The notes under the pieces were generated by a model. That model made no database searches. It saw only the letters and a list, made by a program, of their open reading frames with translations, and had not been told where the DNA came from. The position numbers were made by a program, and so were the translations under genes. A stretch of 64,000 nt of DNA from Lachnospiraceae bacterium AC2031 (GTDB lineage: Bacteria; Bacillota; Clostridia; Lachnospirales; Lachnospiraceae), in the NCBI GenBank assembly GCA_000687975.1, contig JIAB01000001.1, positions 434,001-498,000 of the forward strand, in the 5' to 3' direction. This document shows, in pieces, positions 1 to 64,000 of the stretch. The number at the start of each line of letters is the position of its first letter. The stretch's first letter is position 1.

Positions 1-2
1 GC

Positions 3-809
3 TATCCTAAAAAACTCGGAGCTGTTGTAGGAAACGAGGATTTGGAAGATTTGTATTACTCTTGTCCAGATGGTCTTTTCTACTATTATACTAATTCCCT
101 AGTAACCTTTGATCTGGAAAAAGACATGTCAGACAGACCAAATGCCTGCACCATGTCAGCAGATGAAGTTAATGAAACTGTTACAAACACATTGAAGGAT
201 ATGGGCCTGGATGTTCCTACTTCCGCAATCGATCCATACATCAATGTACATGATGTTAATATTCCTGAAGGTCAGGAGCCAAAAAGACTGGAAGCTCTCT
301 TCTTCAATAATGACTGCTTAGATTCAGTAAATCTGGATGGCGCTATACGTGATGGATACATGGTGGGAGTTATGGGAAGTCTAAATGGAATCAACATCAT
401 GCAAGATACAGAAAAGATTGATTCCGAAGCCGATCAGTTATCAACTGGAGCATTTTACGTTAATGATTCCGGAGCAATCGGATTAGATGTCACATCAAAA
501 TATATATTCCAGGAAACAGTTACAGAAAACGCAACACTCCTCAGTTTTGATGAGGCTATGGAATCCTTTACCAAGGAAGCAGCTGAGAACTTAACCTCAG
601 AAGATATAGAACGTGCAAACCAAAAAATAGTTAATTTCAATAAGATAAATCTTGTGTACTTCCCTGTTCCTACAGAGAATGCAAATGAATATCTTCTAAC
701 GCCTGCCTGGTCACTTGAAGCACAGAATTCAAATTATCAGACAATAGCTCGTGTTCTTATAAGTGCTACAGATGGTAAATTTATAAAAGTTCTTCATGAT
801 GAAGATTAA
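3..809 (+). CDS. Hypothetical protein, 5' end cut by window edge
   Basis: The reading frame is open back to the first bases of the window, so the N-terminus lies outside it. An in-frame TTG at 42 exists, but nothing resembling a ribosome binding site precedes it. About 268 residues are visible. They are acidic and have no membrane segment. They look like an extracytoplasmic two-lobed domain ending in a strand-rich stretch (YLLTPAWSLEAQN, then ISATDGKFIKVL), as in clostridial lipoprotein or YycH-type extracellular proteins. That resemblance is weak and I do not assign a family. The gene converges on the transglutaminase-like gene with a 5-base gap and no visible hairpin between them. Confidence 0.75.
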   Translation, partial: YPKKLGAVVGNEDLEDLYYSCPDGLFYYYTNSLVTFDLEKDMSDRPNACTMSADEVNETVTNTLKDMGLDVPTSAIDPYINVHDVNIPEGQEPKRLEALFFNNDCLDSVNLDGAIRDGYMVGVMGSLNGINIMQDTEKIDSEADQLSTGAFYVNDSGAIGLDVTSKYIFQETVTENATLLSFDEAMESFTKEAAENLTSEDIERANQKIVNFNKINLVYFPVPTENANEYLLTPAWSLEAQNSNYQTIARVLISATDGKFIKVLHDED

Positions 810-814
810 TTTTA

Positions 815-2185
815 TTATTCTGGATTGAAGTAGAGGGTTATGATCTCATAACCATCTACTCCACTAGTTCCGACCTGATAACATGTTATTCCATCATATG
901 TAAAGATAAAGGACAATGCATCCTCACTGGTATTTGGATATGCAACAGCACACTCTAGTTCATCTCTATTTCCAGCCGCTAGATAATCCTTAACATAGTT
1001 TAGATAATCATCATTTGATTTGAAGTAAATCCCATTCTTTTCATAATAATTCTGGAATGTTGAAGAACACTTTTCCGCATCCTTACTATCCCACTCATGA
1101 TTTTTCTTTAATATTGTATCATCTACATTAAAGTAGGTATGTCCTAGTGCTTGCACATCAGTTCCATATGGATCATCCCATGTTGTATCAAGATTATACC
1201 ATATTCCATCTATCTTCACCTGATTCCACATATGTCCTTCAACAACGGTACCATCAGGAGTAATTATAGCTTCTGTACTTCCAGTTCCATCAGGATTAGT
1301 TGAATCAGCAGCATTATCATTATTTACATCACCAGATATAAGCTTTACATCGATGTCGCATAGATTAAGAAGAAGTGCTGTAGCTCTTGAATAACCTGAG
1401 CAAACTGCTTTTCCATTTACAAGTGCTCCATATGCATAATATTCAGTCATATCATTTGCATCGCTGAAAGAATATTCACAGTTATTTACAATATAGTCAT
1501 GAGCCGCAAGTTCCTTATCATAATCTGTCATTCCTGTAGTAATATATTCATTTAGGAACTTCTCACATACAGTACAAAGCTTCTTCGCTTTATCCTTCCC
1601 TTCAGGTATTTCTTTTCCATTCAGAATCTTCTCAGTTACGTAATATTCATCACATATCTCATAATGATAATTGACTCCTATATAGTAATCTGCCACCTCA
1701 TCAGAACCATTACCCACATGAGTAGTGGATACTGAATATGACATCTGATCTACTCTGCCCATCATAGGATCAACCTTAAGAGCTATGTCCTTCAGATCAT
1801 CCTTACTAAAAGTGCTAGGAACTCTCATATAAACATTATCAGTTTCTCCTGACTCCATGGACTCAATGAGCCTGCCATATATTTCATCCTCAGTTCTGAA
1901 AGTATCTTTTTCAAGTTCTTCCATTACTTTTTTTTCTTGTTCAGCTAGTTCTAATTCTCTTTCTCGGGCCTGTTTTCTTCCTCCAATAAACATTGCAATA
2001 ATAAGAATCCAGAAACCGATAAACACTATCCAAAATTCAATTATCTTCTTTGCGACACCATTTCTTCGGCTATATGTAATATTTCCGTAAGTATTATGAC
2101 TGTTATCATAGGGATTGTAATTATTGCTATAATTATTGTTATAGTTATTCCCATAATTATTATTGTCATTGTTATAGTAATCCAT
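815..2185 (-). CDS. Membrane-anchored transglutaminase-like protein
   Basis: A 456-residue protein. Residues 1-35 are low-complexity Asn/Tyr. One membrane segment follows at about 48-67, then a charged, probably coiled stretch (70-95). The C-terminal part is a transglutaminase-like cysteine protease fold with the full triad visible: Cys262 in VCSGYSRA, His318 in GHMWNQV and Asp333 in LDTTWDDP. In this superfamily the triad usually serves peptide cleavage or cross-linking. Topology would put the catalytic domain outside the cell, which suggests a cell-envelope substrate; the substrate cannot be read from sequence. The start overlaps the end of maf by 14 bases, so the two are probably co-transcribed. 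Confidence 0.85.
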   Translation of the reverse strand: MDYYNNDNNNYGNNYNNNYSNNYNPYDNSHNTYGNITYSRRNGVAKKIIEFWIVFIGFWILIIAMFIGGRKQARERELELAEQEKKVMEELEKDTFRTEDEIYGRLIESMESGETDNVYMRVPSTFSKDDLKDIALKVDPMMGRVDQMSYSVSTTHVGNGSDEVADYYIGVNYHYEICDEYYVTEKILNGKEIPEGKDKAKKLCTVCEKFLNEYITTGMTDYDKELAAHDYIVNNCEYSFSDANDMTEYYAYGALVNGKAVCSGYSRATALLLNLCDIDVKLISGDVNNDNAADSTNPDGTGSTEAIITPDGTVVEGHMWNQVKIDGIWYNLDTTWDDPYGTDVQALGHTYFNVDDTILKKNHEWDSKDAEKCSSTFQNYYEKNGIYFKSNDDYLNYVKDYLAAGNRDELECAVAYPNTSEDALSFIFTYDGITCYQVGTSGVDGYEIITLYFNPE

Positions 2186-2753
2186 ACTGCTTTAACTCCT
2201 GATAAATCCTTGCGACAGGAAGCCCCACCACATTAAAATAATCACCTTTAATACCCTTCACGTATTTGGCAAAATCACCTTGTATTCCATAGGAACCCGC
2301 TTTATCAAACGGGTCACCACTTTTAATATATTCTTCTATCTCAGCATCAGAAATACCGCAAAACTCAACCTCTGTAATCTCACAGAACACTTTTTCCTTT
2401 GAGCTGCTCTTTAAGGCAACTCCTGTCATAACCTTATGAGTTCTTCCTGAAAGGCTTCTCAGCATATCATATGCCACATCCCTATCCTTCGGCTTTCCAA
2501 GTATAACAGAGTCAAGAACAACTATAGTATCAGCTCCGATTACCAGAAGGTTTTCCTTGTCAGAAAAACGACTATATACTTCAGAAGCTTTAGCTCTTGC
2601 AAGATTTTGAACTATCTCCTCTGGTGTATTTCCAACCTGAACCTCATCCCCTTCTGCGGGAACAATAGTGAACCTGTTTGTTATATGGCCTAGCAACTCC
2701 TTACGTCTTGGAGATTTTGAAGCAAGTATAATCTCCGAATAATCCTGAATCAT
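2172..2753 (-). CDS. maf: Maf family nucleoside triphosphate pyrophosphatase
   Basis: A 193-residue protein, the normal length for Maf (YhdE type). It starts with the family signature ASKSPRRKELL near residue 11 and carries the catalytic/metal region GADTIVVLDSVILGKP, followed by LSGRTHKVMTG. Family members hydrolyse dTTP/UTP and modified nucleotides to the monophosphate and pyrophosphate, which acts as house-cleaning, and are also linked to septum inhibition in Bacillus. It is cytoplasmic. ATG at 2753. It leads a two-gene unit with the transglutaminase-like gene, overlapping its start by 14 bases. Confidence 0.93.
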   Translation of the reverse strand: MIQDYSEIILASKSPRRKELLGHITNRFTIVPAEGDEVQVGNTPEEIVQNLARAKASEVYSRFSDKENLLVIGADTIVVLDSVILGKPKDRDVAYDMLRSLSGRTHKVMTGVALKSSSKEKVFCEITEVEFCGISDAEIEEYIKSGDPFDKAGSYGIQGDFAKYVKGIKGDYFNVVGLPVARIYQELKQYGLL

Positions 2754-2782
2754 AATTTTCCACCTTTTAACCTAGAGCCTTA

Positions 2783-3145
2783 CTAATATTTTGATACAGG
2801 GCTCTTAAAATATTCTCCCGATTTACGTACCATTTCATCATACTGGTCATACATTCTCTGAACAGAATTTTCCAGCAGATAGTAATGCATGCAATAAGGA
2901 ACCAGCAGCACAAAAAGCATTACGATCAGTGGTATTATCACAATCTCATTAGAAATAACCAAAGCAAGAATGCTCATGACCGTACATATTGCCACTAGCA
3001 CAAAAACTATCAAATGCACCAGTCTTTCATGGGAGAAAAATGCTATCTGATCCAGATGCTTCTTTAAAGCATCGTCCCAGTCAACATCATCCCTCTTAAG
3101 TAATTCATCTATATAATCAAGATATGCTACAATTCTCTTCTTCAT
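2783..3145 (-). CDS. Small two-helix membrane protein, unknown function
   Basis: About 120 residues. A GTG two codons upstream is possible, but the ATG at 3145 has GGAGG seven bases ahead and is preferred. The N-terminal third is charged and soluble. Two hydrophobic segments follow (about residues 44-65 and 68-90), then a charged tail. I do not recognise a family. It lies just upstream of maf on the same strand with a 29-base gap and may share its transcript. Confidence 0.7.
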   Translation of the reverse strand: MKKRIVAYLDYIDELLKRDDVDWDDALKKHLDQIAFFSHERLVHLIVFVLVAICTVMSILALVISNEIVIIPLIVMLFVLLVPYCMHYYLLENSVQRMYDQYDEMVRKSGEYFKSPVSKY

Positions 3146-3188
3146 AAGCACCCCTCCCTATACAACAATAATTATATCAAACTAAACA

Positions 3189-3224
3189 AAAAGTGACAAA
3201 TGGACCAGCCCATCTGCCACTTTT
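3189..3224 (-). terminator. Rho-independent terminator after serine hydrolase
   Basis: On the minus strand an AAAAGTG...CACTTTTT hairpin with an inner ATGG/CCAT pairing runs into a T-rich tail. It ends the serine hydrolase transcript about 10 bases past its stop codon. Confidence 0.7.
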
Positions 3225-3234
3225 AAGAAAACAT

Positions 3235-5208
3235 CTATTGTTCGTAATTTATTGATATTGTTCCACCATCTTCACCGAGGAAAGCAATGTAGCCACCCTT
3301 TGGAAGTGGAATTGAATCGCCGTATCCCTTCATATGACTGCTATAAATGACATCACCAAATTTGTCATATACATAAACTGCACTGTTCTCTGGTCTATCT
3401 AAAGATATAGCTGTATTTGCAAGGCTGTCATCTATATTATACCAGGTTGCATTTTCAGTCCTAAGACTCACTGATTCTACATCCCCAGTTAATGTATCGC
3501 ACTTATCTAATGGTACAAGTGAGCATCCACTCGTAGTGTGAATAATACCAGCCTCATCAACATTTGCATCACAGATATCTCTACTTCTATCTCCCGGTAT
3601 GGTTGAATATGCCTCCGCTGTATCTTCATCTTTGATTCTTAGTATATATGACATTCCTTTGTTCTCTACATAAACATATCCTGTATCATCTATCACATGT
3701 ATTTCTGAAAATGGCATATCATACATATATGAAGAATACTTATCAGTAAAGAGAGCATACATCTTATCTTCTCTATCCTTCCAGGCATTTATCACACTTT
3801 CTGATACCGGATTAATATCCAGCCTTTCTAACGCAATAGATTTGCTTGCTCTATTTATAAGATAAGTATCATTTGAGATCATTTCAACCACAACATAATC
3901 TTTGCCATTTATCTCCTCAAATGCATAGCATTCATAATCTGGATCCACCTTCACATTATCTGTTTCAATATCTCCCGTCACCTTTACAAAACCATTATCA
4001 GTATATTTAAAGTTCATTTCAGTAGTTGTCTCTACTCCGGACTTTACCTGCATATACTTCATATCTGGAAATGTAACTTCATAGATTCCACCAAAATAAC
4101 CAGACACATACCAGCCTTCATACTTTTTATACTCTTCCGGGACCTCAAATTGCAGCTCTACTTCAGGAGAAGTAGGCTCTGTAACCTCTATCCCCTCTTC
4201 TTCCAGAGCAATATTCATAAGAGCTTCCGCCATGGCCTTACTTTCACCGCTGCTGCCACCACTTGTAACTACACATACACTTATCTCTTCATCCGGTGCA
4301 ACAAGCAGTTCCGTGTGCTGAGCCAGAGAGTCTCCACCCTTTGCCACAACCTTAACCCCTGCATCCTCATACATTGGAATATCTGTTTCATCCCAGCCCA
4401 GACCATAAGAAGAATACCTTGTATCAGTTGCCAGGGTATTCATCTCATCCTTGCTTTCTTCTGAAAGGAGTCGTGTATCGCCCTTAAAAAATGTGCTTCC
4501 AAATTCACAGGTATCAGCTGCATTTGAATAAATACCACCCGCTCCAAGACACATTACATATTCATTTCCGTATCGACGGTTATTTGAATACACTTCCGTA
4601 AGATTTTCATTTCCATAAAGATTGAGTGGCGTACCAATTGTTGTCGCACCTATACTACCTGCAATATTCTCTTCAACATAGGTTGTATAATCCTTTCCTG
4701 TTACTCTTTCAACAATGATCATCAGAAGATCAAATCCATCGTTACAGTAACAGGAATATGCACCCGGATCAGCCTTGAGACGCTGCTTAGCCAGACACTC
4801 CAGCACATCCTTCTCTCGAGTTGAAACCGCATCATTTAGAAGAGCATCATTTTTCTCTGTAGTTCCCATAATCCCTGATGTGTGATTCATCAGCATACGG
4901 ACCGTGATATCCTTGTAGCGTTCATCTGCCATCTTGAATTCACTAATATAATCCGTAACCGGAGCATCCAGATCAACCTTGCCCTGATCTACCAGCTGCA
5001 TCACAGCAACCGTCACATATACCTTGCTGACAGAACCTACATTGTAAATAGTACTGTCCACATCCTCATCAGCATCCGTTGCACTCTCCGCTGCATAAAC
5101 CCTTAACCCATCATCATCTGTCTTAAAATCAGTTACAACAGCCATTCCGAGTAAACCTAATGTGCTGATCCCTGCTATTATAAATCCATTCATTATCTTT
5201 CTGTTCAT
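3235..5208 (-). CDS. Secreted serine hydrolase, beta-lactamase/PBP class C fold
   Basis: About 657 residues from the ATG at 5208, which follows AGAGGA seven bases upstream; a TTG two codons earlier is less likely. Residues 1-27 form a signal or anchor segment. The class C beta-lactamase-like domain shows Ser59-x-x-Lys62 (SVSK) and Tyr154-x-Asn156 (YCN); a KGG motif near residue 290 takes the KTG place. The second half (about 340-657) is a strand-rich domain without a clear family. Relatives act as D-Ala-D-Ala or D-amino peptidases or esterases at the cell surface, and few are true beta-lactamases, so antibiotic resistance should not be assumed. It is monocistronic, bounded by a terminator downstream and a long inverted repeat upstream. 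Confidence 0.85.
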   Translation of the reverse strand: MNRKIMNGFIIAGISTLGLLGMAVVTDFKTDDDGLRVYAAESATDADEDVDSTIYNVGSVSKVYVTVAVMQLVDQGKVDLDAPVTDYISEFKMADERYKDITVRMLMNHTSGIMGTTEKNDALLNDAVSTREKDVLECLAKQRLKADPGAYSCYCNDGFDLLMIIVERVTGKDYTTYVEENIAGSIGATTIGTPLNLYGNENLTEVYSNNRRYGNEYVMCLGAGGIYSNAADTCEFGSTFFKGDTRLLSEESKDEMNTLATDTRYSSYGLGWDETDIPMYEDAGVKVVAKGGDSLAQHTELLVAPDEEISVCVVTSGGSSGESKAMAEALMNIALEEEGIEVTEPTSPEVELQFEVPEEYKKYEGWYVSGYFGGIYEVTFPDMKYMQVKSGVETTTEMNFKYTDNGFVKVTGDIETDNVKVDPDYECYAFEEINGKDYVVVEMISNDTYLINRASKSIALERLDINPVSESVINAWKDREDKMYALFTDKYSSYMYDMPFSEIHVIDDTGYVYVENKGMSYILRIKDEDTAEAYSTIPGDRSRDICDANVDEAGIIHTTSGCSLVPLDKCDTLTGDVESVSLRTENATWYNIDDSLANTAISLDRPENSAVYVYDKFGDVIYSSHMKGYGDSIPLPKGGYIAFLGEDGGTISINYEQ

Positions 5209-5260
5209 ATCCAATTCCTCTTAATTCAGATATTATCTTAGTAATTGAAAACTATTATTC

Positions 5261-5436
5261 GCGAGCGAGCAGGCTAACAAAGAGTTTCATATTTACTTTC
5301 GAGACCCTAGAGCAACCTCAGTACTTAGTGATTCACGAACGTAGTGAAGTGAGAACTTAGTACTGCTAGGTTGCGGCCGGAGCGAAAGCGCGTCGAGAAA
5401 GTAAATAATGAAACTCTGTAGCCGTATCTCGCCGCG
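5261..5436. repeat. Long imperfect inverted repeat (about 175 bp)
   Basis: Two arms of roughly 80-90 bases face each other around position 5340. Matching blocks include AGAGTTTCAT with ATTTACTTTC on the left against the reverse complement of 5400-5417, GCAACCT (left about 5312, right complement 5369-5375), and CAGTACT (left 5319-5325, right complement 5359-5365). It fills the gap between the ABC permease stop and the serine hydrolase start. It could be a folded intergenic repeat, a MITE-like element or a large terminator; no T-tract follows the arms. Confidence 0.7.
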
Positions 5437-5440
5437 GCAA

Positions 5441-7975
5441 CTATTCTGTCATCAGCTCTGTAACTGATACCTTCTTAACCTTACCAGCTGAGATATACGC
5501 TGAAACATATACATATCCCACTAGCACGATAGCGGCAGGTATAAGCAGCCAGTATCTTGGATTTGCACCACCACCAAATGCCATAACCTGGAAGTACTCC
5601 GTAAGCGGCACCGCAACAATTACTGCCGCTATCACAGCAGGAATAGCTATAGGCATGATTCTACTTACTATCTGTTTCTTAATATCCCTGGATGTATATC
5701 CCATGGACTTCTCAATACCAAACTCTTTTCTCTGCTTCCTGATAGTTGAATCAACCAGGAAGTTAAGTATTACAGAAATAATGATTGCTACGACTATCGT
5801 CATAACATATGAGAATATTTCACTTAGTCTTGCAATAGCCCCCAGCTGGGATTCAATAAGTGCATCTAAAGAAGTTATTTCCTCAATCCTTAGTTTTGGA
5901 GTTCCACCGGTTATCATCTTGTCACCAATCTTGATTGCATAATTTGCACCGGTAACTCCATATTCAGATTCAAGAACTGCTATCTGTTGCTCAGCCTTCG
6001 CTCTGATCCGATCTTCAAGAGATCCTTCTTTAGATGGTTCTTTCAAAAGATCCTTCGTGCTGCTCCCATATTTATCCTCGATTTTTTTTCTAAACTCATC
6101 TACATCTACACCGTCTTTTAGATAAACATTTGTCAGTCCATGATCATTTAAAGGCTGCATTCTGTTCACTCCATCCTGTGTTATAAGTACTAGATCACCT
6201 AATGTATTTGTATATCCTGTAATAATGTAACTTTTCTCTATTTCTCCTTTTCTCAGAATGATGCTGTCACCTATCTCATAGCCCATACTCTCAGCTATTG
6301 TTCTTTTTAGCACAACCTCGTTATCATGCTCAGGAAGTCTTCCCTTAGTTACAAATATATTCTCAGTCTCTTTAAAATCTTCATATGCAATAGTCTGTAC
6401 TTGTCTTTCAACATTGCCAATAATAGTTGCTTCACTAACACACATATCACTAACTTTTCTTACTTCGTCCATTGAATAAAGCTCTGCGGCTATTTCTTCT
6501 CTGGTTACTCCAGAATTAAATATCAGATACAGATCACCATTTTCATATCCAGAGCAGGAACTAAATGCACTTCCGCTATCACGGAATATATCAGCAACCA
6601 TTAAGCAGAATGCTATGGATAAGCTTGATAAAAGGATACACATAAAGATTCCAATATTTTGTCTTTTATTTCTGATTATATTTCTAAATCCCAGTCTTAA
6701 ATTAATATCAGACCTGGTTTTATCAAGTGAAAGCCTGTTCTTTCCAAAATGATGTGTCTTTATTCCCTTTCTAAATGCAACTACCGGAGGGTATTTCTTT
6801 ATAACTCTCGCTCTTAAAAGGGCTGTAAAAAGCACTACAAGGATTACTGCTACCATTGGAATAACTAATCCAAGTACATCGAAACCGGCACTTCCTTTGT
6901 GTCCTTCAAAGTTCTGAATCAATGCCGTCATAAGTGGATCAGTAAGTATTGTTATAAGTATTCCAAGAACAGCGCCTATAACACCTAAAGTTAGATACTC
7001 ATAAACATATGTAAGCGATATCTCTCCTCCCTTATATCCCAGTGCTTCCAGAACACCTATAGACTCCATCTGATCATCTATATCATTTGTTATCTTATGC
7101 CTTATCATCAAGACCGCTGAAAGAACTACTATTACAGCTATCATCGCTATAACATACATCATAATTTCTATAATGCTGGCCCTATTGTCCGCTTCAATAT
7201 ATTTATCATCAAAGTTATCAAAAAGAGTATTATCCAGAGGCTTTCCTGCTTTTTCTTCAACCTTCTTATCTATTTCATTACTAAACCGTTGAGCATCATT
7301 AAGGCTTTCTATAGTACCTTCTTTAACATCAAACGAAAAACATATCCTTCTTGAAAAATCAATGGAAAGAGTATCATAATCTGCTTCTGAAACTATACAC
7401 TTATAGCTGCGAGTATCATTTGATAAAAGCCCTGACTCATAGAAGCCTGCTATTTGAAACGAATACTCCTTTCCTCCTTTTTCAATGACAAATGTATCAC
7501 CCGACTTATAACCCAGATTCATGTCCACATAATGCGGCATCCATATCGGATGTTCAAATCCTGCTATCTCTTCTTCAGAAAGAGTTGTTTCTTTGGTGAA
7601 ATCAGATATTTTCTTCTCATTTTCCTCTGTTATAAAAGATATATAGAAATTAAAGAGTGAACCATCTTCCTTTTTACAGTTTACAGATGCATTATTATTC
7701 GGATAAAGCATCTCAAGCTTATCTAGATTTGTAATACGTGCGTCCTCTTTGAAAACCTCAGCAAACTCTGTTCTATAGTTATCTTCTAAAAAACTATAAA
7801 TACATGATTTACTCTCAGTTTCCTTAAAGGCCTTATCCAGAATCTCGCCAGCCTTAGTACTATTAATTATTGCAATGTTCATAAAAAGAACGCTGACTGC
7901 AATAAGGAAGATCAGGATAATGGATTCCTTTTTATGCTTTTTTATATTGAACATTGATAATCTTAATATCTTCAT
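5441..7975 (-). CDS. ABC transporter permease, FtsX/MacB type
   Basis: 844 residues. One N-terminal membrane helix (about 18-36) is followed by a large extracytoplasmic domain (40-260), three helices (about 265-390), a cytosolic linker, one helix (about 440-460), a second extracytoplasmic domain (470-710) and three C-terminal helices (about 720-840). This duplicated FtsX layout is typical of peptide or antibiotic exporters of the MacB/YtrF class. RBS AGAGG precedes the ATG. It is translated after the ATPase gene with a 21-base gap, and the two should form one complex. The substrate is unknown. A two-component system starts 2.5 kb upstream on the same strand and may control it. Confidence 0.88.
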   Translation of the reverse strand: MKILRLSMFNIKKHKKESIILIFLIAVSVLFMNIAIINSTKAGEILDKAFKETESKSCIYSFLEDNYRTEFAEVFKEDARITNLDKLEMLYPNNNASVNCKKEDGSLFNFYISFITEENEKKISDFTKETTLSEEEIAGFEHPIWMPHYVDMNLGYKSGDTFVIEKGGKEYSFQIAGFYESGLLSNDTRSYKCIVSEADYDTLSIDFSRRICFSFDVKEGTIESLNDAQRFSNEIDKKVEEKAGKPLDNTLFDNFDDKYIEADNRASIIEIMMYVIAMIAVIVVLSAVLMIRHKITNDIDDQMESIGVLEALGYKGGEISLTYVYEYLTLGVIGAVLGILITILTDPLMTALIQNFEGHKGSAGFDVLGLVIPMVAVILVVLFTALLRARVIKKYPPVVAFRKGIKTHHFGKNRLSLDKTRSDINLRLGFRNIIRNKRQNIGIFMCILLSSLSIAFCLMVADIFRDSGSAFSSCSGYENGDLYLIFNSGVTREEIAAELYSMDEVRKVSDMCVSEATIIGNVERQVQTIAYEDFKETENIFVTKGRLPEHDNEVVLKRTIAESMGYEIGDSIILRKGEIEKSYIITGYTNTLGDLVLITQDGVNRMQPLNDHGLTNVYLKDGVDVDEFRKKIEDKYGSSTKDLLKEPSKEGSLEDRIRAKAEQQIAVLESEYGVTGANYAIKIGDKMITGGTPKLRIEEITSLDALIESQLGAIARLSEIFSYVMTIVVAIIISVILNFLVDSTIRKQRKEFGIEKSMGYTSRDIKKQIVSRIMPIAIPAVIAAVIVAVPLTEYFQVMAFGGGANPRYWLLIPAAIVLVGYVYVSAYISAGKVKKVSVTELMTE

Positions 7976-7996
7976 AATTTACCTCTTTCTAGGCTT

Positions 7997-8776
7997 CTAC
8001 CATCCCATGTTATCCAAAAATTGCTGGAGACCAGCACGGCGCTGTTTCACATCATCTGTGCCGTATACTGGCATCCTGTAGTCGCCTTCTATTCCACCGT
8101 CCCTAAGGAAGATAACTCTTGTTCCTCGAAGGGCTGTCTTTATGTCGTGAGTTACCATTACGATAGACTGACCGTTCTTATGTATCTCTGAGAAGATATC
8201 AAGCACATCCTGACTGGAAGCTGAGTTAAGCTGTCCTGTTGGCTCGTCTGCGAAGAGAATCTTCGGATCATTGATAACCGCTCTAACTATTCCAACTCTC
8301 TGGGCCTCACCACCTGATAACTGGTTTGGATATTTGTTCCACATTTCAGACTCAATTCCCACCTTCTTAAGCAGGTCCTTGGCCTTTTTAACAAGTTCAG
8401 GTGAATTCTTCTGAACTATGAGAGCACCTGTTAGCACATTATCCAGAATTGTCTGATTCTCAAGAAGGTATACACTCTGAAAAACAAATCCACAATTTCC
8501 TCTACGGAATACTGCCAGCTCATCATTTGAGAAGTCCTGAATCTCTGTCTCATTGAAGAGCACCTTTCCCATAGAAGGCTTATCCATTCCTGAAAGTGCA
8601 TAAAGAAGTGTGGATTTTCCGGAACCTGAAGCTCCCATAATTACTGTGAAGTCGCCTTCGATTATTTCCATATCTAAGTTCTTAATTACATGCTGCTGTC
8701 TGCCACCGTTAGAAAATGACTTGCAAAGCTTTTCTGTTCTAAGAATACTTTTATCGCCTAAATTAGAAGAAACCAT
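7997..8776 (-). CDS. ABC transporter ATP-binding protein, MacB/LolD type
   Basis: About 259 residues from the ATG at 8776, which has AAAGGAAG at good spacing; an in-frame ATG at 8830 has no RBS and was not chosen. Walker A is GASGSGKS, the signature is LSGGEAQRVGIVRA and Walker B is ILFADEPTG, followed by the switch His in MVTHD. It powers the adjacent FtsX-type permease at the inner face of the membrane. This subclass is mechanotransmissive: it moves substrates outside the cell rather than through a pore. Confidence 0.92.
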   Translation of the reverse strand: MVSSNLGDKSILRTEKLCKSFSNGGRQQHVIKNLDMEIIEGDFTVIMGASGSGKSTLLYALSGMDKPSMGKVLFNETEIQDFSNDELAVFRRGNCGFVFQSVYLLENQTILDNVLTGALIVQKNSPELVKKAKDLLKKVGIESEMWNKYPNQLSGGEAQRVGIVRAVINDPKILFADEPTGQLNSASSQDVLDIFSEIHKNGQSIVMVTHDIKTALRGTRVIFLRDGGIEGDYRMPVYGTDDVKQRRAGLQQFLDNMGW

Positions 8777-8906
8777 GTTTACTACTTCCTTTCTTTGATC
8801 AATAACCTTTATCTCAGGTTTTCTCATCATCTGAACGTAGTATACATGGTTTCTTCTCTTATTTCTTTATCGAAGAATTATTAAATTATTATCAAATTAT
8901 TAATTA

Positions 8907-9348
8907 TTATTCAGGAATAATAATACCTCCAAAATACTCTGGATCTCCGTTTTTGTCACTTAATACAAAGCATCGAGTAGAACATACAACATAGGTTCCA
9001 TCTGCTTTTCTGGCACGATAACGAATGGATCTAAGTTCTGGATTTCCGCTTAATACAGCATCGACAGCACTTCTATAAACCTCTTCATCCTCTGGATGTA
9101 TATGGACCTGCCAAAGCCTGTCTGCATGATACATATATTCCGAATCCATATCAAAATCACTTTCCATGTTTGGGATCCGCTATCTTATCTCCCATCTGGA
9201 AAGGAACATATTCAAAATATTCCCCTGTTTCAATATCGACATAATATAGATTATCAAAATGCTTTGCCAAGGTCATGGCAATCTGACCAAAGGCCTCATG
9301 ATCATTTATCATATGCACCACTCCCATAAAACAATAAACATCATACAT
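8907..9348 (-). pseudogene. Frameshifted, truncated PAS protein (diguanylate cyclase remnant)
   Basis: Two overlapping pieces in different frames read as one PAS domain. The first (9348 to 9157) gives AKHFDNLYYVDIETGEYFEY. The second (9167 to 8907) continues with WQVHIHPEDEEVYR, YRARKADGTYVVC and a terminal GGIIIPE. The frames change by one base around 9160. Related clostridial proteins continue with a GGDEF or GGDEF-EAL output domain; here the frame stops right after PAS and no GGDEF follows. A working gene would need both a corrected frame and an output domain. A sequencing error could explain the shift but not the missing output domain. Confidence 0.65.
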
Positions 9349-9391
9349 TCAGTTCTCATCTTACCATATATCAGAACAATTTAATAGTTTT

Positions 9392-10693
9392 CTAACTCAA
9401 AGGAATTAATAGACACGCAACAAATCCCTTATCAGAACTCTCTAGGAGCAGCTCACCATTCATCTTCTCCATAAGTATCCTAGCGATATACAGTCCCAGA
9501 CCATTTCCTTCTGCTTCGCTGTCAATCCACTGCTTTCCCCTATAGAATTTGTTTGTAATAAGACTAAGCTCATTCTCTGGTACGCCAGGTCCAAAATCCT
9601 GAATACGCATCTCCAGATAATCATCAATCACTTTGTAATTAACATGAATAGATGTATCTGCATATTTATATGAATTCGAGATTATATTTCCTATAACCTG
9701 ACTCATTCTCTTCTTATCAATACTAAGCACAACACCAGGAAGCTCCGTAGCTGTTACTAGCCCCCTATCATCATACTTCTTTATAATAGTAGAAAGAACT
9801 GATGACTGTTCATCCTGACAATTCACCTTAAACTCACCAAGATCATCTAATGTAGACGTAAAGATATCACTTACAAGGTTATCTATCTGATCCGCCTTCA
9901 TATAGATATTATCCAGCTTATCCTGAATATCCGCATCATCAGGATTCTTAGCCTTTAAAAGTTCAGTTGTAAGCTTTATACCTGTAATCGGCGTCTTAAG
10001 ATCATGACTAAGAGAAGCAATAAGCTCCTTCTCTCTTCTCTGAAGATCTATCTCCCTCTGCCTTGACTGAGACAGTTCCTCACGCATGATATCAAAACTT
10101 TCGGTGAATGCACCAAACATATTATCCTGATCCATAAGGAGCGGTTCATTTAGGTTACCCATGGCCACATTCTCAGCAAAGCCCTTCATATTGTCAAATG
10201 GAATCACAATATGCTTCTTTACATAAACGCCGTATAGAAATGCTCCCACCAGGAATATAACTCCAAAGGCAGCAAATCCAAGTAACAGTCTAATTCTCAT
10301 CCTATTATATATGTCACTACTATCATTAAAGAGTATCACTGTACCCAGTATATCTCCATCCTTTTCGATGTACATATATGAATATTTTTGATTAATAGCT
10401 TTCTCTACAGTTATATTATCCTTTAATTCAGTATTTTTATTCTGCTCGGCATCATAACGAATCTTATTGATATTATCCAGAATCACATAATCAACTTTAT
10501 AGTTTTTCTCATCTAGTACGCTAAGATCAGTCCAATTAGAAGCAGCAGTTTCAGAAATATCATTTAGTATTACAGAATCAGGCTGACTATTTGAGACAGC
10601 AAATGACCCATCTCTGGTTAAAAAAACCGTAAGACTCAGTCCCAACAAGAATAATATAGCAAGCGATATTAGCACTTTATTATAATTATTCAA
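9392..10693 (-). CDS. Sensor histidine kinase, HAMP type
   Basis: 433 residues. Membrane helices lie at about 7-25 and 134-158 with an extracytoplasmic sensor between them, then a HAMP region, and HisKA with His230 in SLSHDLKTP. The HATPase domain shows an N box (IGNIISNSYKYA) and G boxes (DFGPGVP and GNGLGLYI). It overlaps the response regulator by 8 bases, so the pair is translationally coupled. The next complete genes downstream are the ABC exporter, a common target of such pairs in Firmicutes; the link here is inference from position. Confidence 0.92.
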   Translation of the reverse strand: MNNYNKVLISLAILFLLGLSLTVFLTRDGSFAVSNSQPDSVILNDISETAASNWTDLSVLDEKNYKVDYVILDNINKIRYDAEQNKNTELKDNITVEKAINQKYSYMYIEKDGDILGTVILFNDSSDIYNRMRIRLLLGFAAFGVIFLVGAFLYGVYVKKHIVIPFDNMKGFAENVAMGNLNEPLLMDQDNMFGAFTESFDIMREELSQSRQREIDLQRREKELIASLSHDLKTPITGIKLTTELLKAKNPDDADIQDKLDNIYMKADQIDNLVSDIFTSTLDDLGEFKVNCQDEQSSVLSTIIKKYDDRGLVTATELPGVVLSIDKKRMSQVIGNIISNSYKYADTSIHVNYKVIDDYLEMRIQDFGPGVPENELSLITNKFYRGKQWIDSEAEGNGLGLYIARILMEKMNGELLLESSDKGFVACLLIPLS

Positions 10694-11435
10694 TGATATA
10701 TCCTACTCCCCATATAGTTTTGATCACATCTGGATTCTTTGAATCCTTCTCTAACTTCTCCCTAAGATGTCTTATATGAACTGCCAGAGTGCCCTCTCCT
10801 ACGAATTCATCATCCCATACATTCTTAAGAAGCTCATCCTTGGTTACTACCCTTCCAGAATTCCTTAACAGGTATAATAGAAGTTTATATTCCATAGCTT
10901 TAAGACTGACCTGCTCTCCATCAATAAGAAGCTTATGAATATTTGTATCCAGCTTTATAGTATCTGTAAGAGTATATATAGAAGGAATATCTTCATCTGA
11001 ACTCTGATTCTTCTGTACTTTATTATCAGCAGACTTCGCTACTTCTAAAGCCGCATCACGGGCCTTCTCGTATCTAGTGAGTATAGCCTGAACCTTTGCA
11101 AGAAGAACATTCAAAGTATATGGCTTCTTTATGTAATCATCTCCACCTATCTTTAAAGCGATAAGAACATCATCATCACTTGTTCTGGCACTTATAAAAA
11201 GAATAGGCATGTCATACTGTTCTCTAACTTTTTTGCATAGATCAAAGCCAGACCTATCACCAAGATTAATATCTAATAATAGTAGAGATATAGTATGTGT
11301 ATCTAAAAAATCAACCGCATCATCATAGCTTGTCACATATGCTGTGCTAACATCAAACAGGTTAAAATACTCTGCTGTAGACTGGGCTATAACAAGATCA
11401 TCATCGATTATAAGTACCTTAATATCACTCATCAT
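10686..11435 (-). CDS. OmpR-family response regulator
   Basis: 249 residues. The receiver domain (about 4-120) has the acidic pair in IIDDD, the phospho-acceptor Asp55 in LLLLDINLGD and the Lys in YIKKPY. The winged-helix DNA-binding domain occupies about 155-249 and ends in VIKTIWGVGYIIE, as usual for the family. A linker of about 30 residues contains DNKVQKNQSSDED. It is translated just before its kinase. The start is MM; either ATG (11435 or 11432) is possible. Confidence 0.94.
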   Translation of the reverse strand: MMSDIKVLIIDDDLVIAQSTAEYFNLFDVSTAYVTSYDDAVDFLDTHTISLLLLDINLGDRSGFDLCKKVREQYDMPILFISARTSDDDVLIALKIGGDDYIKKPYTLNVLLAKVQAILTRYEKARDAALEVAKSADNKVQKNQSSDEDIPSIYTLTDTIKLDTNIHKLLIDGEQVSLKAMEYKLLLYLLRNSGRVVTKDELLKNVWDDEFVGEGTLAVHIRHLREKLEKDSKNPDVIKTIWGVGYIIE

Positions 11436-11522
11436 TCACTCTCCATAACAAACAAAGATTTCTCCTTGTAGTATAACACTTTTTAAAAAAGCAAATTATT
11501 AAAAAATTATTAACATATTTTG

Positions 11523-11552
11523 TTGACATGAAACACAAAATGTTGTTATATT
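11523..11552 (+). promoter_or_regulatory. Sigma-A promoter of the LRR surface protein
   Basis: TTGACA (11523-11528) is separated by 18 bases from TATATT (11547-11552). The transcript would have a leader of about 75 nt that includes a small GNRA-capped hairpin (CCGT-GAAA-ACGG, 11592-11603) and AGAAGGGAAAG before the gene. Confidence 0.7.
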
Positions 11553-11634
11553 GTCTGCGGGGAGATAATAAAAACACACTATTTACACATGCCGTGAAAA
11601 CGGTAAAAACATTTCAGAAGGGAAAGTATGAGAG

Positions 11635-14031
11635 ATGAAAAAATTCACATCTAGGGCAACACGGTTAATAGCCGGTTGCTTGGCGACTGCATTGGCTCTA
11701 TGCAGCGGAATTATCATTCCGGAAAACGGGCCGAGTAACGTTCATGCTGGGAAGTATAAGCAGATGTATGATACTTATACTATTGACGCAGCGCATTTTC
11801 CAGATCCAATATTTATGAATTATGTGCATGAAGCATATGACAAGAATAAAGACTGGAAGATGGATAACGATGAGATCATTGAAGCAAGAAATATTCACTT
11901 GGATCACAGTGGTGTTTCTAGTCTTCAAGGTCTTGAATATCTCCCAGAAATGCGCGGTATCTATGCTAGCTTCTGTAACTTAACGAAACTTGATATCAGT
12001 AAAAATCAGCTTATTACTGGTATCTGGGTATCCAATAATGATTTCACAAAACTGGACTTTAGTAAGAATCCAGGTCTTGAATGGCTTTATTGTTTTGATT
12101 GCCATAACCTGACAGAGCTCAATGTAACTGGCAATCCTTTAATGTCATATCTAGAAGTAAACACATGTCCTCTTGGTAAAATCGATGTTTCAAAGAATCC
12201 ATTACTTGAGCAATTAACATGTGCATCATGTAATCTTACATCGCTTGACCTTAGTAAAAACCATAAGCTTACTCATCTGGATTGTCAGAATAACAATATT
12301 GCTTCACTTGATTTATCCCCATGTTATGTAATGAAGCGTCTTGATATCTGGGAAAATCCAAGGCTTTCAAATGTTGATGTCAGTATGCTGCCTCATCTTC
12401 AGTATTACAACTGTGCAGCTTGTAATGTTTCCAGCCTTAACTTAAGTAAAAATAAGGAGCTTGTTAAGCTAAATTGCGGATGGAACCATTTAAAGAGTCT
12501 TGATCTTTCACAGAACACAAAACTCTATGCACTTTATTGTAATGATAATGAGCTTACTTCATTGGATTTAACTCCATTTCCAGATTTACAGTTTTTGATG
12601 GCATATTATAACAAGCTTACTTCTATTAATATCGGAAATAATCCAAAGCTATTAACAACATATCAGGATAAATACAGAACATATGAAGCCGAACAGGGAT
12701 TCTACTCTTACTCTATTGATTATGGTATAGATGATTCCTACGGCGGTCTTGATAGTAAATATTTCTTAATGGTTGATCCAACTGTAGAAATTCAGACAAA
12801 TACCACTACTAATATTGCTACAGATACATATTTTGAAGGTGATGTTGATACAGCTAATTACCTTACAAGAGAAATGGTAGCTCAGACCCTTTATGATTTA
12901 GCCGGAAGTCCTGATGTCAGCGGACTTACATCAAGATTTACAGATGTCGAGCCTGGATCATGGTACTACAACGCAGTGCTTTGGGGTGAAAAATACAATG
13001 TTTGTCTTGGTTTCCCTGATATGGCATCAGATACCTTCGGTGTTGGCAAGTGGTGTACAAAACAGGAAATGGCCAACATGGTAATGCGATGGGCAGAATA
13101 TATGGGCTACGAAAGAAGTATAGACTTTGGTCGTAGCGATGATTATATAGACTATTTCGAAGTATCATATAGCTGTTGGGAAGGTGTCTGCTGGGCAGCA
13201 ACATATCGAAGCTTCCCTACTGAAGGCGATAGAAGTGCTGATAAGACACAGCAGTACATTAAGCCATATAAGGTTACTTCAAGAGCAGATCTTACTTATA
13301 TCATTCAGGGTATTGAAGAAGAAAACGGCAGAACTATTACTGCTACTCTACCAATGCCAGATGCATCTGTTGTTCCTGCTGGTATAGAAACACACGGACG
13401 AGCAGCAAATCCTAACATTACACCTAATAATCCTGCTACACCTGCTACAATCGATTCTGATAATACATCAGGTGGATCAGGAAATGGTGGTTCTGGAGGC
13501 ACTTCTGGGGGCGCTACAGTCGGTTCTACAGGTTCTACTGGCGCTACTGGTTCTACAGGTAGTACAGGATCAGGTAGCTCTGCTAAGACAGGTAAATGGG
13601 TTCAGACAGATGATGGTCAGTATAATTACGTTACTGATGATGGAAACAAAGAAACTAACTGCTACCGCGATGGTTGCTGGTTAGATGAGAACGGAAATTA
13701 CAATCCAGCTTATTGTAACGGTACATGGAAATGTAACAGCACAGGCTGGTGGTACGAAGATAATGGCTGGTATCCATACAGTCAGTGGTTAAAGATTGAT
13801 GGTTATTGGTACTACTTCTGTTCAGACGGATATATGGATTACGGTGAATACCGTGATGGTTGTTGGTTAAACATGGATGGTAGCTGGGCTGAAGGCTATT
13901 ATCAGGGAGCATGGCATAAGAACAGCACAGGCTGGTGGTACAGCGATGGTGACTGGTATCCATACTCACAGTCCTTATGGATAGATGGAACAAAATATCA
14001 TTTCAATAGTGATGGTTACTGGGATTATTAA
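11635..14031 (+). CDS. BspA-like LRR surface protein with SLH-like and wall-binding repeats
   Basis: 798 residues in clear modules. A signal peptide ends near VHA at residue 38. An EF-hand-like loop (DKNKDWKMDNDE, about 67-78) follows. About ten short leucine-rich repeats of the type LxxLDLSKNxxL occupy 95-345. S-layer-homology-like repeats (FTDVEPGSWYY and a second, weaker unit) occupy about 405-585. A Gly/Ser/Thr linker covers 610-652. Two aromatic choline-binding-like repeats (STGWWY, GWYPYSQ, IDGYWYYF) occupy 660-798. Such proteins sit on the cell wall and bind host or matrix molecules; the ligand is unknown. The gene has its own promoter and a strong terminator. Confidence 0.88.
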   Translation: MKKFTSRATRLIAGCLATALALCSGIIIPENGPSNVHAGKYKQMYDTYTIDAAHFPDPIFMNYVHEAYDKNKDWKMDNDEIIEARNIHLDHSGVSSLQGLEYLPEMRGIYASFCNLTKLDISKNQLITGIWVSNNDFTKLDFSKNPGLEWLYCFDCHNLTELNVTGNPLMSYLEVNTCPLGKIDVSKNPLLEQLTCASCNLTSLDLSKNHKLTHLDCQNNNIASLDLSPCYVMKRLDIWENPRLSNVDVSMLPHLQYYNCAACNVSSLNLSKNKELVKLNCGWNHLKSLDLSQNTKLYALYCNDNELTSLDLTPFPDLQFLMAYYNKLTSINIGNNPKLLTTYQDKYRTYEAEQGFYSYSIDYGIDDSYGGLDSKYFLMVDPTVEIQTNTTTNIATDTYFEGDVDTANYLTREMVAQTLYDLAGSPDVSGLTSRFTDVEPGSWYYNAVLWGEKYNVCLGFPDMASDTFGVGKWCTKQEMANMVMRWAEYMGYERSIDFGRSDDYIDYFEVSYSCWEGVCWAATYRSFPTEGDRSADKTQQYIKPYKVTSRADLTYIIQGIEEENGRTITATLPMPDASVVPAGIETHGRAANPNITPNNPATPATIDSDNTSGGSGNGGSGGTSGGATVGSTGSTGATGSTGSTGSGSSAKTGKWVQTDDGQYNYVTDDGNKETNCYRDGCWLDENGNYNPAYCNGTWKCNSTGWWYEDNGWYPYSQWLKIDGYWYYFCSDGYMDYGEYRDGCWLNMDGSWAEGYYQGAWHKNSTGWWYSDGDWYPYSQSLWIDGTKYHFNSDGYWDY

Positions 14032-14060
14032 ATCCCAGTAATCAAAAAAAAGAAAATAGT

Positions 14061-14103
14061 AAAAACCGCGAGTATTACCAATTGATAATACTCGCGGTTT
14101 TTT
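14061..14103. terminator. Bidirectional terminator between LRR gene and lipoprotein gene
   Basis: A 17-base stem (AAAAACCGCGAGTATTA against its complement) with an 8-base loop has an A-run on the left and a T-run on the right. It can therefore stop transcription from both of the convergent genes. Confidence 0.92.
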
Positions 14104-14129
14104 AAATGATACTAAAAATGTAACGGATA

Positions 14130-14753
14130 TTACTTAGTCTCGATGATGATCTCTACACATCCTTCAACATCTCTCTTGAACTCGAATGTATATGTTACAT
14201 TACCCTTCTCATAGATGTATGTGAAACCATCTTTTGAATCAATACTTGTATCAGGATCACCATATGTACCTGAGACATCATATGCTGTAGAACCAAGTGA
14301 GATATCTCCTGGAAGGAGGATTACGCTTGAATCAGCATACTCAGCCTTAGCATCGATCTTTGAAACCTTACAAGACTTTGGAAGCTCTTCTGTGTTTCTA
14401 TCGTTCTTAAGACTTACAGTAATGTATGTGTTCTCTCTGTTGTATACATCAAGATAGATAGAATCAAGTGTTCCCATTGCTGGAACCTTTACATTAAACT
14501 GCTCTGTCATTTCATCTCTAAGCTTAAACTTCTTAGACATATCTGCGTAATCAGCAGGAATATCATAAACCTTACCAAGGAGCTTAACCTCTCCTGCGTC
14601 AAGGGTATTACTTTCAAACATCTCACCATCGGAAGCCACAACATTTGAAGCATCATTTGAAGCTGAATCCTTGTCACCGCATCCTACTGCTGAAGCAAGA
14701 ACAACACCTGCTAAAAACATAACTCCAAGTTTCTTAAATACATTTTTCTTCAT
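14130..14753 (-). CDS. Lipoprotein of unknown function
   Basis: About 207 residues from the ATG at 14753, which follows AAAGGAAG; an in-frame ATG at 14777 would add eight basic residues ahead of the signal peptide and is less likely. The lipoprotein signal ends in LASAVGC with Cys25 as the lipidation site. The mature part is a strand-rich acidic domain with a repeated-looking layout (GEVKLLGKVYDIP, then LPGDISLGSTAYDVSGTYG), as seen in small clostridial envelope lipoproteins. I do not recognise a named family. It is monocistronic. Confidence 0.8.
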   Translation of the reverse strand: MKKNVFKKLGVMFLAGVVLASAVGCGDKDSASNDASNVVASDGEMFESNTLDAGEVKLLGKVYDIPADYADMSKKFKLRDEMTEQFNVKVPAMGTLDSIYLDVYNRENTYITVSLKNDRNTEELPKSCKVSKIDAKAEYADSSVILLPGDISLGSTAYDVSGTYGDPDTSIDSKDGFTYIYEKGNVTYTFEFKRDVEGCVEIIIETK

Positions 14754-15054
14754 AACTCTCTTCCTTTCTTTTTTCATCTCTTTTTTTCCTTGTTTTCGAG
14801 ACGGAGTCTAACACTAAAAATTCGATAGTTCTTCTCGAAAAATGCTAATTGTTTATCAAAAAATGCTACGATTGACCACTTTTTTACAAAAATGCCGTTT
14901 TTTGTGAAACATGCACAAAAAATCGACTGTTTTTGACTTTTCCAATTTTGTAACAATTGCTACAAAAGTATCTGTTTTATTGTATTTTTTTCTTCTATAA
15001 AATTGCCATATATTCACAGAGTGTACATATTACACAACAAAACCAGATTTAGAA
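14754..15054. other. AT-rich intergenic stretch
   Basis: About 300 bases of poly-A/T-rich DNA between the lipoprotein gene and the glnN terminator. It must hold the lipoprotein promoter on the minus strand, but I see no convincing pair of boxes. A 60-codon frame here (14774-14956, minus) is Lys/Phe-rich, has no RBS and is not called. Confidence 0.5.
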
Positions 15055-15060
15055 AAACAA

Positions 15061-15086
15061 AAAAGGGGCTTAAAAAGCCCCCTTTT
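15061..15086 (-). terminator. Terminator of glnN
   Basis: On the minus strand AAAAGGGGGC pairs with GCCCCTTTT across a short TTTTTAA loop and runs into a T-rich tail (TTTTTTGTTTTTC). It lies 25 bases past the glnN stop. Confidence 0.85.
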
Positions 15087-15110
15087 GAGTATTAAAAAGT
15101 GCTATTTTTC

Positions 15111-17213
15111 TTAGTTTACACTGAAGAGAAGCTGACCATAGCTTGGGAATGGCCAATCATTCTGTGATGTAAGCATCTCAGCCTCATCAACATACTTACG
15201 AAGCTCCTCCATAGCTGGAAGAAGATCATCTCTAACATATGCAGATGAATCAAAGATATCCTCTTTAGCCTTAAGGCTAGCAAGTACATCCTCAAGCTTA
15301 ACAACTGACTCAAGAATAGAATCTGTAAGTTCTGACAGTCTCTCCATAGTAGAAACTTCATAATTACATTTAACGTTTGAGCTAACCTCACGCATAAGCT
15401 TAGTTGTCTCAGCAAGTCTGAAGAGATATCTCTCAATTGCTGGAAGATAGTTCTTACGAACCATATCTACCATAGTAAGACCTTCAATATTTACAGTCTT
15501 CACATAATTCTCAAGCATGATCTCACATCTTGACTCAAGCTCTGCCTCTGTAAATACCTTATGAGCCATAAGCATTTCCTTATTCTTCTCATCAAGAAGA
15601 TGTGGCATAGCATCAGCTGTAGTCTTAAGATTTGAAAGTCCTCTAACCTCTGTAGCTTCCTTAACCCACTCGTCACCATATCCATTTCCGTCGAAGAGAA
15701 TTCTCTGGTGATCTGTAATAACTCTCTTAATAAGCTTATGAAGATCATCTTCGAAGTTTGATGACTTCTCAAGCTCATCAGCATACTGACGAAGGCTCTC
15801 TGCAACTGCTGCATTAAGCATAATGTTGCAGCAAGCGATAGAGTTAGATGAACCAAGTGATCTGAACTCGAACTTATTACCTGTGAATGCAAATGGTGAT
15901 GTTCTGTTTCTATCAGTAGTATCTCTGCTGAAGTGAGGAAGGCTGTGAACACCGAGCTTCATTACTACTTTCTCTGCACCTGCATAAGGTGTATCATTCT
16001 TAATTGCGTCAAGAACACCTGTAAGCTCATCTCCAAGGAATATAGAAATAATTGCTGGAGGAGCCTCATTTGCTCCAAGTCTATGATCATTTCCTGCTGT
16101 AGCAACAGAAAGACGAAGAAGATCTTGATAATCATCAACAGCCTGAATTACTGCGCAAAGGAAAAGCAGGAACTGTGCATTCTCATAAGGTGTCTTTCCT
16201 GGGGAAAGAAGGTTAATACCTGTATCTGTTCCGATAGACCAGTTATTGTGCTTACCAGAACCGTTAACACCTGCAAATGGCTTCTCATGAAGAAGACATT
16301 CCATACCATGACGAGCAGCAACCTTCTTCATAATCTCCATAGTCAGCTGATTTGAATCAGTTGCTACATTAGTTGTTGAATAGATAGGTGCAAGCTCATG
16401 CTGTGCAGGAGCAACCTCGTTATGCTCTGTCTTAGCAAGGATACCAAGCTTCCAGAGCTCATTGTTAAGGTCTTCCATAAACTCACTTACTCTTGGCTTA
16501 ATTACACCAAAGTAGTGATCATCCATTTCCTGTCCCTTTGGAGGCATAGCACCGAAAAGTGTTCTACCTGTATATTTAAGGTCAGGTCTCTTATTCCAAA
16601 CTTCTCTATCTACAAGGAAGTACTCCTGCTCAGGACCAACGCTTGTTCTTACGAACTTAACATCGTCATTACCAAAAAGCTTAAGTATACGCTTTGCCTG
16701 CTTATCAATTGCCTGCATAGATCTAAGAAGTGGTGTCTTCTTATCAAGTGCCTCTCCTGAGTATGAGCAGAATGCTGTAGGAATGCAAAGTGTATGATCC
16801 TTGATAAATGCAAAGGATGTTGGATCCCATGCTGTATATCCTCTAGCTTCAAATGTAGCTCTAAGTCCTCCAGATGGGAATGAAGAAGCATCAGGCTCAC
16901 CCTTGATAAGCTCTTTTCCTGAGAACTCCATCAGTACTCCACCATCAGGTGATGGGCTGATAAAACTATCATGCTTCTCAGCTGTAACACCAGTAAGTGG
17001 CTGGAACCAGTGTGTATAATGAGTTGCTCCGTTTTCAATAGCCCAGCTCTTCATCTCCTCAGCTACTGCATCAGCAACCTTCTCATCAAGTCTTACATTC
17101 TCATCGATTGTCTTCTTGAGTGATGCATATACATCATCTGAAAGTCTTGATCTCATTACTCTCTCATCAAATACAAGAGAACCAAACATTTCTGGTACAT
17201 TTGTCTTTGCCAT
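15111..17213 (-). CDS. glnN: Glutamine synthetase type III
   Basis: 700 residues, the size of GSIII (about 700-730) and much longer than GSI. It makes glutamine from glutamate, ammonia and ATP in the cytoplasm. The GSIII N-terminal block ([11 protein letters not shown]...) is followed by the catalytic signatures [38 protein letters not shown] and [30 protein letters not shown] precedes the ATG. It is transcribed alone, from a TTGACA promoter through a leader hairpin that is also a good intrinsic terminator (GC stem plus T7). Expression should therefore depend on whether that hairpin forms. Confidence 0.97.
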
Positions 17214-17241
17214 TATCTTATCCTCCCTTTATGGTTTATTT

Positions 17242-17292
17242 GGCATAAAAAAATGGCGTCTCAGAGGGTTTAACCTCTAAGACGCCTTTGTC
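17242..17292 (-). promoter_or_regulatory. glnN leader hairpin (nitrogen leader motif, copy 1)
   Basis: Minus-strand RNA: GACAAA, then a 13-bp stem GGCGTCTTAGAGG / CCTCTGAGACGCC with loop TTAAAC (17255-17286), then A and seven T, then TATGCC. Unlike most other copies it has a long T-tract and is a textbook terminator. It begins within about 10 nt of the predicted transcription start and about 20 nt ahead of the RBS. It belongs to the six-copy family described in the findings. Confidence 0.8.
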
Positions 17293-17305
17293 TTATCTGT
17301 CAGTT

Positions 17306-17334
17306 ATATTACTCTTATATAATTTATTTGTCAA
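17306..17334 (-). promoter_or_regulatory. glnN promoter
   Basis: TTGACA (17329-17334) and TAATAT (17306-17311) with 17-base spacing, directly ahead of the leader hairpin. Confidence 0.75.
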
Positions 17335-17388
17335 TAACTTTTTTTAATATTTTTTAACTTATTATCTTTTAATTGATAACTTTGTTTT

Positions 17389-17964
17389 CTAATCAATTAT
17401 ATCCTGAGCCACCTGACGCTTTGTAAGTCCAGAATTCATAGCCTCTTTCAGGATATATTCATGTGCTTCCTTCTCAGACATACCTCTTTCAACAAGAACG
17501 ATCTTTGCACGGCTTACTATCTTCAGCTCTTCCATCTTCTCTTCAACAGAGCGAACCTGCTTACGCAGCTTCTTCACACGTCGATTAAGAGCAAGTAGCA
17601 ATCTAATGCTTCTATCAAGATCACTCTTCTTAACAGGTTTCGCTATGGTTATCACGCCGTAGTTTATCAAATGATTCATCACGTCACTGTGAATCTCATT
17701 TGGCACAGCTAAAACAACTCCAGCACTATGCTTCTCAACCACATCCATAACAAAGTCTGTTCCAAGACCATCACTTAGCGGAGCGTTTATCAGTATCATA
17801 TCGTATTCCCTGACAAGAAGTTCCCTTCTTGCAGCTGATGCGCTCTTTCTAACTTCTATAACGTTAAATGTTCTCTCCGGCAGTGATTTTTCAGCAAGTA
17901 TATTAAATTGATCAGAAGACGACACTATAAGAATAGAATGTCTATCAGCAGTTCTGCTATCCAT
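17389..17964 (-). CDS. ANTAR-domain antitermination regulator with degenerate receiver
   Basis: 191 residues. Residues 10-120 have a response-regulator fold, but the phospho-acceptor Asp is replaced by Asn60 (MILINAPLSDGLG), while the Lys-Pro at 109-110 is kept. Residues 125-148 look like a coiled coil, and 136-191 form an ANTAR RNA-binding domain (RAKIVLVERGMSEKEAHEYI...). ANTAR proteins bind nascent RNA hairpins and prevent termination. A comparable protein is encoded beside glnA in solventogenic Clostridium and has been proposed as an antiterminator. Here it is the last gene of pyrG-glnA-ANTAR and lies just ahead of the glnN promoter. With Asn60 it is unlikely to be switched by classic phosphorylation. 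Confidence 0.92.
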   Translation of the reverse strand: MDSRTADRHSILIVSSSDQFNILAEKSLPERTFNVIEVRKSASAARRELLVREYDMILINAPLSDGLGTDFVMDVVEKHSAGVVLAVPNEIHSDVMNHLINYGVITIAKPVKKSDLDRSIRLLLALNRRVKKLRKQVRSVEEKMEELKIVSRAKIVLVERGMSEKEAHEYILKEAMNSGLTKRQVAQDIID

Positions 17965-18018
17965 AAACGTCCCAGAACCTTTCTATCTAAAATAATATGC
18001 TTATAAACGAAAAATTAA

Positions 18019-19188
18019 TTATAAATACTTATCTATAATTGAAGCCGGAAGTATGGACTTTATAAAATCACTTGACTCAGCATACTTAATAGCTTCCTTT
18101 CTTGACTTAGGAAGAAGTACACTGTCATCATCCATAACCTTTGGAAGCTCCAGGTTATTCTCTATACCATATAGACCTGCATAGATAAGCAGAGCATATG
18201 CAAGATAAGGATTACTAAGCGCATCAGGAGAACGAAGTTCTACCCTTGGATGCTTCTCATTATCATTTATATACATAAGCTCAGAACCGCCGAGATTGGA
18301 CCAGTTCACCTTCGTTGGTGCAGTACCGGTTCCAAAACGGTTATATGAAGAATCTGTAGGATTAAGGAATATAGTTATATCCTTTATTTTTTCTAAGATA
18401 CCTGCTGCAGCTGAACGCACTACATCATTACCATCTTTATCCTTAGCAAAGATATTGATGTGATATCCATTTCCTGGCTTATCAGAAAGTGGCATTGGAG
18501 AAAAATCAGCATAGAGGCCATTTCTATCTGCAACAGTCTGAACTACCATCTTAAAGGTAGTCATCTGATCAGCAGCCTTAAGTGGCTTTCCATAATGGAA
18601 GTCAATCTCATTCTGTCCAGGACCTCTCTCATGATGAGATCTCTCTGGAGTGAGACCCATTTCTTCTATAGTAAGGCATATCTCACGACGAATATTCTCT
18701 CCTCTGTCAAGTGGAGCAATATCCATGTAGCCAGCTTCATCATATGGAATCTTTGTTGGACGTGCTTCGTCATCGGTTTTAAATAGATAGAATTCCATTT
18801 CCGAACCGAACTTAAAATCGATGCCTGCATCCTCTGCTGCCTTAACAGCATTCTTAAGAATGTTACGTGTATCAGCTTCAAATGGAGTTCCATCCACTTT
18901 ACATACATCGCAGAACATTCTAAGAACTCTTCCCGAATCAGGTCTCCAAGGAAGCACAGATAGTGTATCTGGATCCGGCTTCAGATAAAGGATACCTTCA
19001 TCGCAGCCCTCAAAGCCTCTTATAGACTTGGCATTGATCATAATACCATCTCTAAAAGCTTTGTGTATCTCGCTAGGCATTATAGATATATTCTTCTGAA
19101 CACCATAAGCATCACGGAAGGCCAGTCTAATAAACTTGGCATCTTCTTCCTCGATATATTCCATTATTTCTTTTTCTGAATATGTCAT
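18019..19188 (-). CDS. glnA: Short, divergent GSI-type glutamine synthetase
   Basis: 389 residues against about 440-470 for usual GlnA. Core residues are present: Glu130 and Glu132 in GSEMEFYLF, Glu187 and Glu194 in ERGPGQNEIDF, and the Arg-Glu-Arg run in PRVELRSPDALSNPYLA. The usual GSGMHxH is GNGYHINI (His243), and the region after SSYNRFG is unusual. The C-terminal domain is shortened and the adenylylation Tyr segment is absent. It may be an active GS, a glutamate-like amine ligase, or a regulatory paralog. It lies 41 bases downstream of pyrG and 54 upstream of the ANTAR gene, with no leader of its own. A family-level call is secure; glutamine synthesis is likely but unproven. Confidence 0.85.
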   Translation of the reverse strand: MTYSEKEIMEYIEEEDAKFIRLAFRDAYGVQKNISIMPSEIHKAFRDGIMINAKSIRGFEGCDEGILYLKPDPDTLSVLPWRPDSGRVLRMFCDVCKVDGTPFEADTRNILKNAVKAAEDAGIDFKFGSEMEFYLFKTDDEARPTKIPYDEAGYMDIAPLDRGENIRREICLTIEEMGLTPERSHHERGPGQNEIDFHYGKPLKAADQMTTFKMVVQTVADRNGLYADFSPMPLSDKPGNGYHINIFAKDKDGNDVVRSAAAGILEKIKDITIFLNPTDSSYNRFGTGTAPTKVNWSNLGGSELMYINDNEKHPRVELRSPDALSNPYLAYALLIYAGLYGIENNLELPKVMDDDSVLLPKSRKEAIKYAESSDFIKSILPASIIDKYL

Positions 19189-19229
19189 ACTATTCCCCTT
19201 TAAACAATTATAAAACCAAGATACACTAA

Positions 19230-20941
<1,712 letters not shown>

Positions 20942-20946
<5 letters not shown>

Positions 20947-20990
20947 AAAAAGAGGCACTTCGAGTGGTGAACCCGAAGCGCCATTGCTTC
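20942..20990 (-). promoter_or_regulatory. pyrG leader hairpin (nitrogen leader motif, copy 2)
   Basis: Minus-strand RNA: GAAGCAAT, then a 12-bp stem GGCGCTTCGGGT / ACTCGAAGTGCC with a 5-base loop (20954-20982), then TCTTTTTTATGC. The T-run makes it a plausible terminator. GCA before and TGC after can pair outside the stem. Confidence 0.8.
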
Positions 20991-21025
20991 ACAAAAATAA
21001 TCAATTAATTTTCTTAACAAATATT

Positions 21026-21053
21026 AGTATATAACTTTATTATCAAAAGTCAA
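21026..21053 (-). promoter_or_regulatory. pyrG promoter, conserved nitrogen promoter block
   Basis: TTGACT (21048-21053) and TATACT (21026-21031) with 16-base spacing. An ACTTT-7-AAAGT inverted repeat covers the end of the -35 and most of the spacer. The block is nearly identical in front of gltB and purF. Confidence 0.8.
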
Positions 21054-21069
21054 CTGATTTTTCTACTTT

Positions 21070-21810
21070 TTAATAACTTTCTTTTCTACTTTTCTCTCCT
21101 TTTTTCAAAGAGACAACAATTAGCATTATAACTCCAATGAAAAGATAAGCCATTCTTGTACATAAATACCCAGGAGTAATTGTAAATGGAGTCTCTCCGC
21201 CCTTAAGAGTTTCAAGAGCAGCCGATACAACCTCAAAGTAATTTGCACCATTAATGTCCACTCCATATTCCCTTAAGGCAAATGACATCACTATCACTAC
21301 GCCCATAAAGATATATATGAAAGCAGGACTAATCTTGCCCAGAAGATTACCGACACCTAACACAAATACGAGGCATGGCACAGTTATAAGAAACCAATCA
21401 AGGATATAAGTACTTAAATATACTTTTCCAAATATACTCCAAAGAAATATCACCCCTTCTGCAAAAACAAGCAGATTAAGTATAATAAAGAAGCTTCCTA
21501 TTATTATATTCTTTATGATCATTCTTTTTTGTACTGGAAATCCCGTGACATCTGCCAGTATGCTGACTCTTTTTTGTTTCTTAGAATACATAGTAGAAAG
21601 AACAAAAAGAGTAACAAGAACAGAAACAAGCGTTGTATCACCCAAATATTTTCCAAAACTCCATCCTGAAAAAGGAGCAGTACAAGAAACTCCGAGGATA
21701 ACCTGGGATGATAGAATAAAATAAGCATAAATCAAAGTTATAACCATCATAGCAAACACATATGGTTTTAATAGTATTATCTTAAAATCGTATCTAAATA
21801 TCTTACTCAA
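21070..21810 (-). CDS. ABC-2 type membrane subunit
   Basis: 246 residues with about six membrane helices (roughly 15-33, 55-73, 95-125, 132-155, 160-180, 215-235) and a basic tail. No enzyme motif is visible. It overlaps the end of the M1-peptidase membrane gene by 8 bases and belongs to the ATPase / large permease / small permease operon. It most likely completes the transmembrane part of that ABC system. Confidence 0.75.
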   Translation of the reverse strand: MSKIFRYDFKIILLKPYVFAMMVITLIYAYFILSSQVILGVSCTAPFSGWSFGKYLGDTTLVSVLVTLFVLSTMYSKKQKRVSILADVTGFPVQKRMIIKNIIIGSFFIILNLLVFAEGVIFLWSIFGKVYLSTYILDWFLITVPCLVFVLGVGNLLGKISPAFIYIFMGVVIVMSFALREYGVDINGANYFEVVSAALETLKGGETPFTITPGYLCTRMAYLFIGVIMLIVVSLKKGEKSRKESY

Positions 21811-24043
21811 CTGAGATATCCTCCTCTGTTAGTCCTGCAATATCAAGAAAATCCTGTAATGTGCAGCCAGTTCCATATTCAATATACTCACTCCTGGTTG
21901 AATATAATTCACTAAGAACCCTATCCATCTCTTCTTCTCCACCCAGCTTTTCTTCTGCTTTTAAAAGCATAAGTGGCATAAGACTATATTTATTCGTTGC
22001 TGACACACTATCTTCAATAGCTATTCTGTATGAAAGTGGAAGCTTATCAAGGTATTCAGGATGTCTATAATAAAAGTTATTATTTAAATCTTTTACGTCT
22101 TGCTCCCATTCATCAACATAGTACTTTTGGGCATATAACTCTCCATATTTATCCTTAATTATTCTATAAGTAGTAAATACGGTAAGTCCTTCACAAGACC
22201 ATAAGCCATCATCTTCAAATGGCATTCCTAAATCCCCCCAATATAAATGAACTATCTCATGGGTAAATGTTTCATTTACATTAGATCCTGCTCTGCTGTC
22301 AGAAAGAGTCTGTGGGGATAAGATATCTTCCTGCATAGCAACTGTTCCTTTTTCAGCATATCCGCCTCCATACTCTGCACTGAGCTGAAGAATACCTATA
22401 TCCTTTATATCCTCGCCATCTGAATTTTTATCAAGCTCTCCTATATGCTTATCACAATAATTAAACACATTCTGAATCGCGCCATCAAGATCATTATCCT
22501 TTACAGTATCCTTATATACTTTACTATATTTAAAATATACATCTTCTTTTGAATAAGATACCTTATCAGATTCATAGGCGCCGGATAGCAAACGACCCGA
22601 GCTACAAGCCAGCTTCCAACACGCAGTTCCATCGCCATTATCTTTTACAAGCTCCATAGCATCAGATTCAATAAACGGAGTATGATTAGATGGAACATTC
22701 ACATAAAGCTCCATATCGGGGCCGTCCGCAGAAAGCATATTTGCTCCCATATAATCCGAAGTAAGATATATGTAATTCTTACCTATAGCTGTCATGCCAT
22801 CATAACCAAGCAATACAAAATTCGAATGACTTGTACAAGGATAACCACCATATACCAGTTTTAATTTACCAGTCTTTCTTTCAGGATTCTTTAACACGTA
22901 TTTCTTAGTTCCAAAATAAGTATCAAGTACATTATCTTCATCATAATATGATGTAAACTCAAGAGGTTCGCCATCTATTGTCGCACTCTTAAGCTTAATT
23001 CCAGCACCAAGAGTAAATGAGATCTCATCACCTGATACAGTACTAAGATCTATTTCATCCGTACCATCCATTAACCCCAGCAGCGTATTAAAGGAAAGTT
23101 CTCTCTTATAGTCTGTGTACTCAGCCTCCGTCTCCGTAGCGCCATCATCCATCGTAAATGACATATCATCAAGAGATACTATAGGGCTATGATCTACAAA
23201 AGGCTGTTTGATAGCCATAATAACAGCGAATACAAGAAATATAACAGGTGCAACAAAGACCACTGGCTTCTTAACCCTAATGAGGAAAGAACGAATAATA
23301 TTATATTGATATTTTCTAATGAATACACACGAAAACTCCCATAAAACAATTGCCACAAGCATTAATAATATTCTTGTATAAAGTTGAATCCTTATTACTG
23401 CAGGCGAACCAAATGCATCTGAAATACAGATATTAACCGGTCTATTCCATGATATAAACGGATTTTCCACTAACGGACTCGCGAACTGTACAGCTGTAAG
23501 AATAAAGAAGATAATTAGCGAAACACTTATATTTTCTGATATATTGTATAATCCTTCCAACAAGAAAAATGTTATCGCCATACATGGAATATATAGAATA
23601 ACTGGATAGATAAAATATGACTCATAACTAAAAAGATAATCCATTTTTTTACTGCATATAGGCAGATAGATAATTAAACTTATCCCAAGAACTATCAAAA
23701 TGATAACTGAATACGCTAGAACTCGAGAGAGACTCGCCTTTTTTTCATCCACAAAGGCTCTCATCATATCGTTTACGCCATTCTTTTTTACCCTGTCTGA
23801 ATCAGTGAGGATTCCAATCCCCCATATAAGGGATCCAAAAAGACTTCCTATTATATATGGAAAAACTACATTATCCATAGTACTAAGTCTTTTATCTCCA
23901 CATATGTAAATTCCTGCATTTCTAACATACTCTATAAAGCTAAGACCAATAATAAGTATATTTAAGGCAAGCATTATATATGTTTTTCTACACATAAGCA
24001 GTCGTCTTAACTCGACTTTAGTAAGTTTCAAAGTTTGTCTCAT
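21803..24043 (-). CDS. ABC-2 permease fused to M1-family metallopeptidase domain
   Basis: 746 residues. The first 240 or so carry six hydrophobic segments like an ABC-2 permease, another helix follows near 255-275, and the rest is extracytoplasmic. His595-Glu596-x-x-His599 and Glu618 give HExxH-x18-E, the exact zinc spacing of M1 aminopeptidases (gluzincins). The strand-rich region 290-480 fits the M1 N-terminal domain. Membrane-M1 fusions next to an ABC ATPase are known in Firmicutes and Bacteroidetes but poorly understood. It may trim or sense peptides at the outer surface. It follows its ATPase gene by 10 bases and overlaps the small permease gene. Confidence 0.85.
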   Translation of the reverse strand: MRQTLKLTKVELRRLLMCRKTYIMLALNILIIGLSFIEYVRNAGIYICGDKRLSTMDNVVFPYIIGSLFGSLIWGIGILTDSDRVKKNGVNDMMRAFVDEKKASLSRVLAYSVIILIVLGISLIIYLPICSKKMDYLFSYESYFIYPVILYIPCMAITFFLLEGLYNISENISVSLIIFFILTAVQFASPLVENPFISWNRPVNICISDAFGSPAVIRIQLYTRILLMLVAIVLWEFSCVFIRKYQYNIIRSFLIRVKKPVVFVAPVIFLVFAVIMAIKQPFVDHSPIVSLDDMSFTMDDGATETEAEYTDYKRELSFNTLLGLMDGTDEIDLSTVSGDEISFTLGAGIKLKSATIDGEPLEFTSYYDEDNVLDTYFGTKKYVLKNPERKTGKLKLVYGGYPCTSHSNFVLLGYDGMTAIGKNYIYLTSDYMGANMLSADGPDMELYVNVPSNHTPFIESDAMELVKDNGDGTACWKLACSSGRLLSGAYESDKVSYSKEDVYFKYSKVYKDTVKDNDLDGAIQNVFNYCDKHIGELDKNSDGEDIKDIGILQLSAEYGGGYAEKGTVAMQEDILSPQTLSDSRAGSNVNETFTHEIVHLYWGDLGMPFEDDGLWSCEGLTVFTTYRIIKDKYGELYAQKYYVDEWEQDVKDLNNNFYYRHPEYLDKLPLSYRIAIEDSVSATNKYSLMPLMLLKAEEKLGGEEEMDRVLSELYSTRSEYIEYGTGCTLQDFLDIAGLTEEDISVE

Positions 24044-24053
24044 AACTCATCCT

Positions 24054-24914
24054 CTACTCAACTTTACTTTTCATAATACGATATAAATATGCGTCTTCAA
24101 GGGTTGGTTCACAATGTTCCACATAATCAGGAAGCTTCTTACCAACTATTCTGGTAAGAACTCCCGCCCTTGTATTAACCTTAGATACTATCTCACAGTC
24201 ATCAGGTATCACATCATCCATCTTACGAACATAAGAACCAACATGATCCATAGTATCTTCTATCAAATCTGCAGGTGCTCCATCATAGAGAATCTTTCCT
24301 CCATAGATAACAAGTACTCTGTTACAGACAGCTTGAACATCATCAACAATATGAGTAGAGAGAAAGACGATTCGATCACTAGACATTTCTGAAAAAGCAT
24401 TTCTGAACCTTACTCTTTCCTCTGGATCAAGCCCCACAGTTGGTTCATCAAGAATCATTATCTCCGGCTGCCCCATAATAGCCTGAGCAATACCGACACG
24501 CTGTTTCTGACCACCAGAAAGACTACCAATACGAACCTTTCTTTTATCCTTAAGGCCTGTATTCTCAAGCGCCCATTCTATCTCATCCTTACTCTTTATA
24601 TTCTTAAGAGCTGCCATATAATCCAGAAACTGCCAGACTGTTAGTTCTTCAAAAAGACCAAAGTTCTGCGGAAGATAACCAAGTCTTCTCTTAAAATCAT
24701 TTTCATTATCAAGTAGTTTCTTATCATCAACAAGGATATCTCCCTTAGCCTGCTTAAGACCAGCTGTCATCAGCTTCATAAGAGTTGACTTGCCGGCTCC
24801 ATTTGGTCCCAGGATTCCAACAAAATCAGGACTCTTCACTGAAAAGCTCACATCTGATAAAGCTTTCTTACCTGACGGATATATCATTGTCACATTTTTA
24901 ATATCTATTTCCAT
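24054..24914 (-). CDS. ABC transporter ATP-binding protein
   Basis: About 286 residues from the ATG at 24914, which has AAAGGAG at good spacing; the frame extends 31 codons upstream, but those overlap a terminator hairpin. Walker A GPNGAGKS, signature LSGGQKQRVGIAQA, Walker B IMILDEPTVGLDPEE, and switch His in FLSTHIV. It is of the CcmA/NatA subclass that pairs with ABC-2 permeases. First gene of a three-gene operon with the M1-permease and the small permease. Confidence 0.93.
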   Translation of the reverse strand: MEIDIKNVTMIYPSGKKALSDVSFSVKSPDFVGILGPNGAGKSTLMKLMTAGLKQAKGDILVDDKKLLDNENDFKRRLGYLPQNFGLFEELTVWQFLDYMAALKNIKSKDEIEWALENTGLKDKRKVRIGSLSGGQKQRVGIAQAIMGQPEIMILDEPTVGLDPEERVRFRNAFSEMSSDRIVFLSTHIVDDVQAVCNRVLVIYGGKILYDGAPADLIEDTMDHVGSYVRKMDDVIPDDCEIVSKVNTRAGVLTRIVGKKLPDYVEHCEPTLEDAYLYRIMKSKVE

Positions 24915-24950
24915 CCTGTATCTCCTTTTGATATTTAATAAGCAAAAAAA

Positions 24951-24995
24951 ATGGTAGAACAAGCGGTAAGTTTTTAGTCTCACCTGTTCTACCAT
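24951..24995 (-). terminator. Terminator/attenuator ahead of the M1-ABC operon
   Basis: On the minus strand ATGGTAGAACA pairs with TGTTCTACCAT, with a second inner helix (GGTGAG / CTTACC), followed by eight T. It lies 75 bases past the histidine kinase stop but only about 36 bases before the ABC ATPase start. It could simply end the kinase transcript or attenuate the ABC operon. Confidence 0.8.
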
Positions 24996-25070
24996 AATTT
25001 TTATCACTTATTAGTTGTAGTGTGTCTGTGGGAAATGTGGAGATTGTGTGTAGTTTTGTAAAGAACATAA

Positions 25071-26423
25071 TTACTGCACTACAGTAAACTTTACTCCATC
25101 CTCTGTATTTTCTATCTTATACTCTGCACCAGACATCTCCATAACCATGCCAGTTATATAAAGTCCCAGACCACTTCCATCTTTATTACTAGTATCTGCC
25201 CTATAGAAGGCTTCAAAAAGATGAGGCAAATGCTGTTCATCAATATGAGCTGGAGAATTGATAACAGTTAATTCCACTTTGCTCTGAGACTCCTCTACGG
25301 ATCCAAACTCATTTGTCTTCTTCAATACTACTGATGTCTTTCCACCGTCCGGAGTATACTTAAATGCATTTCCAAGTATATTTCCCAGCGCCTTTTTAAG
25401 CAGCTGTTCATTACCTCTAAAATCAACATTATCAGGAACTTCATATTCAAGATCTATATTCTTTTCAGTAATGAGTCCATCGTAAAATGCAATCTCTTCA
25501 TCTAAGATACTGTCGATCTTCACTGTATCCTGAGAATCCATATCCCCCATATCAATATGGGATACAAGAAGGATTTCATTTATAAAGCTTACAAGTTCAT
25601 TCAAGGTATTACTGCATTTTTCAAGATACTTATCTCTATCTTTATATACGCCTATTCCCGAGCGCATACCTTCTATCTGACCTATAACAACAGATATAGG
25701 AGTCTTTAGTTCATGAGAAACTCCTGAGAAGAAAAGCATTCTTCTTCTCTCACGCTCCTTTTCAAGAGTTATCTCATTCTTAAGATAAAGATTTTTATCA
25801 GATAATTTAGCAAGTGCCGCACTTAGTTCATCCGAAAGCTTATTAAGACTCTTGGCCAGTCGTCCTATCTCGTCATCTCTTTCATCCGGGCAGTACCAGT
25901 CAAAGTCCTGCTGGGCCATTCGTTCAGCAATCCTGCTCATTCTTACTATAGGTTTCTTCATATAATATGAGAATATCTTAGAACCAACTAAGGAAAGAAC
26001 AAGTGCTATCACTATAACAGGAATAATACTTTTAATTACGCTATCCTGAAATGAAACAGCTCTATTATCACTGCCAGTAACTATTAACACATACTCCTCA
26101 TCACAGTCATTAAAATGTAACGGATATGTAAGCAAACCATTATCTGAAGTTTCTTCACCCCTTGATAAATATTCTTCAGCGGTGATCAGTTCTACATAGG
26201 TTGCTGTACTTCCGGCGAAGCGTAGAATCTCCCTCTCAGCATCTATCTTCGGAATATTCATGCTTTTTTCAGCTAACTCTTCCGCTTCCTTTTCAATGTA
26301 TTCAGAATTCTTCTTAGGCGTTGAATACGGAGTCATAATAAAAAGAATAAGATATACCGATCCCATGATCAGGATAGATAATAGCATGAATGTTATAAAA
26401 GTTTTTATGGTCATATTTTTCAT
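25071..26423 (-). CDS. Sensor histidine kinase
   Basis: 450 residues. Membrane helices at about 8-30 and 145-165 bracket an extracytoplasmic sensor. A HAMP region and coiled stretch follow, then HisKA with His in GVSHELKTPIS and the catalytic domain (N box LGNILGNAFKYTP, G box GSGLGLYI). It starts one base after its response regulator ends, so the two are coupled. The next operon downstream is the M1-peptidase ABC system, a likely target. Confidence 0.92.
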   Translation of the reverse strand: MKNMTIKTFITFMLLSILIMGSVYLILFIMTPYSTPKKNSEYIEKEAEELAEKSMNIPKIDAEREILRFAGSTATYVELITAEEYLSRGEETSDNGLLTYPLHFNDCDEEYVLIVTGSDNRAVSFQDSVIKSIIPVIVIALVLSLVGSKIFSYYMKKPIVRMSRIAERMAQQDFDWYCPDERDDEIGRLAKSLNKLSDELSAALAKLSDKNLYLKNEITLEKERERRRMLFFSGVSHELKTPISVVIGQIEGMRSGIGVYKDRDKYLEKCSNTLNELVSFINEILLVSHIDMGDMDSQDTVKIDSILDEEIAFYDGLITEKNIDLEYEVPDNVDFRGNEQLLKKALGNILGNAFKYTPDGGKTSVVLKKTNEFGSVEESQSKVELTVINSPAHIDEQHLPHLFEAFYRADTSNKDGSGLGLYITGMVMEMSGAEYKIENTEDGVKFTVVQ

Positions 26424-26424
26424 A

Positions 26425-27084
26425 CTAGCCTAGCTTATATCCTATTCCTCTTACAGTTTCTATGCAGTCACTTGTACCAAGTTTCTTCCTGATATTCTTT
26501 ATATGAGTATCTACTATTCTGGTATCCTCATAGTATTCATAATCCCATAGCTTAGATAAAAGAGACTTTCTGGTAACCACACCCCCCTGAGCTTTCATCA
26601 GCTCATAAAGAATATCAAATTCTTTAAGTGTGAATTCCACATCCTCTCCTTCTATCTTTACAGTATGAGTATTACTATCTAAAACAATTCCTTTATATGA
26701 CAAAGTCTCAGAATCTGAAACCTTTCCACTCCTTCTAAGTATGGCTTCAACCTTACTTACAATAATTGGCATAGATATAGTCTTTGATATATATTCATCA
26801 ACCTTAAGGCTATAACCTCTAAGTTGATCTTCCTCACTGAACTTAGCAGTCAGCATAATAATAGGAACATCACTCTTCTTTCTAATAAGTTCGCACAGAG
26901 TAAATCCATCTATCTTTGGAAGCATTATATCGAGAATAATAAGATCAAATTCTCTTTCCTCCATAGAGTCAAAAGCTTCTAAGCCATCATTTGCAGTTGT
27001 AACTGCAAACCCAGAATTCGACAAAAAATTAACAAGAAGCTCCTGATAATCTTCATTATCCTCTACAACCAGAATCTGATTCAT
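26425..27084 (-). CDS. OmpR-family response regulator
   Basis: About 219 residues from the ATG at 27084 (MNQILVVEDNED), which has AAAGG at proper distance; a longer frame to 27144 adds an unlikely hydrophobic extension. The receiver domain has the acidic pair in VVEDNED and the phospho-Asp in LIILDIMLPKIDG. The expected KxPF/Y is altered to ISKTISMP, keeping the Lys. The winged helix ends in IETVRGIGYKLG. Partner of the adjacent kinase. Confidence 0.93.
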   Translation of the reverse strand: MNQILVVEDNEDYQELLVNFLSNSGFAVTTANDGLEAFDSMEEREFDLIILDIMLPKIDGFTLCELIRKKSDVPIIMLTAKFSEEDQLRGYSLKVDEYISKTISMPIIVSKVEAILRRSGKVSDSETLSYKGIVLDSNTHTVKIEGEDVEFTLKEFDILYELMKAQGGVVTRKSLLSKLWDYEYYEDTRIVDTHIKNIRKKLGTSDCIETVRGIGYKLG

Positions 27085-27125
27085 AAAGTATTTACCTTTC
27101 GTTTTTCCTATTATTATATATAAAA

Positions 27126-27155
27126 AGAAGCGGGATGCAAACACATCCCGCTTCT
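27126..27155 (-). terminator. Terminator of amtB
   Basis: A perfect 12-bp stem AGAAGCGGGATG / CATCCCGCTTCT with a 6-base loop, followed on the minus strand by TTTTTA. It lies about 45 bases past the amtB stop. Confidence 0.93.
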
Positions 27156-27199
27156 CCCATAATGAAATATAATATATAAAGGGATAATTCCCTGGCTAA

Positions 27200-28966
27200 C
27201 TACTCTACATCCTGAAGAGCGTCATAGTCCTCTTCACCAGTTCTAATCTTAACAACTCTGCTTACTGGATATACGAAGATCTTACCATCACCGATCTTAC
27301 CAGTATAAAGTGTCTTCTTAGCTGTTTCGATTACACTGTCTACAGGAATCTTACTTACTACTACTTCAAGCTTGATCTTAGGAAGAAGTGTTACGTCCAT
27401 CTCAACTCCACGATACTTCTCACCAGTACCCTTCTGGATACCACAACCACTTACCTGAGTTACTGTAATACCTGTTACACCAAGAGCATTGAGAGCCTTC
27501 TTAATCTTGTCATATCTTGAAAGCTTTGTAATAATAACTACCTTATTAATACCAGTATCTGCTACAACACCAGCCTTAGTCATCTCTTCAGAAGCGTTTA
27601 CAACAGGAACAGAAGCGTTCTTCTTAGCTTCACTAGCCTCTTCATAATCATCACTTCCGAGACTTGTGTTTTCATTTTCAACCATCATTGCACTTGACAT
27701 ATCAACGATACTGAATCCTGAATATGCTGATGCAAGACCATGCTCTGTAGAATCAAGACCTTCGATTTCTTCCTCTTCTGAAACTCTAAGTCCAAAGATT
27801 GCTTTAATTATTGTAAATACTATAAGCATTGTTACAGCTGTCCAAGAAGCTACTGCTGCAAAACCAAGTAACTGAACTCCTAACTGATGGAAACCACCGC
27901 CGTAGAAAAGACCAACTACGCTATCATTTCCTGGTGCAGATGTTGTTGCGAAAAGACCAGTTGCGATTGTTCCCCAGATACCATTCATCATATGTACTGC
28001 TACAGCACCAACAGGATCATCGATGTGAAGCTTGAAGTCAAGAAGCCATACACCAAATACTACCAGAAGACCTGCAACTGCACCGATTATAATTGCGCCA
28101 AATGCATCTGTTACATCACAAGGAGCTGTGATAGCTACAAGACCTGCAAGTGAAGCATTGAGACACATTGAAACATCAGGCTTACCATACTTAACCCATG
28201 TAAAGATCATACATACTACTGTTGCGATTGAAGGAGCAATAGTTGTTGTTAAGAATACTGATGCAAGCTGTTCCTTTGAAGTACAAGCTGCACCGTTAAA
28301 TCCATACCATCCAAACCAGAGGATGAATACACCGAGTGCACCGATTACGATATTGTGACCTGGGAAAGCATTTACCTTTGTAACCTTTCCATTTTCATCT
28401 TTCTCAAACTTACCAATACGAGGTCCAACCATCTTTGCACCGATAAGTGCTGAGATACCACCAACCATATGGATTGCACAAGAACCTGCAAAATCATGGA
28501 ATCCCATCTGTGCGAGGAAACCACCGCCCCAGATCCAATGTGCTTCGATAGGATAAACAAGTGCTGAAATAATTCCTGAATATACACAGTAGCTAAGGAA
28601 CTTAGTTCTCTCTGCCATAGCACCTGATACAATAGTTGCTGTTGTTGCACAGAACACAAGGTTAAATACGAAATTTGACCAGTCAAAGTTCTGATATGTT
28701 GTGAAGATATCAAATCCAGGCTTTCCTATAAAACCAAGAACATCTTCACCAAGTAAGAAACTAAAACCGATTGCTATGAATACACAACATCCTATACAGA
28801 AATCCATAAGGTTTTTCATAAGAATGTTACCTGCATTCTTTGCTCTTGCGAAACCTGATTCAACCATTGCGAATCCAGCCTGCATCCAGAATACCAGCGC
28901 GGCACCAATAAGGAACCATACTGCAAATATTTCACCATTGATTGCACTTAAAATTTCTTCCGTCAT
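27200..28966 (-). CDS. amtB: Ammonium channel AmtB fused to a PII domain
   Basis: 588 residues from the ATG at 28966, which follows a perfect GGAGG; longer frames are not supported. Residues 1-400 or so are an Amt/Rh channel with 11 helices and the twin pore histidines (AGSCAIHMVGG and GAVAVHMMNG). After a linker, about residues 475-588 are a complete GlnB/PII domain (KVVIITKLSRYDKIKKAL, GIQKGTGEKYRG, TGKIGDGKIFVYPV). Stand-alone PII plugs AmtB when nitrogen is plentiful, so the fusion tethers the plug. The T-loop Tyr that is uridylylated in proteobacteria is Met here (YRGVEM), so control is probably by ADP/ATP and 2-oxoglutarate only. Two nitrogen leader motifs precede it. Confidence 0.95.
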   Translation of the reverse strand: MTEEILSAINGEIFAVWFLIGAALVFWMQAGFAMVESGFARAKNAGNILMKNLMDFCIGCCVFIAIGFSFLLGEDVLGFIGKPGFDIFTTYQNFDWSNFVFNLVFCATTATIVSGAMAERTKFLSYCVYSGIISALVYPIEAHWIWGGGFLAQMGFHDFAGSCAIHMVGGISALIGAKMVGPRIGKFEKDENGKVTKVNAFPGHNIVIGALGVFILWFGWYGFNGAACTSKEQLASVFLTTTIAPSIATVVCMIFTWVKYGKPDVSMCLNASLAGLVAITAPCDVTDAFGAIIIGAVAGLLVVFGVWLLDFKLHIDDPVGAVAVHMMNGIWGTIATGLFATTSAPGNDSVVGLFYGGGFHQLGVQLLGFAAVASWTAVTMLIVFTIIKAIFGLRVSEEEEIEGLDSTEHGLASAYSGFSIVDMSSAMMVENENTSLGSDDYEEASEAKKNASVPVVNASEEMTKAGVVADTGINKVVIITKLSRYDKIKKALNALGVTGITVTQVSGCGIQKGTGEKYRGVEMDVTLLPKIKLEVVVSKIPVDSVIETAKKTLYTGKIGDGKIFVYPVSRVVKIRTGEEDYDALQDVE

Positions 28967-28983
28967 TTGAACTTCCTCCTTCG

Positions 28984-29037
28984 ATACGAGAAAAGCGCCC
29001 CAGACCGAATAACATCCAGCCCAGAGCGCCATTGCTC
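28984..29037 (-). promoter_or_regulatory. amtB proximal leader hairpin (nitrogen leader motif, copy 4)
   Basis: Minus-strand RNA: GAGCAAT, then a roughly 17-bp stem starting GGCGCTCTGGGC with many G-T pairs (28994-29030), then TTTCTCG. It ends about 15 bases ahead of the GGAGG. It is the most wobble-rich and weakest-flanked of the six copies. Confidence 0.7.
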
Positions 29038-29087
29038 ATAAAGTATTATTTTGTCGCGCGCTAATCTTCTGCCAACAGGCAGATCCC

Positions 29088-29135
29088 GGCAAACGAAAAG
29101 GCGCCTCAGAGATCATTCTCTAAGACGCCGTTGCC
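29088..29135 (-). promoter_or_regulatory. amtB distal leader hairpin (nitrogen leader motif, copy 3)
   Basis: Minus-strand RNA: AGGCAAC, then a 13-bp stem GGCGTCTTAGAGA / TCTCTGAGGCGCC with loop ATGA (29100-29129), then TTTTCGTTTGCC. GGCA before and TGCC after can pair. A small extra hairpin (TCTGCC-TGTT-GGCAGA, 29068-29083) separates it from the proximal copy. Confidence 0.8.
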
Positions 29136-29149
29136 TTTTATGCTTCTGT

Positions 29150-29177
29150 ATTATACACTTGTTTCAATTTTTGTCAA
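29150..29177 (-). promoter_or_regulatory. amtB promoter
   Basis: Consensus TTGACA (29172-29177) and TATAAT (29150-29155) with 16-base spacing. The predicted transcript begins about 8 nt before the first leader hairpin. Confidence 0.85.
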
Positions 29178-29213
29178 TACACTTTTTAAAATTTTTTTTG
29201 TATTACTTTTTAT

Positions 29214-29555
29214 TTAGTCCCAACCTTTCCATACATCAGGCTGATAACCTACTGTAGCCTTCTTTCCGTTTCGCACAATAGGCTGAACAAGTATATGCTG
29301 ATTCTCAAGGATTTTTTCTTCCTTATCCTCATCTGCAATATATTTAATAATATCCAGGGTATCCTGATCCTTTGCATTCTCATCTATAAGATTATCAATA
29401 CCACCAACTGCCTGCTTAACAGAATTAAACTCTCCCTTGCTAAGCCCCTTTTCCTTTAAATCTACAAACTGGAACTTAATCCCACGCTCTTTGAAGAATC
29501 TTTCTGCCTTTCTGGTATCCGCACTCTTCTTTGTACCAAATATCTGTATATTCAT
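29214..29555 (-). CDS. ArsC/Spx-family protein without the catalytic cysteine
   Basis: 113 residues, the usual length. The thioredoxin-like ArsC/Spx fold is recognisable: IQIFGTKKSADTRKAERFF at the N-terminus, FVDLKEKGLS, and late QPIVRNGKKATVGYQPDVWKG. Where ArsC has CxxxxxR and Spx has CxxC, this protein has Ser-Ala-Asp-Thr, so neither arsenate reduction nor a thiol switch by that site is possible. YffB-type members of unknown role are the closest fit. Start ATG with AGGAG upstream. Monocistronic. Confidence 0.82.
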   Translation of the reverse strand: MNIQIFGTKKSADTRKAERFFKERGIKFQFVDLKEKGLSKGEFNSVKQAVGGIDNLIDENAKDQDTLDIIKYIADEDKEEKILENQHILVQPIVRNGKKATVGYQPDVWKGWD

Positions 29556-29711
29556 CTTCTATCTCCTTATATATCTTTAACTCTGCTTACTATAACACAT
29601 ATCTGCGTCATTATGTCATACATTCTAATCTGTTCAATACTCGCGTAATATGATATATTATGTTGGTTGTTCGAATAATAACTTATCAGCAAGATAATCA
29701 GGTTTTAAATC

Positions 29712-30662
29712 ATGAATGATAAAAAAGAAACAAGTATATTTACAAAACCTATAGTCGTCTGGATTGGCGCACTTATATCCTGTTTTTTATGGGGAAGTGC
29801 TTTTCCAATGATAAAGCTTGGATACTCTGAATTTGCTATAGAATCAAATGCTATGGCCACTCAGATTCTTTTTGCAGGAATCCGTTTTGTACTTGCAGGA
29901 ATCCTGGCAGTTCTTATTGGTTGTATCATTCACAAAAAGGTTCTAATTCCAAAGAAAACATCTATCCCATCAGTATTAAAACTATCAATGTTCCAGACCG
30001 TTGGACAGTACTTTTTCTTTTATATCGGGCTGGCCCATACTTCAGGAGTAAGAGCATCTATCGTACAGGGAACTAATGTTTTTATAGCCCTTATAGTAGC
30101 ATGCCTTATCTTTAAACAGGAAAAGATTTCAACCAGAAAGATCATAGGATGCATTATAGGGTTTGCAGGCGTTGTTCTGGTTAATCTTACAGGCAGCAGT
30201 CTGGGTGAAGGCAGCATACTTCTTGGTGACTGCTTTATAATCCTATCAACTGTAGCATATGCCTTTTCTTCAGTTCTACTTAAAGAATATACAAAGACAG
30301 AAGAACCTGTCATCCTTAGTGGTTATCAGTTTATTGCTGGTGGCATTATTATGATAATTGCTGGTCTTCTTATGGGAGGCAGATTAGAACAAGTGACATC
30401 AAAAGGTATTATATATCTAATATACCTTGCCTTCGTCTCAGCAGCCGCGTATTCATTATGGAGCACACTGATCAAACATAACCCAGTCTCAAAGGTTGCA
30501 GTCTTTGGATTTATGACACCAGTATTCGGCGTTATCACATCTCTCGTCTTCCTAAATGAAGGTGCTGGATTCAACTGGATTCACTTTATCTCACTAGTTC
30601 TTGTCTGCATCGGAATATATATCGTTAATTCAAGCAAAAAAATTCTGGAACAAGACGCTTAA
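29712..30662 (+). CDS. EamA-family (DMT) exporter
   Basis: 316 residues with ten predicted helices in two EamA repeats (about 12-150 and 160-305). The second repeat contains FGFMTPVFGVITSLVFLNE, typical of the RhaT/YdcZ-like drug/metabolite superfamily. Exports amino acids or metabolites in known relatives; the substrate is unknown here. It is one of only six plus-strand genes. Its 3' end forms part of the terminator stem. Confidence 0.88.
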   Translation: MNDKKETSIFTKPIVVWIGALISCFLWGSAFPMIKLGYSEFAIESNAMATQILFAGIRFVLAGILAVLIGCIIHKKVLIPKKTSIPSVLKLSMFQTVGQYFFFYIGLAHTSGVRASIVQGTNVFIALIVACLIFKQEKISTRKIIGCIIGFAGVVLVNLTGSSLGEGSILLGDCFIILSTVAYAFSSVLLKEYTKTEEPVILSGYQFIAGGIIMIIAGLLMGGRLEQVTSKGIIYLIYLAFVSAAAYSLWSTLIKHNPVSKVAVFGFMTPVFGVITSLVFLNEGAGFNWIHFISLVLVCIGIYIVNSSKKILEQDA

Positions 30663-30683
30663 TCTTGTTCCAGAATTTTTTTA
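30641..30683. terminator. Terminator overlapping the EamA stop codon
   Basis: A 15-bp stem AATTCTGGAACAAGA with its complement, a 7-base loop containing the TAA stop, and T-runs on both strands. The left arm is coding sequence. It can serve both the EamA gene and the convergent ABC operon. Confidence 0.9.
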
Positions 30684-30735
30684 TTTATTTTTAAATACAA
30701 ATATACCATCTTTATCTTCAGTTTCAGTTTTCATG

Positions 30736-33123
30736 TCACTCTGTTATTAGTGTACGTACTTCCACCTTCTTAACACGAGACGCGGTAATATAAGCAAATA
30801 GGAAGAAGCATATAGCAACTGTTATGATCGGTATCATTACAGTCGAGAAACTATAATCAATGAAGAACTCTGCAATTCCCATACTTCTGAGCATGAAAGA
30901 AAGCAGTTTACTAGAGAATAATAGACTAAGTGTAGTTCCAAATGCTATTCCAATTATAGATACAATAAGGAATCTAATAGCAAACTGCACACGAAGTTTA
31001 TCCGAAGTAAGACCCAACGCTTTATATATTCCTATATCCGTCTTTTCGTATGCAAAGATTCTTGTCGAAAGCATAGTTACGGAGGCAAATGCAAATACTG
31101 CCGACATGATATATATAAGGATCCTAAGAGCTGATGATGCTCTCTGGATCAGCTTATCCTCTTGAGAATCACCTCTAGTATGAATCGTTATCGTATAATC
31201 CTCAGGAAGTTCATTTTCAAGAGCCTCACTTATTTCATCTATACTTTCTGTATCAGCCAGATCATATCCAGCCCACTCAGGACATATATCGGGAGCCAAT
31301 GTTCTTCCAGCATCACCACTCATTGCAAAGAATCTTCCAGTATCTTTAGTACCGACTATAAAGCCTGTGATTACATATTCACCACTATTCTCTCTGTATT
31401 TTACTGTAAGCTTGTCACCTATAGAGTAGCCCATATCTTCTGCGTAGACCTGTCCAACGGCAATCTCATTTGCTTTTTTCGGAGCATCACCCTTGACCAC
31501 AGTAAAGCCCTCCTCATCTTCGGCAATGAGACAGTAAAGCTTCTCTCCATCAAGAACCATATACTTTCCATTAAGGCGATACTTTTCTTCAATGCCTGTA
31601 TATTCTTCGATGACATTTTCTATCTTTTCAAGATTCTCCCATACCGGTTCTGTATATTCTGAAGAGTATTCAGGAACAGATACTTCAACAGATATGTCTT
31701 CATTTGTTCCTCCCATTGCGTTATGAGCGTTTTCTGAAGTTATAGCATCTGTCATACCAGTCACGGTCATAAGGAAGAATACAAGCATTGTAGCTATAAC
31801 TATAGCTGCCACATAGCGTCTTCTGCCCGATATAAACTGTCTAAAAGCAAGACTGGATGAGATAAACCGTCCTGATAAAGGCACTTTCTTTAAAGACGTA
31901 TTAGAACCCTCCTCTCGCCTTCCGGATATTGCCTTTATCGGTGAGACTCTTCCTATTTTTTCAGAACATATTAAGATAAATACCGCTGAAGCAACAAGAA
32001 TTCCAAGGATCAGACTTACACTTGTTATAATGTCTAAGCCCGTATCAATCTTAATTCCTACTATCGGCTCAAAAAATCCAGGAAGATATTTTATAACTGA
32101 AAGAGACATTAATAAGCCAAAAATAGCACCAAATATTTCTGCAAGCATATACTGAATCAAAAAGATTATCTTCAGTCGAAGATTGTAGAATCCCTCCGCT
32201 TTCAGGATTCCCAGATCAGTATACTGAAGTTCAATTCCAGTAGATATGCTGTTAGACATCACAACAAAAACTATAACAATAAGAATGATCACATATGATA
32301 AAAATATATCAAGAGTTAGATCAGGATACAGATCCTGATAATGAATACTATCTGTTTTAGTAAGAACACTAGTAGCATAGCTTCCTATCTCAGTATCATT
32401 ATTGATAACAGAAGCAAAACGATTATCAGATAATGTACAGTTATCAGCTTTGTATATATATACAATACTATACAGAAACTCTCGTACTGCTGGATTAACT
32501 AACGCTTCTCCCTCAAGATACTCAGTTATTTCCTTACTATCTTCGCTACTGATAAAACCAGATTTTACAGGAATAAAAGCACTTCCACATACTGGTTCTT
32601 CAACAAAACCTTTTATAGTGAAATCATACTCTTTGTCACCAAATGAAATTGCAAGTCTGTCACCTATACTAAGATCCTCACTCTTGCTGATAGCCTGAGG
32701 AAGATATATCTCACCCTTCTTTAACTCAGGTACAACCTCTTCATACCCTGTCATATCGCTTTTCCAAAGCTTGTCGACTCTGCTATCATACTCAGTTAAA
32801 AACAGATTGAAAGAGCCACTAGATCCATCAGGAAGTGTATATCCGTCTGAAAGGATAGTATCCATAGCCAGAACTTTTTTCACATCAGAATGTGACTCTA
32901 CCTCTTCTATCATTTCTTCGGTAAGGAAATCACGTCTAATATTAAGTGTAATATCTCCACCTTCCATATGCTCATACGCTGACTCTATGGATTCTTTAAA
33001 ATTCTTCTTGAGACTCACTATAGATGCTATAGATGATGATATTATCATCATAAAAACCATGATGCAGAGAAATGTTCCCTTCTTGTGACGAATATTTGAT
33101 TTTACCAATGTTAAAATATCCAT
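30736..33123 (-). CDS. ABC transporter permease, FtsX/MacB type
   Basis: 795 residues with the duplicated FtsX layout: an N-terminal helix (about 15-35), an extracytoplasmic domain, three helices (about 275-390), one helix (about 440-460), a second outer domain and three C-terminal helices (about 670-790). Eight bases downstream of its ATPase gene. It is not close in sequence to the permease at 5.4 kb but has the same architecture. Likely an exporter or resistance pump; the twin-operator promoter upstream fits a drug-responsive repressor. Confidence 0.88.
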   Translation of the reverse strand: MDILTLVKSNIRHKKGTFLCIMVFMMIISSSIASIVSLKKNFKESIESAYEHMEGGDITLNIRRDFLTEEMIEEVESHSDVKKVLAMDTILSDGYTLPDGSSGSFNLFLTEYDSRVDKLWKSDMTGYEEVVPELKKGEIYLPQAISKSEDLSIGDRLAISFGDKEYDFTIKGFVEEPVCGSAFIPVKSGFISSEDSKEITEYLEGEALVNPAVREFLYSIVYIYKADNCTLSDNRFASVINNDTEIGSYATSVLTKTDSIHYQDLYPDLTLDIFLSYVIILIVIVFVVMSNSISTGIELQYTDLGILKAEGFYNLRLKIIFLIQYMLAEIFGAIFGLLMSLSVIKYLPGFFEPIVGIKIDTGLDIITSVSLILGILVASAVFILICSEKIGRVSPIKAISGRREEGSNTSLKKVPLSGRFISSSLAFRQFISGRRRYVAAIVIATMLVFFLMTVTGMTDAITSENAHNAMGGTNEDISVEVSVPEYSSEYTEPVWENLEKIENVIEEYTGIEEKYRLNGKYMVLDGEKLYCLIAEDEEGFTVVKGDAPKKANEIAVGQVYAEDMGYSIGDKLTVKYRENSGEYVITGFIVGTKDTGRFFAMSGDAGRTLAPDICPEWAGYDLADTESIDEISEALENELPEDYTITIHTRGDSQEDKLIQRASSALRILIYIMSAVFAFASVTMLSTRIFAYEKTDIGIYKALGLTSDKLRVQFAIRFLIVSIIGIAFGTTLSLLFSSKLLSFMLRSMGIAEFFIDYSFSTVMIPIITVAICFFLFAYITASRVKKVEVRTLITE

Positions 33124-33130
33124 ATCTTAC

Positions 33131-33892
33131 CTACCAATCTAAGGAATCCAGCCATGCAGCCACTTCCTTCTCACGATCCTTTTCATCTTCCGATTTATAC
33201 TTTGGAAGACTTAGTTCTCCTTTAATCTTTCCATCCTCAATATAGAGAATCCTGTCAGCCCTTAAAGCTGCTCTCATATCATGTGTAACCATTAATATAC
33301 TCTGCCCATCACGATTACACTCAGTTAGAAGATTCAGAACCTCCGTTGTATTTCTTCGATTAAGCGCACCTGTTGGTTCATCTGCAAAAAGCAGATGAGG
33401 AGCATTAATCAAAGCTCTAGCTATAGCACATCTCTGCTGTTCACCTCCAGAACACTGTGATGGAAGCTGACTCTTTATCTGAGATATACCCATCTTTTCT
33501 ATGAGATTAGTTGCATAATCTTTCACCTTTGAAACAGAGCTTATTTTTGCAAGGTATCCAGGAACTGCCACATTTTCAAAGATACTGAGATTACTTACAA
33601 GATGAATCTGTTGAAATACATAGCCAAATTCTTCAGATCTTAATTTCGCCAGTTTTCTTTCACTCATCTTGCTTATATCCATACCGTTATAGATTACTTC
33701 TCCAGACGACGCTCTATCCATTCCACTAAGCACATACATCATCGTAGATTTACCTGAGCCTGAGGATCCCATCACTACTGTAAAATCCCCTTCATATATC
33801 TCAAGACTGGCGTCAGATATAATATTCACTGTATTTCCATTATGCTTATAGCTTTTACATAAATTACTTGCCGAAAGTAATACTTCCTTCAT
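33131..33892 (-). CDS. ABC transporter ATP-binding protein, MacB/LolD type
   Basis: 253 residues. Walker A GSSGSGKS, signature CSGGEQQRCAIARA, Walker B LLFADEPTGAL and switch His in MVTHDM. RBS AAAGGACG lies ahead of the ATG. First gene of the two-gene exporter operon. Its promoter is bracketed by two palindromic boxes (33919-33984) that also occur in front of the SDR gene at 50.7 kb. Confidence 0.93.
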   Translation of the reverse strand: MKEVLLSASNLCKSYKHNGNTVNIISDASLEIYEGDFTVVMGSSGSGKSTMMYVLSGMDRASSGEVIYNGMDISKMSERKLAKLRSEEFGYVFQQIHLVSNLSIFENVAVPGYLAKISSVSKVKDYATNLIEKMGISQIKSQLPSQCSGGEQQRCAIARALINAPHLLFADEPTGALNRRNTTEVLNLLTECNRDGQSILMVTHDMRAALRADRILYIEDGKIKGELSLPKYKSEDEKDREKEVAAWLDSLDW

Positions 33893-33918
33893 ATCTATTT
33901 ACGTCCTTTCTTTTTTAC

Positions 33919-33984
33919 TGAATAAATATTCATTTATAGAGAAGATAGCATATTGAATATCGTTTGTCAATGAATAAATATTCA
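33919..33984 (-). promoter_or_regulatory. Promoter flanked by twin TGAATA-2-TATTCA operators
   Basis: TTGACA (33965-33970) and TATCTT (33942-33947) with 17-base spacing. Identical 14-base boxes TGAATAAATATTCA lie at 33971-33984, touching the -35, and 33919-33932, just past the -10. The layout fits repression by a dimeric regulator of TetR type; the boxes also resemble ArgR/AhrC ARG boxes. Confidence 0.85.
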
Positions 33985-34006
33985 GTCATAGAAATAATTA
34001 ATAAAA

Positions 34007-34042
34007 AACGGATAGTTCTGATAAAAATCATTACTATCCGTT
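34007..34042 (-). terminator. Terminator of gltBD
   Basis: AACGGATAGT pairs with ACTATCCGTT over a 16-base loop and is followed on the minus strand by a T6 run. It lies about 55 bases past the gltD stop. Confidence 0.85.
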
Positions 34043-34096
34043 AGTCGCTTTTATTTATATTATTAGCCATAAACTGAGTGATGGCTGACAAGGTAT

Positions 34097-35677
34097 TTAG
34101 AGATTAGTGAATCCCATAAGATCAAAGTCCACTTCTCTTGCTGCATTTCTTCCTTCTGAGATTGCCCAAACAACAAGGGACTGGCCACGATGCATATCGC
34201 CCGCGGTATAGATCTTACATCCCTTATTTTTGCTATCAGATGCGAAAGCGGCATATGAGCCGGGAGCCGTCTTGACATTTGTTCTTCCATCAAGTTCTAC
34301 TCCAAATCCATCTGTAACATAGCTCTCACTACCAAGGAAACCAGCCGCTATAAGAACCAGCTCGGCAGGTACATTTTTCTCACTGCCTTCTACTGGTACC
34401 ATCATCATACGACCAGTCTTCTCGTCCTTCTTTGACTCAAGAGAAACGAGAACAACCTCCTTCAGATGACCTTTTTCTGATTTAAATTCCTTAACAGTTG
34501 TCTGATAAATTCTAGGATCGGATCCAAATAAATATATAGCTTCTTCCTGACCATAATCAGTCTTAAGAACACGAGGCCACTCTGGCCAAGGATTTGATGC
34601 AAGTCTTTCTTCTGGTGGGCATGGCATCATCTCAAGCTGGGTTACAGACTTGGCACCTAGTCTGATACATGTACCAACACAGTCATTTCCTGTATCACCA
34701 CCACCTATTACGATTACATTTTTCCCTGAAACTTCGTTATAAGGGAATATATCCTTCTTCTTTTTCTTTAATACATCAAAATCACTATCAAGAAGTGACT
34801 TTGTTACTTTACCTAAAAAGTCTACAGCAAAATATATGCCCTTTGTATCTCTACCTGGAGCATTAATATCACGTGGATTAGATGCACCACAAGCGAGAAC
34901 TACAGCATCATATTCCTCTCTAAGTTTATCTGCAGATATGTACTTTACATTATCAGTAAACTTTGCCTTAGGACTATCTCCATCCACTTTCTTGGATCCA
35001 CATACATTGACGCTGGTCTGGAACTGAATTCCAGCTGCTTCCATCAGCTTTACTCTTCTATCAATAACTGACTTGTCCAGCTTCATATTAGGGATACCAT
35101 AACGAAGGAGACCACCGATACGGTCACTTCTCTCAAAAACAGTAACAGAATGTCCACGACTATTAAGAAGCTGCGCCGCAGCAAGTCCTGAAGGACCACT
35201 ACCTACGACTGCAACCTTCTTACCAGTTCTTACCTTAGGTGTAATTTCAGAAACAAGTCCCTGATCATATGCAAATTCTATGATAGCTTTTTCATTTTCC
35301 TTTGTTGATACAGCCTCCTGATGATATCCACAGGTACAAGCCTTCTCACAAAGAGCAGGACATACTCTTGAGGTAAACTCTGGGAAGCTGTGCGTAATAG
35401 AAAGGCGTCTATATGCAAGTTCAAGATTACCTCCCTCAACAAGTTCATTTAATTCAGGAACAAGATTGTGAAGTGGGCAACCAGCAGCCATTCCTGCGAT
35501 CATCGTACCTGCCTGGCAAAATGGAACACCACAGTTCATACATCTTGCTGCCTGTTTCTCCTGTTCTTCTAATGTAAGTCTCCCATGGAATTCATCAAAG
35601 TTGCAGATTCTTTCCTTCTCAGGAACTGTTGGAGCATCTACTCTCTCGTATTCCAAAAATCCTTTTATATTACCCAT
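34097..35677 (-). CDS. gltD: Glutamate synthase small subunit
   Basis: 526 residues, slightly long for GltD (about 470-500). N-terminal Fe-S cysteines ([30 protein letters not shown]), the FAD motif [28 protein letters not shown], and an NADPH-binding GGGDTGNDC. It feeds electrons from NADPH to GltB, which turns 2-oxoglutarate and glutamine into two glutamates. It starts 27 bases after gltB and shares its leader-controlled transcript. Confidence 0.96.
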
Positions 35678-35704
35678 AAACGTTTCCTTTTTTTCTATAT
35701 ATTT

Positions 35705-38700
35705 TTAACCAACGAGTTCTGTGAAGGCTTCTATCTGTGCCTGTTCATGATCCATACCCTGCTCTTCGAACTGAGCTGTGAGATGGAGCATTTCTTTATA
35801 ATCGTTAGGAATAATCTTCTTGAAGTAACCAACATACTCATCAAAGTTCTCAAGTATACGCTTACCCTTCTCAGAGCCAGTATACTTAACATGCTTTTCA
35901 ATCATATCAAGAAGCTTTTCTTTATCATTCTTAGCCTCGATCTTCTCCATAAGGACAAGCTGCTTATTGAGGTTCTTATAGAGTGTATTCTCCTCATCCA
36001 GAACATAAGCTACTCCGCCGCTCATACCAGCTGCAAAGTTCTTACCTGTTGGTCCGAGGATTACTGCACATCCACCAGTCATATATTCGCATCCATGCTC
36101 TCCAACTCCTTCAACTACTGCTGAAGCACCAGAGTTTCTTACACAGAATCTTTCTCCTGCAACACCTGCGATATATGCCTCACCTGAGGTTGCACCATAA
36201 AGTGCTACGTTACCGATGATTATATTCTCTTCTGCATCGTAACCTGCATTTTCAGGAGCATGAACAATAAGCTTTCCACCTGAAAGACCCTTACCAAAGT
36301 AGTCATTACTATCACCAACAAGATCAAGTGTAAGACCTGAAGGGATAAATGCTCCAAAGCTCTGTCCACCTGCACCGGTACAATTAATAACTAATGAATC
36401 ATTATCAAGTCCTTCTGATGCAGCTCTGGTAATCTCTGCACCAAGAAGAGTACCAAATGCACGGTCTGTATTTGATAATGCTATATCAACACTCTTCTTC
36501 ATTCCCTTGCTTGCAGAAGCCTTTATATCCTTCTCAAGCTTGCTGATAAGGACTTTCTCATCCTTTGTTTCACCAAGTTTGAAGTCATAAGCTTTTTCAG
36601 GATGGAATGTCTGAAGATTTCTATCGATACCAGACATATCTGCCAGGATTCTGCTAAGATCCATCTCTGCCTCAGCACCCTTAAGACCATCCTTAACCTT
36701 AAGAAGATCCGTTCTACCTACTAACTCAGATATAGTTCTAACTCCAAGCTTTGCCATATATTCACGAAGCTCACGAGCAATAAAATACATGAAGTTTTCA
36801 ACGTACTCTGGCTTACCCTTGAAACGTTTTCTGAGCTCAGGATTCTGAGTAGCTACGCCCATAGGACAAGTATCATTCTGACAAACTCTCATCATTACAC
36901 AGCCCATAGTTACAAGTGGAGCTGTTGCGAATCCATATTCTTCTGCTCCCAGGATTGCTGCTATAGCAACATCACGTCCGCTCATAAGCTTACCATCTGT
37001 TTCAACAACTACCTGATCACGAAGTCCGTTAAGAAGCAGTGTCTGATGTGTCTCAGCAAGTCCCATTTCCCAAGGAAGACCAGCATTATGGATAGAGCTC
37101 AGTGGAGCTGCTCCAGTACCACCGTCATATCCTGATACAAGAATAACCTGTGCACCTGCTTTAGCAACACCTGCTGCTACAGTACCAACACCTGCTTCAG
37201 ATACAAGTTTTACAGAAATTCTTGCCTTTTTATTTGAACACTTAAGGTCATATATTAACTGAGCCAGATCCTCGATAGAGTAAATGTCATGATGAGGTGG
37301 TGGTGATATAAGACTTACACCTGGTGTTGAGTGACGTGTCTTTGCTACCCATGGATAAACCTTCTTTCCAGGAAGATGTCCACCTTCACCTGGCTTAGCA
37401 CCCTGAGCCATCTTAATCTGAATCTCTCTAGCACTTACAAGATACTTACTTGTAACACCGAATCTACCACTGGCAACCTGCTTTATAGCACTACTTCTAT
37501 CATTGTCTGTTCCAGCTGAAGCTATTCTCTCATCGCTCTCTCCACCTTCACCACTGTTTGACTTACCATGAATATGATTCATAGCTATTGCCAGTGTCTG
37601 GTGAGCTTCCTCTGAGATTGATCCATAAGACATAGCACCTGTCTTGAATCTCTGCATAATTGATTCTTCAGACTCAACCTCATCAAGAGGAATTCCCTCA
37701 GCTGGGAAGTTGAACTCCATAAGACTTCTTAGATAACCTGTCTTCTCGGCATCTACCATTTGGGTATACTCTTTAAACTTCTCATAGTTACCCTCTCTGG
37801 TTGAAAGCTGAAGCATATGGATCGTCTGTGGATTATATCTATGTGTCTCACCCTGTGCTCTGAACTTGTGTCTTCCCACAGCTGTGAGTTCAAGGTCAAC
37901 TGGAAGACCCAGTGGATCAAAGGCCTTACTATGCTGTTCGTCAACCTTTCTCTCTATATCTTCAAGTGTTATACCGCCAACACGGCTAACAGTTCCATCA
38001 AAGTATTCATCGATAACCTTAGAAGAGATACCGATTGCCTCAAACATCTTACTACCCTGATAAGACTTAATTGATGAGATTCCCATCTTTGAAGCGATCT
38101 TTACGATTCCGCTGATTATTGCTTCATCGTAATCATCAACTGCTGCATAGTAATCCTTATCTAAGAGACCATCATCTATAAGTTCCTTTATAGTTGAATG
38201 TGCAAGATATGGATTAACTGCTGATGCACCATAACCAAGCAGAGTTGCGAAATGATGAACCTCGCGTGGCTCACCTGATTCGAGAACAAGTGACATGGCG
38301 GTACATTTTCTTGTTTCTACAAGATGCTTATGAACTGCAGCTACTGCAAGAAGTGATGGAATAGCTACATGGTTCTCATCTACTCCTCTATCTGAAAGGA
38401 TAAGTATACTTGCACCCTGACGATAAGCCTTATCTACCTCAACAAAGAGATGTGAAAGCACTCTCTTCATTGGCGTACTCTTGTAATAAAGAATAGATAC
38501 TGTTGCAGCCTTGATTCCATCTTTGTCAAGATGCTTTATCTTCAGCATATCCAGATCTGTAAGGATTGGATTATGAATCTTAAGTACATGACAGTTTTCA
38601 GCTTTCTCTTCCAGAAGATTTCCGTTCTTTCCAACATATACGCTACGTGATGTAACTATCTTCTCACGTTCAGCATCAATAGGTGGATTTGTTACCTGAG

Positions 38701-40258
38701 CAAAAAGCTGTTTGAAATAATAGAACAGTGGCTGGTAAGTATCAGATAGAGCAGCGATAGGTGTATCAACACCCATTGAACCAATCTGCTCTTTTGCATT
38801 CAGTGCCATGTTCAGGATACCTTCATGATAATTCTCATAGGTATAGCCAAATGCCTTCTGAAGCTTCTGTCTCTCTTCGCCATCTATTTCAGGAACTTTC
38901 TCATTTGGAATCTTAATGTTCTTAAGCTCGAGCAGACTCATATCAAGCCACTCGCCAAATGGATTTCTATGTGCGTATCTCTCTTTAATCTCCTGATCAG
39001 TAAATACCTTTCCTTCTTTCGTATCTACAAGGAGCATCTTTCCCGGATAAAGTCTGTCCTTCTTGACGATGTGACTTTCATCAAGAGGAAGCACACCAAC
39101 CTCAGATGCAAGGATCAGACGACGATCGTCCATGATCACATAACGTGAAGGTCTAAGACCATTTCTATCAAGGATAGCACCCATTACATCACCATCAGAG
39201 AAGACGATAGATGCAGGTCCATCCCAAGGCTCCATCATTGTTGCATAGTACTGATAGAAGTCTCTCTCTTCCTGAGTAAGTGTCTCATTATGAGCCCATG
39301 GCTCAGGAATAAGAACGCTGGCAGCAAGCGGAAGATCCATACCACTCATCATCAGGAACTCAAGAGTATTATCAAGCATAGCTGAATCTGAACCGCTTGA
39401 AGAAATAACTGGAAGAACCTTTGTCATATCTTCTTCGCTAAATGTATCTGTATGCATTGTCTCTTCACGAGCAAGCATCTTATCTGCATTTCCCTTTATT
39501 GTATTGATCTCACCATTGTGAACCATCAGACGGTTAGGATGAGCTCTGTTCCAGCTTGGATTTGTATTAGTTGAGAATCTTGAATGTACCATAGCGATAG
39601 CTGACTCATAATCAGGATCATTAAGGTCAAGGAAGAATGTTCTGAGCTGTCCTACAAGGAACATACCCTTATAAACGATAGTTCTGCAGGAAAGTGATGG
39701 TACATATGTATTAACGCTACACTGCTCAAACTCACGTCTTATGATATAGAGCATGCGATCAAACTCAAGATCTGTAAGACCTGCTGGTCTCTCAATAAAT
39801 ACCTGTTCAATATCAGGCATGCATTCTCTTGCCTTAGTTCCAAGAACATTAGGACTGATTGAAACCTTTCTCCAACCAAGAAGCTTTGCATTGCTCTTAT
39901 TGACGATTGTTTCAAACATATTCTTGGACTGTCTTCTCTCAAGATCATCCTGTGGGAAGAAGAACATACCTACGCCGTAGCTTCTTTCATCTCCAAGAGA
40001 TACTCCAACTTCAGACATAACCTTCTTAAAGAATTTATGAGGAATCTGTGTAAGGATACCAACACCGTCACCGGTCTTTCCTTCAGCGTCCTTTCCAGCT
40101 CTATGTTCGAGATTTTCTACGATGCTTAGAGCGTCTGCAACCAAGGCATGACATTTCTTTCCATCCATCTGAACAATCGCACCGATACCACAGTTATCAT
40201 GCTCAAATGAAGCATCATATAATCCCTTTCTTCTTAATTCCTCAAGTGCTGTATTCAT
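35705..40258 (-). CDS. gltB: Glutamate synthase large subunit
   Basis: 1517 residues from the ATG at 40258, which has AGGAGG eight bases upstream (a GTG one codon earlier is less likely). A short propeptide precedes the nucleophile Cys23 (DNCGIG) of the class II amidotransferase domain (about 23-430). The central domain runs to about 800 and the FMN/synthase domain to about 1220, with the 3Fe-4S cysteines (CQNDTCPMG). The GXGXG domain is C-terminal. Together with GltD it recycles glutamine to glutamate, the second half of the GS-GOGAT cycle with glnN/glnA in this window. Confidence 0.97.
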   Translation of the reverse strand: MNTALEELRRKGLYDASFEHDNCGIGAIVQMDGKKCHALVADALSIVENLEHRAGKDAEGKTGDGVGILTQIPHKFFKKVMSEVGVSLGDERSYGVGMFFFPQDDLERRQSKNMFETIVNKSNAKLLGWRKVSISPNVLGTKARECMPDIEQVFIERPAGLTDLEFDRMLYIIRREFEQCSVNTYVPSLSCRTIVYKGMFLVGQLRTFFLDLNDPDYESAIAMVHSRFSTNTNPSWNRAHPNRLMVHNGEINTIKGNADKMLAREETMHTDTFSEEDMTKVLPVISSSGSDSAMLDNTLEFLMMSGMDLPLAASVLIPEPWAHNETLTQEERDFYQYYATMMEPWDGPASIVFSDGDVMGAILDRNGLRPSRYVIMDDRRLILASEVGVLPLDESHIVKKDRLYPGKMLLVDTKEGKVFTDQEIKERYAHRNPFGEWLDMSLLELKNIKIPNEKVPEIDGEERQKLQKAFGYTYENYHEGILNMALNAKEQIGSMGVDTPIAALSDTYQPLFYYFKQLFAQVTNPPIDAEREKIVTSRSVYVGKNGNLLEEKAENCHVLKIHNPILTDLDMLKIKHLDKDGIKAATVSILYYKSTPMKRVLSHLFVEVDKAYRQGASILILSDRGVDENHVAIPSLLAVAAVHKHLVETRKCTAMSLVLESGEPREVHHFATLLGYGASAVNPYLAHSTIKELIDDGLLDKDYYAAVDDYDEAIISGIVKIASKMGISSIKSYQGSKMFEAIGISSKVIDEYFDGTVSRVGGITLEDIERKVDEQHSKAFDPLGLPVDLELTAVGRHKFRAQGETHRYNPQTIHMLQLSTREGNYEKFKEYTQMVDAEKTGYLRSLMEFNFPAEGIPLDEVESEESIMQRFKTGAMSYGSISEEAHQTLAIAMNHIHGKSNSGEGGESDERIASAGTDNDRSSAIKQVASGRFGVTSKYLVSAREIQIKMAQGAKPGEGGHLPGKKVYPWVAKTRHSTPGVSLISPPPHHDIYSIEDLAQLIYDLKCSNKKARISVKLVSEAGVGTVAAGVAKAGAQVILVSGYDGGTGAAPLSSIHNAGLPWEMGLAETHQTLLLNGLRDQVVVETDGKLMSGRDVAIAAILGAEEYGFATAPLVTMGCVMMRVCQNDTCPMGVATQNPELRKRFKGKPEYVENFMYFIARELREYMAKLGVRTISELVGRTDLLKVKDGLKGAEAEMDLSRILADMSGIDRNLQTFHPEKAYDFKLGETKDEKVLISKLEKDIKASASKGMKKSVDIALSNTDRAFGTLLGAEITRAASEGLDNDSLVINCTGAGGQSFGAFIPSGLTLDLVGDSNDYFGKGLSGGKLIVHAPENAGYDAEENIIIGNVALYGATSGEAYIAGVAGERFCVRNSGASAVVEGVGEHGCEYMTGGCAVILGPTGKNFAAGMSGGVAYVLDEENTLYKNLNKQLVLMEKIEAKNDKEKLLDMIEKHVKYTGSEKGKRILENFDEYVGYFKKIIPNDYKEMLHLTAQFEEQGMDHEQAQIEAFTELVG

Positions 40259-40276
40259 CACTCTATCCTCCTAAAA

Positions 40277-40322
40277 TGCATAAAAGGCGCTCTGAACCTA
40301 AGTCCAAAGCGCCTTTGCTTTT
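40277..40322 (-). promoter_or_regulatory. gltB leader hairpin (nitrogen leader motif, copy 5)
   Basis: Minus-strand RNA: AAAAGCAAA, then a 12-bp stem GGCGCTTTGGAC / GTTCAGAGCGCC with loop TTAG (40286-40313), then TTTTATGC. It ends about 14 bases ahead of AGGAGG. Its T-tract is short (four), so a role in translation or in RNA stability is as likely as termination. Confidence 0.8.
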
Positions 40323-40352
40323 ATCTTACATATTATTTTCAAAACTATTAAC

Positions 40353-40380
40353 AGTATATTACTTTATTTTCAAAAGTCAA
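40353..40380 (-). promoter_or_regulatory. gltB promoter, conserved nitrogen promoter block
   Basis: TTGACT (40375-40380) and TATACT (40353-40358), 16-base spacing, with the ACTTT-7-AAAGT inverted repeat covering the -35 end and spacer. Confidence 0.8.
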
Positions 40381-40437
40381 GTATAAATTTTACTTTAATT
40401 ATTTAATGTGTATTTTAGAAATTCTTTTTCTATAAAA

Positions 40438-41826
40438 TCACACCGGATAATCATTTGTAAAGCAGGCTGTACAAAGTGGTAAATCACCAACCATTGTCGT
40501 GAAATCCTCCACGCTGAGGTATTCCAACGAGTCTGCTCCAATATTCACTCTTACATCCTCAGTTGAATGCTGAGATGCTATAAGCTGCTTCGATGTAGGT
40601 ACATCTGTACCATAGTAGCAAGGATAAAGGAATGGTGGAGAACTTATCCTTACATGTACTGACTTTGCTCCAGCATTGCGTAACATTTCAATCAGCTGTC
40701 TCATGGTTGTACCACGAACTATAGAATCATCTATAATTACTATATTCTTATCCTGCACCACATTATTTAGAACACTGAGCTTCATATGTACTGCAGTCTG
40801 TCTCTCTTTATCTGTCGGTTTAATGAAACTTCTACCGATATAACTATTCTTATGAAATGCAATCGCAAAAGGGATACCAGATTCAAGTGCATAACCTTCA
40901 GCCGCAGCAATTCCTGAATCAGGAACACCAACAACTATATCCGCATCAACCTTCGCCTTACGAGCAAGCGCTCTACCCGCATTTACTCTTGCATCATGAA
41001 TCTCTATTCCATCCATAACAGAATCATTACGCGCAAAGTAAATATATTCAAATATACAGTGAGCTCTCTTCTCCTGGCACATTGATCTATCAGACGCTAT
41101 ACCTTCTTTTGTGATAGCTATCATCTCTCCAGGTTCAACGTCTCTGATAATCTCTCCACCTACAGCAGTAATAGCCGCACTTTCAGATGCAAATATATAT
41201 GAATCACTCTTTTTACCTAAAATAAGTGGTTTAATTCCAAATGGATCTCTAATTCCTATAAGCTTTCGAGGACTCATTACAACCAGTGCGTAACCACCTC
41301 TAAGCTTTGCAGCAGCATTTTTCACTGCGCCTTCAATAGTTCCCGTCTTTACTCTCTCGCCAATAACTTCATAGGCAATAACCTCTGTATCTGAGGTTGT
41401 ATAATGAGCAAGACCTCTATTCATCTGCTCTTCTTTAAGCTCAGGTGCATTAACAATATTTCCGTTATGAACCAGCGCAAGACTACCCTTGATATAATTC
41501 ATTGCAATTGGCTGTGCATTCACAGCTTTGCTTCCACCAGTAGTTGAATATCGTACGTGACCAACACCGATATTTCCTGATAAATGATTTAAGTCTTCCT
41601 CATTAAAGACTTCATTTACAAGTCCCATATCCTTCTTCAGCCTTAGGTTTCCCATCTCACCACTGGTATCTGAGACTGCAATTCCTGCTGATTCCTGGCC
41701 ACGATGCTGCAACGAAATAAGTCCATAATATATGTCATGTGCAACTTCTTCTTCATTAAGAGAATAGATGCCAAAAACGCCACACTCTTCGTGCAGCTTA
41801 TCCTGAGACAATACAGTATTATCCAT
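40438..41826 (-). CDS. purF: Amidophosphoribosyltransferase
   Basis: About 462 residues from the ATG at 41826 (AGGGG upstream). A short propeptide ends before the nucleophile Cys in EECGVFGIYS. The Ntn glutaminase half is followed by a PRTase half with the PRPP motif VIIDDSIVRGTT. It commits PRPP to purine synthesis using glutamine. It stands alone here, not in a pur operon, and its promoter and leader match those of nitrogen genes, so it seems to be controlled as a glutamine consumer. Confidence 0.96.
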   Translation of the reverse strand: MDNTVLSQDKLHEECGVFGIYSLNEEEVAHDIYYGLISLQHRGQESAGIAVSDTSGEMGNLRLKKDMGLVNEVFNEEDLNHLSGNIGVGHVRYSTTGGSKAVNAQPIAMNYIKGSLALVHNGNIVNAPELKEEQMNRGLAHYTTSDTEVIAYEVIGERVKTGTIEGAVKNAAAKLRGGYALVVMSPRKLIGIRDPFGIKPLILGKKSDSYIFASESAAITAVGGEIIRDVEPGEMIAITKEGIASDRSMCQEKRAHCIFEYIYFARNDSVMDGIEIHDARVNAGRALARKAKVDADIVVGVPDSGIAAAEGYALESGIPFAIAFHKNSYIGRSFIKPTDKERQTAVHMKLSVLNNVVQDKNIVIIDDSIVRGTTMRQLIEMLRNAGAKSVHVRISSPPFLYPCYYGTDVPTSKQLIASQHSTEDVRVNIGADSLEYLSVEDFTTMVGDLPLCTACFTNDYPV

Positions 41827-41840
41827 TATTAAACCCCTTT

Positions 41841-41888
41841 TAAGCATAAGGGCGCCTTAGGAAAAATATCCTAAAGCGCCATTGCTTA
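41841..41888 (-). promoter_or_regulatory. purF leader hairpin (nitrogen leader motif, copy 6)
   Basis: Minus-strand RNA: TAAGCAAT, then a 12-bp stem GGCGCTTTAGGA / TCCTAAGGCGCC with loop TATTTT (41851-41880), then CTTATGCTTA. TAAGCA and TGCTTA can pair for six bases outside the main stem. There is no T-tract, so this copy cannot be a standard terminator. Confidence 0.82.
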
Positions 41889-41914
41889 TCATGTTTATTT
41901 TATTAACAGATTTC

Positions 41915-41942
41915 AGTATATCACCTTATTTTCAAAAGTCAA
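41915..41942 (-). promoter_or_regulatory. purF promoter, conserved nitrogen promoter block
   Basis: TTGACT (41937-41942) and TATACT (41915-41920), 16-base spacing. It is nearly base-for-base the same as the gltB block. Confidence 0.8.
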
Positions 41943-41957
41943 TACTGAAAAATTATT

Positions 41958-43241
41958 TTAATCAGTATATTGGTACTGACTTAGTTTTTTACCAAACACC
42001 AGACAAACGACCACTCCGGCAACACCAAGAATAAACATCATAAATGCCGCTCCAGATCCTTTACCACTTCCAAAAAGCAGATTCCATATACTTCCCACCT
42101 GACTCGCCATAAATGGTTCGCATATTTCATCTACCATAAAGCCTCCAATAAAAAGACCTATAGGAATCGTAAAGAATTGAAGTGTATTTCTACATGCATA
42201 AACTCTTCCCTGTAAATGTTCAGGTATAGAATTTCTCATGATTACATTTTGATTCGTACTCATAATCGGTACACATATCCAGCCTATTATCTGTGCAAGG
42301 CACCAAAGAATTGGATATCTTGAAAAAGCAAGAACAAAATTCTCTGTGCCTAACGAGATCAGCATGGACAAAAATATGACCTTAACACGATTTTTAGGTT
42401 TTGGCATAACCGTAGCGATCAGGCTTCCCAAAACCATTGCAACACCTGAACAAGAGGTGACAATACCTAATACACTTTTACCACCTCTCGGATTCGGAAT
42501 AATAAGCGCTGGAAGAACCGCATCAAATGCAGATGCTATAAGATTCACTCCAGACATAAAAAGAATCACATATAAAATAAGTGGATTATGTTTTAGACAT
42601 TTAAGTCCTTCTTTCGAAAGCTGCAATACACCTTCTTCGTTTTCATTATTCTTATCAACCTTGGGGATTGATATAAATACTGCTAACGCAAGAAATGCTA
42701 CAGCAAACGTTGAAAGATCAACCACTATAACCGCATCCAGTCCAGCTAGTTCATATATAGCAGATGCTATTATAGGATTACCAATTGAAACCAGTGATCT
42801 TGATAAAGACTGAAGTCCACCAGTTTTCTGATAATAATCCTTCGGAATCACCATAGTATATGCAACTTCTGATGCAGGTTGCTGAACTGTATTCATCAAA
42901 CCATTTATTGCATTGATCATATACAGATGCCAAATACTTAGAGAATCCATTTTATATAAAGCAAAAACAACCACTGAGCTTACTGCTGCCAAAAGATCAC
43001 AAATAAGCATGGTTTTCTTCTTATCAAACTTATCAGTAATTGCGCCAGCAAAAATGCTCATTACAACATATGGTAAATAACTACATATTGTTAAGCCAGC
43101 TGTATTAAGAGCCGATCCTGTCTCATCATAGAGCCAAAGTGTAAGTGCAAAACTAGTTATTGCACTTCCCAACTGCGACAAACTCTGAGTACTCCATAAG
43201 ATGTAGAAATCTCTTAAACTATTTTGTTTTTTATTATTCAT
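41958..43241 (-). CDS. MFS efflux transporter, Mef-like
   Basis: 427 residues with 12 predicted helices. The N-terminal LWSTQSLSQLGSAITSFAL and the loop AGAITDKFDKKKTM resemble the macrolide/drug-efflux MFS group (Mef and relatives). RBS AAGGAG precedes the ATG. The 170-base leader holds a promoter, a 12-residue open frame with a good RBS and alternative hairpins, a layout typical of ribosome-stalling antibiotic-inducible genes. Drug export is likely; the drug is unknown. Confidence 0.85.
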   Translation of the reverse strand: MNNKKQNSLRDFYILWSTQSLSQLGSAITSFALTLWLYDETGSALNTAGLTICSYLPYVVMSIFAGAITDKFDKKKTMLICDLLAAVSSVVVFALYKMDSLSIWHLYMINAINGLMNTVQQPASEVAYTMVIPKDYYQKTGGLQSLSRSLVSIGNPIIASAIYELAGLDAVIVVDLSTFAVAFLALAVFISIPKVDKNNENEEGVLQLSKEGLKCLKHNPLILYVILFMSGVNLIASAFDAVLPALIIPNPRGGKSVLGIVTSCSGVAMVLGSLIATVMPKPKNRVKVIFLSMLISLGTENFVLAFSRYPILWCLAQIIGWICVPIMSTNQNVIMRNSIPEHLQGRVYACRNTLQFFTIPIGLFIGGFMVDEICEPFMASQVGSIWNLLFGSGKGSGAAFMMFILGVAGVVVCLVFGKKLSQYQYTD

Positions 43242-43291
43242 TTCTTTGCTCCTTATGTGTGTAATACTTTAATGTAATTAAAGAAGCAAAG

Positions 43292-43330
43292 CCTGAGGAT
43301 TAATTATTCTCCTCCATACAGATTCCTCAA
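43292..43330 (-). promoter_or_regulatory. Attenuator hairpins in the MFS leader
   Basis: TTGAGGA at the end of the leader peptide (43324-43330) and GGAGGA (43310-43315) can both pair with TCCTCA (43294-43299). The two structures are mutually exclusive, as in translational attenuation. Confidence 0.6.
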
Positions 43331-43365
43331 GCTCTGCATGGAGCACTTGCAATGCACATTCTCAT
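43327..43365 (-). CDS. Leader peptide MRMCIASAPCRA
   Basis: A 12-codon frame starts with ATG at 43365 and has AGGAG seven bases upstream, a better RBS than many real genes here. It ends at a TGA inside the first arm of the attenuator hairpin. Its placement, RBS and overlap with the hairpin are what support it; its sequence is not one I know from a described leader peptide. Confidence 0.6.
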   Translation of the reverse strand: MRMCIASAPCRA

Positions 43366-43404
43366 ATTATTTCTCCTTTTTTATATTTTTCGTAAATTTT
43401 AAAT

Positions 43405-43434
43405 ATTATATCATCTAGAATAAACACCTGTCAT
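43405..43434 (-). promoter_or_regulatory. Promoter of the MFS gene
   Basis: ATGACA (43429-43434) inside the 3' end of the phosphoesterase gene, 18 bases from TATAAT (43405-43410). The leader peptide starts about 35 nt downstream. Confidence 0.65.
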
Positions 43435-44184
43435 TAACTCTGTCTTATATGCTTCCTTGTTAGGAACATCATATTCATCTGCAATCTTTGCAGCAAGCTC
43501 ATTATCATATGGTATGCTTATAATATTCATACTGATCGGGGTTAATTCTGATTCATCTAGATCACCTTCAATAAGTAACGCATGGCACCTTGGAATACCA
43601 AGCGAATTACCAACACTTCCTGTATTTATGGCATAGCCCAGATCATGTGAACGAATATATGGCATATGTCCATCAGCACTAATGAATCCTCCGTGAAGTA
43701 CACCCTTTGTATCTGTAAACCCTGGACGAAGTTCATCCATGGAAAGATATGAATGATAGTTATCATCAATCCATCTTCCATGGAATAGTCTGAAATTTAT
43801 TCCGCTGATAAGTACCTCATCTTCCATAGGCAAGGATTCAAGCCAATCGATACGCTCTTTACCTAACTGATCCACATAGAAAGAGTTACCCTTTAGCCAT
43901 TCAGCCTTCTCTTTTCCTATCTTATCTACATAGGATGGATCATTAATCATGTTTTCATAATAAAGCTTTGAACACACAACGACATCATCATCCCAGTTAC
44001 CTGCTATGAAATGATTACAGTGACTTCTAACCCAATCCAGAGTTTTATCATTTTCAGGCCCCTTGCCTACTGCATCTCCTAAAAACCACACATCATCTGG
44101 CTTTATTTTTTCCATTTCCTTTTCAAGTGCAAGTGTTGCAGGCATATTTCCATGAAAGTCTGCAACAAACAAAATCTTTGCCAT
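43411..44184 (-). CDS. Metallophosphoesterase, calcineurin-like
   Basis: 257 residues. Metal-binding motifs are in order: DFHGN (residue 9 on), GDAVGKGP, GNWDDD, and later HGRW and a terminal GSVGN. This matches the YfcE/MJ0936-like phosphodiesterase group; the substrate is unknown. It directly follows the DUF3021 gene with no gap and is the last gene of the LytTR operon. Confidence 0.87.
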   Translation of the reverse strand: MAKILFVADFHGNMPATLALEKEMEKIKPDDVWFLGDAVGKGPENDKTLDWVRSHCNHFIAGNWDDDVVVCSKLYYENMINDPSYVDKIGKEKAEWLKGNSFYVDQLGKERIDWLESLPMEDEVLISGINFRLFHGRWIDDNYHSYLSMDELRPGFTDTKGVLHGGFISADGHMPYIRSHDLGYAINTGSVGNSLGIPRCHALLIEGDLDESELTPISMNIISIPYDNELAAKIADEYDVPNKEAYKTELMTGVYSR

Positions 44185-44598
44185 TTATTCACTCTCCTGA
44201 ATCTCGTGAATTAGTCTATTCTGTTCTTTAACTTCTTTATATAGAATATAGTAAAATACTCCAGCAATAATAATATATGGTATCGTGAAGGATCTATAAT
44301 ATTCGAACCAACCTCTTGGCGAGATAGGATCTATCCTGCTTATTACAAACAATAATAATCCGCAGAAAAAACATGCAGCAATATACTGAATTATCATCAT
44401 AGCCAGCGGACTAACGTTATCAAATAGCGAATATAAAGAAAGAACTATAGACGCTATAACACAAAATGCAAACATTATCAAGGTATTAGAATTATCATTT
44501 TCCATTCCAGTTATTGCATTACTCACTGCTGCAGTTACCGAAACAGCAGTGTAACTTATACATATTCCCATAAAAAGCTTTTTAAAATACTCTTTCAC
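44185..44598 (-). CDS. DUF3021 four-helix membrane protein
   Basis: 137 residues with four hydrophobic segments (about 7-28, 42-60, 66-86, 105-122). Length, helix spacing and position right after a LytTR gene match DUF3021, a family almost always coupled to LytTR regulators and thought to hold them at the membrane. It overlaps the LytTR gene by four bases (ATGA). Confidence 0.85.
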   Translation of the reverse strand: MKEYFKKLFMGICISYTAVSVTAAVSNAITGMENDNSNTLIMFAFCVIASIVLSLYSLFDNVSPLAMMIIQYIAACFFCGLLLFVISRIDPISPRGWFEYYRSFTIPYIIIAGVFYYILYKEVKEQNRLIHEIQESE

Positions 44599-45068
44599 TG
44601 ATTTATCCTCCTCATTTTTTGAAGATATTCATTGAATGCTTTCTTATAACTTCTGTTTATACAGATTCGTTCTCCGTTATCAAAGAAGGCATAGACCTTC
44701 ATATTAATATCCGGCTTCAGCTGTTTTATCTTATATATATTTATAAGATTGGACTTCGAAACTCTTACAAACCCGTAATTCCAAAGCATTTCCTCACATG
44801 AGCCAAGTGTATTCATAAGCCTGAACACACCTGTCTCTGTATATGCAAAGAGCTTCCTATCCACATAATCGAAATAATATATATCGCCCGGATCAAGAAT
44901 TGTCTCTTCCCAATCATCCAAATCCTCATCTGCTGGACGTCCTGAAAATGTAGGACGTTCTGAATTAACCGTATCTATAATCTGGCTAATGACCGGACGC
45001 ATGTTTGTGAAATATAGATCCACATGCTCTTCATTTAAGTTTTTATCTTCAAAAAGATTAAGTTTCAT
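44595..45068 (-). CDS. LytTR-family DNA-binding regulator
   Basis: 157 residues. An N-terminal region without a receiver is followed by a LytTR domain (about 58-153; IYYFDYVDRKLFAYT, FVRVSKSNLINIYKI, RICINRSYKKAF). Lacking a receiver, it is probably controlled by its DUF3021 partner. Paired direct repeats ahead of the operon (45864-45899) have the geometry of a LytTR site, which suggests autoregulation. Confidence 0.9.
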   Translation of the reverse strand: MKLNLFEDKNLNEEHVDLYFTNMRPVISQIIDTVNSERPTFSGRPADEDLDDWEETILDPGDIYYFDYVDRKLFAYTETGVFRLMNTLGSCEEMLWNYGFVRVSKSNLINIYKIKQLKPDINMKVYAFFDNGERICINRSYKKAFNEYLQKMRRINQ

Positions 45069-45083
45069 ATTGTCAATTTCCTT

Positions 45084-45797
45084 CTAAAATGCGTTCCAGA
45101 TAAAAATGAATGCAAATACACATCCCCATGAATTTCCTGTACGCTTTCTAACAATCAGCATTCCATATAATGCGATAAATGTAACAATAAAATCAATTAT
45201 TCCAAGAATATCAAAATGTATTGGATGGAAAAGGATTCCCATAATTGCTGCAACAAGCACACCCCAGTCAAAAAACTTACTCTCTGAAGGATGTCTTCTT
45301 GAAACAATCTCGGCAATCACTGCATAATTGAAGCCTTCAAAGAATCCCCATACTAAACCTATTATAAGAGTACCAATTATTGTACTTATAATTCCTGCCT
45401 TATGAAGATCAGGTGTAACCATAACACTAAGTGGCTCATATCCTTCAAACTGACCTGAAACAAATTTTAATATTATAAGTGGTAAAAAGCTGATTACTGC
45501 ACCAGCGATAGCTTTTAAAGCATTTTCTTTTTTCAAACCATAGCTTGCAAATGACTCTCTTCTGAGAAGGCAAACCAATGTGATTCCCAGTCCAGCTATT
45601 CCATATTCCATAGCTGCTGATACAAAGAGACGTGGCCAAACTGAGATACTGCTATCCTTGAAGAAAGAACTCAGATTGCCACCTATAACCGCATAAAGGC
45701 TATATACCAACATTGACGCAAGTGCGATAATCCAAAGATTCGCATCAAGTTTTTTCTGCTCTGTTGTTAATTCGTGTTTTCTTCTTAAAATTTTCAT
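45084..45797 (-). CDS. Multi-helix membrane protein, possibly degenerate CPBP
   Basis: 237 residues, about seven helices. The segment FFEGFNYAVIAE sits where CPBP proteins have EExxxR, and GILFHPIHF where they have a His, but the catalytic Glu pair and Arg are missing. First gene of the LytTR operon; AAGGAG precedes its ATG. It may be an inactive CPBP relative or an unrelated transporter-like protein. Confidence 0.7.
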   Translation of the reverse strand: MKILRRKHELTTEQKKLDANLWIIALASMLVYSLYAVIGGNLSSFFKDSSISVWPRLFVSAAMEYGIAGLGITLVCLLRRESFASYGLKKENALKAIAGAVISFLPLIILKFVSGQFEGYEPLSVMVTPDLHKAGIISTIIGTLIIGLVWGFFEGFNYAVIAEIVSRRHPSESKFFDWGVLVAAIMGILFHPIHFDILGIIDFIVTFIALYGMLIVRKRTGNSWGCVFAFIFIWNAF

Positions 45798-45863
45798 CTT
45801 AGTAATGCTCCTTTTTCTTTGATGGCTTTACCTTATCAGATATAGAAAACACGCGTATTTAAA

Positions 45864-45899
45864 TATGCACAAGTTGCACTTTCATATGTACAAGTTGCA
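45864..45899. promoter_or_regulatory. Direct repeat, candidate LytTR binding site
   Basis: TATGCACAAGTTGCA (45864-45878) and TATGTACAAGTTGCA (45885-45899) differ at one base and repeat with a 21-base period, two helical turns. LytTR regulators bind paired GTT-containing repeats about 21 bases apart. It lies about 65 bases upstream of the operon that encodes the LytTR protein. Confidence 0.75.
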
Positions 45900-45918
45900 A
45901 ATTATTATATTTTCAAGC

Positions 45919-46398
45919 TCACTTCGTATCATTTAAATCACAGACCATGATGTATTCTTCACTATTCTCATCTACTGTCTTAAACCCAACTTTCTTGTAC
46001 ATTTTTACAGCATAATTAGCCTTCTGTACAGCAAGTGAAGCTTTCTTATATCCTTGTTCTTTTAGCAACGTAAGCATTTCTTTCATAAGTTCGGTTCCAA
46101 TTCCCTGCCCACGATATTCTTTATATAACGAGATAGCAAAGGATGGTGTCTCATCATCGATATGACCATAATCATTCATGATTCGAGTCCAAACAGCGCC
46201 AATAACCCTACCATTATCATCAGCGACAATACAATTATCTGCATTTCCATTGCCAAAATCCTCGTAATACATTGCAAGCTCAGGCTGTTCAATTATATTT
46301 CTGTCTGGTGGCTCAACGCCTTCGGGAATAAAGATAGCCTCATATAAGAAATCTTTTAATATTTCAATCTCATTTTTTTCTAATGCTCTATATAACAT
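45919..46398 (-). CDS. GNAT-family N-acetyltransferase
   Basis: 159 residues. The acetyl-CoA loop is YRGQGIGTELM, followed by VQKANYAVKMYKKVGFK, as in GNAT enzymes. The substrate is unknown. GGAGGG lies 12 bases before the ATG. It may be the last gene of the operon that runs from the CPBP gene at 48.8 kb. Confidence 0.88.
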   Translation of the reverse strand: MLYRALEKNEIEILKDFLYEAIFIPEGVEPPDRNIIEQPELAMYYEDFGNGNADNCIVADDNGRVIGAVWTRIMNDYGHIDDETPSFAISLYKEYRGQGIGTELMKEMLTLLKEQGYKKASLAVQKANYAVKMYKKVGFKTVDENSEEYIMVCDLNDTK

Positions 46399-46449
46399 CG
46401 TTAGTTTATCCCTCCACTAAACCCTTTAAACCGCGGACCATCTAAATCC

Positions 46450-47079
46450 TCATCTTACAAATTCGCCGTTTAACAGCCTCTTAAAGTTTTCTTCCTGATA
46501 AGGTACCAACTTATGCTTTGAAGGACAAACCCAGTAAGGACTTGTCTTATTATTAATACCCCTAAGATATAAAGCAAGCTTCTTAGTCGAAAACCTAAGA
46601 GGAAGCTTTTCAAGTTTTAAGCTCTCAATCTCATCATTACTAAAATATATAAAATTAGCTATATCTGTAATAAAGTTTTTTATAGAAGGAGTCAGTTTAC
46701 CACCATTAGAAAGAGGTATGATACCTACTCCATCTGCCATAATATTTACTAAGTAGCCACCATAAAATGATGTATCAAAAACAATCCTCTGTTTATCATT
46801 GAGTGAACTATGGAATTCCTGAACTGCTTCATTTACTGCATTTGACACAGCACTTCCAACTAATCCGCCAACTATTCCACCTGCCACGCCACCAGCTTTA
46901 GCTCCTGCAATGGTAGCATTAGCAGTTGTGATCTGACCCTGACTACCATCAAGCGAACCCATATAGTCGAAATTCTGCACTACCAGAAAACAGTTGTCAT
47001 TTCTTAGACAATTGACACTTGAAAATAGCCACTTTACAGTTTCAATATTTCCAATTCCTTCAATGTTTACGTTTTCCAT
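46450..47079 (-). CDS. Hypothetical protein with glycine-zipper segment
   Basis: 209 residues. Residues 55-85 form a glycine-zipper-like run (GAKAGGVAGGIVGG) between two charged domains, with ATP or metal motifs absent. Good RBS (AAGGAG). It lies 13 bases past the VOC gene. Function unknown; glycine zippers often insert in membranes. Confidence 0.7.
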   Translation of the reverse strand: MENVNIEGIGNIETVKWLFSSVNCLRNDNCFLVVQNFDYMGSLDGSQGQITTANATIAGAKAGGVAGGIVGGLVGSAVSNAVNEAVQEFHSSLNDKQRIVFDTSFYGGYLVNIMADGVGIIPLSNGGKLTPSIKNFITDIANFIYFSNDEIESLKLEKLPLRFSTKKLALYLRGINNKTSPYWVCPSKHKLVPYQEENFKRLLNGEFVR

Positions 47080-47091
47080 AATTTTTCTCCT

Positions 47092-47475
47092 TTAAATAGT
47101 AATTTCTATCTGATTGCCCTCAACTCCGATTACACAGCTCTCATAATAGCCATCCCCCGTAGTTCTTGGTCCACTTAGTACCTCGAATCCGTCTTCACGG
47201 AGTTGTTTTGTCAATCGATCTACTTCTTCAGCACTTCCCACCGAAAAAGCTATATGAATATATCCCGTACGATTGGCAGACTTTGGGGAATCCTCCATAG
47301 CGGGCTTATTCATGATTTCAAGTCTTGCTCCATCATCGAAGCTTATAAAGTATGATCTGAATCCAGTTATTTCGTTATGATATCCATCATTTGAAAAACC
47401 ACCAAGATACTTAACAAAGAAATCTCTGGCCGCTTCCAAATCATTTACATACATAGCTATATGTTCTATCTTCAT
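47092..47475 (-). CDS. VOC-superfamily (glyoxalase-like) protein
   Basis: 127 residues. It starts with [18 protein letters not shown], includes GARLEIMN and [16 protein letters not shown], and ends with DPEG-like EGNQIEIT. This is a two-module metal-binding fold used by lyases, dioxygenases and drug-binding proteins; the reaction is unknown. Confidence 0.87.
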
Positions 47476-47493
47476 AAAAACCTCATTTAATAT

Positions 47494-47892
47494 CTACTGC
47501 GGTAGGCCAAACATCAAAACGTATATGATGAAGGTCAATATGTCGATCAAAACAAAAACACCAAAACCAATGGCCAAAATCTTAAGACCTTTCCTTGTTT
47601 TTTTCTTATTATCTTCCGTCAGTACGTGTTCTTTTATATCACTATATAATTCAGATTTCACAATCTGCTCAGAAGCTACAGGATTTGTTTCTTCTTTTTT
47701 ATCTAAAACTAACTCGTCCAAGGATATTTCAAATAAATCACTTATTGCAACGAGTTTTTCCATATCAGGTGTTGATTCTCCAACCTCCCATTTAGAAATC
47801 GTCTGTCTTGAGACATTAAGACGATTTGCAAGTTCTTCCTGCGAGAATCCTTTTTGTTTACGAAGCTCATAAAGTTTATTATTGAATTCCAT
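47494..47892 (-). CDS. XRE-family regulator with C-terminal membrane helix
   Basis: About 132 residues from the ATG at 47892. The helix-turn-helix is at 3-57 (FSQEELANRLNVSRQTISKW). A linker and one hydrophobic segment (about 108-130) follow, so it is a membrane-attached DNA-binding protein. Its start overlaps the end of the CPBP gene by 14 bases. Confidence 0.88.
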   Translation of the reverse strand: MEFNNKLYELRKQKGFSQEELANRLNVSRQTISKWEVGESTPDMEKLVAISDLFEISLDELVLDKKEETNPVASEQIVKSELYSDIKEHVLTEDNKKKTRKGLKILAIGFGVFVLIDILTFIIYVLMFGLPQ

Positions 47893-48814
47893 AATCATCC
47901 CCACCTTTCCCTTTCCAAAGATAGATTATAACACATATCATCACTATAGTTATAATTGTTGTTACGATTCCGGCTTCTAAACCATATTCTGAACCATTAA
48001 GAATACTCAGTTTGTTATTTTTAAATACAAATAACCCTTCTGTCTGAGCATCAATTCCAGAGACAGTAAGTCCTAAAACTGAGTTTAATATATAATTCCA
48101 TGCAGTATGAAGCCCACAGGAAATCCATATATTCTTACGCCAAAGAACAATTATAGAAAACAAAACAGATATAAGATACAGATTAACTACTCCAATTATT
48201 GAGTAAACAACTCCTGAATCAAGAATAGAAGTCATTATCAAATGTGGAATAACAAATGCAGTGGAACTTATAAATACTGCCAGTGGAACCGATACCCTCT
48301 TTTTGAGAGAATTCATCAAAAAGCCTCGACAAAGAATTTCTTCTTCCGAACCCTGAATAACAAATGCTATCCCCCATAACAGAAGCCCCTTACCATTCAC
48401 ACCAGTATTAATGCCTGAAAAAGACTCAATTCCTGATATACAGCATATAACAGTTATGAGTACTAGCATAATTATGGCAATTCCTATTCCATAGAGATAA
48501 TCTAATCCTTTTCTTGTCAGGCCGATATCATCGAGATTTCTTTTTTCGATAATCCTGCAATAAAGTAAAGTAATAATAGAAAACAAAATGTAACCATAAA
48601 AAGGAACCAGTCCTACAATCTCCCCTGTTGGCATAACACCATGCAACGGATCATACCCCATTCCTGTATAGGATGCTATAACAATGATTTCACCTATTAC
48701 TCCAGATACAAAAAATATCATGATGAATGCAAGAAGCTTTTTTATCACATATTCAGCTCCTGACATTTCCATTCTATTATTGAATGGAAGTAAATTAAAA
48801 ATATGATTTTTCAT
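47879..48814 (-). CDS. CPBP-family intramembrane metalloprotease
   Basis: 311 residues, about eight helices. The catalytic EExxxR is in GSEEEILCRGFL, and the later conserved His positions are in FVIPHLIM and CGLHTAWNY. CAAX-protease-like CPBP proteins cleave or bind peptides in the membrane and often act in bacteriocin self-protection. First gene of CPBP / XRE / VOC / zipper protein / GNAT. Confidence 0.88.
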   Translation of the reverse strand: MKNHIFNLLPFNNRMEMSGAEYVIKKLLAFIMIFFVSGVIGEIIVIASYTGMGYDPLHGVMPTGEIVGLVPFYGYILFSIITLLYCRIIEKRNLDDIGLTRKGLDYLYGIGIAIIMLVLITVICCISGIESFSGINTGVNGKGLLLWGIAFVIQGSEEEILCRGFLMNSLKKRVSVPLAVFISSTAFVIPHLIMTSILDSGVVYSIIGVVNLYLISVLFSIIVLWRKNIWISCGLHTAWNYILNSVLGLTVSGIDAQTEGLFVFKNNKLSILNGSEYGLEAGIVTTIITIVMICVIIYLWKGKGGDDYGIQ

Positions 48815-48899
48815 TTAATGTTCCTCCTTGGGATTTTTGATAAATCAATCGTATAAAATCGTCCTCAAAAACACCACCAAGCAGGCCTAACAATGTGAC

Positions 48900-48931
48900 A
48901 ACGGGGATTAACAATCATGTTAATCCCCGTT
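48900..48931. repeat. Perfect 13-bp hairpin without a T-tract
   Basis: AACGGGGATTAAC, a 6-base loop and its exact complement. It lies 34 bases after the DUF1963 gene ends and 86 before the CPBP gene starts. No T-run follows on either strand. An outer inverted pair TTGATAAATC (48837-48846) and GATTTATCAA (48951-48960) surrounds it. Confidence 0.75.
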
Positions 48932-48964
48932 GCAACGCCCTATTTATAAGGATTTATCAATTTT

Positions 48965-49846
48965 TTAAAAGCACTGCAATACAAGCCATGCTTTATCAAA
49001 TCTACGTTCTTCAAGATCCTGCTTACGGATCCAAAAATAGATTGATCCGCAGTCTCCAAACATCAATTCATACCCATCAGTCTCTATCGTACTCATCTGG
49101 AACAATAACATCCAGTCCTTCGCTTTTTCTGCAATTTCTTTCTTTTGTTCATCAGTTATTGCTGCATAATCCTCCTGATTTCCTTGTCTAAATCCACTTG
49201 AACATGCTTCACATTCTTCTTCCATAGGATTTTGAATCACATTTGGATAACCGAAAAGCTTTGTAACCTCATCATTATCATCTCCACCAGCATTTTCCCG
49301 ACACTCCATGAATTCATCCCAATCAAGATCTTCATCACGAGAAAGACCTAACTCTTCATCCTTATCTCCATAACCAGGAAGACTTATATGAGGTTCAAAC
49401 TGAACAGATAACTCTGGTATCACATTCCTTTCTTCAATTTCCTCCGGAATATCTTTAGCCTGCAAAACAGTTTCTTCAGGGAAATAGAATATCATTGCAG
49501 AACCCTTGTCCTCTGGATCAAATCCCCATGTCATGGTTTCAAGATCATAAAAGAAACTTAAGATTCCTTCCTTTGGCAGGAGATTCTTATCATCCAGTTC
49601 GCTTATTTCTTTCAAATTTATCTGAGCGAGAAACGAAAGTGGTCTAGTCTTCTTTTCAGTTTCTATTCCATAAATAACACCTGTATAAGTTGGCCACTCA
49701 AAATCAGAAGGCACCGCTGGCTTTCCTCCAATTTTTGAAGTTGTTATATCCAGAGGTTCTTTACTCTTCTTAAAATTCAGTCTGATTTCCTTTTTTGCTA
49801 TCTCAAGAAGTCTTTTAGTTAGCTCCTGTTTTTCTTCTTCAGTCAT
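48965..49846 (-). CDS. DUF1963 (YwqG-like) protein
   Basis: 293 residues. The family features are SKIGGKPAVPSDFEWP, PLSFLAQINLKEI, LSFFYD and a C-terminal MFGDCGSIYFWIRKQDLEERRFDKAW. YwqG-like proteins are cytosolic, appear in polymorphic-toxin and housekeeping contexts, and have no proven activity. It stands alone. Confidence 0.87.
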   Translation of the reverse strand: MTEEEKQELTKRLLEIAKKEIRLNFKKSKEPLDITTSKIGGKPAVPSDFEWPTYTGVIYGIETEKKTRPLSFLAQINLKEISELDDKNLLPKEGILSFFYDLETMTWGFDPEDKGSAMIFYFPEETVLQAKDIPEEIEERNVIPELSVQFEPHISLPGYGDKDEELGLSRDEDLDWDEFMECRENAGGDDNDEVTKLFGYPNVIQNPMEEECEACSSGFRQGNQEDYAAITDEQKKEIAEKAKDWMLLFQMSTIETDGYELMFGDCGSIYFWIRKQDLEERRFDKAWLVLQCF

Positions 49847-49952
49847 ATACCTCCAGTCCTTTCGTGCATAATGGTATTCATTTCCAAATATATCATATTA
49901 TCTATACCCTGAACAGAATAAAACGTCCATGATTTCTCCGTTAAATATAATA

Positions 49953-50711
49953 TTATATATATTGTTCTATAATCCTGGTCCACTGTCTCATCACCAGTTT
50001 CGTTGGGGTAATTTTCGAATACATACGGAAATATTTGGAAAACCAACCAGGCGTTGACATATCTTTTCCCTTCCTATTATCTTTAAGCGCCTTTTCCACA
50101 ACCTTCTCAGAACTTATCATTCCCGCATATTTAATCTTCTTTCCATCCTTCTCTCTAGGAAGCATATCCGTATCTATCCATCCAGGACATACTGCAGTCA
50201 CAATTATCTTGCGAGATTTAAGTTCAACATAAAGAGCACGTGACATATTTTTAACAAAAACCTTACTTGCAGAATAAAGAGCAAGATATGGATTCGGCTG
50301 AAATGAAGAGGCTGAGGATATATTTAGTATTCCTGAATTTTCTTTCATATAAGGTAAAACAGCAGATATAAGAAGAGCTGGAACAGTACAATTAATTTCA
50401 CAAAATCTTTTTACCTGATCCATTCCCATATCTTCATATTTACCAAGAAAACCTATTCCGGCATTATTAATGAGATATTTGATATCCGGCTTATCATCTT
50501 CTATCTTCTGTATAAGAATATCTAATCCATCACCTGATAGATCAGCACATATAGGTATAACCTTGTCAAAAGATGCTTTTAAGGTACTTAGTTTTTCTAC
50601 GTTTCTACCAACTGCCCAGATTTCATCTATATAATCATAAGAGTTAACAACGCGCGTAAATTCATTTCCCAGACCTCCAGTTGCTCCAGTAATTATAGCA
50701 ATCCTTGCCAT
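49953..50711 (-). CDS. Short-chain dehydrogenase/reductase
   Basis: About 252 residues from the ATG at 50711 (AGGAGG six bases upstream; a TTG two codons earlier is less likely). NAD(P) motif TGATGGLG, NNAG, and catalytic Ser region plus Tyr-x-x-x-Lys in YSASK. Classical SDR; the substrate is unknown, and the DltE/YqjQ-like subgroup is the nearest by feel. Controlled by the twin-operator promoter shared with the exporter at 33.9 kb. Confidence 0.9.
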   Translation of the reverse strand: MARIAIITGATGGLGNEFTRVVNSYDYIDEIWAVGRNVEKLSTLKASFDKVIPICADLSGDGLDILIQKIEDDKPDIKYLINNAGIGFLGKYEDMGMDQVKRFCEINCTVPALLISAVLPYMKENSGILNISSASSFQPNPYLALYSASKVFVKNMSRALYVELKSRKIIVTAVCPGWIDTDMLPREKDGKKIKYAGMISSEKVVEKALKDNRKGKDMSTPGWFSKYFRMYSKITPTKLVMRQWTRIIEQYI

Positions 50712-50750
50712 ATTCAACCTCCTAAATATTGTTTAGAGCCAGTTTATAAC

Positions 50751-50816
50751 TGAATAATTATTCATCAATAGAAAGTGTAACACCACTCTCATTGTTTGTC
50801 AATGAGAAAATATTCA
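50751..50816 (-). promoter_or_regulatory. Promoter flanked by twin operators, second copy
   Basis: TTGACA (50797-50802) and TACACT (50774-50779), 17-base spacing. Boxes TGAGAAAATATTCA (50803-50816, touching the -35) and TGAATAATTATTCA (50751-50764, past the -10) sit at the same relative positions, with the same overall 66-base span, as at 33919-33984. Confidence 0.85.
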
Positions 50817-50848
50817 TTCATAAATATATAGATTTAAATGAAAACAAA

Positions 50849-50881
50849 AAGACGCTACAAGTATATAACTCATAACGTCTT
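50849..50881 (-). terminator. Terminator of the RpiB-like operon
   Basis: AAGACG...CGTCTT with an inner ATGAGT/ACTTGTA helix, followed on the minus strand by TTTTTGTTTT, 11 bases past the RpiB-like stop. Confidence 0.8.
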
Positions 50882-50891
50882 AGTGACCACT

Positions 50892-51506
50892 CTAAGCTAA
50901 TGACCACTCTTTAGCTCTTCCATATTTCTCCACATACTGAATAACATCATATTTTTGTTTTAATTTATGTAATAAATCAGAATCTAAAGAACATAATAAT
51001 TCTTTCATTGAAAGCTGACCATTCTTTCTTATCGTCTTTAGTTTCTCTGTATCCTCTAGTTTACGAATAGCTTCACTTTTAGGATAACCCTGTCCAAATG
51101 GCTCAGAGAATAAAGCCTCTATTGTTTTATCGAAATTATCATATCCCGTCCAGGTATACTCTTCTCCTAGAGGTAGGGATATCGCATTTCCATTGTTAAT
51201 CTGTGCAAATAGATAAGCATCCTTTGGTGTAGGTGCATAACCACAGATAACTCCTGGCATACTATTACAAGCAAGCATCATTCCCTGACCTGATGAACAA
51301 CCAGTAACAACAAAATCAACAGCACCACTTGATAACAAAATCCCTACAAGAATAGAAATATCTATATAGGAATAGTTTTGTTTATCTTCAGTAGTACAAC
51401 CAAAGTTTATTACTTCTGATCCTTTTGGTGCGTATTTTCTTACCGTATTGTATATCAGCTCATTTTTCTCAGCCTGCGAACTTGCTTGAATAATACCAAT
51501 CTTCAT
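50892..51506 (-). CDS. RpiB/LacAB-family sugar-phosphate isomerase-like protein
   Basis: 204 residues. The family region VDFVVTGCSSGQGMMLACNSMPGV with the active Cys is present, along with the early GSEVINFG. It is longer than RpiB (about 145) by a C-terminal extension, as in the uncharacterised clostridial subgroup. Last gene of FliB-like / HEMGH protein / RpiB-like. Isomerase activity is likely but the sugar is unknown. Confidence 0.87.
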   Translation of the reverse strand: MKIGIIQASSQAEKNELIYNTVRKYAPKGSEVINFGCTTEDKQNYSYIDISILVGILLSSGAVDFVVTGCSSGQGMMLACNSMPGVICGYAPTPKDAYLFAQINNGNAISLPLGEEYTWTGYDNFDKTIEALFSEPFGQGYPKSEAIRKLEDTEKLKTIRKNGQLSMKELLCSLDSDLLHKLKQKYDVIQYVEKYGRAKEWSLA

Positions 51507-51525
51507 TTATAAAAGTCTCCGTATT

Positions 51526-52161
51526 TTATTCATTCTGTGCACATTGAATCATTGGATTATCCACCAGTTCAAGACTTATCTCTGGCACTTCTAATCCAAA
51601 TGCATTTAGATTATCGATAGCTACAGCAAGAAATTTTTCCGCATTACTAGATACTATATCTTCATTACATTCTTTTACGTCAGCCGATCTAATCGTAACA
51701 CCTAAATCACTAATGACATCAGAAAAATCTCTGCCTGCTTTCATAGCTTCAAGAACACTATTCAACTGGAAATATCCGTAGGTCATAACATTCATAAGTT
51801 CTTCCGTACCCCAAATGCTTTCAAAAAATGAGGTAAAGGATTCACCATCTGGAACAGGTGATGGCATGTGCTCAATAACAGTTGTAAGCATTGTTTTCAA
51901 ATCACCTAACCTGTCTGTTTCTCCAACATAAAGGTAATAAGCAACTGCCAGCTCATTTACATACATCTCTTCCTGGACCTTTGAAAGCTTTAGTCCATAC
52001 TTTTCTACAAGGCAATGTCCCATCTCATGAACAAGATTATACCAGTGAAAATATAGATCAAACTTGTACTGAATATTGTCCTCACCAAGGAGCATTTTAT
52101 ATCCCATCTGTTGTTCTTCATTTCCAGTTTCATATTTACCCGAAATAATCTTATACTTCAT
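51526..52161 (-). CDS. Putative zincin (HExxH) protein, uncharacterised
   Basis: 211 residues. His45-Glu46-Met-Gly-His49 (HEMGH) and a downstream Glu70 in NELAVAYY form a plausible zinc site of a small metallopeptidase. No signal peptide, so it is cytosolic. It starts 2 bases after the FliB-like gene ends. I do not recognise a named family. Confidence 0.75.
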   Translation of the reverse strand: MKYKIISGKYETGNEEQQMGYKMLLGEDNIQYKFDLYFHWYNLVHEMGHCLVEKYGLKLSKVQEEMYVNELAVAYYLYVGETDRLGDLKTMLTTVIEHMPSPVPDGESFTSFFESIWGTEELMNVMTYGYFQLNSVLEAMKAGRDFSDVISDLGVTIRSADVKECNEDIVSSNAEKFLAVAIDNLNAFGLEVPEISLELVDNPMIQCAQNE

Positions 52162-52163
52162 CT

Positions 52164-53030
52164 CTAGTCCCCCTCTATAGAATTTAGAATAATATCAATA
52201 TTATCTTCATTGTATTCTATCTGCTCAGACCATCTTCTTACGGCTTCTACATCATCATGAAATGAGTTTGCATAAAGCATTATAAATATAATACTATAAA
52301 TCGCATAATCTACAATCTTCTTAACACCGTAATCCAGAGTCAGTTCAAGCTGTCTGAAAAGAATATACTGATAAATTAACTCAAATTTTTTTATAAATTG
52401 GTCATCCAGGTTATTTAAATAATCTGGATAATTTCTTTTTATTAGTAGTACTTCATTTTTCCAATTAGAATCGATAGGTTCGGTAATATAAAAGATATCG
52501 AGAATTTCCTCAATCTTATCTTCATTCAGATATTCAGGAAGTTTATTTGTAAGGTTCAAATAATCCTGCGATATATCTATCCCTAACAATTTCAGAAGAT
52601 TTTGAAAATCGATAGTCTTCTCACTATCACAGATTATAAAGTTAAGACTATGCTTTTCAAAAAGTAATTCAGAAGCTTTTTCACAGCTTAGCCCAACACC
52701 AGCTAAACTATAATCATTTATATCTTCAAAAAACCTGGGATGGAGTCTACATATATCACACAGACCATCCTCTCCTAATTCTTCTATTATCTTACATAAA
52801 CCGCTATCTTTTAGGAATGGACATCTCTTATCATCAGTCAGTTTAAAAAATGTATCTTCTCCCTCATGAATATTCTGTCTTATCTCATTCCCCAGTTCTG
52901 AATCAAGGCTCTTGTAATACCCCAGAGTATCTTCGTCTATATCTATCTCCCAGCCCTTACAGCAGCTATGATTACATTTATCTGCTTTACATTTAAATTC
53001 ACTATATATTTCTGCATCTATATTCGTCAT
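52164..53030 (-). CDS. FliB-like lysine-N-methylase (YkgJ-type cysteine motif)
   Basis: 288 residues, shorter than Salmonella FliB (about 400). The N-terminus has CKADKCNHSCCKGWEID, then RCPFL, LCKI and LCDICRLHPRFF, the cysteine cluster typical of FliB/YkgJ proteins. FliB methylates lysines of flagellin. There are no flagellar genes in this window, and its operon partners are an HExxH protein and an RpiB-like protein, so the target could differ. Confidence 0.83.
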   Translation of the reverse strand: MTNIDAEIYSEFKCKADKCNHSCCKGWEIDIDEDTLGYYKSLDSELGNEIRQNIHEGEDTFFKLTDDKRCPFLKDSGLCKIIEELGEDGLCDICRLHPRFFEDINDYSLAGVGLSCEKASELLFEKHSLNFIICDSEKTIDFQNLLKLLGIDISQDYLNLTNKLPEYLNEDKIEEILDIFYITEPIDSNWKNEVLLIKRNYPDYLNNLDDQFIKKFELIYQYILFRQLELTLDYGVKKIVDYAIYSIIFIMLYANSFHDDVEAVRRWSEQIEYNEDNIDIILNSIEGD

Positions 53031-53195
53031 TTTTAATCATTAACCTCAAAATCAATATGATTCTCACTTATTATAAACCACCTGTGCATTTCACGTACAA
53101 AAATTGCATCTTACAAGCCAATTTATAGACCGAAGTACGCTCTTACGATATATTCACATCAACAGCACAAATACATCTTCAGAAAGGAAAAACCT

Positions 53196-53948
53196 ATGAA
53201 CAAAATCTATAAGAAAAATGAAGTAACCTTCGCGATCATCTGTATAATTATCTATGTTGTTGGAACAAGCATCTGTGAAGCTATAGCAGAGACCATCGAA
53301 ATAGTAAAACTACCTTCAATGATCTTTCATGTATTCTTTACAATAGCGATCGTAGCTTGGCTTAAAAAGAATGATCTATTTGAAAAATATGGTCTTCATA
53401 AGGCTGAATATAAACTTTCCAAAGCATGGTTTTATATACCATTAATATTGATAGGCTTTTCCAGCATTTACTTCGGAGTAACCTTAAAATATACAATAGC
53501 CGAAACTGCTTTCTACATGATAAGCATGCTATGCGTAGGTTTTCTTGAAGAAATAATCTTTCGAGGTTTTCTATTCAAAGGTATGGCTAAGAAGAATATA
53601 AAATCAGCTATCATTGTTTCATCTTTAACCTTTGGAATCGGTCATATAGTTAACCTGCTCAACGGACAACCTCTCTTGGAAACATTACTTCAGATAGCTT
53701 TTGCTATAGCTGTCGGTTTTGTACTTGTAACCCTCTTCTACAAGGGAAAGAGCCTTATTCCATGCATTGCATTTCATAGCATCAATAACTCTCTTTCATC
53801 TATAAGTAACGAAGAGGCTTCTCTCAAGTTCTTCGGAACTGTAGAGAAAGAACTGTATATTACTGTAAGTATTGCACTTATTATCTGTGTAATCTATCTT
53901 GTTGCATTGTGGCATAATTTTCAGAATAATTCATCCAATAAAATATAG
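53196..53948 (+). CDS. CPBP-family intramembrane metalloprotease
   Basis: 250 residues, about seven helices. EExxxR in GFLEEIIFRGFL, His in FGIGHIVNLL and a late His/Asn in IAFHSINNSLS complete the site. RBS AGAAAGGAAAA precedes the ATG. Its end overlaps the convergent APH gene by 28 bases. Confidence 0.88.
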   Translation: MNKIYKKNEVTFAIICIIIYVVGTSICEAIAETIEIVKLPSMIFHVFFTIAIVAWLKKNDLFEKYGLHKAEYKLSKAWFYIPLILIGFSSIYFGVTLKYTIAETAFYMISMLCVGFLEEIIFRGFLFKGMAKKNIKSAIIVSSLTFGIGHIVNLLNGQPLLETLLQIAFAIAVGFVLVTLFYKGKSLIPCIAFHSINNSLSSISNEEASLKFFGTVEKELYITVSIALIICVIYLVALWHNFQNNSSNKI

Positions 53949-54715
53949 TATCGTATTTTTTCCCAATCCGGCTCGATTCCAAGCTTCTCAAAGAGCACTT
54001 CTGGACGGAAGTCAGCATAGACCTTTCCACCATAGGTCCCATCGAAGTTGTGCTTGAGGCTCCGATAACACATGGCAATATCTTCCCACTTATCTGCGAT
54101 GCCTGCATTTCCTAAATCGATCAGACCGCTAAGTTTTCCGTTCTCAATAAAGACATTTGGCAGACAGTAATCGCCGTGGGACAGCACCGGTTCATAGGAA
54201 GGCTTGTGTTCGAAGAGCCATTGGAGTAGTTCCTCTGGATCTTTGAATCCACCTTCCCCGAAGGTCTCCGGTTCGGTAGCCTCCAGGTTGTACAGGTGTT
54301 CTTCCACCTGTCTTTTCGCCTTTTGAAGTTCCTGTTCTAGACCACAGTCCCTCGGACAGTCCGAGATATCGATACTCCAGAGAAGTTTCAAGGTATCAGC
54401 AAGGACCGTTACCATCTCATCTGGATGCTCAAAATAGTATTCACTGCAGGACATTTCTCCTGAAACTTTGCTCATTAGTAGATACTGTTTCTCATCATCC
54501 TGTTCGAAAGCGAGGATTTCTGGTACCGGTACCTTGTCAGAAAGCCATCGCACCATCTGCACCGTTTCCTCCTCTTCCATCCCCAGCGGCATAATCTTCA
54601 GAACGAAATCGTCAAAGAGCATGATCTTCGAATTAGATTTTCCAATATCATCAAGCTCATAAGGCTTGCCCTCAATAATTTTTTTTATATTTTCTGGAAT
54701 AATATCGTAATTCAT
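53921..54715 (-). CDS. APH(3')-like aminoglycoside phosphotransferase
   Basis: 264 residues, the same length as APH(3')-IIIa. The catalytic loop is SHGDYCLPN (His180, Asp182, Asn187), the Mg site is IDLG (Asp200), and the end PDWEKIRYYILLDELF is the family signature. It would phosphorylate the 3'-OH of kanamycin-like drugs. Counted 60-base samples of this gene are 53-55% GC, against 27-40% in its upstream neighbours, which points to recent transfer. It starts with a 4-base overlap with the YcaQ-like gene. Whether it confers resistance cannot be told from sequence. Confidence 0.88.
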   Translation of the reverse strand: MNYDIIPENIKKIIEGKPYELDDIGKSNSKIMLFDDFVLKIMPLGMEEEETVQMVRWLSDKVPVPEILAFEQDDEKQYLLMSKVSGEMSCSEYYFEHPDEMVTVLADTLKLLWSIDISDCPRDCGLEQELQKAKRQVEEHLYNLEATEPETFGEGGFKDPEELLQWLFEHKPSYEPVLSHGDYCLPNVFIENGKLSGLIDLGNAGIADKWEDIAMCYRSLKHNFDGTYGGKVYADFRPEVLFEKLGIEPDWEKIRYYILLDELF

Positions 54716-55917
54716 TTTTCATATCCTTTACAATTATTGAACCTAGCAAACCTTTTAAGAGTCTGTTCTAAAGCGGTGGTAAGTTTCTTTGTAACACGAA
54801 TATCAGATTCCCACCATAATCCTTTTACCATAAGTAATTCTGTGCTCTTATCAGGAACAACCTCTATACGTCCAACAAATCTATCTCCGTAAACTATTGG
54901 AAGAGTATAATAGCCATACTTTCGCTTTACAGCTGGTGTATATATTTCCCAGGAATATGTATAATCAAATATAGCCTTGATTAATGCCTTATCCCACATC
55001 AATGGATCTAGTGGCGCAATAAACGACATTCTAGGTTTCAAATCTGCTTTATCGTCCAGAACGTCTTTCATTATTCCATCATATTCAGCCCGATAGAAAA
55101 ATGAGGTTTTTACACCTTCAACCATAACTGGAATAATTTTACCTTCTTCAACAAGTTCGGATAAAATCTTCTTTCGCTCTTCCGCCTTAAGGTACATACC
55201 AACGAAAGCTGTACTTGTCTTATCCCACAGAAGACCAACAGCACCAATTCTGCGAAGGACACGCCATCGCATAAATTCACTCTCATCTCTACAAGGGTTC
55301 TCTGCCTCAAGAATCTCAGCTGGCAAATATTTTTCAGCCAGATCATAATACTTTCGGCTTCCATTTTTATGATGAATTAAAAGAGTTCCATCAGTATAGA
55401 GCTGTTCTAGAACCGATCTGGCTGCAGGTGATTTTTTATCCCAATGACCGCTCCAATGCATTGAAGAATGCCAGAATATTTCACCTTCAATAGGAAGTGT
55501 ATCGCTACAGACAGGCCCATTTTCTTTAATATATGAAATTGCTTCAGTCTTTAATTCTTCAAGTCCTTCAAATGCTTCACCCATCTGACGACTTCTTTCC
55601 CTATAAAAGGAAAAGTATGGCCAGTCCTCTGACGGCCATATTGATAATTCTTTATCTGCATAATCCACAAGCAATCTATCTTTATACAAAAGATCCTGAA
55701 GATTCTTTTTAGTAAATCCTTTTACGCGAGATTGTAATGTTAATTCCGCATTCTTTCCACAAACATCTACAGGATCATATTGAATACATCCTGCTTCACG
55801 AATAAATTCATACGCTCCATCTTTTCCTACATATCGATACGAGCCTATAAGCCCTTGTTTTAGTAATATAAATCTTCTTGCTTGTTCTTTAGTAATTGTT
55901 TTCATAAAATCATTCAT
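54712..55917 (-). CDS. YcaQ/AlkX-like DNA glycosylase (winged-helix, DUF1006)
   Basis: 401 residues, the family length. Tandem winged-helix domains begin TKEQARRFILLKQGL. The Q-x-D motif (Gln46-Tyr-Asp48 in IQYDPVD) matches the catalytic QxD of AlkX/YcaQ, which unhook DNA crosslinks and remove alkylated bases. It is placed between an uncharacterised acidic protein and the APH gene on one transcript. Confidence 0.87.
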   Translation of the reverse strand: MNDFMKTITKEQARRFILLKQGLIGSYRYVGKDGAYEFIREAGCIQYDPVDVCGKNAELTLQSRVKGFTKKNLQDLLYKDRLLVDYADKELSIWPSEDWPYFSFYRERSRQMGEAFEGLEELKTEAISYIKENGPVCSDTLPIEGEIFWHSSMHWSGHWDKKSPAARSVLEQLYTDGTLLIHHKNGSRKYYDLAEKYLPAEILEAENPCRDESEFMRWRVLRRIGAVGLLWDKTSTAFVGMYLKAEERKKILSELVEEGKIIPVMVEGVKTSFFYRAEYDGIMKDVLDDKADLKPRMSFIAPLDPLMWDKALIKAIFDYTYSWEIYTPAVKRKYGYYTLPIVYGDRFVGRIEVVPDKSTELLMVKGLWWESDIRVTKKLTTALEQTLKRFARFNNCKGYEK

Positions 55918-55944
55918 ACACTATTTATCTATAGCCAGCTTTCA

Positions 55945-57459
55945 TTATCCTCCTATCAAATCGATAAGTGACTCTAGTGCTTCTTGTCCGTCATCACTTC
56001 CAAGTAATGAATATGAGTCACAATATTCATCATCCGTAGCAACAACCTGAAAGAAAGGTTTTACAGTGATTCCTTTTATAATATACTCATATATTTTCTT
56101 TAAATCTTTAGTAAAACCATGCTTCTTTATAAATCTGTTAAATACCCTGTTATAATCCGACTCAGGTGCTTCTTTATATTCCTCTAAAAATGCTTCCTCA
56201 GATTCTAGTATATCAACACTGCAGAAATCATCTATGTATCCTCTCTGTACTGCTACTATATTCATGAACTCGTTTATGTTACGAGCTATGATTCCGCATT
56301 CTCCCTCAGTACCGATATATCCTATCATCTCATCATCTAATACAACCCATAATCCACCTGATCCGTCACGTGCAAATGGCTTTATATTCTTATAACTGGA
56401 TTCTCCCGTACCCATAAGGTCCTCAAACCAGGAATCATCATCCTCAAGATCCTTAACCCATGCTTCTTCATAGATTTCAATATCACAATCGAAAAATGCA
56501 TCCTTCAGGTCTTCATCATTATAGATTTCTTCCAGAAAGTCCTTGACCTCCTGAGGCAGATTTGTATTACTATATTTTTCATATCCATCAGTGATATACG
56601 TAAGTTCCTTATTAATTACTGAAATCGCAATATCACTATATAGTTTCTGAAGATCAACTCTCATAGCTTCGACAACTCTTGTATCCGCAATATCCTCGAG
56701 CTTCATTTCTTCCATATGCTTTCTCAACAAAACATCTCTGACTATGGCATACTCAATTGAATCATAGCTGTAGTGTTTGAACTTTTTAGTGAAAACATTT
56801 TTTCCTTTTTCTACTATTCTGACGACAAATTCTTTTTCATCTACCTCAACAAACACCTTGCCGTCCTGAGGGGTTTCAATGTTTATATATTCTGCTTCTA
56901 CTTTTTCTTCACTTGTATAATCAGGATAAAGTTTGTTAACCGCTATACGAACCCCTTTTTTTACTCCATCTATAGCATCAATTTTATATAGGATTTGTGC
57001 TTTCTCAAATATTTTCGCCAGATCCGGATAATCTTTTGACAGAACATCCATATTTCTGACAAGTGGCAATGTACTAGGCGAATGCTCAGCGATCACATAA
57101 TCAACAAGTTCATTAAGCAGTTTAATCGTTTCGTCTCTTCTATGCATGCTCTGTGAAATCATGGCAATTGAGTAATAATATCCCACGATATCCGGTATAA
57201 AATCCGCTTCACTAAAAGGATATTTCATATCCTTTAGTGTATCTAAAACAACATCGACTAATGCATCATTTTCAGCAAACACAGCCATTTTTTTATAATG
57301 CGCCAAAGTGCCCGGTGTGCGGGCATAGGTCGATATCTTCTTAATGAATTTCCATACATCTGCCTTTGTTTCTTCAGAAGAATGTTCCATCAATGGCAAT
57401 GTCATCTTCTTATGTTCATACTTCTTTAATTCTTCTTCACTTGGAATTGTTTTCTTCAT
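55945..57459 (-). CDS. Large acidic protein, unknown
   Basis: 504 residues, very acidic, no signal or membrane segment. The middle (about 60-200) is helical; a part near 375-410 (GGLWVVLDDEMIGYIGTEGECGIIARN) resembles SMI1/KNR4 (SUKH) folds seen in immunity proteins, but weakly. ATG with AGGAG upstream. First gene ahead of the YcaQ-like gene (27-base gap). Confidence 0.7.
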   Translation of the reverse strand: MKKTIPSEEELKKYEHKKMTLPLMEHSSEETKADVWKFIKKISTYARTPGTLAHYKKMAVFAENDALVDVVLDTLKDMKYPFSEADFIPDIVGYYYSIAMISQSMHRRDETIKLLNELVDYVIAEHSPSTLPLVRNMDVLSKDYPDLAKIFEKAQILYKIDAIDGVKKGVRIAVNKLYPDYTSEEKVEAEYINIETPQDGKVFVEVDEKEFVVRIVEKGKNVFTKKFKHYSYDSIEYAIVRDVLLRKHMEEMKLEDIADTRVVEAMRVDLQKLYSDIAISVINKELTYITDGYEKYSNTNLPQEVKDFLEEIYNDEDLKDAFFDCDIEIYEEAWVKDLEDDDSWFEDLMGTGESSYKNIKPFARDGSGGLWVVLDDEMIGYIGTEGECGIIARNINEFMNIVAVQRGYIDDFCSVDILESEEAFLEEYKEAPESDYNRVFNRFIKKHGFTKDLKKIYEYIIKGITVKPFFQVVATDDEYCDSYSLLGSDDGQEALESLIDLIGG

Positions 57460-57789
57460 TTTATCTCCTTGCTAATTCCACCTGTAAACACTTACCTTTT
57501 CACTTTCTGACCACCATAAGTGTTTCTCACCGACTATCTTAATATAGCATATCTTAAACACTATGAATAGAAACAAAACTATTCTTCTAGCCCCTTACCA
57601 TTGAAAGCATTTGATTCAACATAAATCATCATCTTATTTTATTATACACAACGCATATTAAGACAAACTTAAATTGTCTTTAAATATTGTTTATTAATGC
57701 TTTTCTTTTTGCTCAATATAAGGTATTATGGTGTGTATCGTTTTTATAACCTATAATAATATATTTTTGAAGAAAAGAGGTCAGTAAAC
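57460..57789. other. Intergenic region upstream of argG
   Basis: 330 AT-rich bases. An AAGACAA-7-TTGTCTT inverted repeat lies at 57660-57680 and could be an operator. No ARG box, T-box or clean -35/-10 pair is visible to me. The argG RBS (AAGAGG) ends the region. Confidence 0.45.
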
Positions 57790-59013
57790 ATGGATAAAGT
57801 TGTTTTAGCCTATTCAGGTGGACTTGATACTACTGCGGTAATTCCGTGGTTAAAAGAAACATATGGTTATGAGGTTATCTGCTGCTGTATAGACTGTGGT
57901 CAGGGTGAAGAACTTGATGGTCTTGAGGAGCGTGCACGTCTCTCAGGAGCTGCTAAGCTTTATATTGAAGACGTTGTTGATGATCTCTGTGAGAATTATA
58001 TCATGCCATGTGTTCAGGCCGGTGCTGTATATGAGCATAAGTACCTCATGGGTACTGCTATGGCAAGACCTACTATCGCCGCTAAACTTGTTGAGATTGC
58101 TCGTAAGGAAGATGCAGTTGCAATATGTCACGGTGCTACAGGTAAGGGAAATGATCAGATAAGATTCGAGCTTGGTATCAAGGCTCTTGCTCCTGATATT
58201 AAGGTTATTGCTCCATGGAGAGATGACAGATGGCAGATGGATTCTCGTCAGGCTGAAATAGATTATTGTAAGGCTCATGGCATTGATCTTCCATTTGGAA
58301 CAGATCAGTCATACAGCCGTGATAGAAACATTTGGCATATCAGCCATGAAGGACTTGAGCTTGAAGATCCTGCACAGGCTCCTAACTACGATCATATGCT
58401 TGTTCTTGGAGTTACTCCTGAAAAAGCACCTGACGAAGATGTAGAGCTTACTATTAACTTCGAAAAGGGTATGCCAGTATCTCTTAATGGTAAGAAAATG
58501 AAGGTTGCTGATATCATTCGTGAGCTTAATACTATCGGCGGAAAGCATGGTATCGGAATCGTTGATATCGTTGAGAACAGAGTTGTTGGTATGAAGAGCC
58601 GTGGAGTATACGAGACTCCTGGCGGAACAATTCTTATGGAGGCTCATCAGCAGCTTGAAGAGCTTGTTCTTGACCGTGACACTATAGCACTTAAGAAGGA
58701 CCTCGGAAGCAAGCTTGCAAGTATAGTATATGAAGGTAAATGGTTTACTCCTGTCCGTGAGGCTATATCAGCTTTCGTTGATGTAACTCAGCAGTATGTA
58801 ACCGGTGAAGTTAAGCTTCGTCTTTACAAAGGAAATATCATCAAAGCTGGTACAACTTCTCCATATTCACTTTACAGCGAATCACTTGCATCATTTACAA
58901 CAGGTGATATGTATGATCATCATGATGCAGAAGGCTTCATCACACTTTGGGGACTTCCACTTAAGGTTCGTGCAATGAAGATGAATGAACTTAAGAAAGA
59001 AAACAAGAAGTAA
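57790..59013 (+). CDS. argG: Argininosuccinate synthase
   Basis: 407 residues, standard length. ATP-pyrophosphatase P-loop AYSGGLDTTAVIPWL at the N-terminus, GHGATGKGNDQ-type motif as CHGATGKGNDQIRFE, and the citrulline-binding KSRGVYETPGG. It joins citrulline and aspartate. argH is not next to it. Confidence 0.97.
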   Translation: MDKVVLAYSGGLDTTAVIPWLKETYGYEVICCCIDCGQGEELDGLEERARLSGAAKLYIEDVVDDLCENYIMPCVQAGAVYEHKYLMGTAMARPTIAAKLVEIARKEDAVAICHGATGKGNDQIRFELGIKALAPDIKVIAPWRDDRWQMDSRQAEIDYCKAHGIDLPFGTDQSYSRDRNIWHISHEGLELEDPAQAPNYDHMLVLGVTPEKAPDEDVELTINFEKGMPVSLNGKKMKVADIIRELNTIGGKHGIGIVDIVENRVVGMKSRGVYETPGGTILMEAHQQLEELVLDRDTIALKKDLGSKLASIVYEGKWFTPVREAISAFVDVTQQYVTGEVKLRLYKGNIIKAGTTSPYSLYSESLASFTTGDMYDHHDAEGFITLWGLPLKVRAMKMNELKKENKK

Positions 59014-59027
59014 ATAAAACCTAAAAA

Positions 59028-59095
59028 GGTGCCTGACTCCATTACCAAATGCAACATTTCTGTAATGGGGTCAGGCACCATATTTTTTTTATAGT
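59028..59095. terminator. argG terminator with GGTGCCTGAC core
   Basis: An 18-bp stem (59028-59045 with 59062-59079, one G-T pair) and a 16-base loop, followed on the plus strand by T8. Its core GGTGCCTGAC / GTCAGGCACC is a sequence I associate with scattered palindromic repeats in many bacterial genomes, so it may be a repeat used as terminator. Confidence 0.9.
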
Positions 59096-60570
59096 AGTTC
59101 ACGAATCATTTCTGCGTTGTAGATAACTGAATCCAGCTTCTCCACTTCTATTCTGTATAATGCATTTGCAGCTATATGCTCTGCTGCCTGCTCTATATCT
59201 CTTATACCTGATGTATTCTTAAAGATATCCATCACCGCATCTAATGCTTCTTCTGTTATTACAATCTCTTCACTTCGAAGGCCGATTCTCTTTAAAACTT
59301 TAGGTAAAGCAAATCGTGTAAATATTACTCGCTTCTCTTCAATGGTGTAATCCGGAAGTTCTATAACTGCAAATCTTGACATAAGTGGTGCACTTATATC
59401 CTCTTTGTTATTTGCTGTTGCTATAGGATAAACACCAGTTGTTGGTATGTTACATTCAACATAGTTATCTGTAAATCCAAGGTTATCCAAGAGGGTTAGA
59501 AGAACATCCGCCGGATTTCCATTCCCCTTACCTGACGCTGCTTTATCCAGTTCATTTATGATAAATACAAGATTAGAGCTCTCAGCATGCGCAAATGCTT
59601 CCATGATAAGTCCTGGTTTTGCATTTGCATATATACGTGAACTACCTGTCAGCTGCTCTGGATCATTTATAGAACTCATCTCAAGGGTTGTCCATGACAT
59701 TTTGAGAATTCTTGCTACAGCATATGCAATCTGTGACTTACCTGTTCCTGCAGGACCAATCAGAAGTATTCCATATGCCGGCAGTGTATGTGTACGATTT
59801 ATCTGAATTATAGTTTCAATTATTCGCTGCTTTACACTTTCAAGTCCGTATAGTTCTTCATCGAGGATTCTTCTTGCCTCCACCGGATCTATAGGTTGAA
59901 AATCTGTATTCTTCCACTGAATACTGAGCATGATTGAAAGTGCTCTCTGTGCATGTCTTCTCTCTTCTGGAGTTACTTCGGAAGACTTGGCAACAGCAAG
60001 ATTACGTCTTGCCCAGAGTCTAATATTATCCGGAAGTGTACTTCCTGCACACATAAGATAATCTGTTATACTCTGAATACTTGTGAGTCTCATATCATCT
60101 GCATCATCTATCTCATCAGGATCAACTACCTCTTCAGAAGGTGCATCACTTTGAAGAAGTCGATCAATCATAAACTGGAGAAATCCATTTTCACCGGATA
60201 GCTTTGAACCTCGTACAGCCACTCCGGTTTCAAGGATTTTGTATACCGCATAACCTCTTTCAGTAGTCTGACCTGAGAGACGTACCATTATGTGATTCTC
60301 ACCAAGCCACTTTAGAAGATTCTCAAATCTTGCATCGATCTCAAGAATGTTATGAGACGACTTCTCATCTGTGTCATATATAAAGGCCGAGCCGACAGTT
60401 GGAGCCTCAAACATACCATTTGAATGATGGACAAGCTTTGAAGCGGAATCTTCAAGTATCATTATAGGATGCTGAGTACTGGTGGTTCTCTCACTTGAAT
60501 AAACGAGCTTATAGCTTCTTTCAGCCTTTACTGCTTCTTCCTTCTTCTCATTAAAATCAAATACAGGCAT
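59089..60570 (-). CDS. Lon-like AAA+ ATPase without protease domain
   Basis: 493 residues. Residues 1-220 are not recognisable. Residues 225-470 are an AAA+ module with Walker A GPAGTGKS (272-279), sensor-1 IATANN and a Lon-like MSRFAVIELPDYTIEEKRVI. Walker B reads FIINELDK, with Asn339 where Asp is usual. A C-terminal helical lid is present but no protease domain follows. It is probably a remodelling ATPase; the partner is unknown. It converges on argG. Confidence 0.83.
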   Translation of the reverse strand: MPVFDFNEKKEEAVKAERSYKLVYSSERTTSTQHPIMILEDSASKLVHHSNGMFEAPTVGSAFIYDTDEKSSHNILEIDARFENLLKWLGENHIMVRLSGQTTERGYAVYKILETGVAVRGSKLSGENGFLQFMIDRLLQSDAPSEEVVDPDEIDDADDMRLTSIQSITDYLMCAGSTLPDNIRLWARRNLAVAKSSEVTPEERRHAQRALSIMLSIQWKNTDFQPIDPVEARRILDEELYGLESVKQRIIETIIQINRTHTLPAYGILLIGPAGTGKSQIAYAVARILKMSWTTLEMSSINDPEQLTGSSRIYANAKPGLIMEAFAHAESSNLVFIINELDKAASGKGNGNPADVLLTLLDNLGFTDNYVECNIPTTGVYPIATANNKEDISAPLMSRFAVIELPDYTIEEKRVIFTRFALPKVLKRIGLRSEEIVITEEALDAVMDIFKNTSGIRDIEQAAEHIAANALYRIEVEKLDSVIYNAEMIRELL

Positions 60571-60806
60571 GTAGATAATCTCCTCTCAAGGTGGTCTGTT
60601 TCTAATCAAAATATCCGTTTTAGTCTACCATACTCTAAACTATTTGTTAAGTCCTCCGTGACATCACGACAATGAATCTCAAACAGTGAGGCATCACATT
60701 ATTCTTTATATTATGAGAACGCTAAGGATTTATTAAGGTATACTGTGGGCTTTCAGAAAGGATCAATGCCTATAATGAGACCATCAAATCTAGGGAGGGA
60801 TAAAAA

Positions 60807-61694
60807 ATGAAAGAGATGGTTAAGGTAAATGAAACCCGTGCTGGTGGAGAAAAAAAAGGAATCCAGAGCAGGTTCCAGGAGGATGGTTTCCTTAAAGCAA
60901 TGATAGCACTTGTGTTCTTCGAGGTTCTGCACCAACTATTAAAGATTCTTCTACCATTAGTAGGTGTTGATTGGGGATTAAACAACAGCGGTGCTGTCGT
61001 AAGAGAAATAATCTTAAAAGTGATCCCAGTGGTTATACTTTCTATTGTCTTTAAGACATCGGATGTACTTAAAAATACAAAAAATTTTGGAAAGAGTCTT
61101 TTATCTGGACTAGCCATTATAATTTATACAGCACTCTATTCACTTTTTCTTCTCGCAATAATGTTATTGGGTGAAACTCCTTTTAAGAGCGTACCTGAAA
61201 TAATTTTGTTCGCTTTATTTGTTTTCTTAGTTGGATTTTCTGAGGAGCTTCTCTGCAGAGGTATCATGACCGAAACAATGCTCAGAAAGTACGGGAATAC
61301 TAAAAAAGGAATCTGGCTTTCAATACTTGTAAGTTCTGTTGGTTTTGGACTATTACATTTTTCAAATATATTGATGGGACAGAGCGTTATAGATACAGTA
61401 GTTCAGGTTATAGCAACAACATTCATAGGCGTATTCTTTAATGCAATTTATGTTAGACATAGAAATATTTATGCTATAGCACTAATTCATGGTCTGATCG
61501 ACTTCGTAGCAATGTTTATTCAAGGAGTCATTCAGGGTAATGCAATCCTTAAAGTTTATGAAGATAGCACTGCAGCAACTACTGCATTTGAAGCAATCAT
61601 AACAGTTCTTGTACATTGTTTATTTTTAGTCACATCACTCGTAATACTTCGCAAAAAGAAGCTGAATGAAGTGATTGAAAATCAGAATAAATAA
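60807..61694 (+). CDS. CPBP-family intramembrane metalloprotease
   Basis: 295 residues, about eight helices after a 30-residue basic N-terminus. EExxxR in GFSEELLCRGIM, His in GFGLLHFSNIL, and the late His in IALIHGLIDF. RBS GGGAGGG precedes the ATG. Monocistronic. Confidence 0.88.
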   Translation: MKEMVKVNETRAGGEKKGIQSRFQEDGFLKAMIALVFFEVLHQLLKILLPLVGVDWGLNNSGAVVREIILKVIPVVILSIVFKTSDVLKNTKNFGKSLLSGLAIIIYTALYSLFLLAIMLLGETPFKSVPEIILFALFVFLVGFSEELLCRGIMTETMLRKYGNTKKGIWLSILVSSVGFGLLHFSNILMGQSVIDTVVQVIATTFIGVFFNAIYVRHRNIYAIALIHGLIDFVAMFIQGVIQGNAILKVYEDSTAATTAFEAIITVLVHCLFLVTSLVILRKKKLNEVIENQNK

Positions 61695-61716
61695 AGGAGC
61701 ATTCCTGTAATATATA

Positions 61717-62619
61717 TTATAACGGCAATATCACTTTGATACTGAATGAATTATCTCTTTTTTCTGCCATAATTTTTCCATTATAGTTTTCTACTATCCT
61801 TTTAGTAATATAAAGTCCCAGACCATTTCCACCTTGTTCACCAACATATTCTCTGTGAAATGGTTCAAACACTCTTCGTTCATCTATTACAGCTTTTTCA
61901 TCAAGATCATTCTCGATGATTAGTGTCAGATTCGATTCATCTTTATTAAGGTAGACCCTTATACTACCTTTCGCATATTTTTTTGCGTTGGAGTACAGAT
62001 TCAGCAGTAGCCTAGTCATATCCACTTCTGCCGCCCGTATCATACATGGATCCTCGGTAATATCTGCCACAAATTTCATATTGGCTTTAACAGTCCATTC
62101 ATACTGTTCCAATGTAATGTTTTCGAGAAGTCGTTTGAAGCTTATTTCACTTAGCTCTTCTTCTGACCTATTCTCCATAATCGACAAGGCAAAGAACTCA
62201 TCTGACAGTTCCTTCAGATACTTTGTTTTATCATATGCCTTCTTCAAGTTTTTCTCAGTTTCCTCTGAGAGTCCTTCATCCTTTTCTGCCAGCTGTATAT
62301 ATCCCATAGCTACCGTAAGTGGAGTCCTGAAATCATGAGAAATACCGGCAACCATATGTTTCACTGATTGCCGGTCCTTTTCAGACTGTTCCTTTAGCTC
62401 TTGTCCTTCATCTACATACTGCTGCAGTTCCTTCGCTAAATCAATATAATCCTTGTCGAAGCTATCTACACTGAGCAGCCCATCCCTCTTTTCTGTCCGA
62501 AGGTTGTGAATCTGTTCTGTAAAAGATAGGAGCTGTTTCTTATAAATTCTGATTCGAAATATCAATGCTATAACTATTATTAAAAGCACTGAAACTAAAA
62601 TCCATAAAATATATTCCAT
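61717..62619 (-). CDS. Sensor histidine kinase, short type
   Basis: 300 residues with one N-terminal helix (about 4-22), no large outer sensor, a coiled region, His in GISHDFRTPLT, and the N and G boxes (LLNLYSNAKKYAKG, GGNGLGLYI). Such kinases sense through a partner ABC transporter in bacitracin/lantibiotic systems; here it follows the ABC permease by 13 bases, which fits that model. Confidence 0.88.
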   Translation of the reverse strand: MEYILWILVSVLLIIVIALIFRIRIYKKQLLSFTEQIHNLRTEKRDGLLSVDSFDKDYIDLAKELQQYVDEGQELKEQSEKDRQSVKHMVAGISHDFRTPLTVAMGYIQLAEKDEGLSEETEKNLKKAYDKTKYLKELSDEFFALSIMENRSEEELSEISFKRLLENITLEQYEWTVKANMKFVADITEDPCMIRAAEVDMTRLLLNLYSNAKKYAKGSIRVYLNKDESNLTLIIENDLDEKAVIDERRVFEPFHREYVGEQGGNGLGLYITKRIVENYNGKIMAEKRDNSFSIKVILPL

Positions 62620-62631
62620 AATTTCTTTTTT

Positions 62632-63381
62632 CTATGAAAACTTTTTCTTTTTTATTCCCTTATATACTACAATGTACCAGAAAACAAATTCTCCAAGGAA
62701 TCCAAGCACTATATGTAATATAGCAGTTAAATCTATAGGCGACATGACTGAAAGCTCTAACTGATTAAAAACTACCATATATCCTATATGTAATGCCACT
62801 TTATCAAGCCCTAACAGTGTAGCAATAGCCGCCATGGCAGGCATAAATGCTATATCAAAGATCATAAATCTACAATATGTAAGAATAACTCCTGATACAG
62901 TTTTCTTAGCCGTCATCATTATCATTATACTTGAGACTACAATGTGTGTCATAACAACTGCAAAAAGGCCAAGTCTGATAAAAGGATGTGTAATACTTCC
63001 AACCCCATTTTTAATAGCCAGATATATATAGAACGCTGATACACATACTGTATAAATACCCGAGAAGAATACTCCATCTGAGAAAATCTTACTCATTATT
63101 ATATGAGATGGCTTGTTTCCTGCCATAACCTCATAATATCCAATCTTACCTTTATTAAATAACTGCCCTGAAATTCCTGCAGCTAAAGCCGGAAAGAAAT
63201 TATATACGAGAACGCACATTGTTCCAAGTGATTCGATCGACACATCCAGCGGTTTATCTATCATATCCCAGCAGAGAATAATCGGCATGAAAACAAACGA
63301 AAGTGGTAATAGAATCGCATACCAGAACAAATGTCCTGTATGACGAAATCTGTATAACTCAGCTCTTATTAGTCTATTCAT
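62632..63381 (-). CDS. ABC-2 permease, lantibiotic/bacitracin-resistance type
   Basis: 249 residues from the ATG at 63381 (AGGTAGG upstream), six helices. It starts MNRLIRAELYRFRHTGHLFW, like MutE/EpiE/BcrB-group permeases. It overlaps the ATPase gene and precedes the kinase. Confidence 0.82.
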   Translation of the reverse strand: MNRLIRAELYRFRHTGHLFWYAILLPLSFVFMPIILCWDMIDKPLDVSIESLGTMCVLVYNFFPALAAGISGQLFNKGKIGYYEVMAGNKPSHIIMSKIFSDGVFFSGIYTVCVSAFYIYLAIKNGVGSITHPFIRLGLFAVVMTHIVVSSIMIMMTAKKTVSGVILTYCRFMIFDIAFMPAMAAIATLLGLDKVALHIGYMVVFNQLELSVMSPIDLTAILHIVLGFLGEFVFWYIVVYKGIKKKKFS

Positions 63382-64000
63382 TCTGATCACCTACCTTTCC
63401 GATATAATAATCTTCAAGGCTTTCACCTTCGACATTAAACTTGGTGATGATCAGATCATTTTGAGTTACTGTACTTGAAATACGTTCAAGTTCTTCAAGT
63501 TTCTCAAATATCATTATTTCATTTTCAGGACTCACCTTATAGTTTCTGATTCCAAGGTTATCCTCTAGAACGGTGCACGTTCTTCCAATATCATTTGTTC
63601 GAAGTCCGATAAATGTCTTCGTCTTTGCCAGAAGTTCCTCACGAGATAATTCTTCAATCAATTTTCCGTGATTAACTATTGCGTAGTCAGTACAGAGCTC
63701 TGATAATTCTTTTAAAATATGACTTGATATAAGAATGGTTATCTTCTCTTCTTCTGCAAGCTTTAGAAGCATATTTCTTACATCAATTATTCCCTCTGGA
63801 TCCAGTCCATTGATCGGTTCATCAAGAACCATAAATTCAGGCTTTGCAAGCAGTGACATAGCAATTCCGAGTCTCTGCCTCATTCCCAGAGAAAACTTGC
63901 CTACATTCTTTTTTCCTGTATCCTTCAGCCCAACAAAATCAAGGAGCATATCTATTCTTGAATCATCCGCGACTCCACGAATGTATCTGACATACTGCAT
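63374..64000 (-). CDS. ABC ATPase, N-terminal end cut by window edge
   Basis: 208 residues seen; Walker A lies outside the window. Signature FSLGMRQRLGIAMS, Walker B EFMVLDEPINGLDP, switch His in LISSHIL, and the C-terminal domain of the BcrA/NukF/MutF group. Partner of the adjacent permease. Confidence 0.9.
   Translation of the reverse strand: MQYVRYIRGVADDSRIDMLLDFVGLKDTGKKNVGKFSLGMRQRLGIAMSLLAKPEFMVLDEPINGLDPEGIIDVRNMLLKLAEEEKITILISSHILKELSELCTDYAIVNHGKLIEELSREELLAKTKTFIGLRTNDIGRTCTVLEDNLGIRNYKVSPENEIMIFEKLEELERISSTVTQNDLIITKFNVEGESLEDYYIGKVGDQNE

Follow-up and report, generated by a model that had tools for sequence, protein, structure and literature searches.

A putative NitR-type ANTAR antitermination regulon of nitrogen and glutamine genes with many single-hexaloop leaders

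Introduction

Regarding the RNA-level control of glutamine genes, two precedents are the cyanobacterial glutamine riboswitches, which comprise the glnA and downstream-peptide RNAs, and NitR of Clostridium saccharobutylicum, the original paper on which is reportedly that of Stutz from 2007. According to the consulted part of a review, NitR is an ANTAR protein that acts by antitermination of GS/GOGAT genes (PMC6316151). ANTAR antiterminators have been described, in the portions of two papers used here, as an A1/G4 hexaloop hairpin that overlaps a terminator (Ramesh 2012, PMC3369931; Walshe 2022, PMC8934654), and the target RNAs described there, the eut leaders of EutV, consist of two hexaloop hairpins. 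One hexaloop is sufficient for EutV binding, while the upstream hairpin, P1, is still required for in vivo antitermination (excerpt of PMC8934654). AmiR of the Pseudomonas AmiR-AmiC system (1qo0) has a pseudo-receiver (excerpt of PMC3369936).

Results

The window, by which we mean the whole 64,000-nucleotide stretch of DNA analysed, carries six copies of a leader motif on the minus strand (17242-17295, 20941-20991, 28983-29039, 29087-29138, 40273-40322 and 41840-41889), each reading in the same direction as the gene that follows it. The minus-strand genes concerned are glnN, encoding a type III glutamine synthetase with GSIII_N and Gln-synt_C domains (15111..17213); pyrG, encoding CTP synthase, a glutamine amidotransferase (19230..20831), in one run with glnA (glutamine synthetase, 18019..19188) and an ANTAR regulator gene (17389..17964); amtB, encoding an ammonium transporter with a fused P-II domain (27200..28966); gltB and gltD (34097..40261 together), encoding the large (35705-40261) and small (34097-35677) subunits of glutamate synthase; and purF, encoding amidophosphoribosyltransferase, also a glutamine amidotransferase (40438..41847). 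The start of amtB was re-assigned and is better placed at 28966 (GGAGGAAGTTCAAATG), which gives a product of 588 aa comprising Amt and P-II and puts both amtB motif copies inside the leader.

The sequence-only reading had proposed a six-copy motif built around a long hairpin, and both proposals were borne out: every copy was found at its position, and the long stem was paired in 72/72 cells across the six copies, with 6 of its 12 pairs altered on both sides. A covariance model built from these copies, R1, ranked them as its top six matches in the 3.19 Mb genome, with scores of 52.5 to 40.2 bits and E values of 1.2e-10 to 3.8e-7; since they had built the model, the independent test was the genus, in which 59 of 61 genomes, our own included, had R1 matches (E <= 0.1). 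Ten lower-scoring matches in the genus set lack the hexaloop hairpin described below and resemble ordinary terminators. Rfam gave no match in the window at the gathering score, glutamine riboswitches included, and just four in region 40200-42000 at E <= 5, all at chance level. To this extent the sequence-only reading, which did not recognise the motif as a family familiar to it, was right, but an A1/G4 hexaloop hairpin overlapping a terminator brings it close to the ANTAR-target RNAs as far as these are described in the part of PMC3369931 consulted.

The bases preceding GCAANGGCG pair with the beginning of the 5' arm of the long hairpin, yielding a hairpin of 4-6 bp with the hexaloop AANGGC (A1, G4) and the consensus NNAGC[AANGGC]GCTNN, which overlaps the terminator. 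Judged from sequence and predicted folding, the long hairpin is an intrinsic terminator, and the short and long hairpins are mutually exclusive. The assignment of GCAANGGCG to one half of an outer GCA/TGC stem was ruled out, the alternative hexaloop hairpin overlapping the terminator instead. The outer pairing can be seen in four copies (pyrG, amtB copy 1, gltB and purF) and is not the key structure; of the 101 distinct copies in the genus, only 35 have a complement of the triplet within 16 nt past the terminator, against 21.0 on average and 31 at most in shuffles.

All predicted elements lie on the minus strand. In glnN, the 6-bp antiterminator TAAGAC[AAAGGC]GTCTTA (17278..17295), whose inner 5-nt arm is separated from the predicted -10 box by 11 nt, is overlapped by the terminator GGCGTC...GACGCC with its T tract (17247..17286, -25.3 kcal/mol). 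The pyrG antiterminator TGAAGC[AATGGC]GCTTCG (20974..20991) faces a terminator hairpin followed by a T tract (20954..20982, -19.8 kcal/mol). Copy 1 of amtB comprises AAGGC[AACGGC]GTCTT (29122..29137), with a predicted -10 box 12 nt upstream, and a terminator at 29100..29129 (-22.4 kcal/mol), while copy 2 comprises GAGC[AATGGC]GCTC (29024..29037) and a terminator of 17 pairs, several of them G-U (28994..29030, -23.9 kcal/mol). The corresponding elements are AAAGC[AAAGGC]GCTTT (40306..40321) and 40286..40313 (-21.3 kcal/mol) in gltB, and AAGC[AATGGC]GCTT (41874..41887) and 41851..41880 (-21.8 kcal/mol) in purF. The six antiterminators are all weak, those of purF and amtB copy 2 having 4 bp only, and their folding energies of -2.0 to -5.8 kcal/mol, against -19.8 to -25.3 kcal/mol for the terminators, suggest that a stabilising factor is needed. 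Beyond the genus, the antiterminator has just 3 bp in 8 of 81 cases.

Since the models favour AANGGC, its presence in 101/101 distinct genus copies and in 82/82 loci read beyond the genus leaves the arms as the independent evidence. The five loop-proximal pairs were formed in 101, 101, 101, 100 and 91 of the 101 distinct genus copies, and changes on both sides of the antiterminator arms far exceeded those in shuffles. Among 111 distinct rows, antisense rows included, the antiterminator was 93.3% paired, a value equalled by none of 500 shuffles, while slid versions reached 24.7-56.1%. The coordinated changes include ACAGC/GCTGT, ATAGC/GCTAT and GAAAC/GTTTC, and the model does not reward antiterminator pairs. 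Both helices covary, with the 5' arm of the terminator common to both.

No upstream hexaloop P1 was found in the six window leaders: purF, pyrG and gltB were scanned, glnN and amtB copy 1 leave 11-12 nt, and copy 2 of amtB is preceded by copy 1. Among relatives, 6 of 11 named gltB leaders carry a canonical P1 (5-7 bp, R1/G4) ahead of this element (shuffle mean 0.5, max 3), or 4 of 11 when restricted to A1/G4 (mean 0.5, max 2), and a P1 of 4 bp occurs at two more gltB loci, L029 and L144. These upstream hexaloops support the ANTAR reading and indicate a mixed regulon. We consider it unlikely that the window leaders, too, are dual-hairpin targets of the canonical kind, with a P1 so degenerate in its stem or loop that the scans missed it. 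The true P1 hairpins in the gltB leaders of relatives would fit this, as would the spacing of 21-58 nt that separates the hairpin from the -10 box in the gltB, pyrG and purF leaders of the genus and an ANNGTT-like hexamer conserved after the -10 box of long leaders. Scans of the stretch that separates the -10 box from the hairpin also gave 3-bp A1/G4 hexaloops for 12 of the 79 leaders of the genus (shuffle mean 4.6, max 9) and, beyond the genus, 4-bp ones for 3 of 70 (mean 0.4, max 2). However, six of the 12 genus cases follow the -10 box at 4 nt, which would place their 5' arm ahead of the predicted start site, and another is the real gltB P1 of L029; the upstream regions (30 nt) of 26 long-class leaders fold much like shuffles (-1.5 vs -1.2 kcal/mol), and at 5 bp with A1/G4 no P1 was found in named glnN (0/16), purF (0/6) or pyrG (0/4) leaders.

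The spacing also bears on a riboswitch, in which the leader RNA would bind glutamine (or ammonium or 2-oxoglutarate) and so select the terminator or antiterminator. The RNA does have two alternative folds, and the majority of the target genes serve to produce, transport or consume glutamine. Nevertheless, we regard it as very improbable: beyond the genus the hairpin lies within 15 nt of the -10 box in 62 of the 70 best-scoring leaders with a recognisable promoter, which leaves no space for an aptamer, Rfam has no match in the window at the gathering score, and the loop fits a protein-binding consensus and co-occurs with the ANTAR gene. The sequence-only reading had allowed for a protein or a small molecule as the reader of the RNA; a protein, probably the ANTAR protein of the cluster, is retained, whereas a small-molecule aptamer is unsupported because what is conserved amounts to a single 5-bp hexaloop hairpin and a terminator.

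The motif stands in front of glnN, amtB, gltB, pyrG, purF and carA. Of the 78 hexaloop copies in 13 genomes of the genus, 61 lie ahead of glnN, glnA, amtB, gltB, gltD, pyrG, purF or carA, and two further copies precede glmS. One ANTAR gene is present in each of 58 of the 61 genus genomes; G055 has the gene but yields no R1 match, and the motif without an ANTAR match is seen in G042 and G058 (72-73% complete). In the family, R1 found the motif in 101/131 ANTAR-positive versus 3/19 ANTAR-negative genomes (Fisher 3e-7, kinship ignored) and R2 in 82/131 versus 1/19 (Fisher 1e-6, kinship ignored); in the order, R2 found it in 59/132 versus 3/64 (Fisher 1e-9, kinship ignored). The ANTAR-positive genomes without a match numbered 30/131 (family, R1) and 73/132 (order, R2), in searches that, above 40 genomes, used filters losing weak matches. 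The preference for nitrogen and glutamine genes and the co-occurrence with ANTAR support the earlier proposal of one cis-acting RNA of a nitrogen/glutamine regulon.

That these are plain intrinsic terminators without a regulator, a shared promoter-proximal element kept by recent duplication, is hardly credible: the long hairpin is a good terminator and the ten weaker matches without the hexaloop look like ordinary ones, but a terminator alone needs no pairing of its 5' flanking bases with its own 5' arm, and of six ANTAR-negative genomes with model matches, one only, G396 (81% complete), has the exact hexaloop in a true copy, G108 having a version with a seven-base loop. A repressor-bound DNA operator is very improbable, since, for all that short leaders have an inverted repeat straight after the -10 box, stem lengths and loops vary, sense-strand G-U pairs are frequent and the overlapping second hairpin makes sense in RNA only.

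The regulator (17389-17964, minus strand) is the sole PF03861 match in the genome (49.9 bits), matches 1s8n, 6wsh and 1qo0 by profile, and has an N-terminal receiver, a coiled coil and a C-terminal ANTAR fold. EutV in complex with RNA (6ww6_B) fits best among the listed ANTAR chains of full length (TM 0.73) and is second by E-value, after Rv1626. None of the 40 aligned rows retains the phosphorylatable Asp of the EutV receiver, the residue being N in 31, S in 4, C in 2, Y in 2 and H in 1; 39 of the rows are distinct, the window protein being counted twice, and most are genus members; on this alignment, the regulator is a phosphorylation-dead, NitR-like pseudo-receiver protein. By our own mapping, EutV Glu160, Lys149 and the essential Met172 correspond to E163, K153 and M175, invariant in 32/32, while other EutV contacts differ in the window protein: Arg142 is L146, Tyr164, which stacks on G4, is H167 (His in 40/40 rows), and Arg175 and Arg177 are G178 and T180. 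A EutV triple mutant including Arg175 and Arg177 lost binding (excerpt of PMC8934654).

Discussion

The leaders very probably belong to an ANTAR (NitR-type) antitermination regulon in which many have a single hexaloop; the sequence-based support consists of mutually exclusive folds, covariation, gene preference, ANTAR co-occurrence and the lost receiver phosphorylation site. Counting against it are the weakness of the antiterminators, the EutV contacts that are changed in the window protein, the absence from the window leaders of the P1 that EutV requires in vivo, the ANTAR-positive genomes without a motif match, the motif-bearing genomes without an ANTAR match, and the short T runs of purF (2) and gltB (4). 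By default, the leader would fold into a strong intrinsic terminator just past the promoter, and RNA polymerase would stop. The active ANTAR protein of 17389-17964 would capture the 4-6 bp AANGGC hairpin formed by the pre-terminator bases and the start of the terminator 5' arm, thereby blocking the terminator and allowing transcription of the gene to proceed. The six window leaders would rely on this one hairpin without the upstream recruitment hairpin that some gltB leaders of relatives possess. Nitrogen or glutamine shortage may activate the protein. Considering that a pseudo-receiver is combined with ANTAR as in AmiR, control by a partner protein rather than phosphorylation is suggested, the likeliest partners being glutamine synthetase or P-II.

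As in the EutV eut leaders, an A1/G4 hexaloop excludes an intrinsic terminator in front of nitrogen genes in a genome with an ANTAR protein, and both hairpins are present in some gltB leaders of relatives; in contrast, there is a single hairpin in the window copies, as in most copies seen, which in glnN and amtB mostly adjoins the predicted start site, and the GGC of the loop AANGGC is also the terminator base. By predicted structure, gltB leaders of relatives with P1 qualify as dual-hexaloop ANTAR targets, and the six window copies do not. Compared with NitR, known to us by its description in the review, ANTAR antitermination of GS/GOGAT genes is shared, whereas the regulon here adds amtB, pyrG, purF, carA and glmS. 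RNA control of glutamine genes is also shared with the cyanobacterial riboswitches, from which the leaders differ in having no Rfam match and, in the case of the short ones, no aptamer space.

A broader reading, about evenly balanced in our estimation, is that in Clostridia, Lachnospiraceae above all, the glutamine economy (its synthesis, the uptake of ammonium, GOGAT, and the enzymes that use glutamine at the entry to purine, pyrimidine and amino-sugar synthesis) is under a minimal ANTAR switch, with a single start-site hexaloop and no recruitment hairpin in glnN and amtB, two hairpins kept or regained in gltB, and a phosphorylation-dead pseudo-receiver signalled by a protein partner, for example P-II or glutamine synthetase with glutamine bound. 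The window leaders look like an unusually small ANTAR switch, with one recognition loop instead of the two normally described, and this reading would identify a nitrogen regulator and its regulon for a major gut and rumen bacterial group. Two-hairpin search models would overlook single-hairpin leaders. The regulon seems to hold both forms, one-hairpin in glnN and amtB and two-hairpin in some gltB leaders, so that the need for the recruitment hairpin is testable with one protein.

Two mutually exclusive hairpins in the leader elements

The six leader elements of glnN, pyrG, amtB (two copies), gltB and purF very probably belong to an ANTAR antitermination regulon of the NitR type, and the leaders of the window would, judging from sequence comparison, use a single hexaloop. 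The elements are present where the sequence-only reading had placed them, each on the minus strand and oriented like the gene that follows it, and a covariance model of the six copies (R1) returned these same six as its top six matches in the 3.19-Mb genome (52.5 to 40.2 bits); leaving aside reverses of the six, the next match lay upstream of carA (32.0 bits). The start of amtB is better placed at 28966, and amtB therefore has two elements in tandem.

The long hairpin, an intrinsic terminator, was paired in 72 of 72 cells in the six copies, with changes on both sides in 6 of 12 pairs. A genus set of 117 rows was reduced to 106 by removing 11 that overlapped a better row at the same locus, and to 101 sense copies by removing 5 duplicates. 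In these copies the long hairpin covaried too and was 98.6% paired (shuffle maximum, 85.9%), and a run of at least four T followed within 14 nt in 93. The outer GCA/TGC stem was rejected as the defining structure; it formed in 35 of the 101 copies, a slight enrichment over shuffled copies (mean 21.0, maximum 31).

The earlier reading had missed a second hairpin, whose top is the conserved GCAANGGCG. In all six copies, 4-6 bases 5' of AANGGC pair with bases 3' of it: TAAGAC[AAAGGC]GTCTTA in glnN, TGAAGC[AATGGC]GCTTCG in pyrG, AAGGC[AACGGC]GTCTT and GAGC[AATGGC]GCTC in amtB, AAAGC[AAAGGC]GCTTT in gltB and AAGC[AATGGC]GCTT in purF. The loop's GGC, together with the 3' arm, also makes up the 5' side of the long hairpin, so that the small and long hairpins are mutually exclusive. 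The small hairpin had predicted energies of -2.0 to -5.8 kcal/mol and the long hairpin of -19.8 to -25.3 kcal/mol, which suggests that the terminator wins by default and that the small hairpin needs something to hold it.

Among the 101 genus copies, the five loop-proximal pairs formed in 101, 101, 101, 100 and 91, respectively, and a sixth in 28. Pairing over six pairs was 86.1%, as compared with 76.7% in column shuffles (maximum 79.0%) and 34-61% in slid alignments, and the score for changes on both sides reached 5364, where shuffles gave at most 2317. When all 111 distinct rows including antisense rows were counted, the five pairs were 93.3% paired, a value reached by 0 of 500 shuffles, and two of five measures (the number of pairs with both-side changes and further pair types) fell within shuffles. 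The loops of the 101 copies were AAAGGC (48), AATGGC (29), AAGGGC (21) and AACGGC (3); outside the genus, the locus L155 also has the hexaloop.

Two further strong hairpins (GTTGCC/GGCAAC and AGCATATCGCAAGCGATATGCT) stand between the terminator and the start codon in the pyrG leader (window 20850-20940). Tandem elements in one leader, as in amtB of the window, were also seen in some class-level relatives (loci L206, L224 and L220), in which the first copy sometimes has GGTG instead of GGCG.

The ANTAR protein and its putative signal

According to PMC3369931, ANTAR proteins bind hairpins with a six-base loop in which position 1 is A and position 4 is G, and an intrinsic terminator overlaps the second hairpin (P2) of their targets. 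The small hairpins of the window leaders have such a loop and, like a P2, overlap an intrinsic terminator. The genome has a single ANTAR gene (window 17389-17964, minus strand), the last of pyrG-glnA-ANTAR, and the glnN element follows it after 93 nt. In the PDB, a profile built from 32 relatives matched Rv1626 (2.5e-19), EutV (1.8e-13), AmiR (7.5e-12) and NasR (9.5e-8), and the predicted model of the protein (mean pLDDT 90.4) fitted RNA-bound EutV over its full length (TM 0.73), which ranked second by E-value after Rv1626 in the structure comparison.

The EutV contacts to the loop are, by alignment mapping, partly kept in the window protein. Glu160, Lys149 and the essential Met172, which contact the loop in EutV, map to E163, K153 and M175 and are invariant in the 32 sequences. 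The position of Tyr164, which stacks on G4 in EutV, is occupied by His in each of the 40 aligned rows, and Arg142, Arg175 and Arg177 of EutV are absent from the mapped positions of the window protein.

Regarding the signal, the phosphorylated Asp of the receiver is lost in 40 of 40 aligned rows (39 distinct), being replaced by N (31), S (4), C (2), Y (2) and H (1). At what we take to be the position of the acidic pocket, the predominant residues of the four columns are S, S, S and E (35, 20, 35 and 36 of 40). AmiR is described in PMC3369936 as a pseudo-receiver ANTAR protein under the control of a partner, and NitR of C. saccharobutylicum is said in PMC6316151 to switch on GS/GOGAT genes when nitrogen is limiting. 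Taken together with the missing Asp, these reports lead us to infer that low glutamine or nitrogen would free the ANTAR protein and that the pseudo-receiver is likely to have glutamine synthetase or P-II as its partner. The window also encodes an ammonium transporter with a fused P-II signalling domain (27200-28966), a possible partner.

Genes behind the elements

Hexaloop copies mostly precede glutamine or ammonium genes in 13 genus genomes (12 relatives and this strain's own genome outside the window). When the downstream gene was assigned by a simple rule as the longest ORF within 600 nt, 78 of the 88 matches in these genomes had a hexaloop hairpin of at least 4 bp and preceded amtB (16), gltB (12), glnN (10), pyrG, purF and carA (7 each), a circularly permuted ATP-grasp gene (4), PPDK_N and RelA/SpoT-like genes (3 each), glmS (2), and gltD, glnA, an AMP-binding gene, a polyamine-type ABC gene and one other (1 each), with two at contig ends. 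The ten matches lacking the hexaloop hairpin comprised nine with no assigned gene and one before a flavin oxidoreductase gene. These counts suggest a regulon that covers glutamine synthesis, the import of ammonium, GOGAT and the amidotransferases that depend on glutamine.

An exact-pattern scan of named genomes found at least 120 stretches, 80 of which are listed; Lachnospiraceae is named in 34 of the 80 record titles among the matches listed. Of the 81 exact matches among those listed, 47 preceded glnN (16), gltB (11), amtB (10), purF (6) or pyrG (4). The other 34, to which no gene was assigned, include records of Gammaproteobacteria, Herbaspirillum, Shewanella, Stenotrophomonas, Lysinibacillus, Niallia and Brevibacillus, and these off-group matches were taken for chance terminators.

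A GTTTCATC-type hexaloop element (locus L016:1501-1548; own genome C1:2721885-2721932) precedes a 327-aa protein with a RelA/SpoT region, and the similar arrangement in three relatives hints at a link to alarmone metabolism. A further element (locus L132:1547-1602; own genome C1:2944246) has a ribosome-binding site behind it, but the frame that comes next is just 20 codons long; the gene may be decayed or very short.

Co-occurrence with the ANTAR gene

Within the genus, R1 matched 59 of 61 genomes (E <= 0.1) and ANTAR genes were present in 58, one each, a distribution too uniform for the association to be tested. Among 150 family genomes, R1 (E <= 0.001) matched 101 of 131 with ANTAR versus 3 of 19 without, and a later model, R2 (78 training rows, 2 of them antisense), matched 82 of 131 versus 1 of 19; among 196 order genomes, which overlap the family set by a few genomes, R2 matched 59 of 132 versus 3 of 64. 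Fisher p values, uncorrected for shared ancestry, were 3e-7, 1e-6 and 1e-9, respectively. R2 also matched 53 of 291 class genomes at E <= 1e-4.

Six of seven ANTAR-negative genomes with a model match were looked at (the seventh being G124): four had nothing hexaloop-like, G108 had a version with a seven-base loop, and G396, which is 81% complete, had a true hexaloop. In genome G055 and in 30 of the 131 ANTAR-bearing family genomes, ANTAR was present and an R1 match was not found; these genomes may have another leader form or lie below the reach of the model.

Number of hexaloops per leader

ANTAR targets described in print have two hairpins. According to PMC8934654, one hexaloop is the minimal binding site of EutV, yet the protein requires the upstream hairpin (P1) in vivo. 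The window copies are not classed as canonical dual-hairpin targets because P1 was sought in these leaders and none was seen. The predicted -10 box lies 11 nt from the hairpin arm in glnN and 12 nt in amtB copy 1, and the purF, gltB and pyrG leaders, with 26, 31 and 35 nt after the -10 box, held no hexaloop with A1/G4 on a stem of at least 3 bp. In 12 relatives, among the copies for which a promoter could be recognised, spacing of 11-12 nt was found in 7 of 10 for glnN and 8 of 8 for amtB; no promoter was found for 8 further amtB copies. Across the genus, a promoter was recognised for 78 of 101 copies and lay no more than 15 nt away in 34 of the 78, and beyond the genus, where the loci are best-scoring matches rather than a random sample, the corresponding numbers were 70 of 81 and 62 of 70. 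Transcripts with such short spacing should start within a few bases of the hairpin.

A rival reading is that the window leaders are also dual, with a P1 too degenerate for the scans, which we regard as quite improbable. P1 hairpins do exist in relatives: among the matches listed, 6 of 11 named gltB leaders had a hexaloop of 5-7 bp with R1/G4 (a purine at position 1) 8-33 nt 5' of P2 (for example, TGATGTC[AAAGGA]GACATCG and ACATC[AACGGC]GATGT), and the gltB loci L029 and L144 had a P1 of 4 bp each. Their detection serves as a positive control for the scan, slightly raises the probability of both the ANTAR reading and this rival, and makes the claim of P1 absence limited rather than universal. 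With A1/G4 and at least 5 bp, the counts among the matches listed were 0 of 16 for glnN, 0 of 6 for purF, 0 of 4 for pyrG and 2 of 10 for amtB, both read as tandem elements.

Genus scans (3-5 bp, 35-80 nt upstream) were mostly within shuffles, exceeding the maximum at 4 bp/60 nt (12 of 101; maximum 10) and 3 bp/80 nt (33; maximum 32). Those 12 comprised two with an element copy upstream, five that begin before the -10 box ends, three with no promoter found and two in the transcribed part; beyond the genus, 4 bp/60 nt gave 10 of 81 (maximum 10), three of them transcribed. Three-bp A1/G4 loops between the -10 box and hairpin occurred in 12 of 79 genus copies (shuffle mean 4.6, maximum 9), six of them in a conserved stretch resembling ANNGTT that lies 4 nt behind the -10 box, where the 5' arm would precede the predicted start. 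The regulon thus appears mixed, some gltB leaders carrying P1, and the single-hairpin form is firmest for glnN and amtB. Readings as a riboswitch, a DNA operator or a plain terminator were rejected. Among the papers listed by the literature searches, no title or abstract opening described the leader in Lachnospiraceae; the supplementary tables of Ramesh 2012, or the paper of Stutz 2007 itself, could hold a description.

An A/T-rich stretch (ANNGTT, then TTARAAAATWAA-like) lies 3' of the -10 box at window 40325-40355, 20995-21035 and 41892-41915. It was also seen in gltB, pyrG and purF leaders of the genus and may represent either an element of the start site or a P1 that has degenerated.
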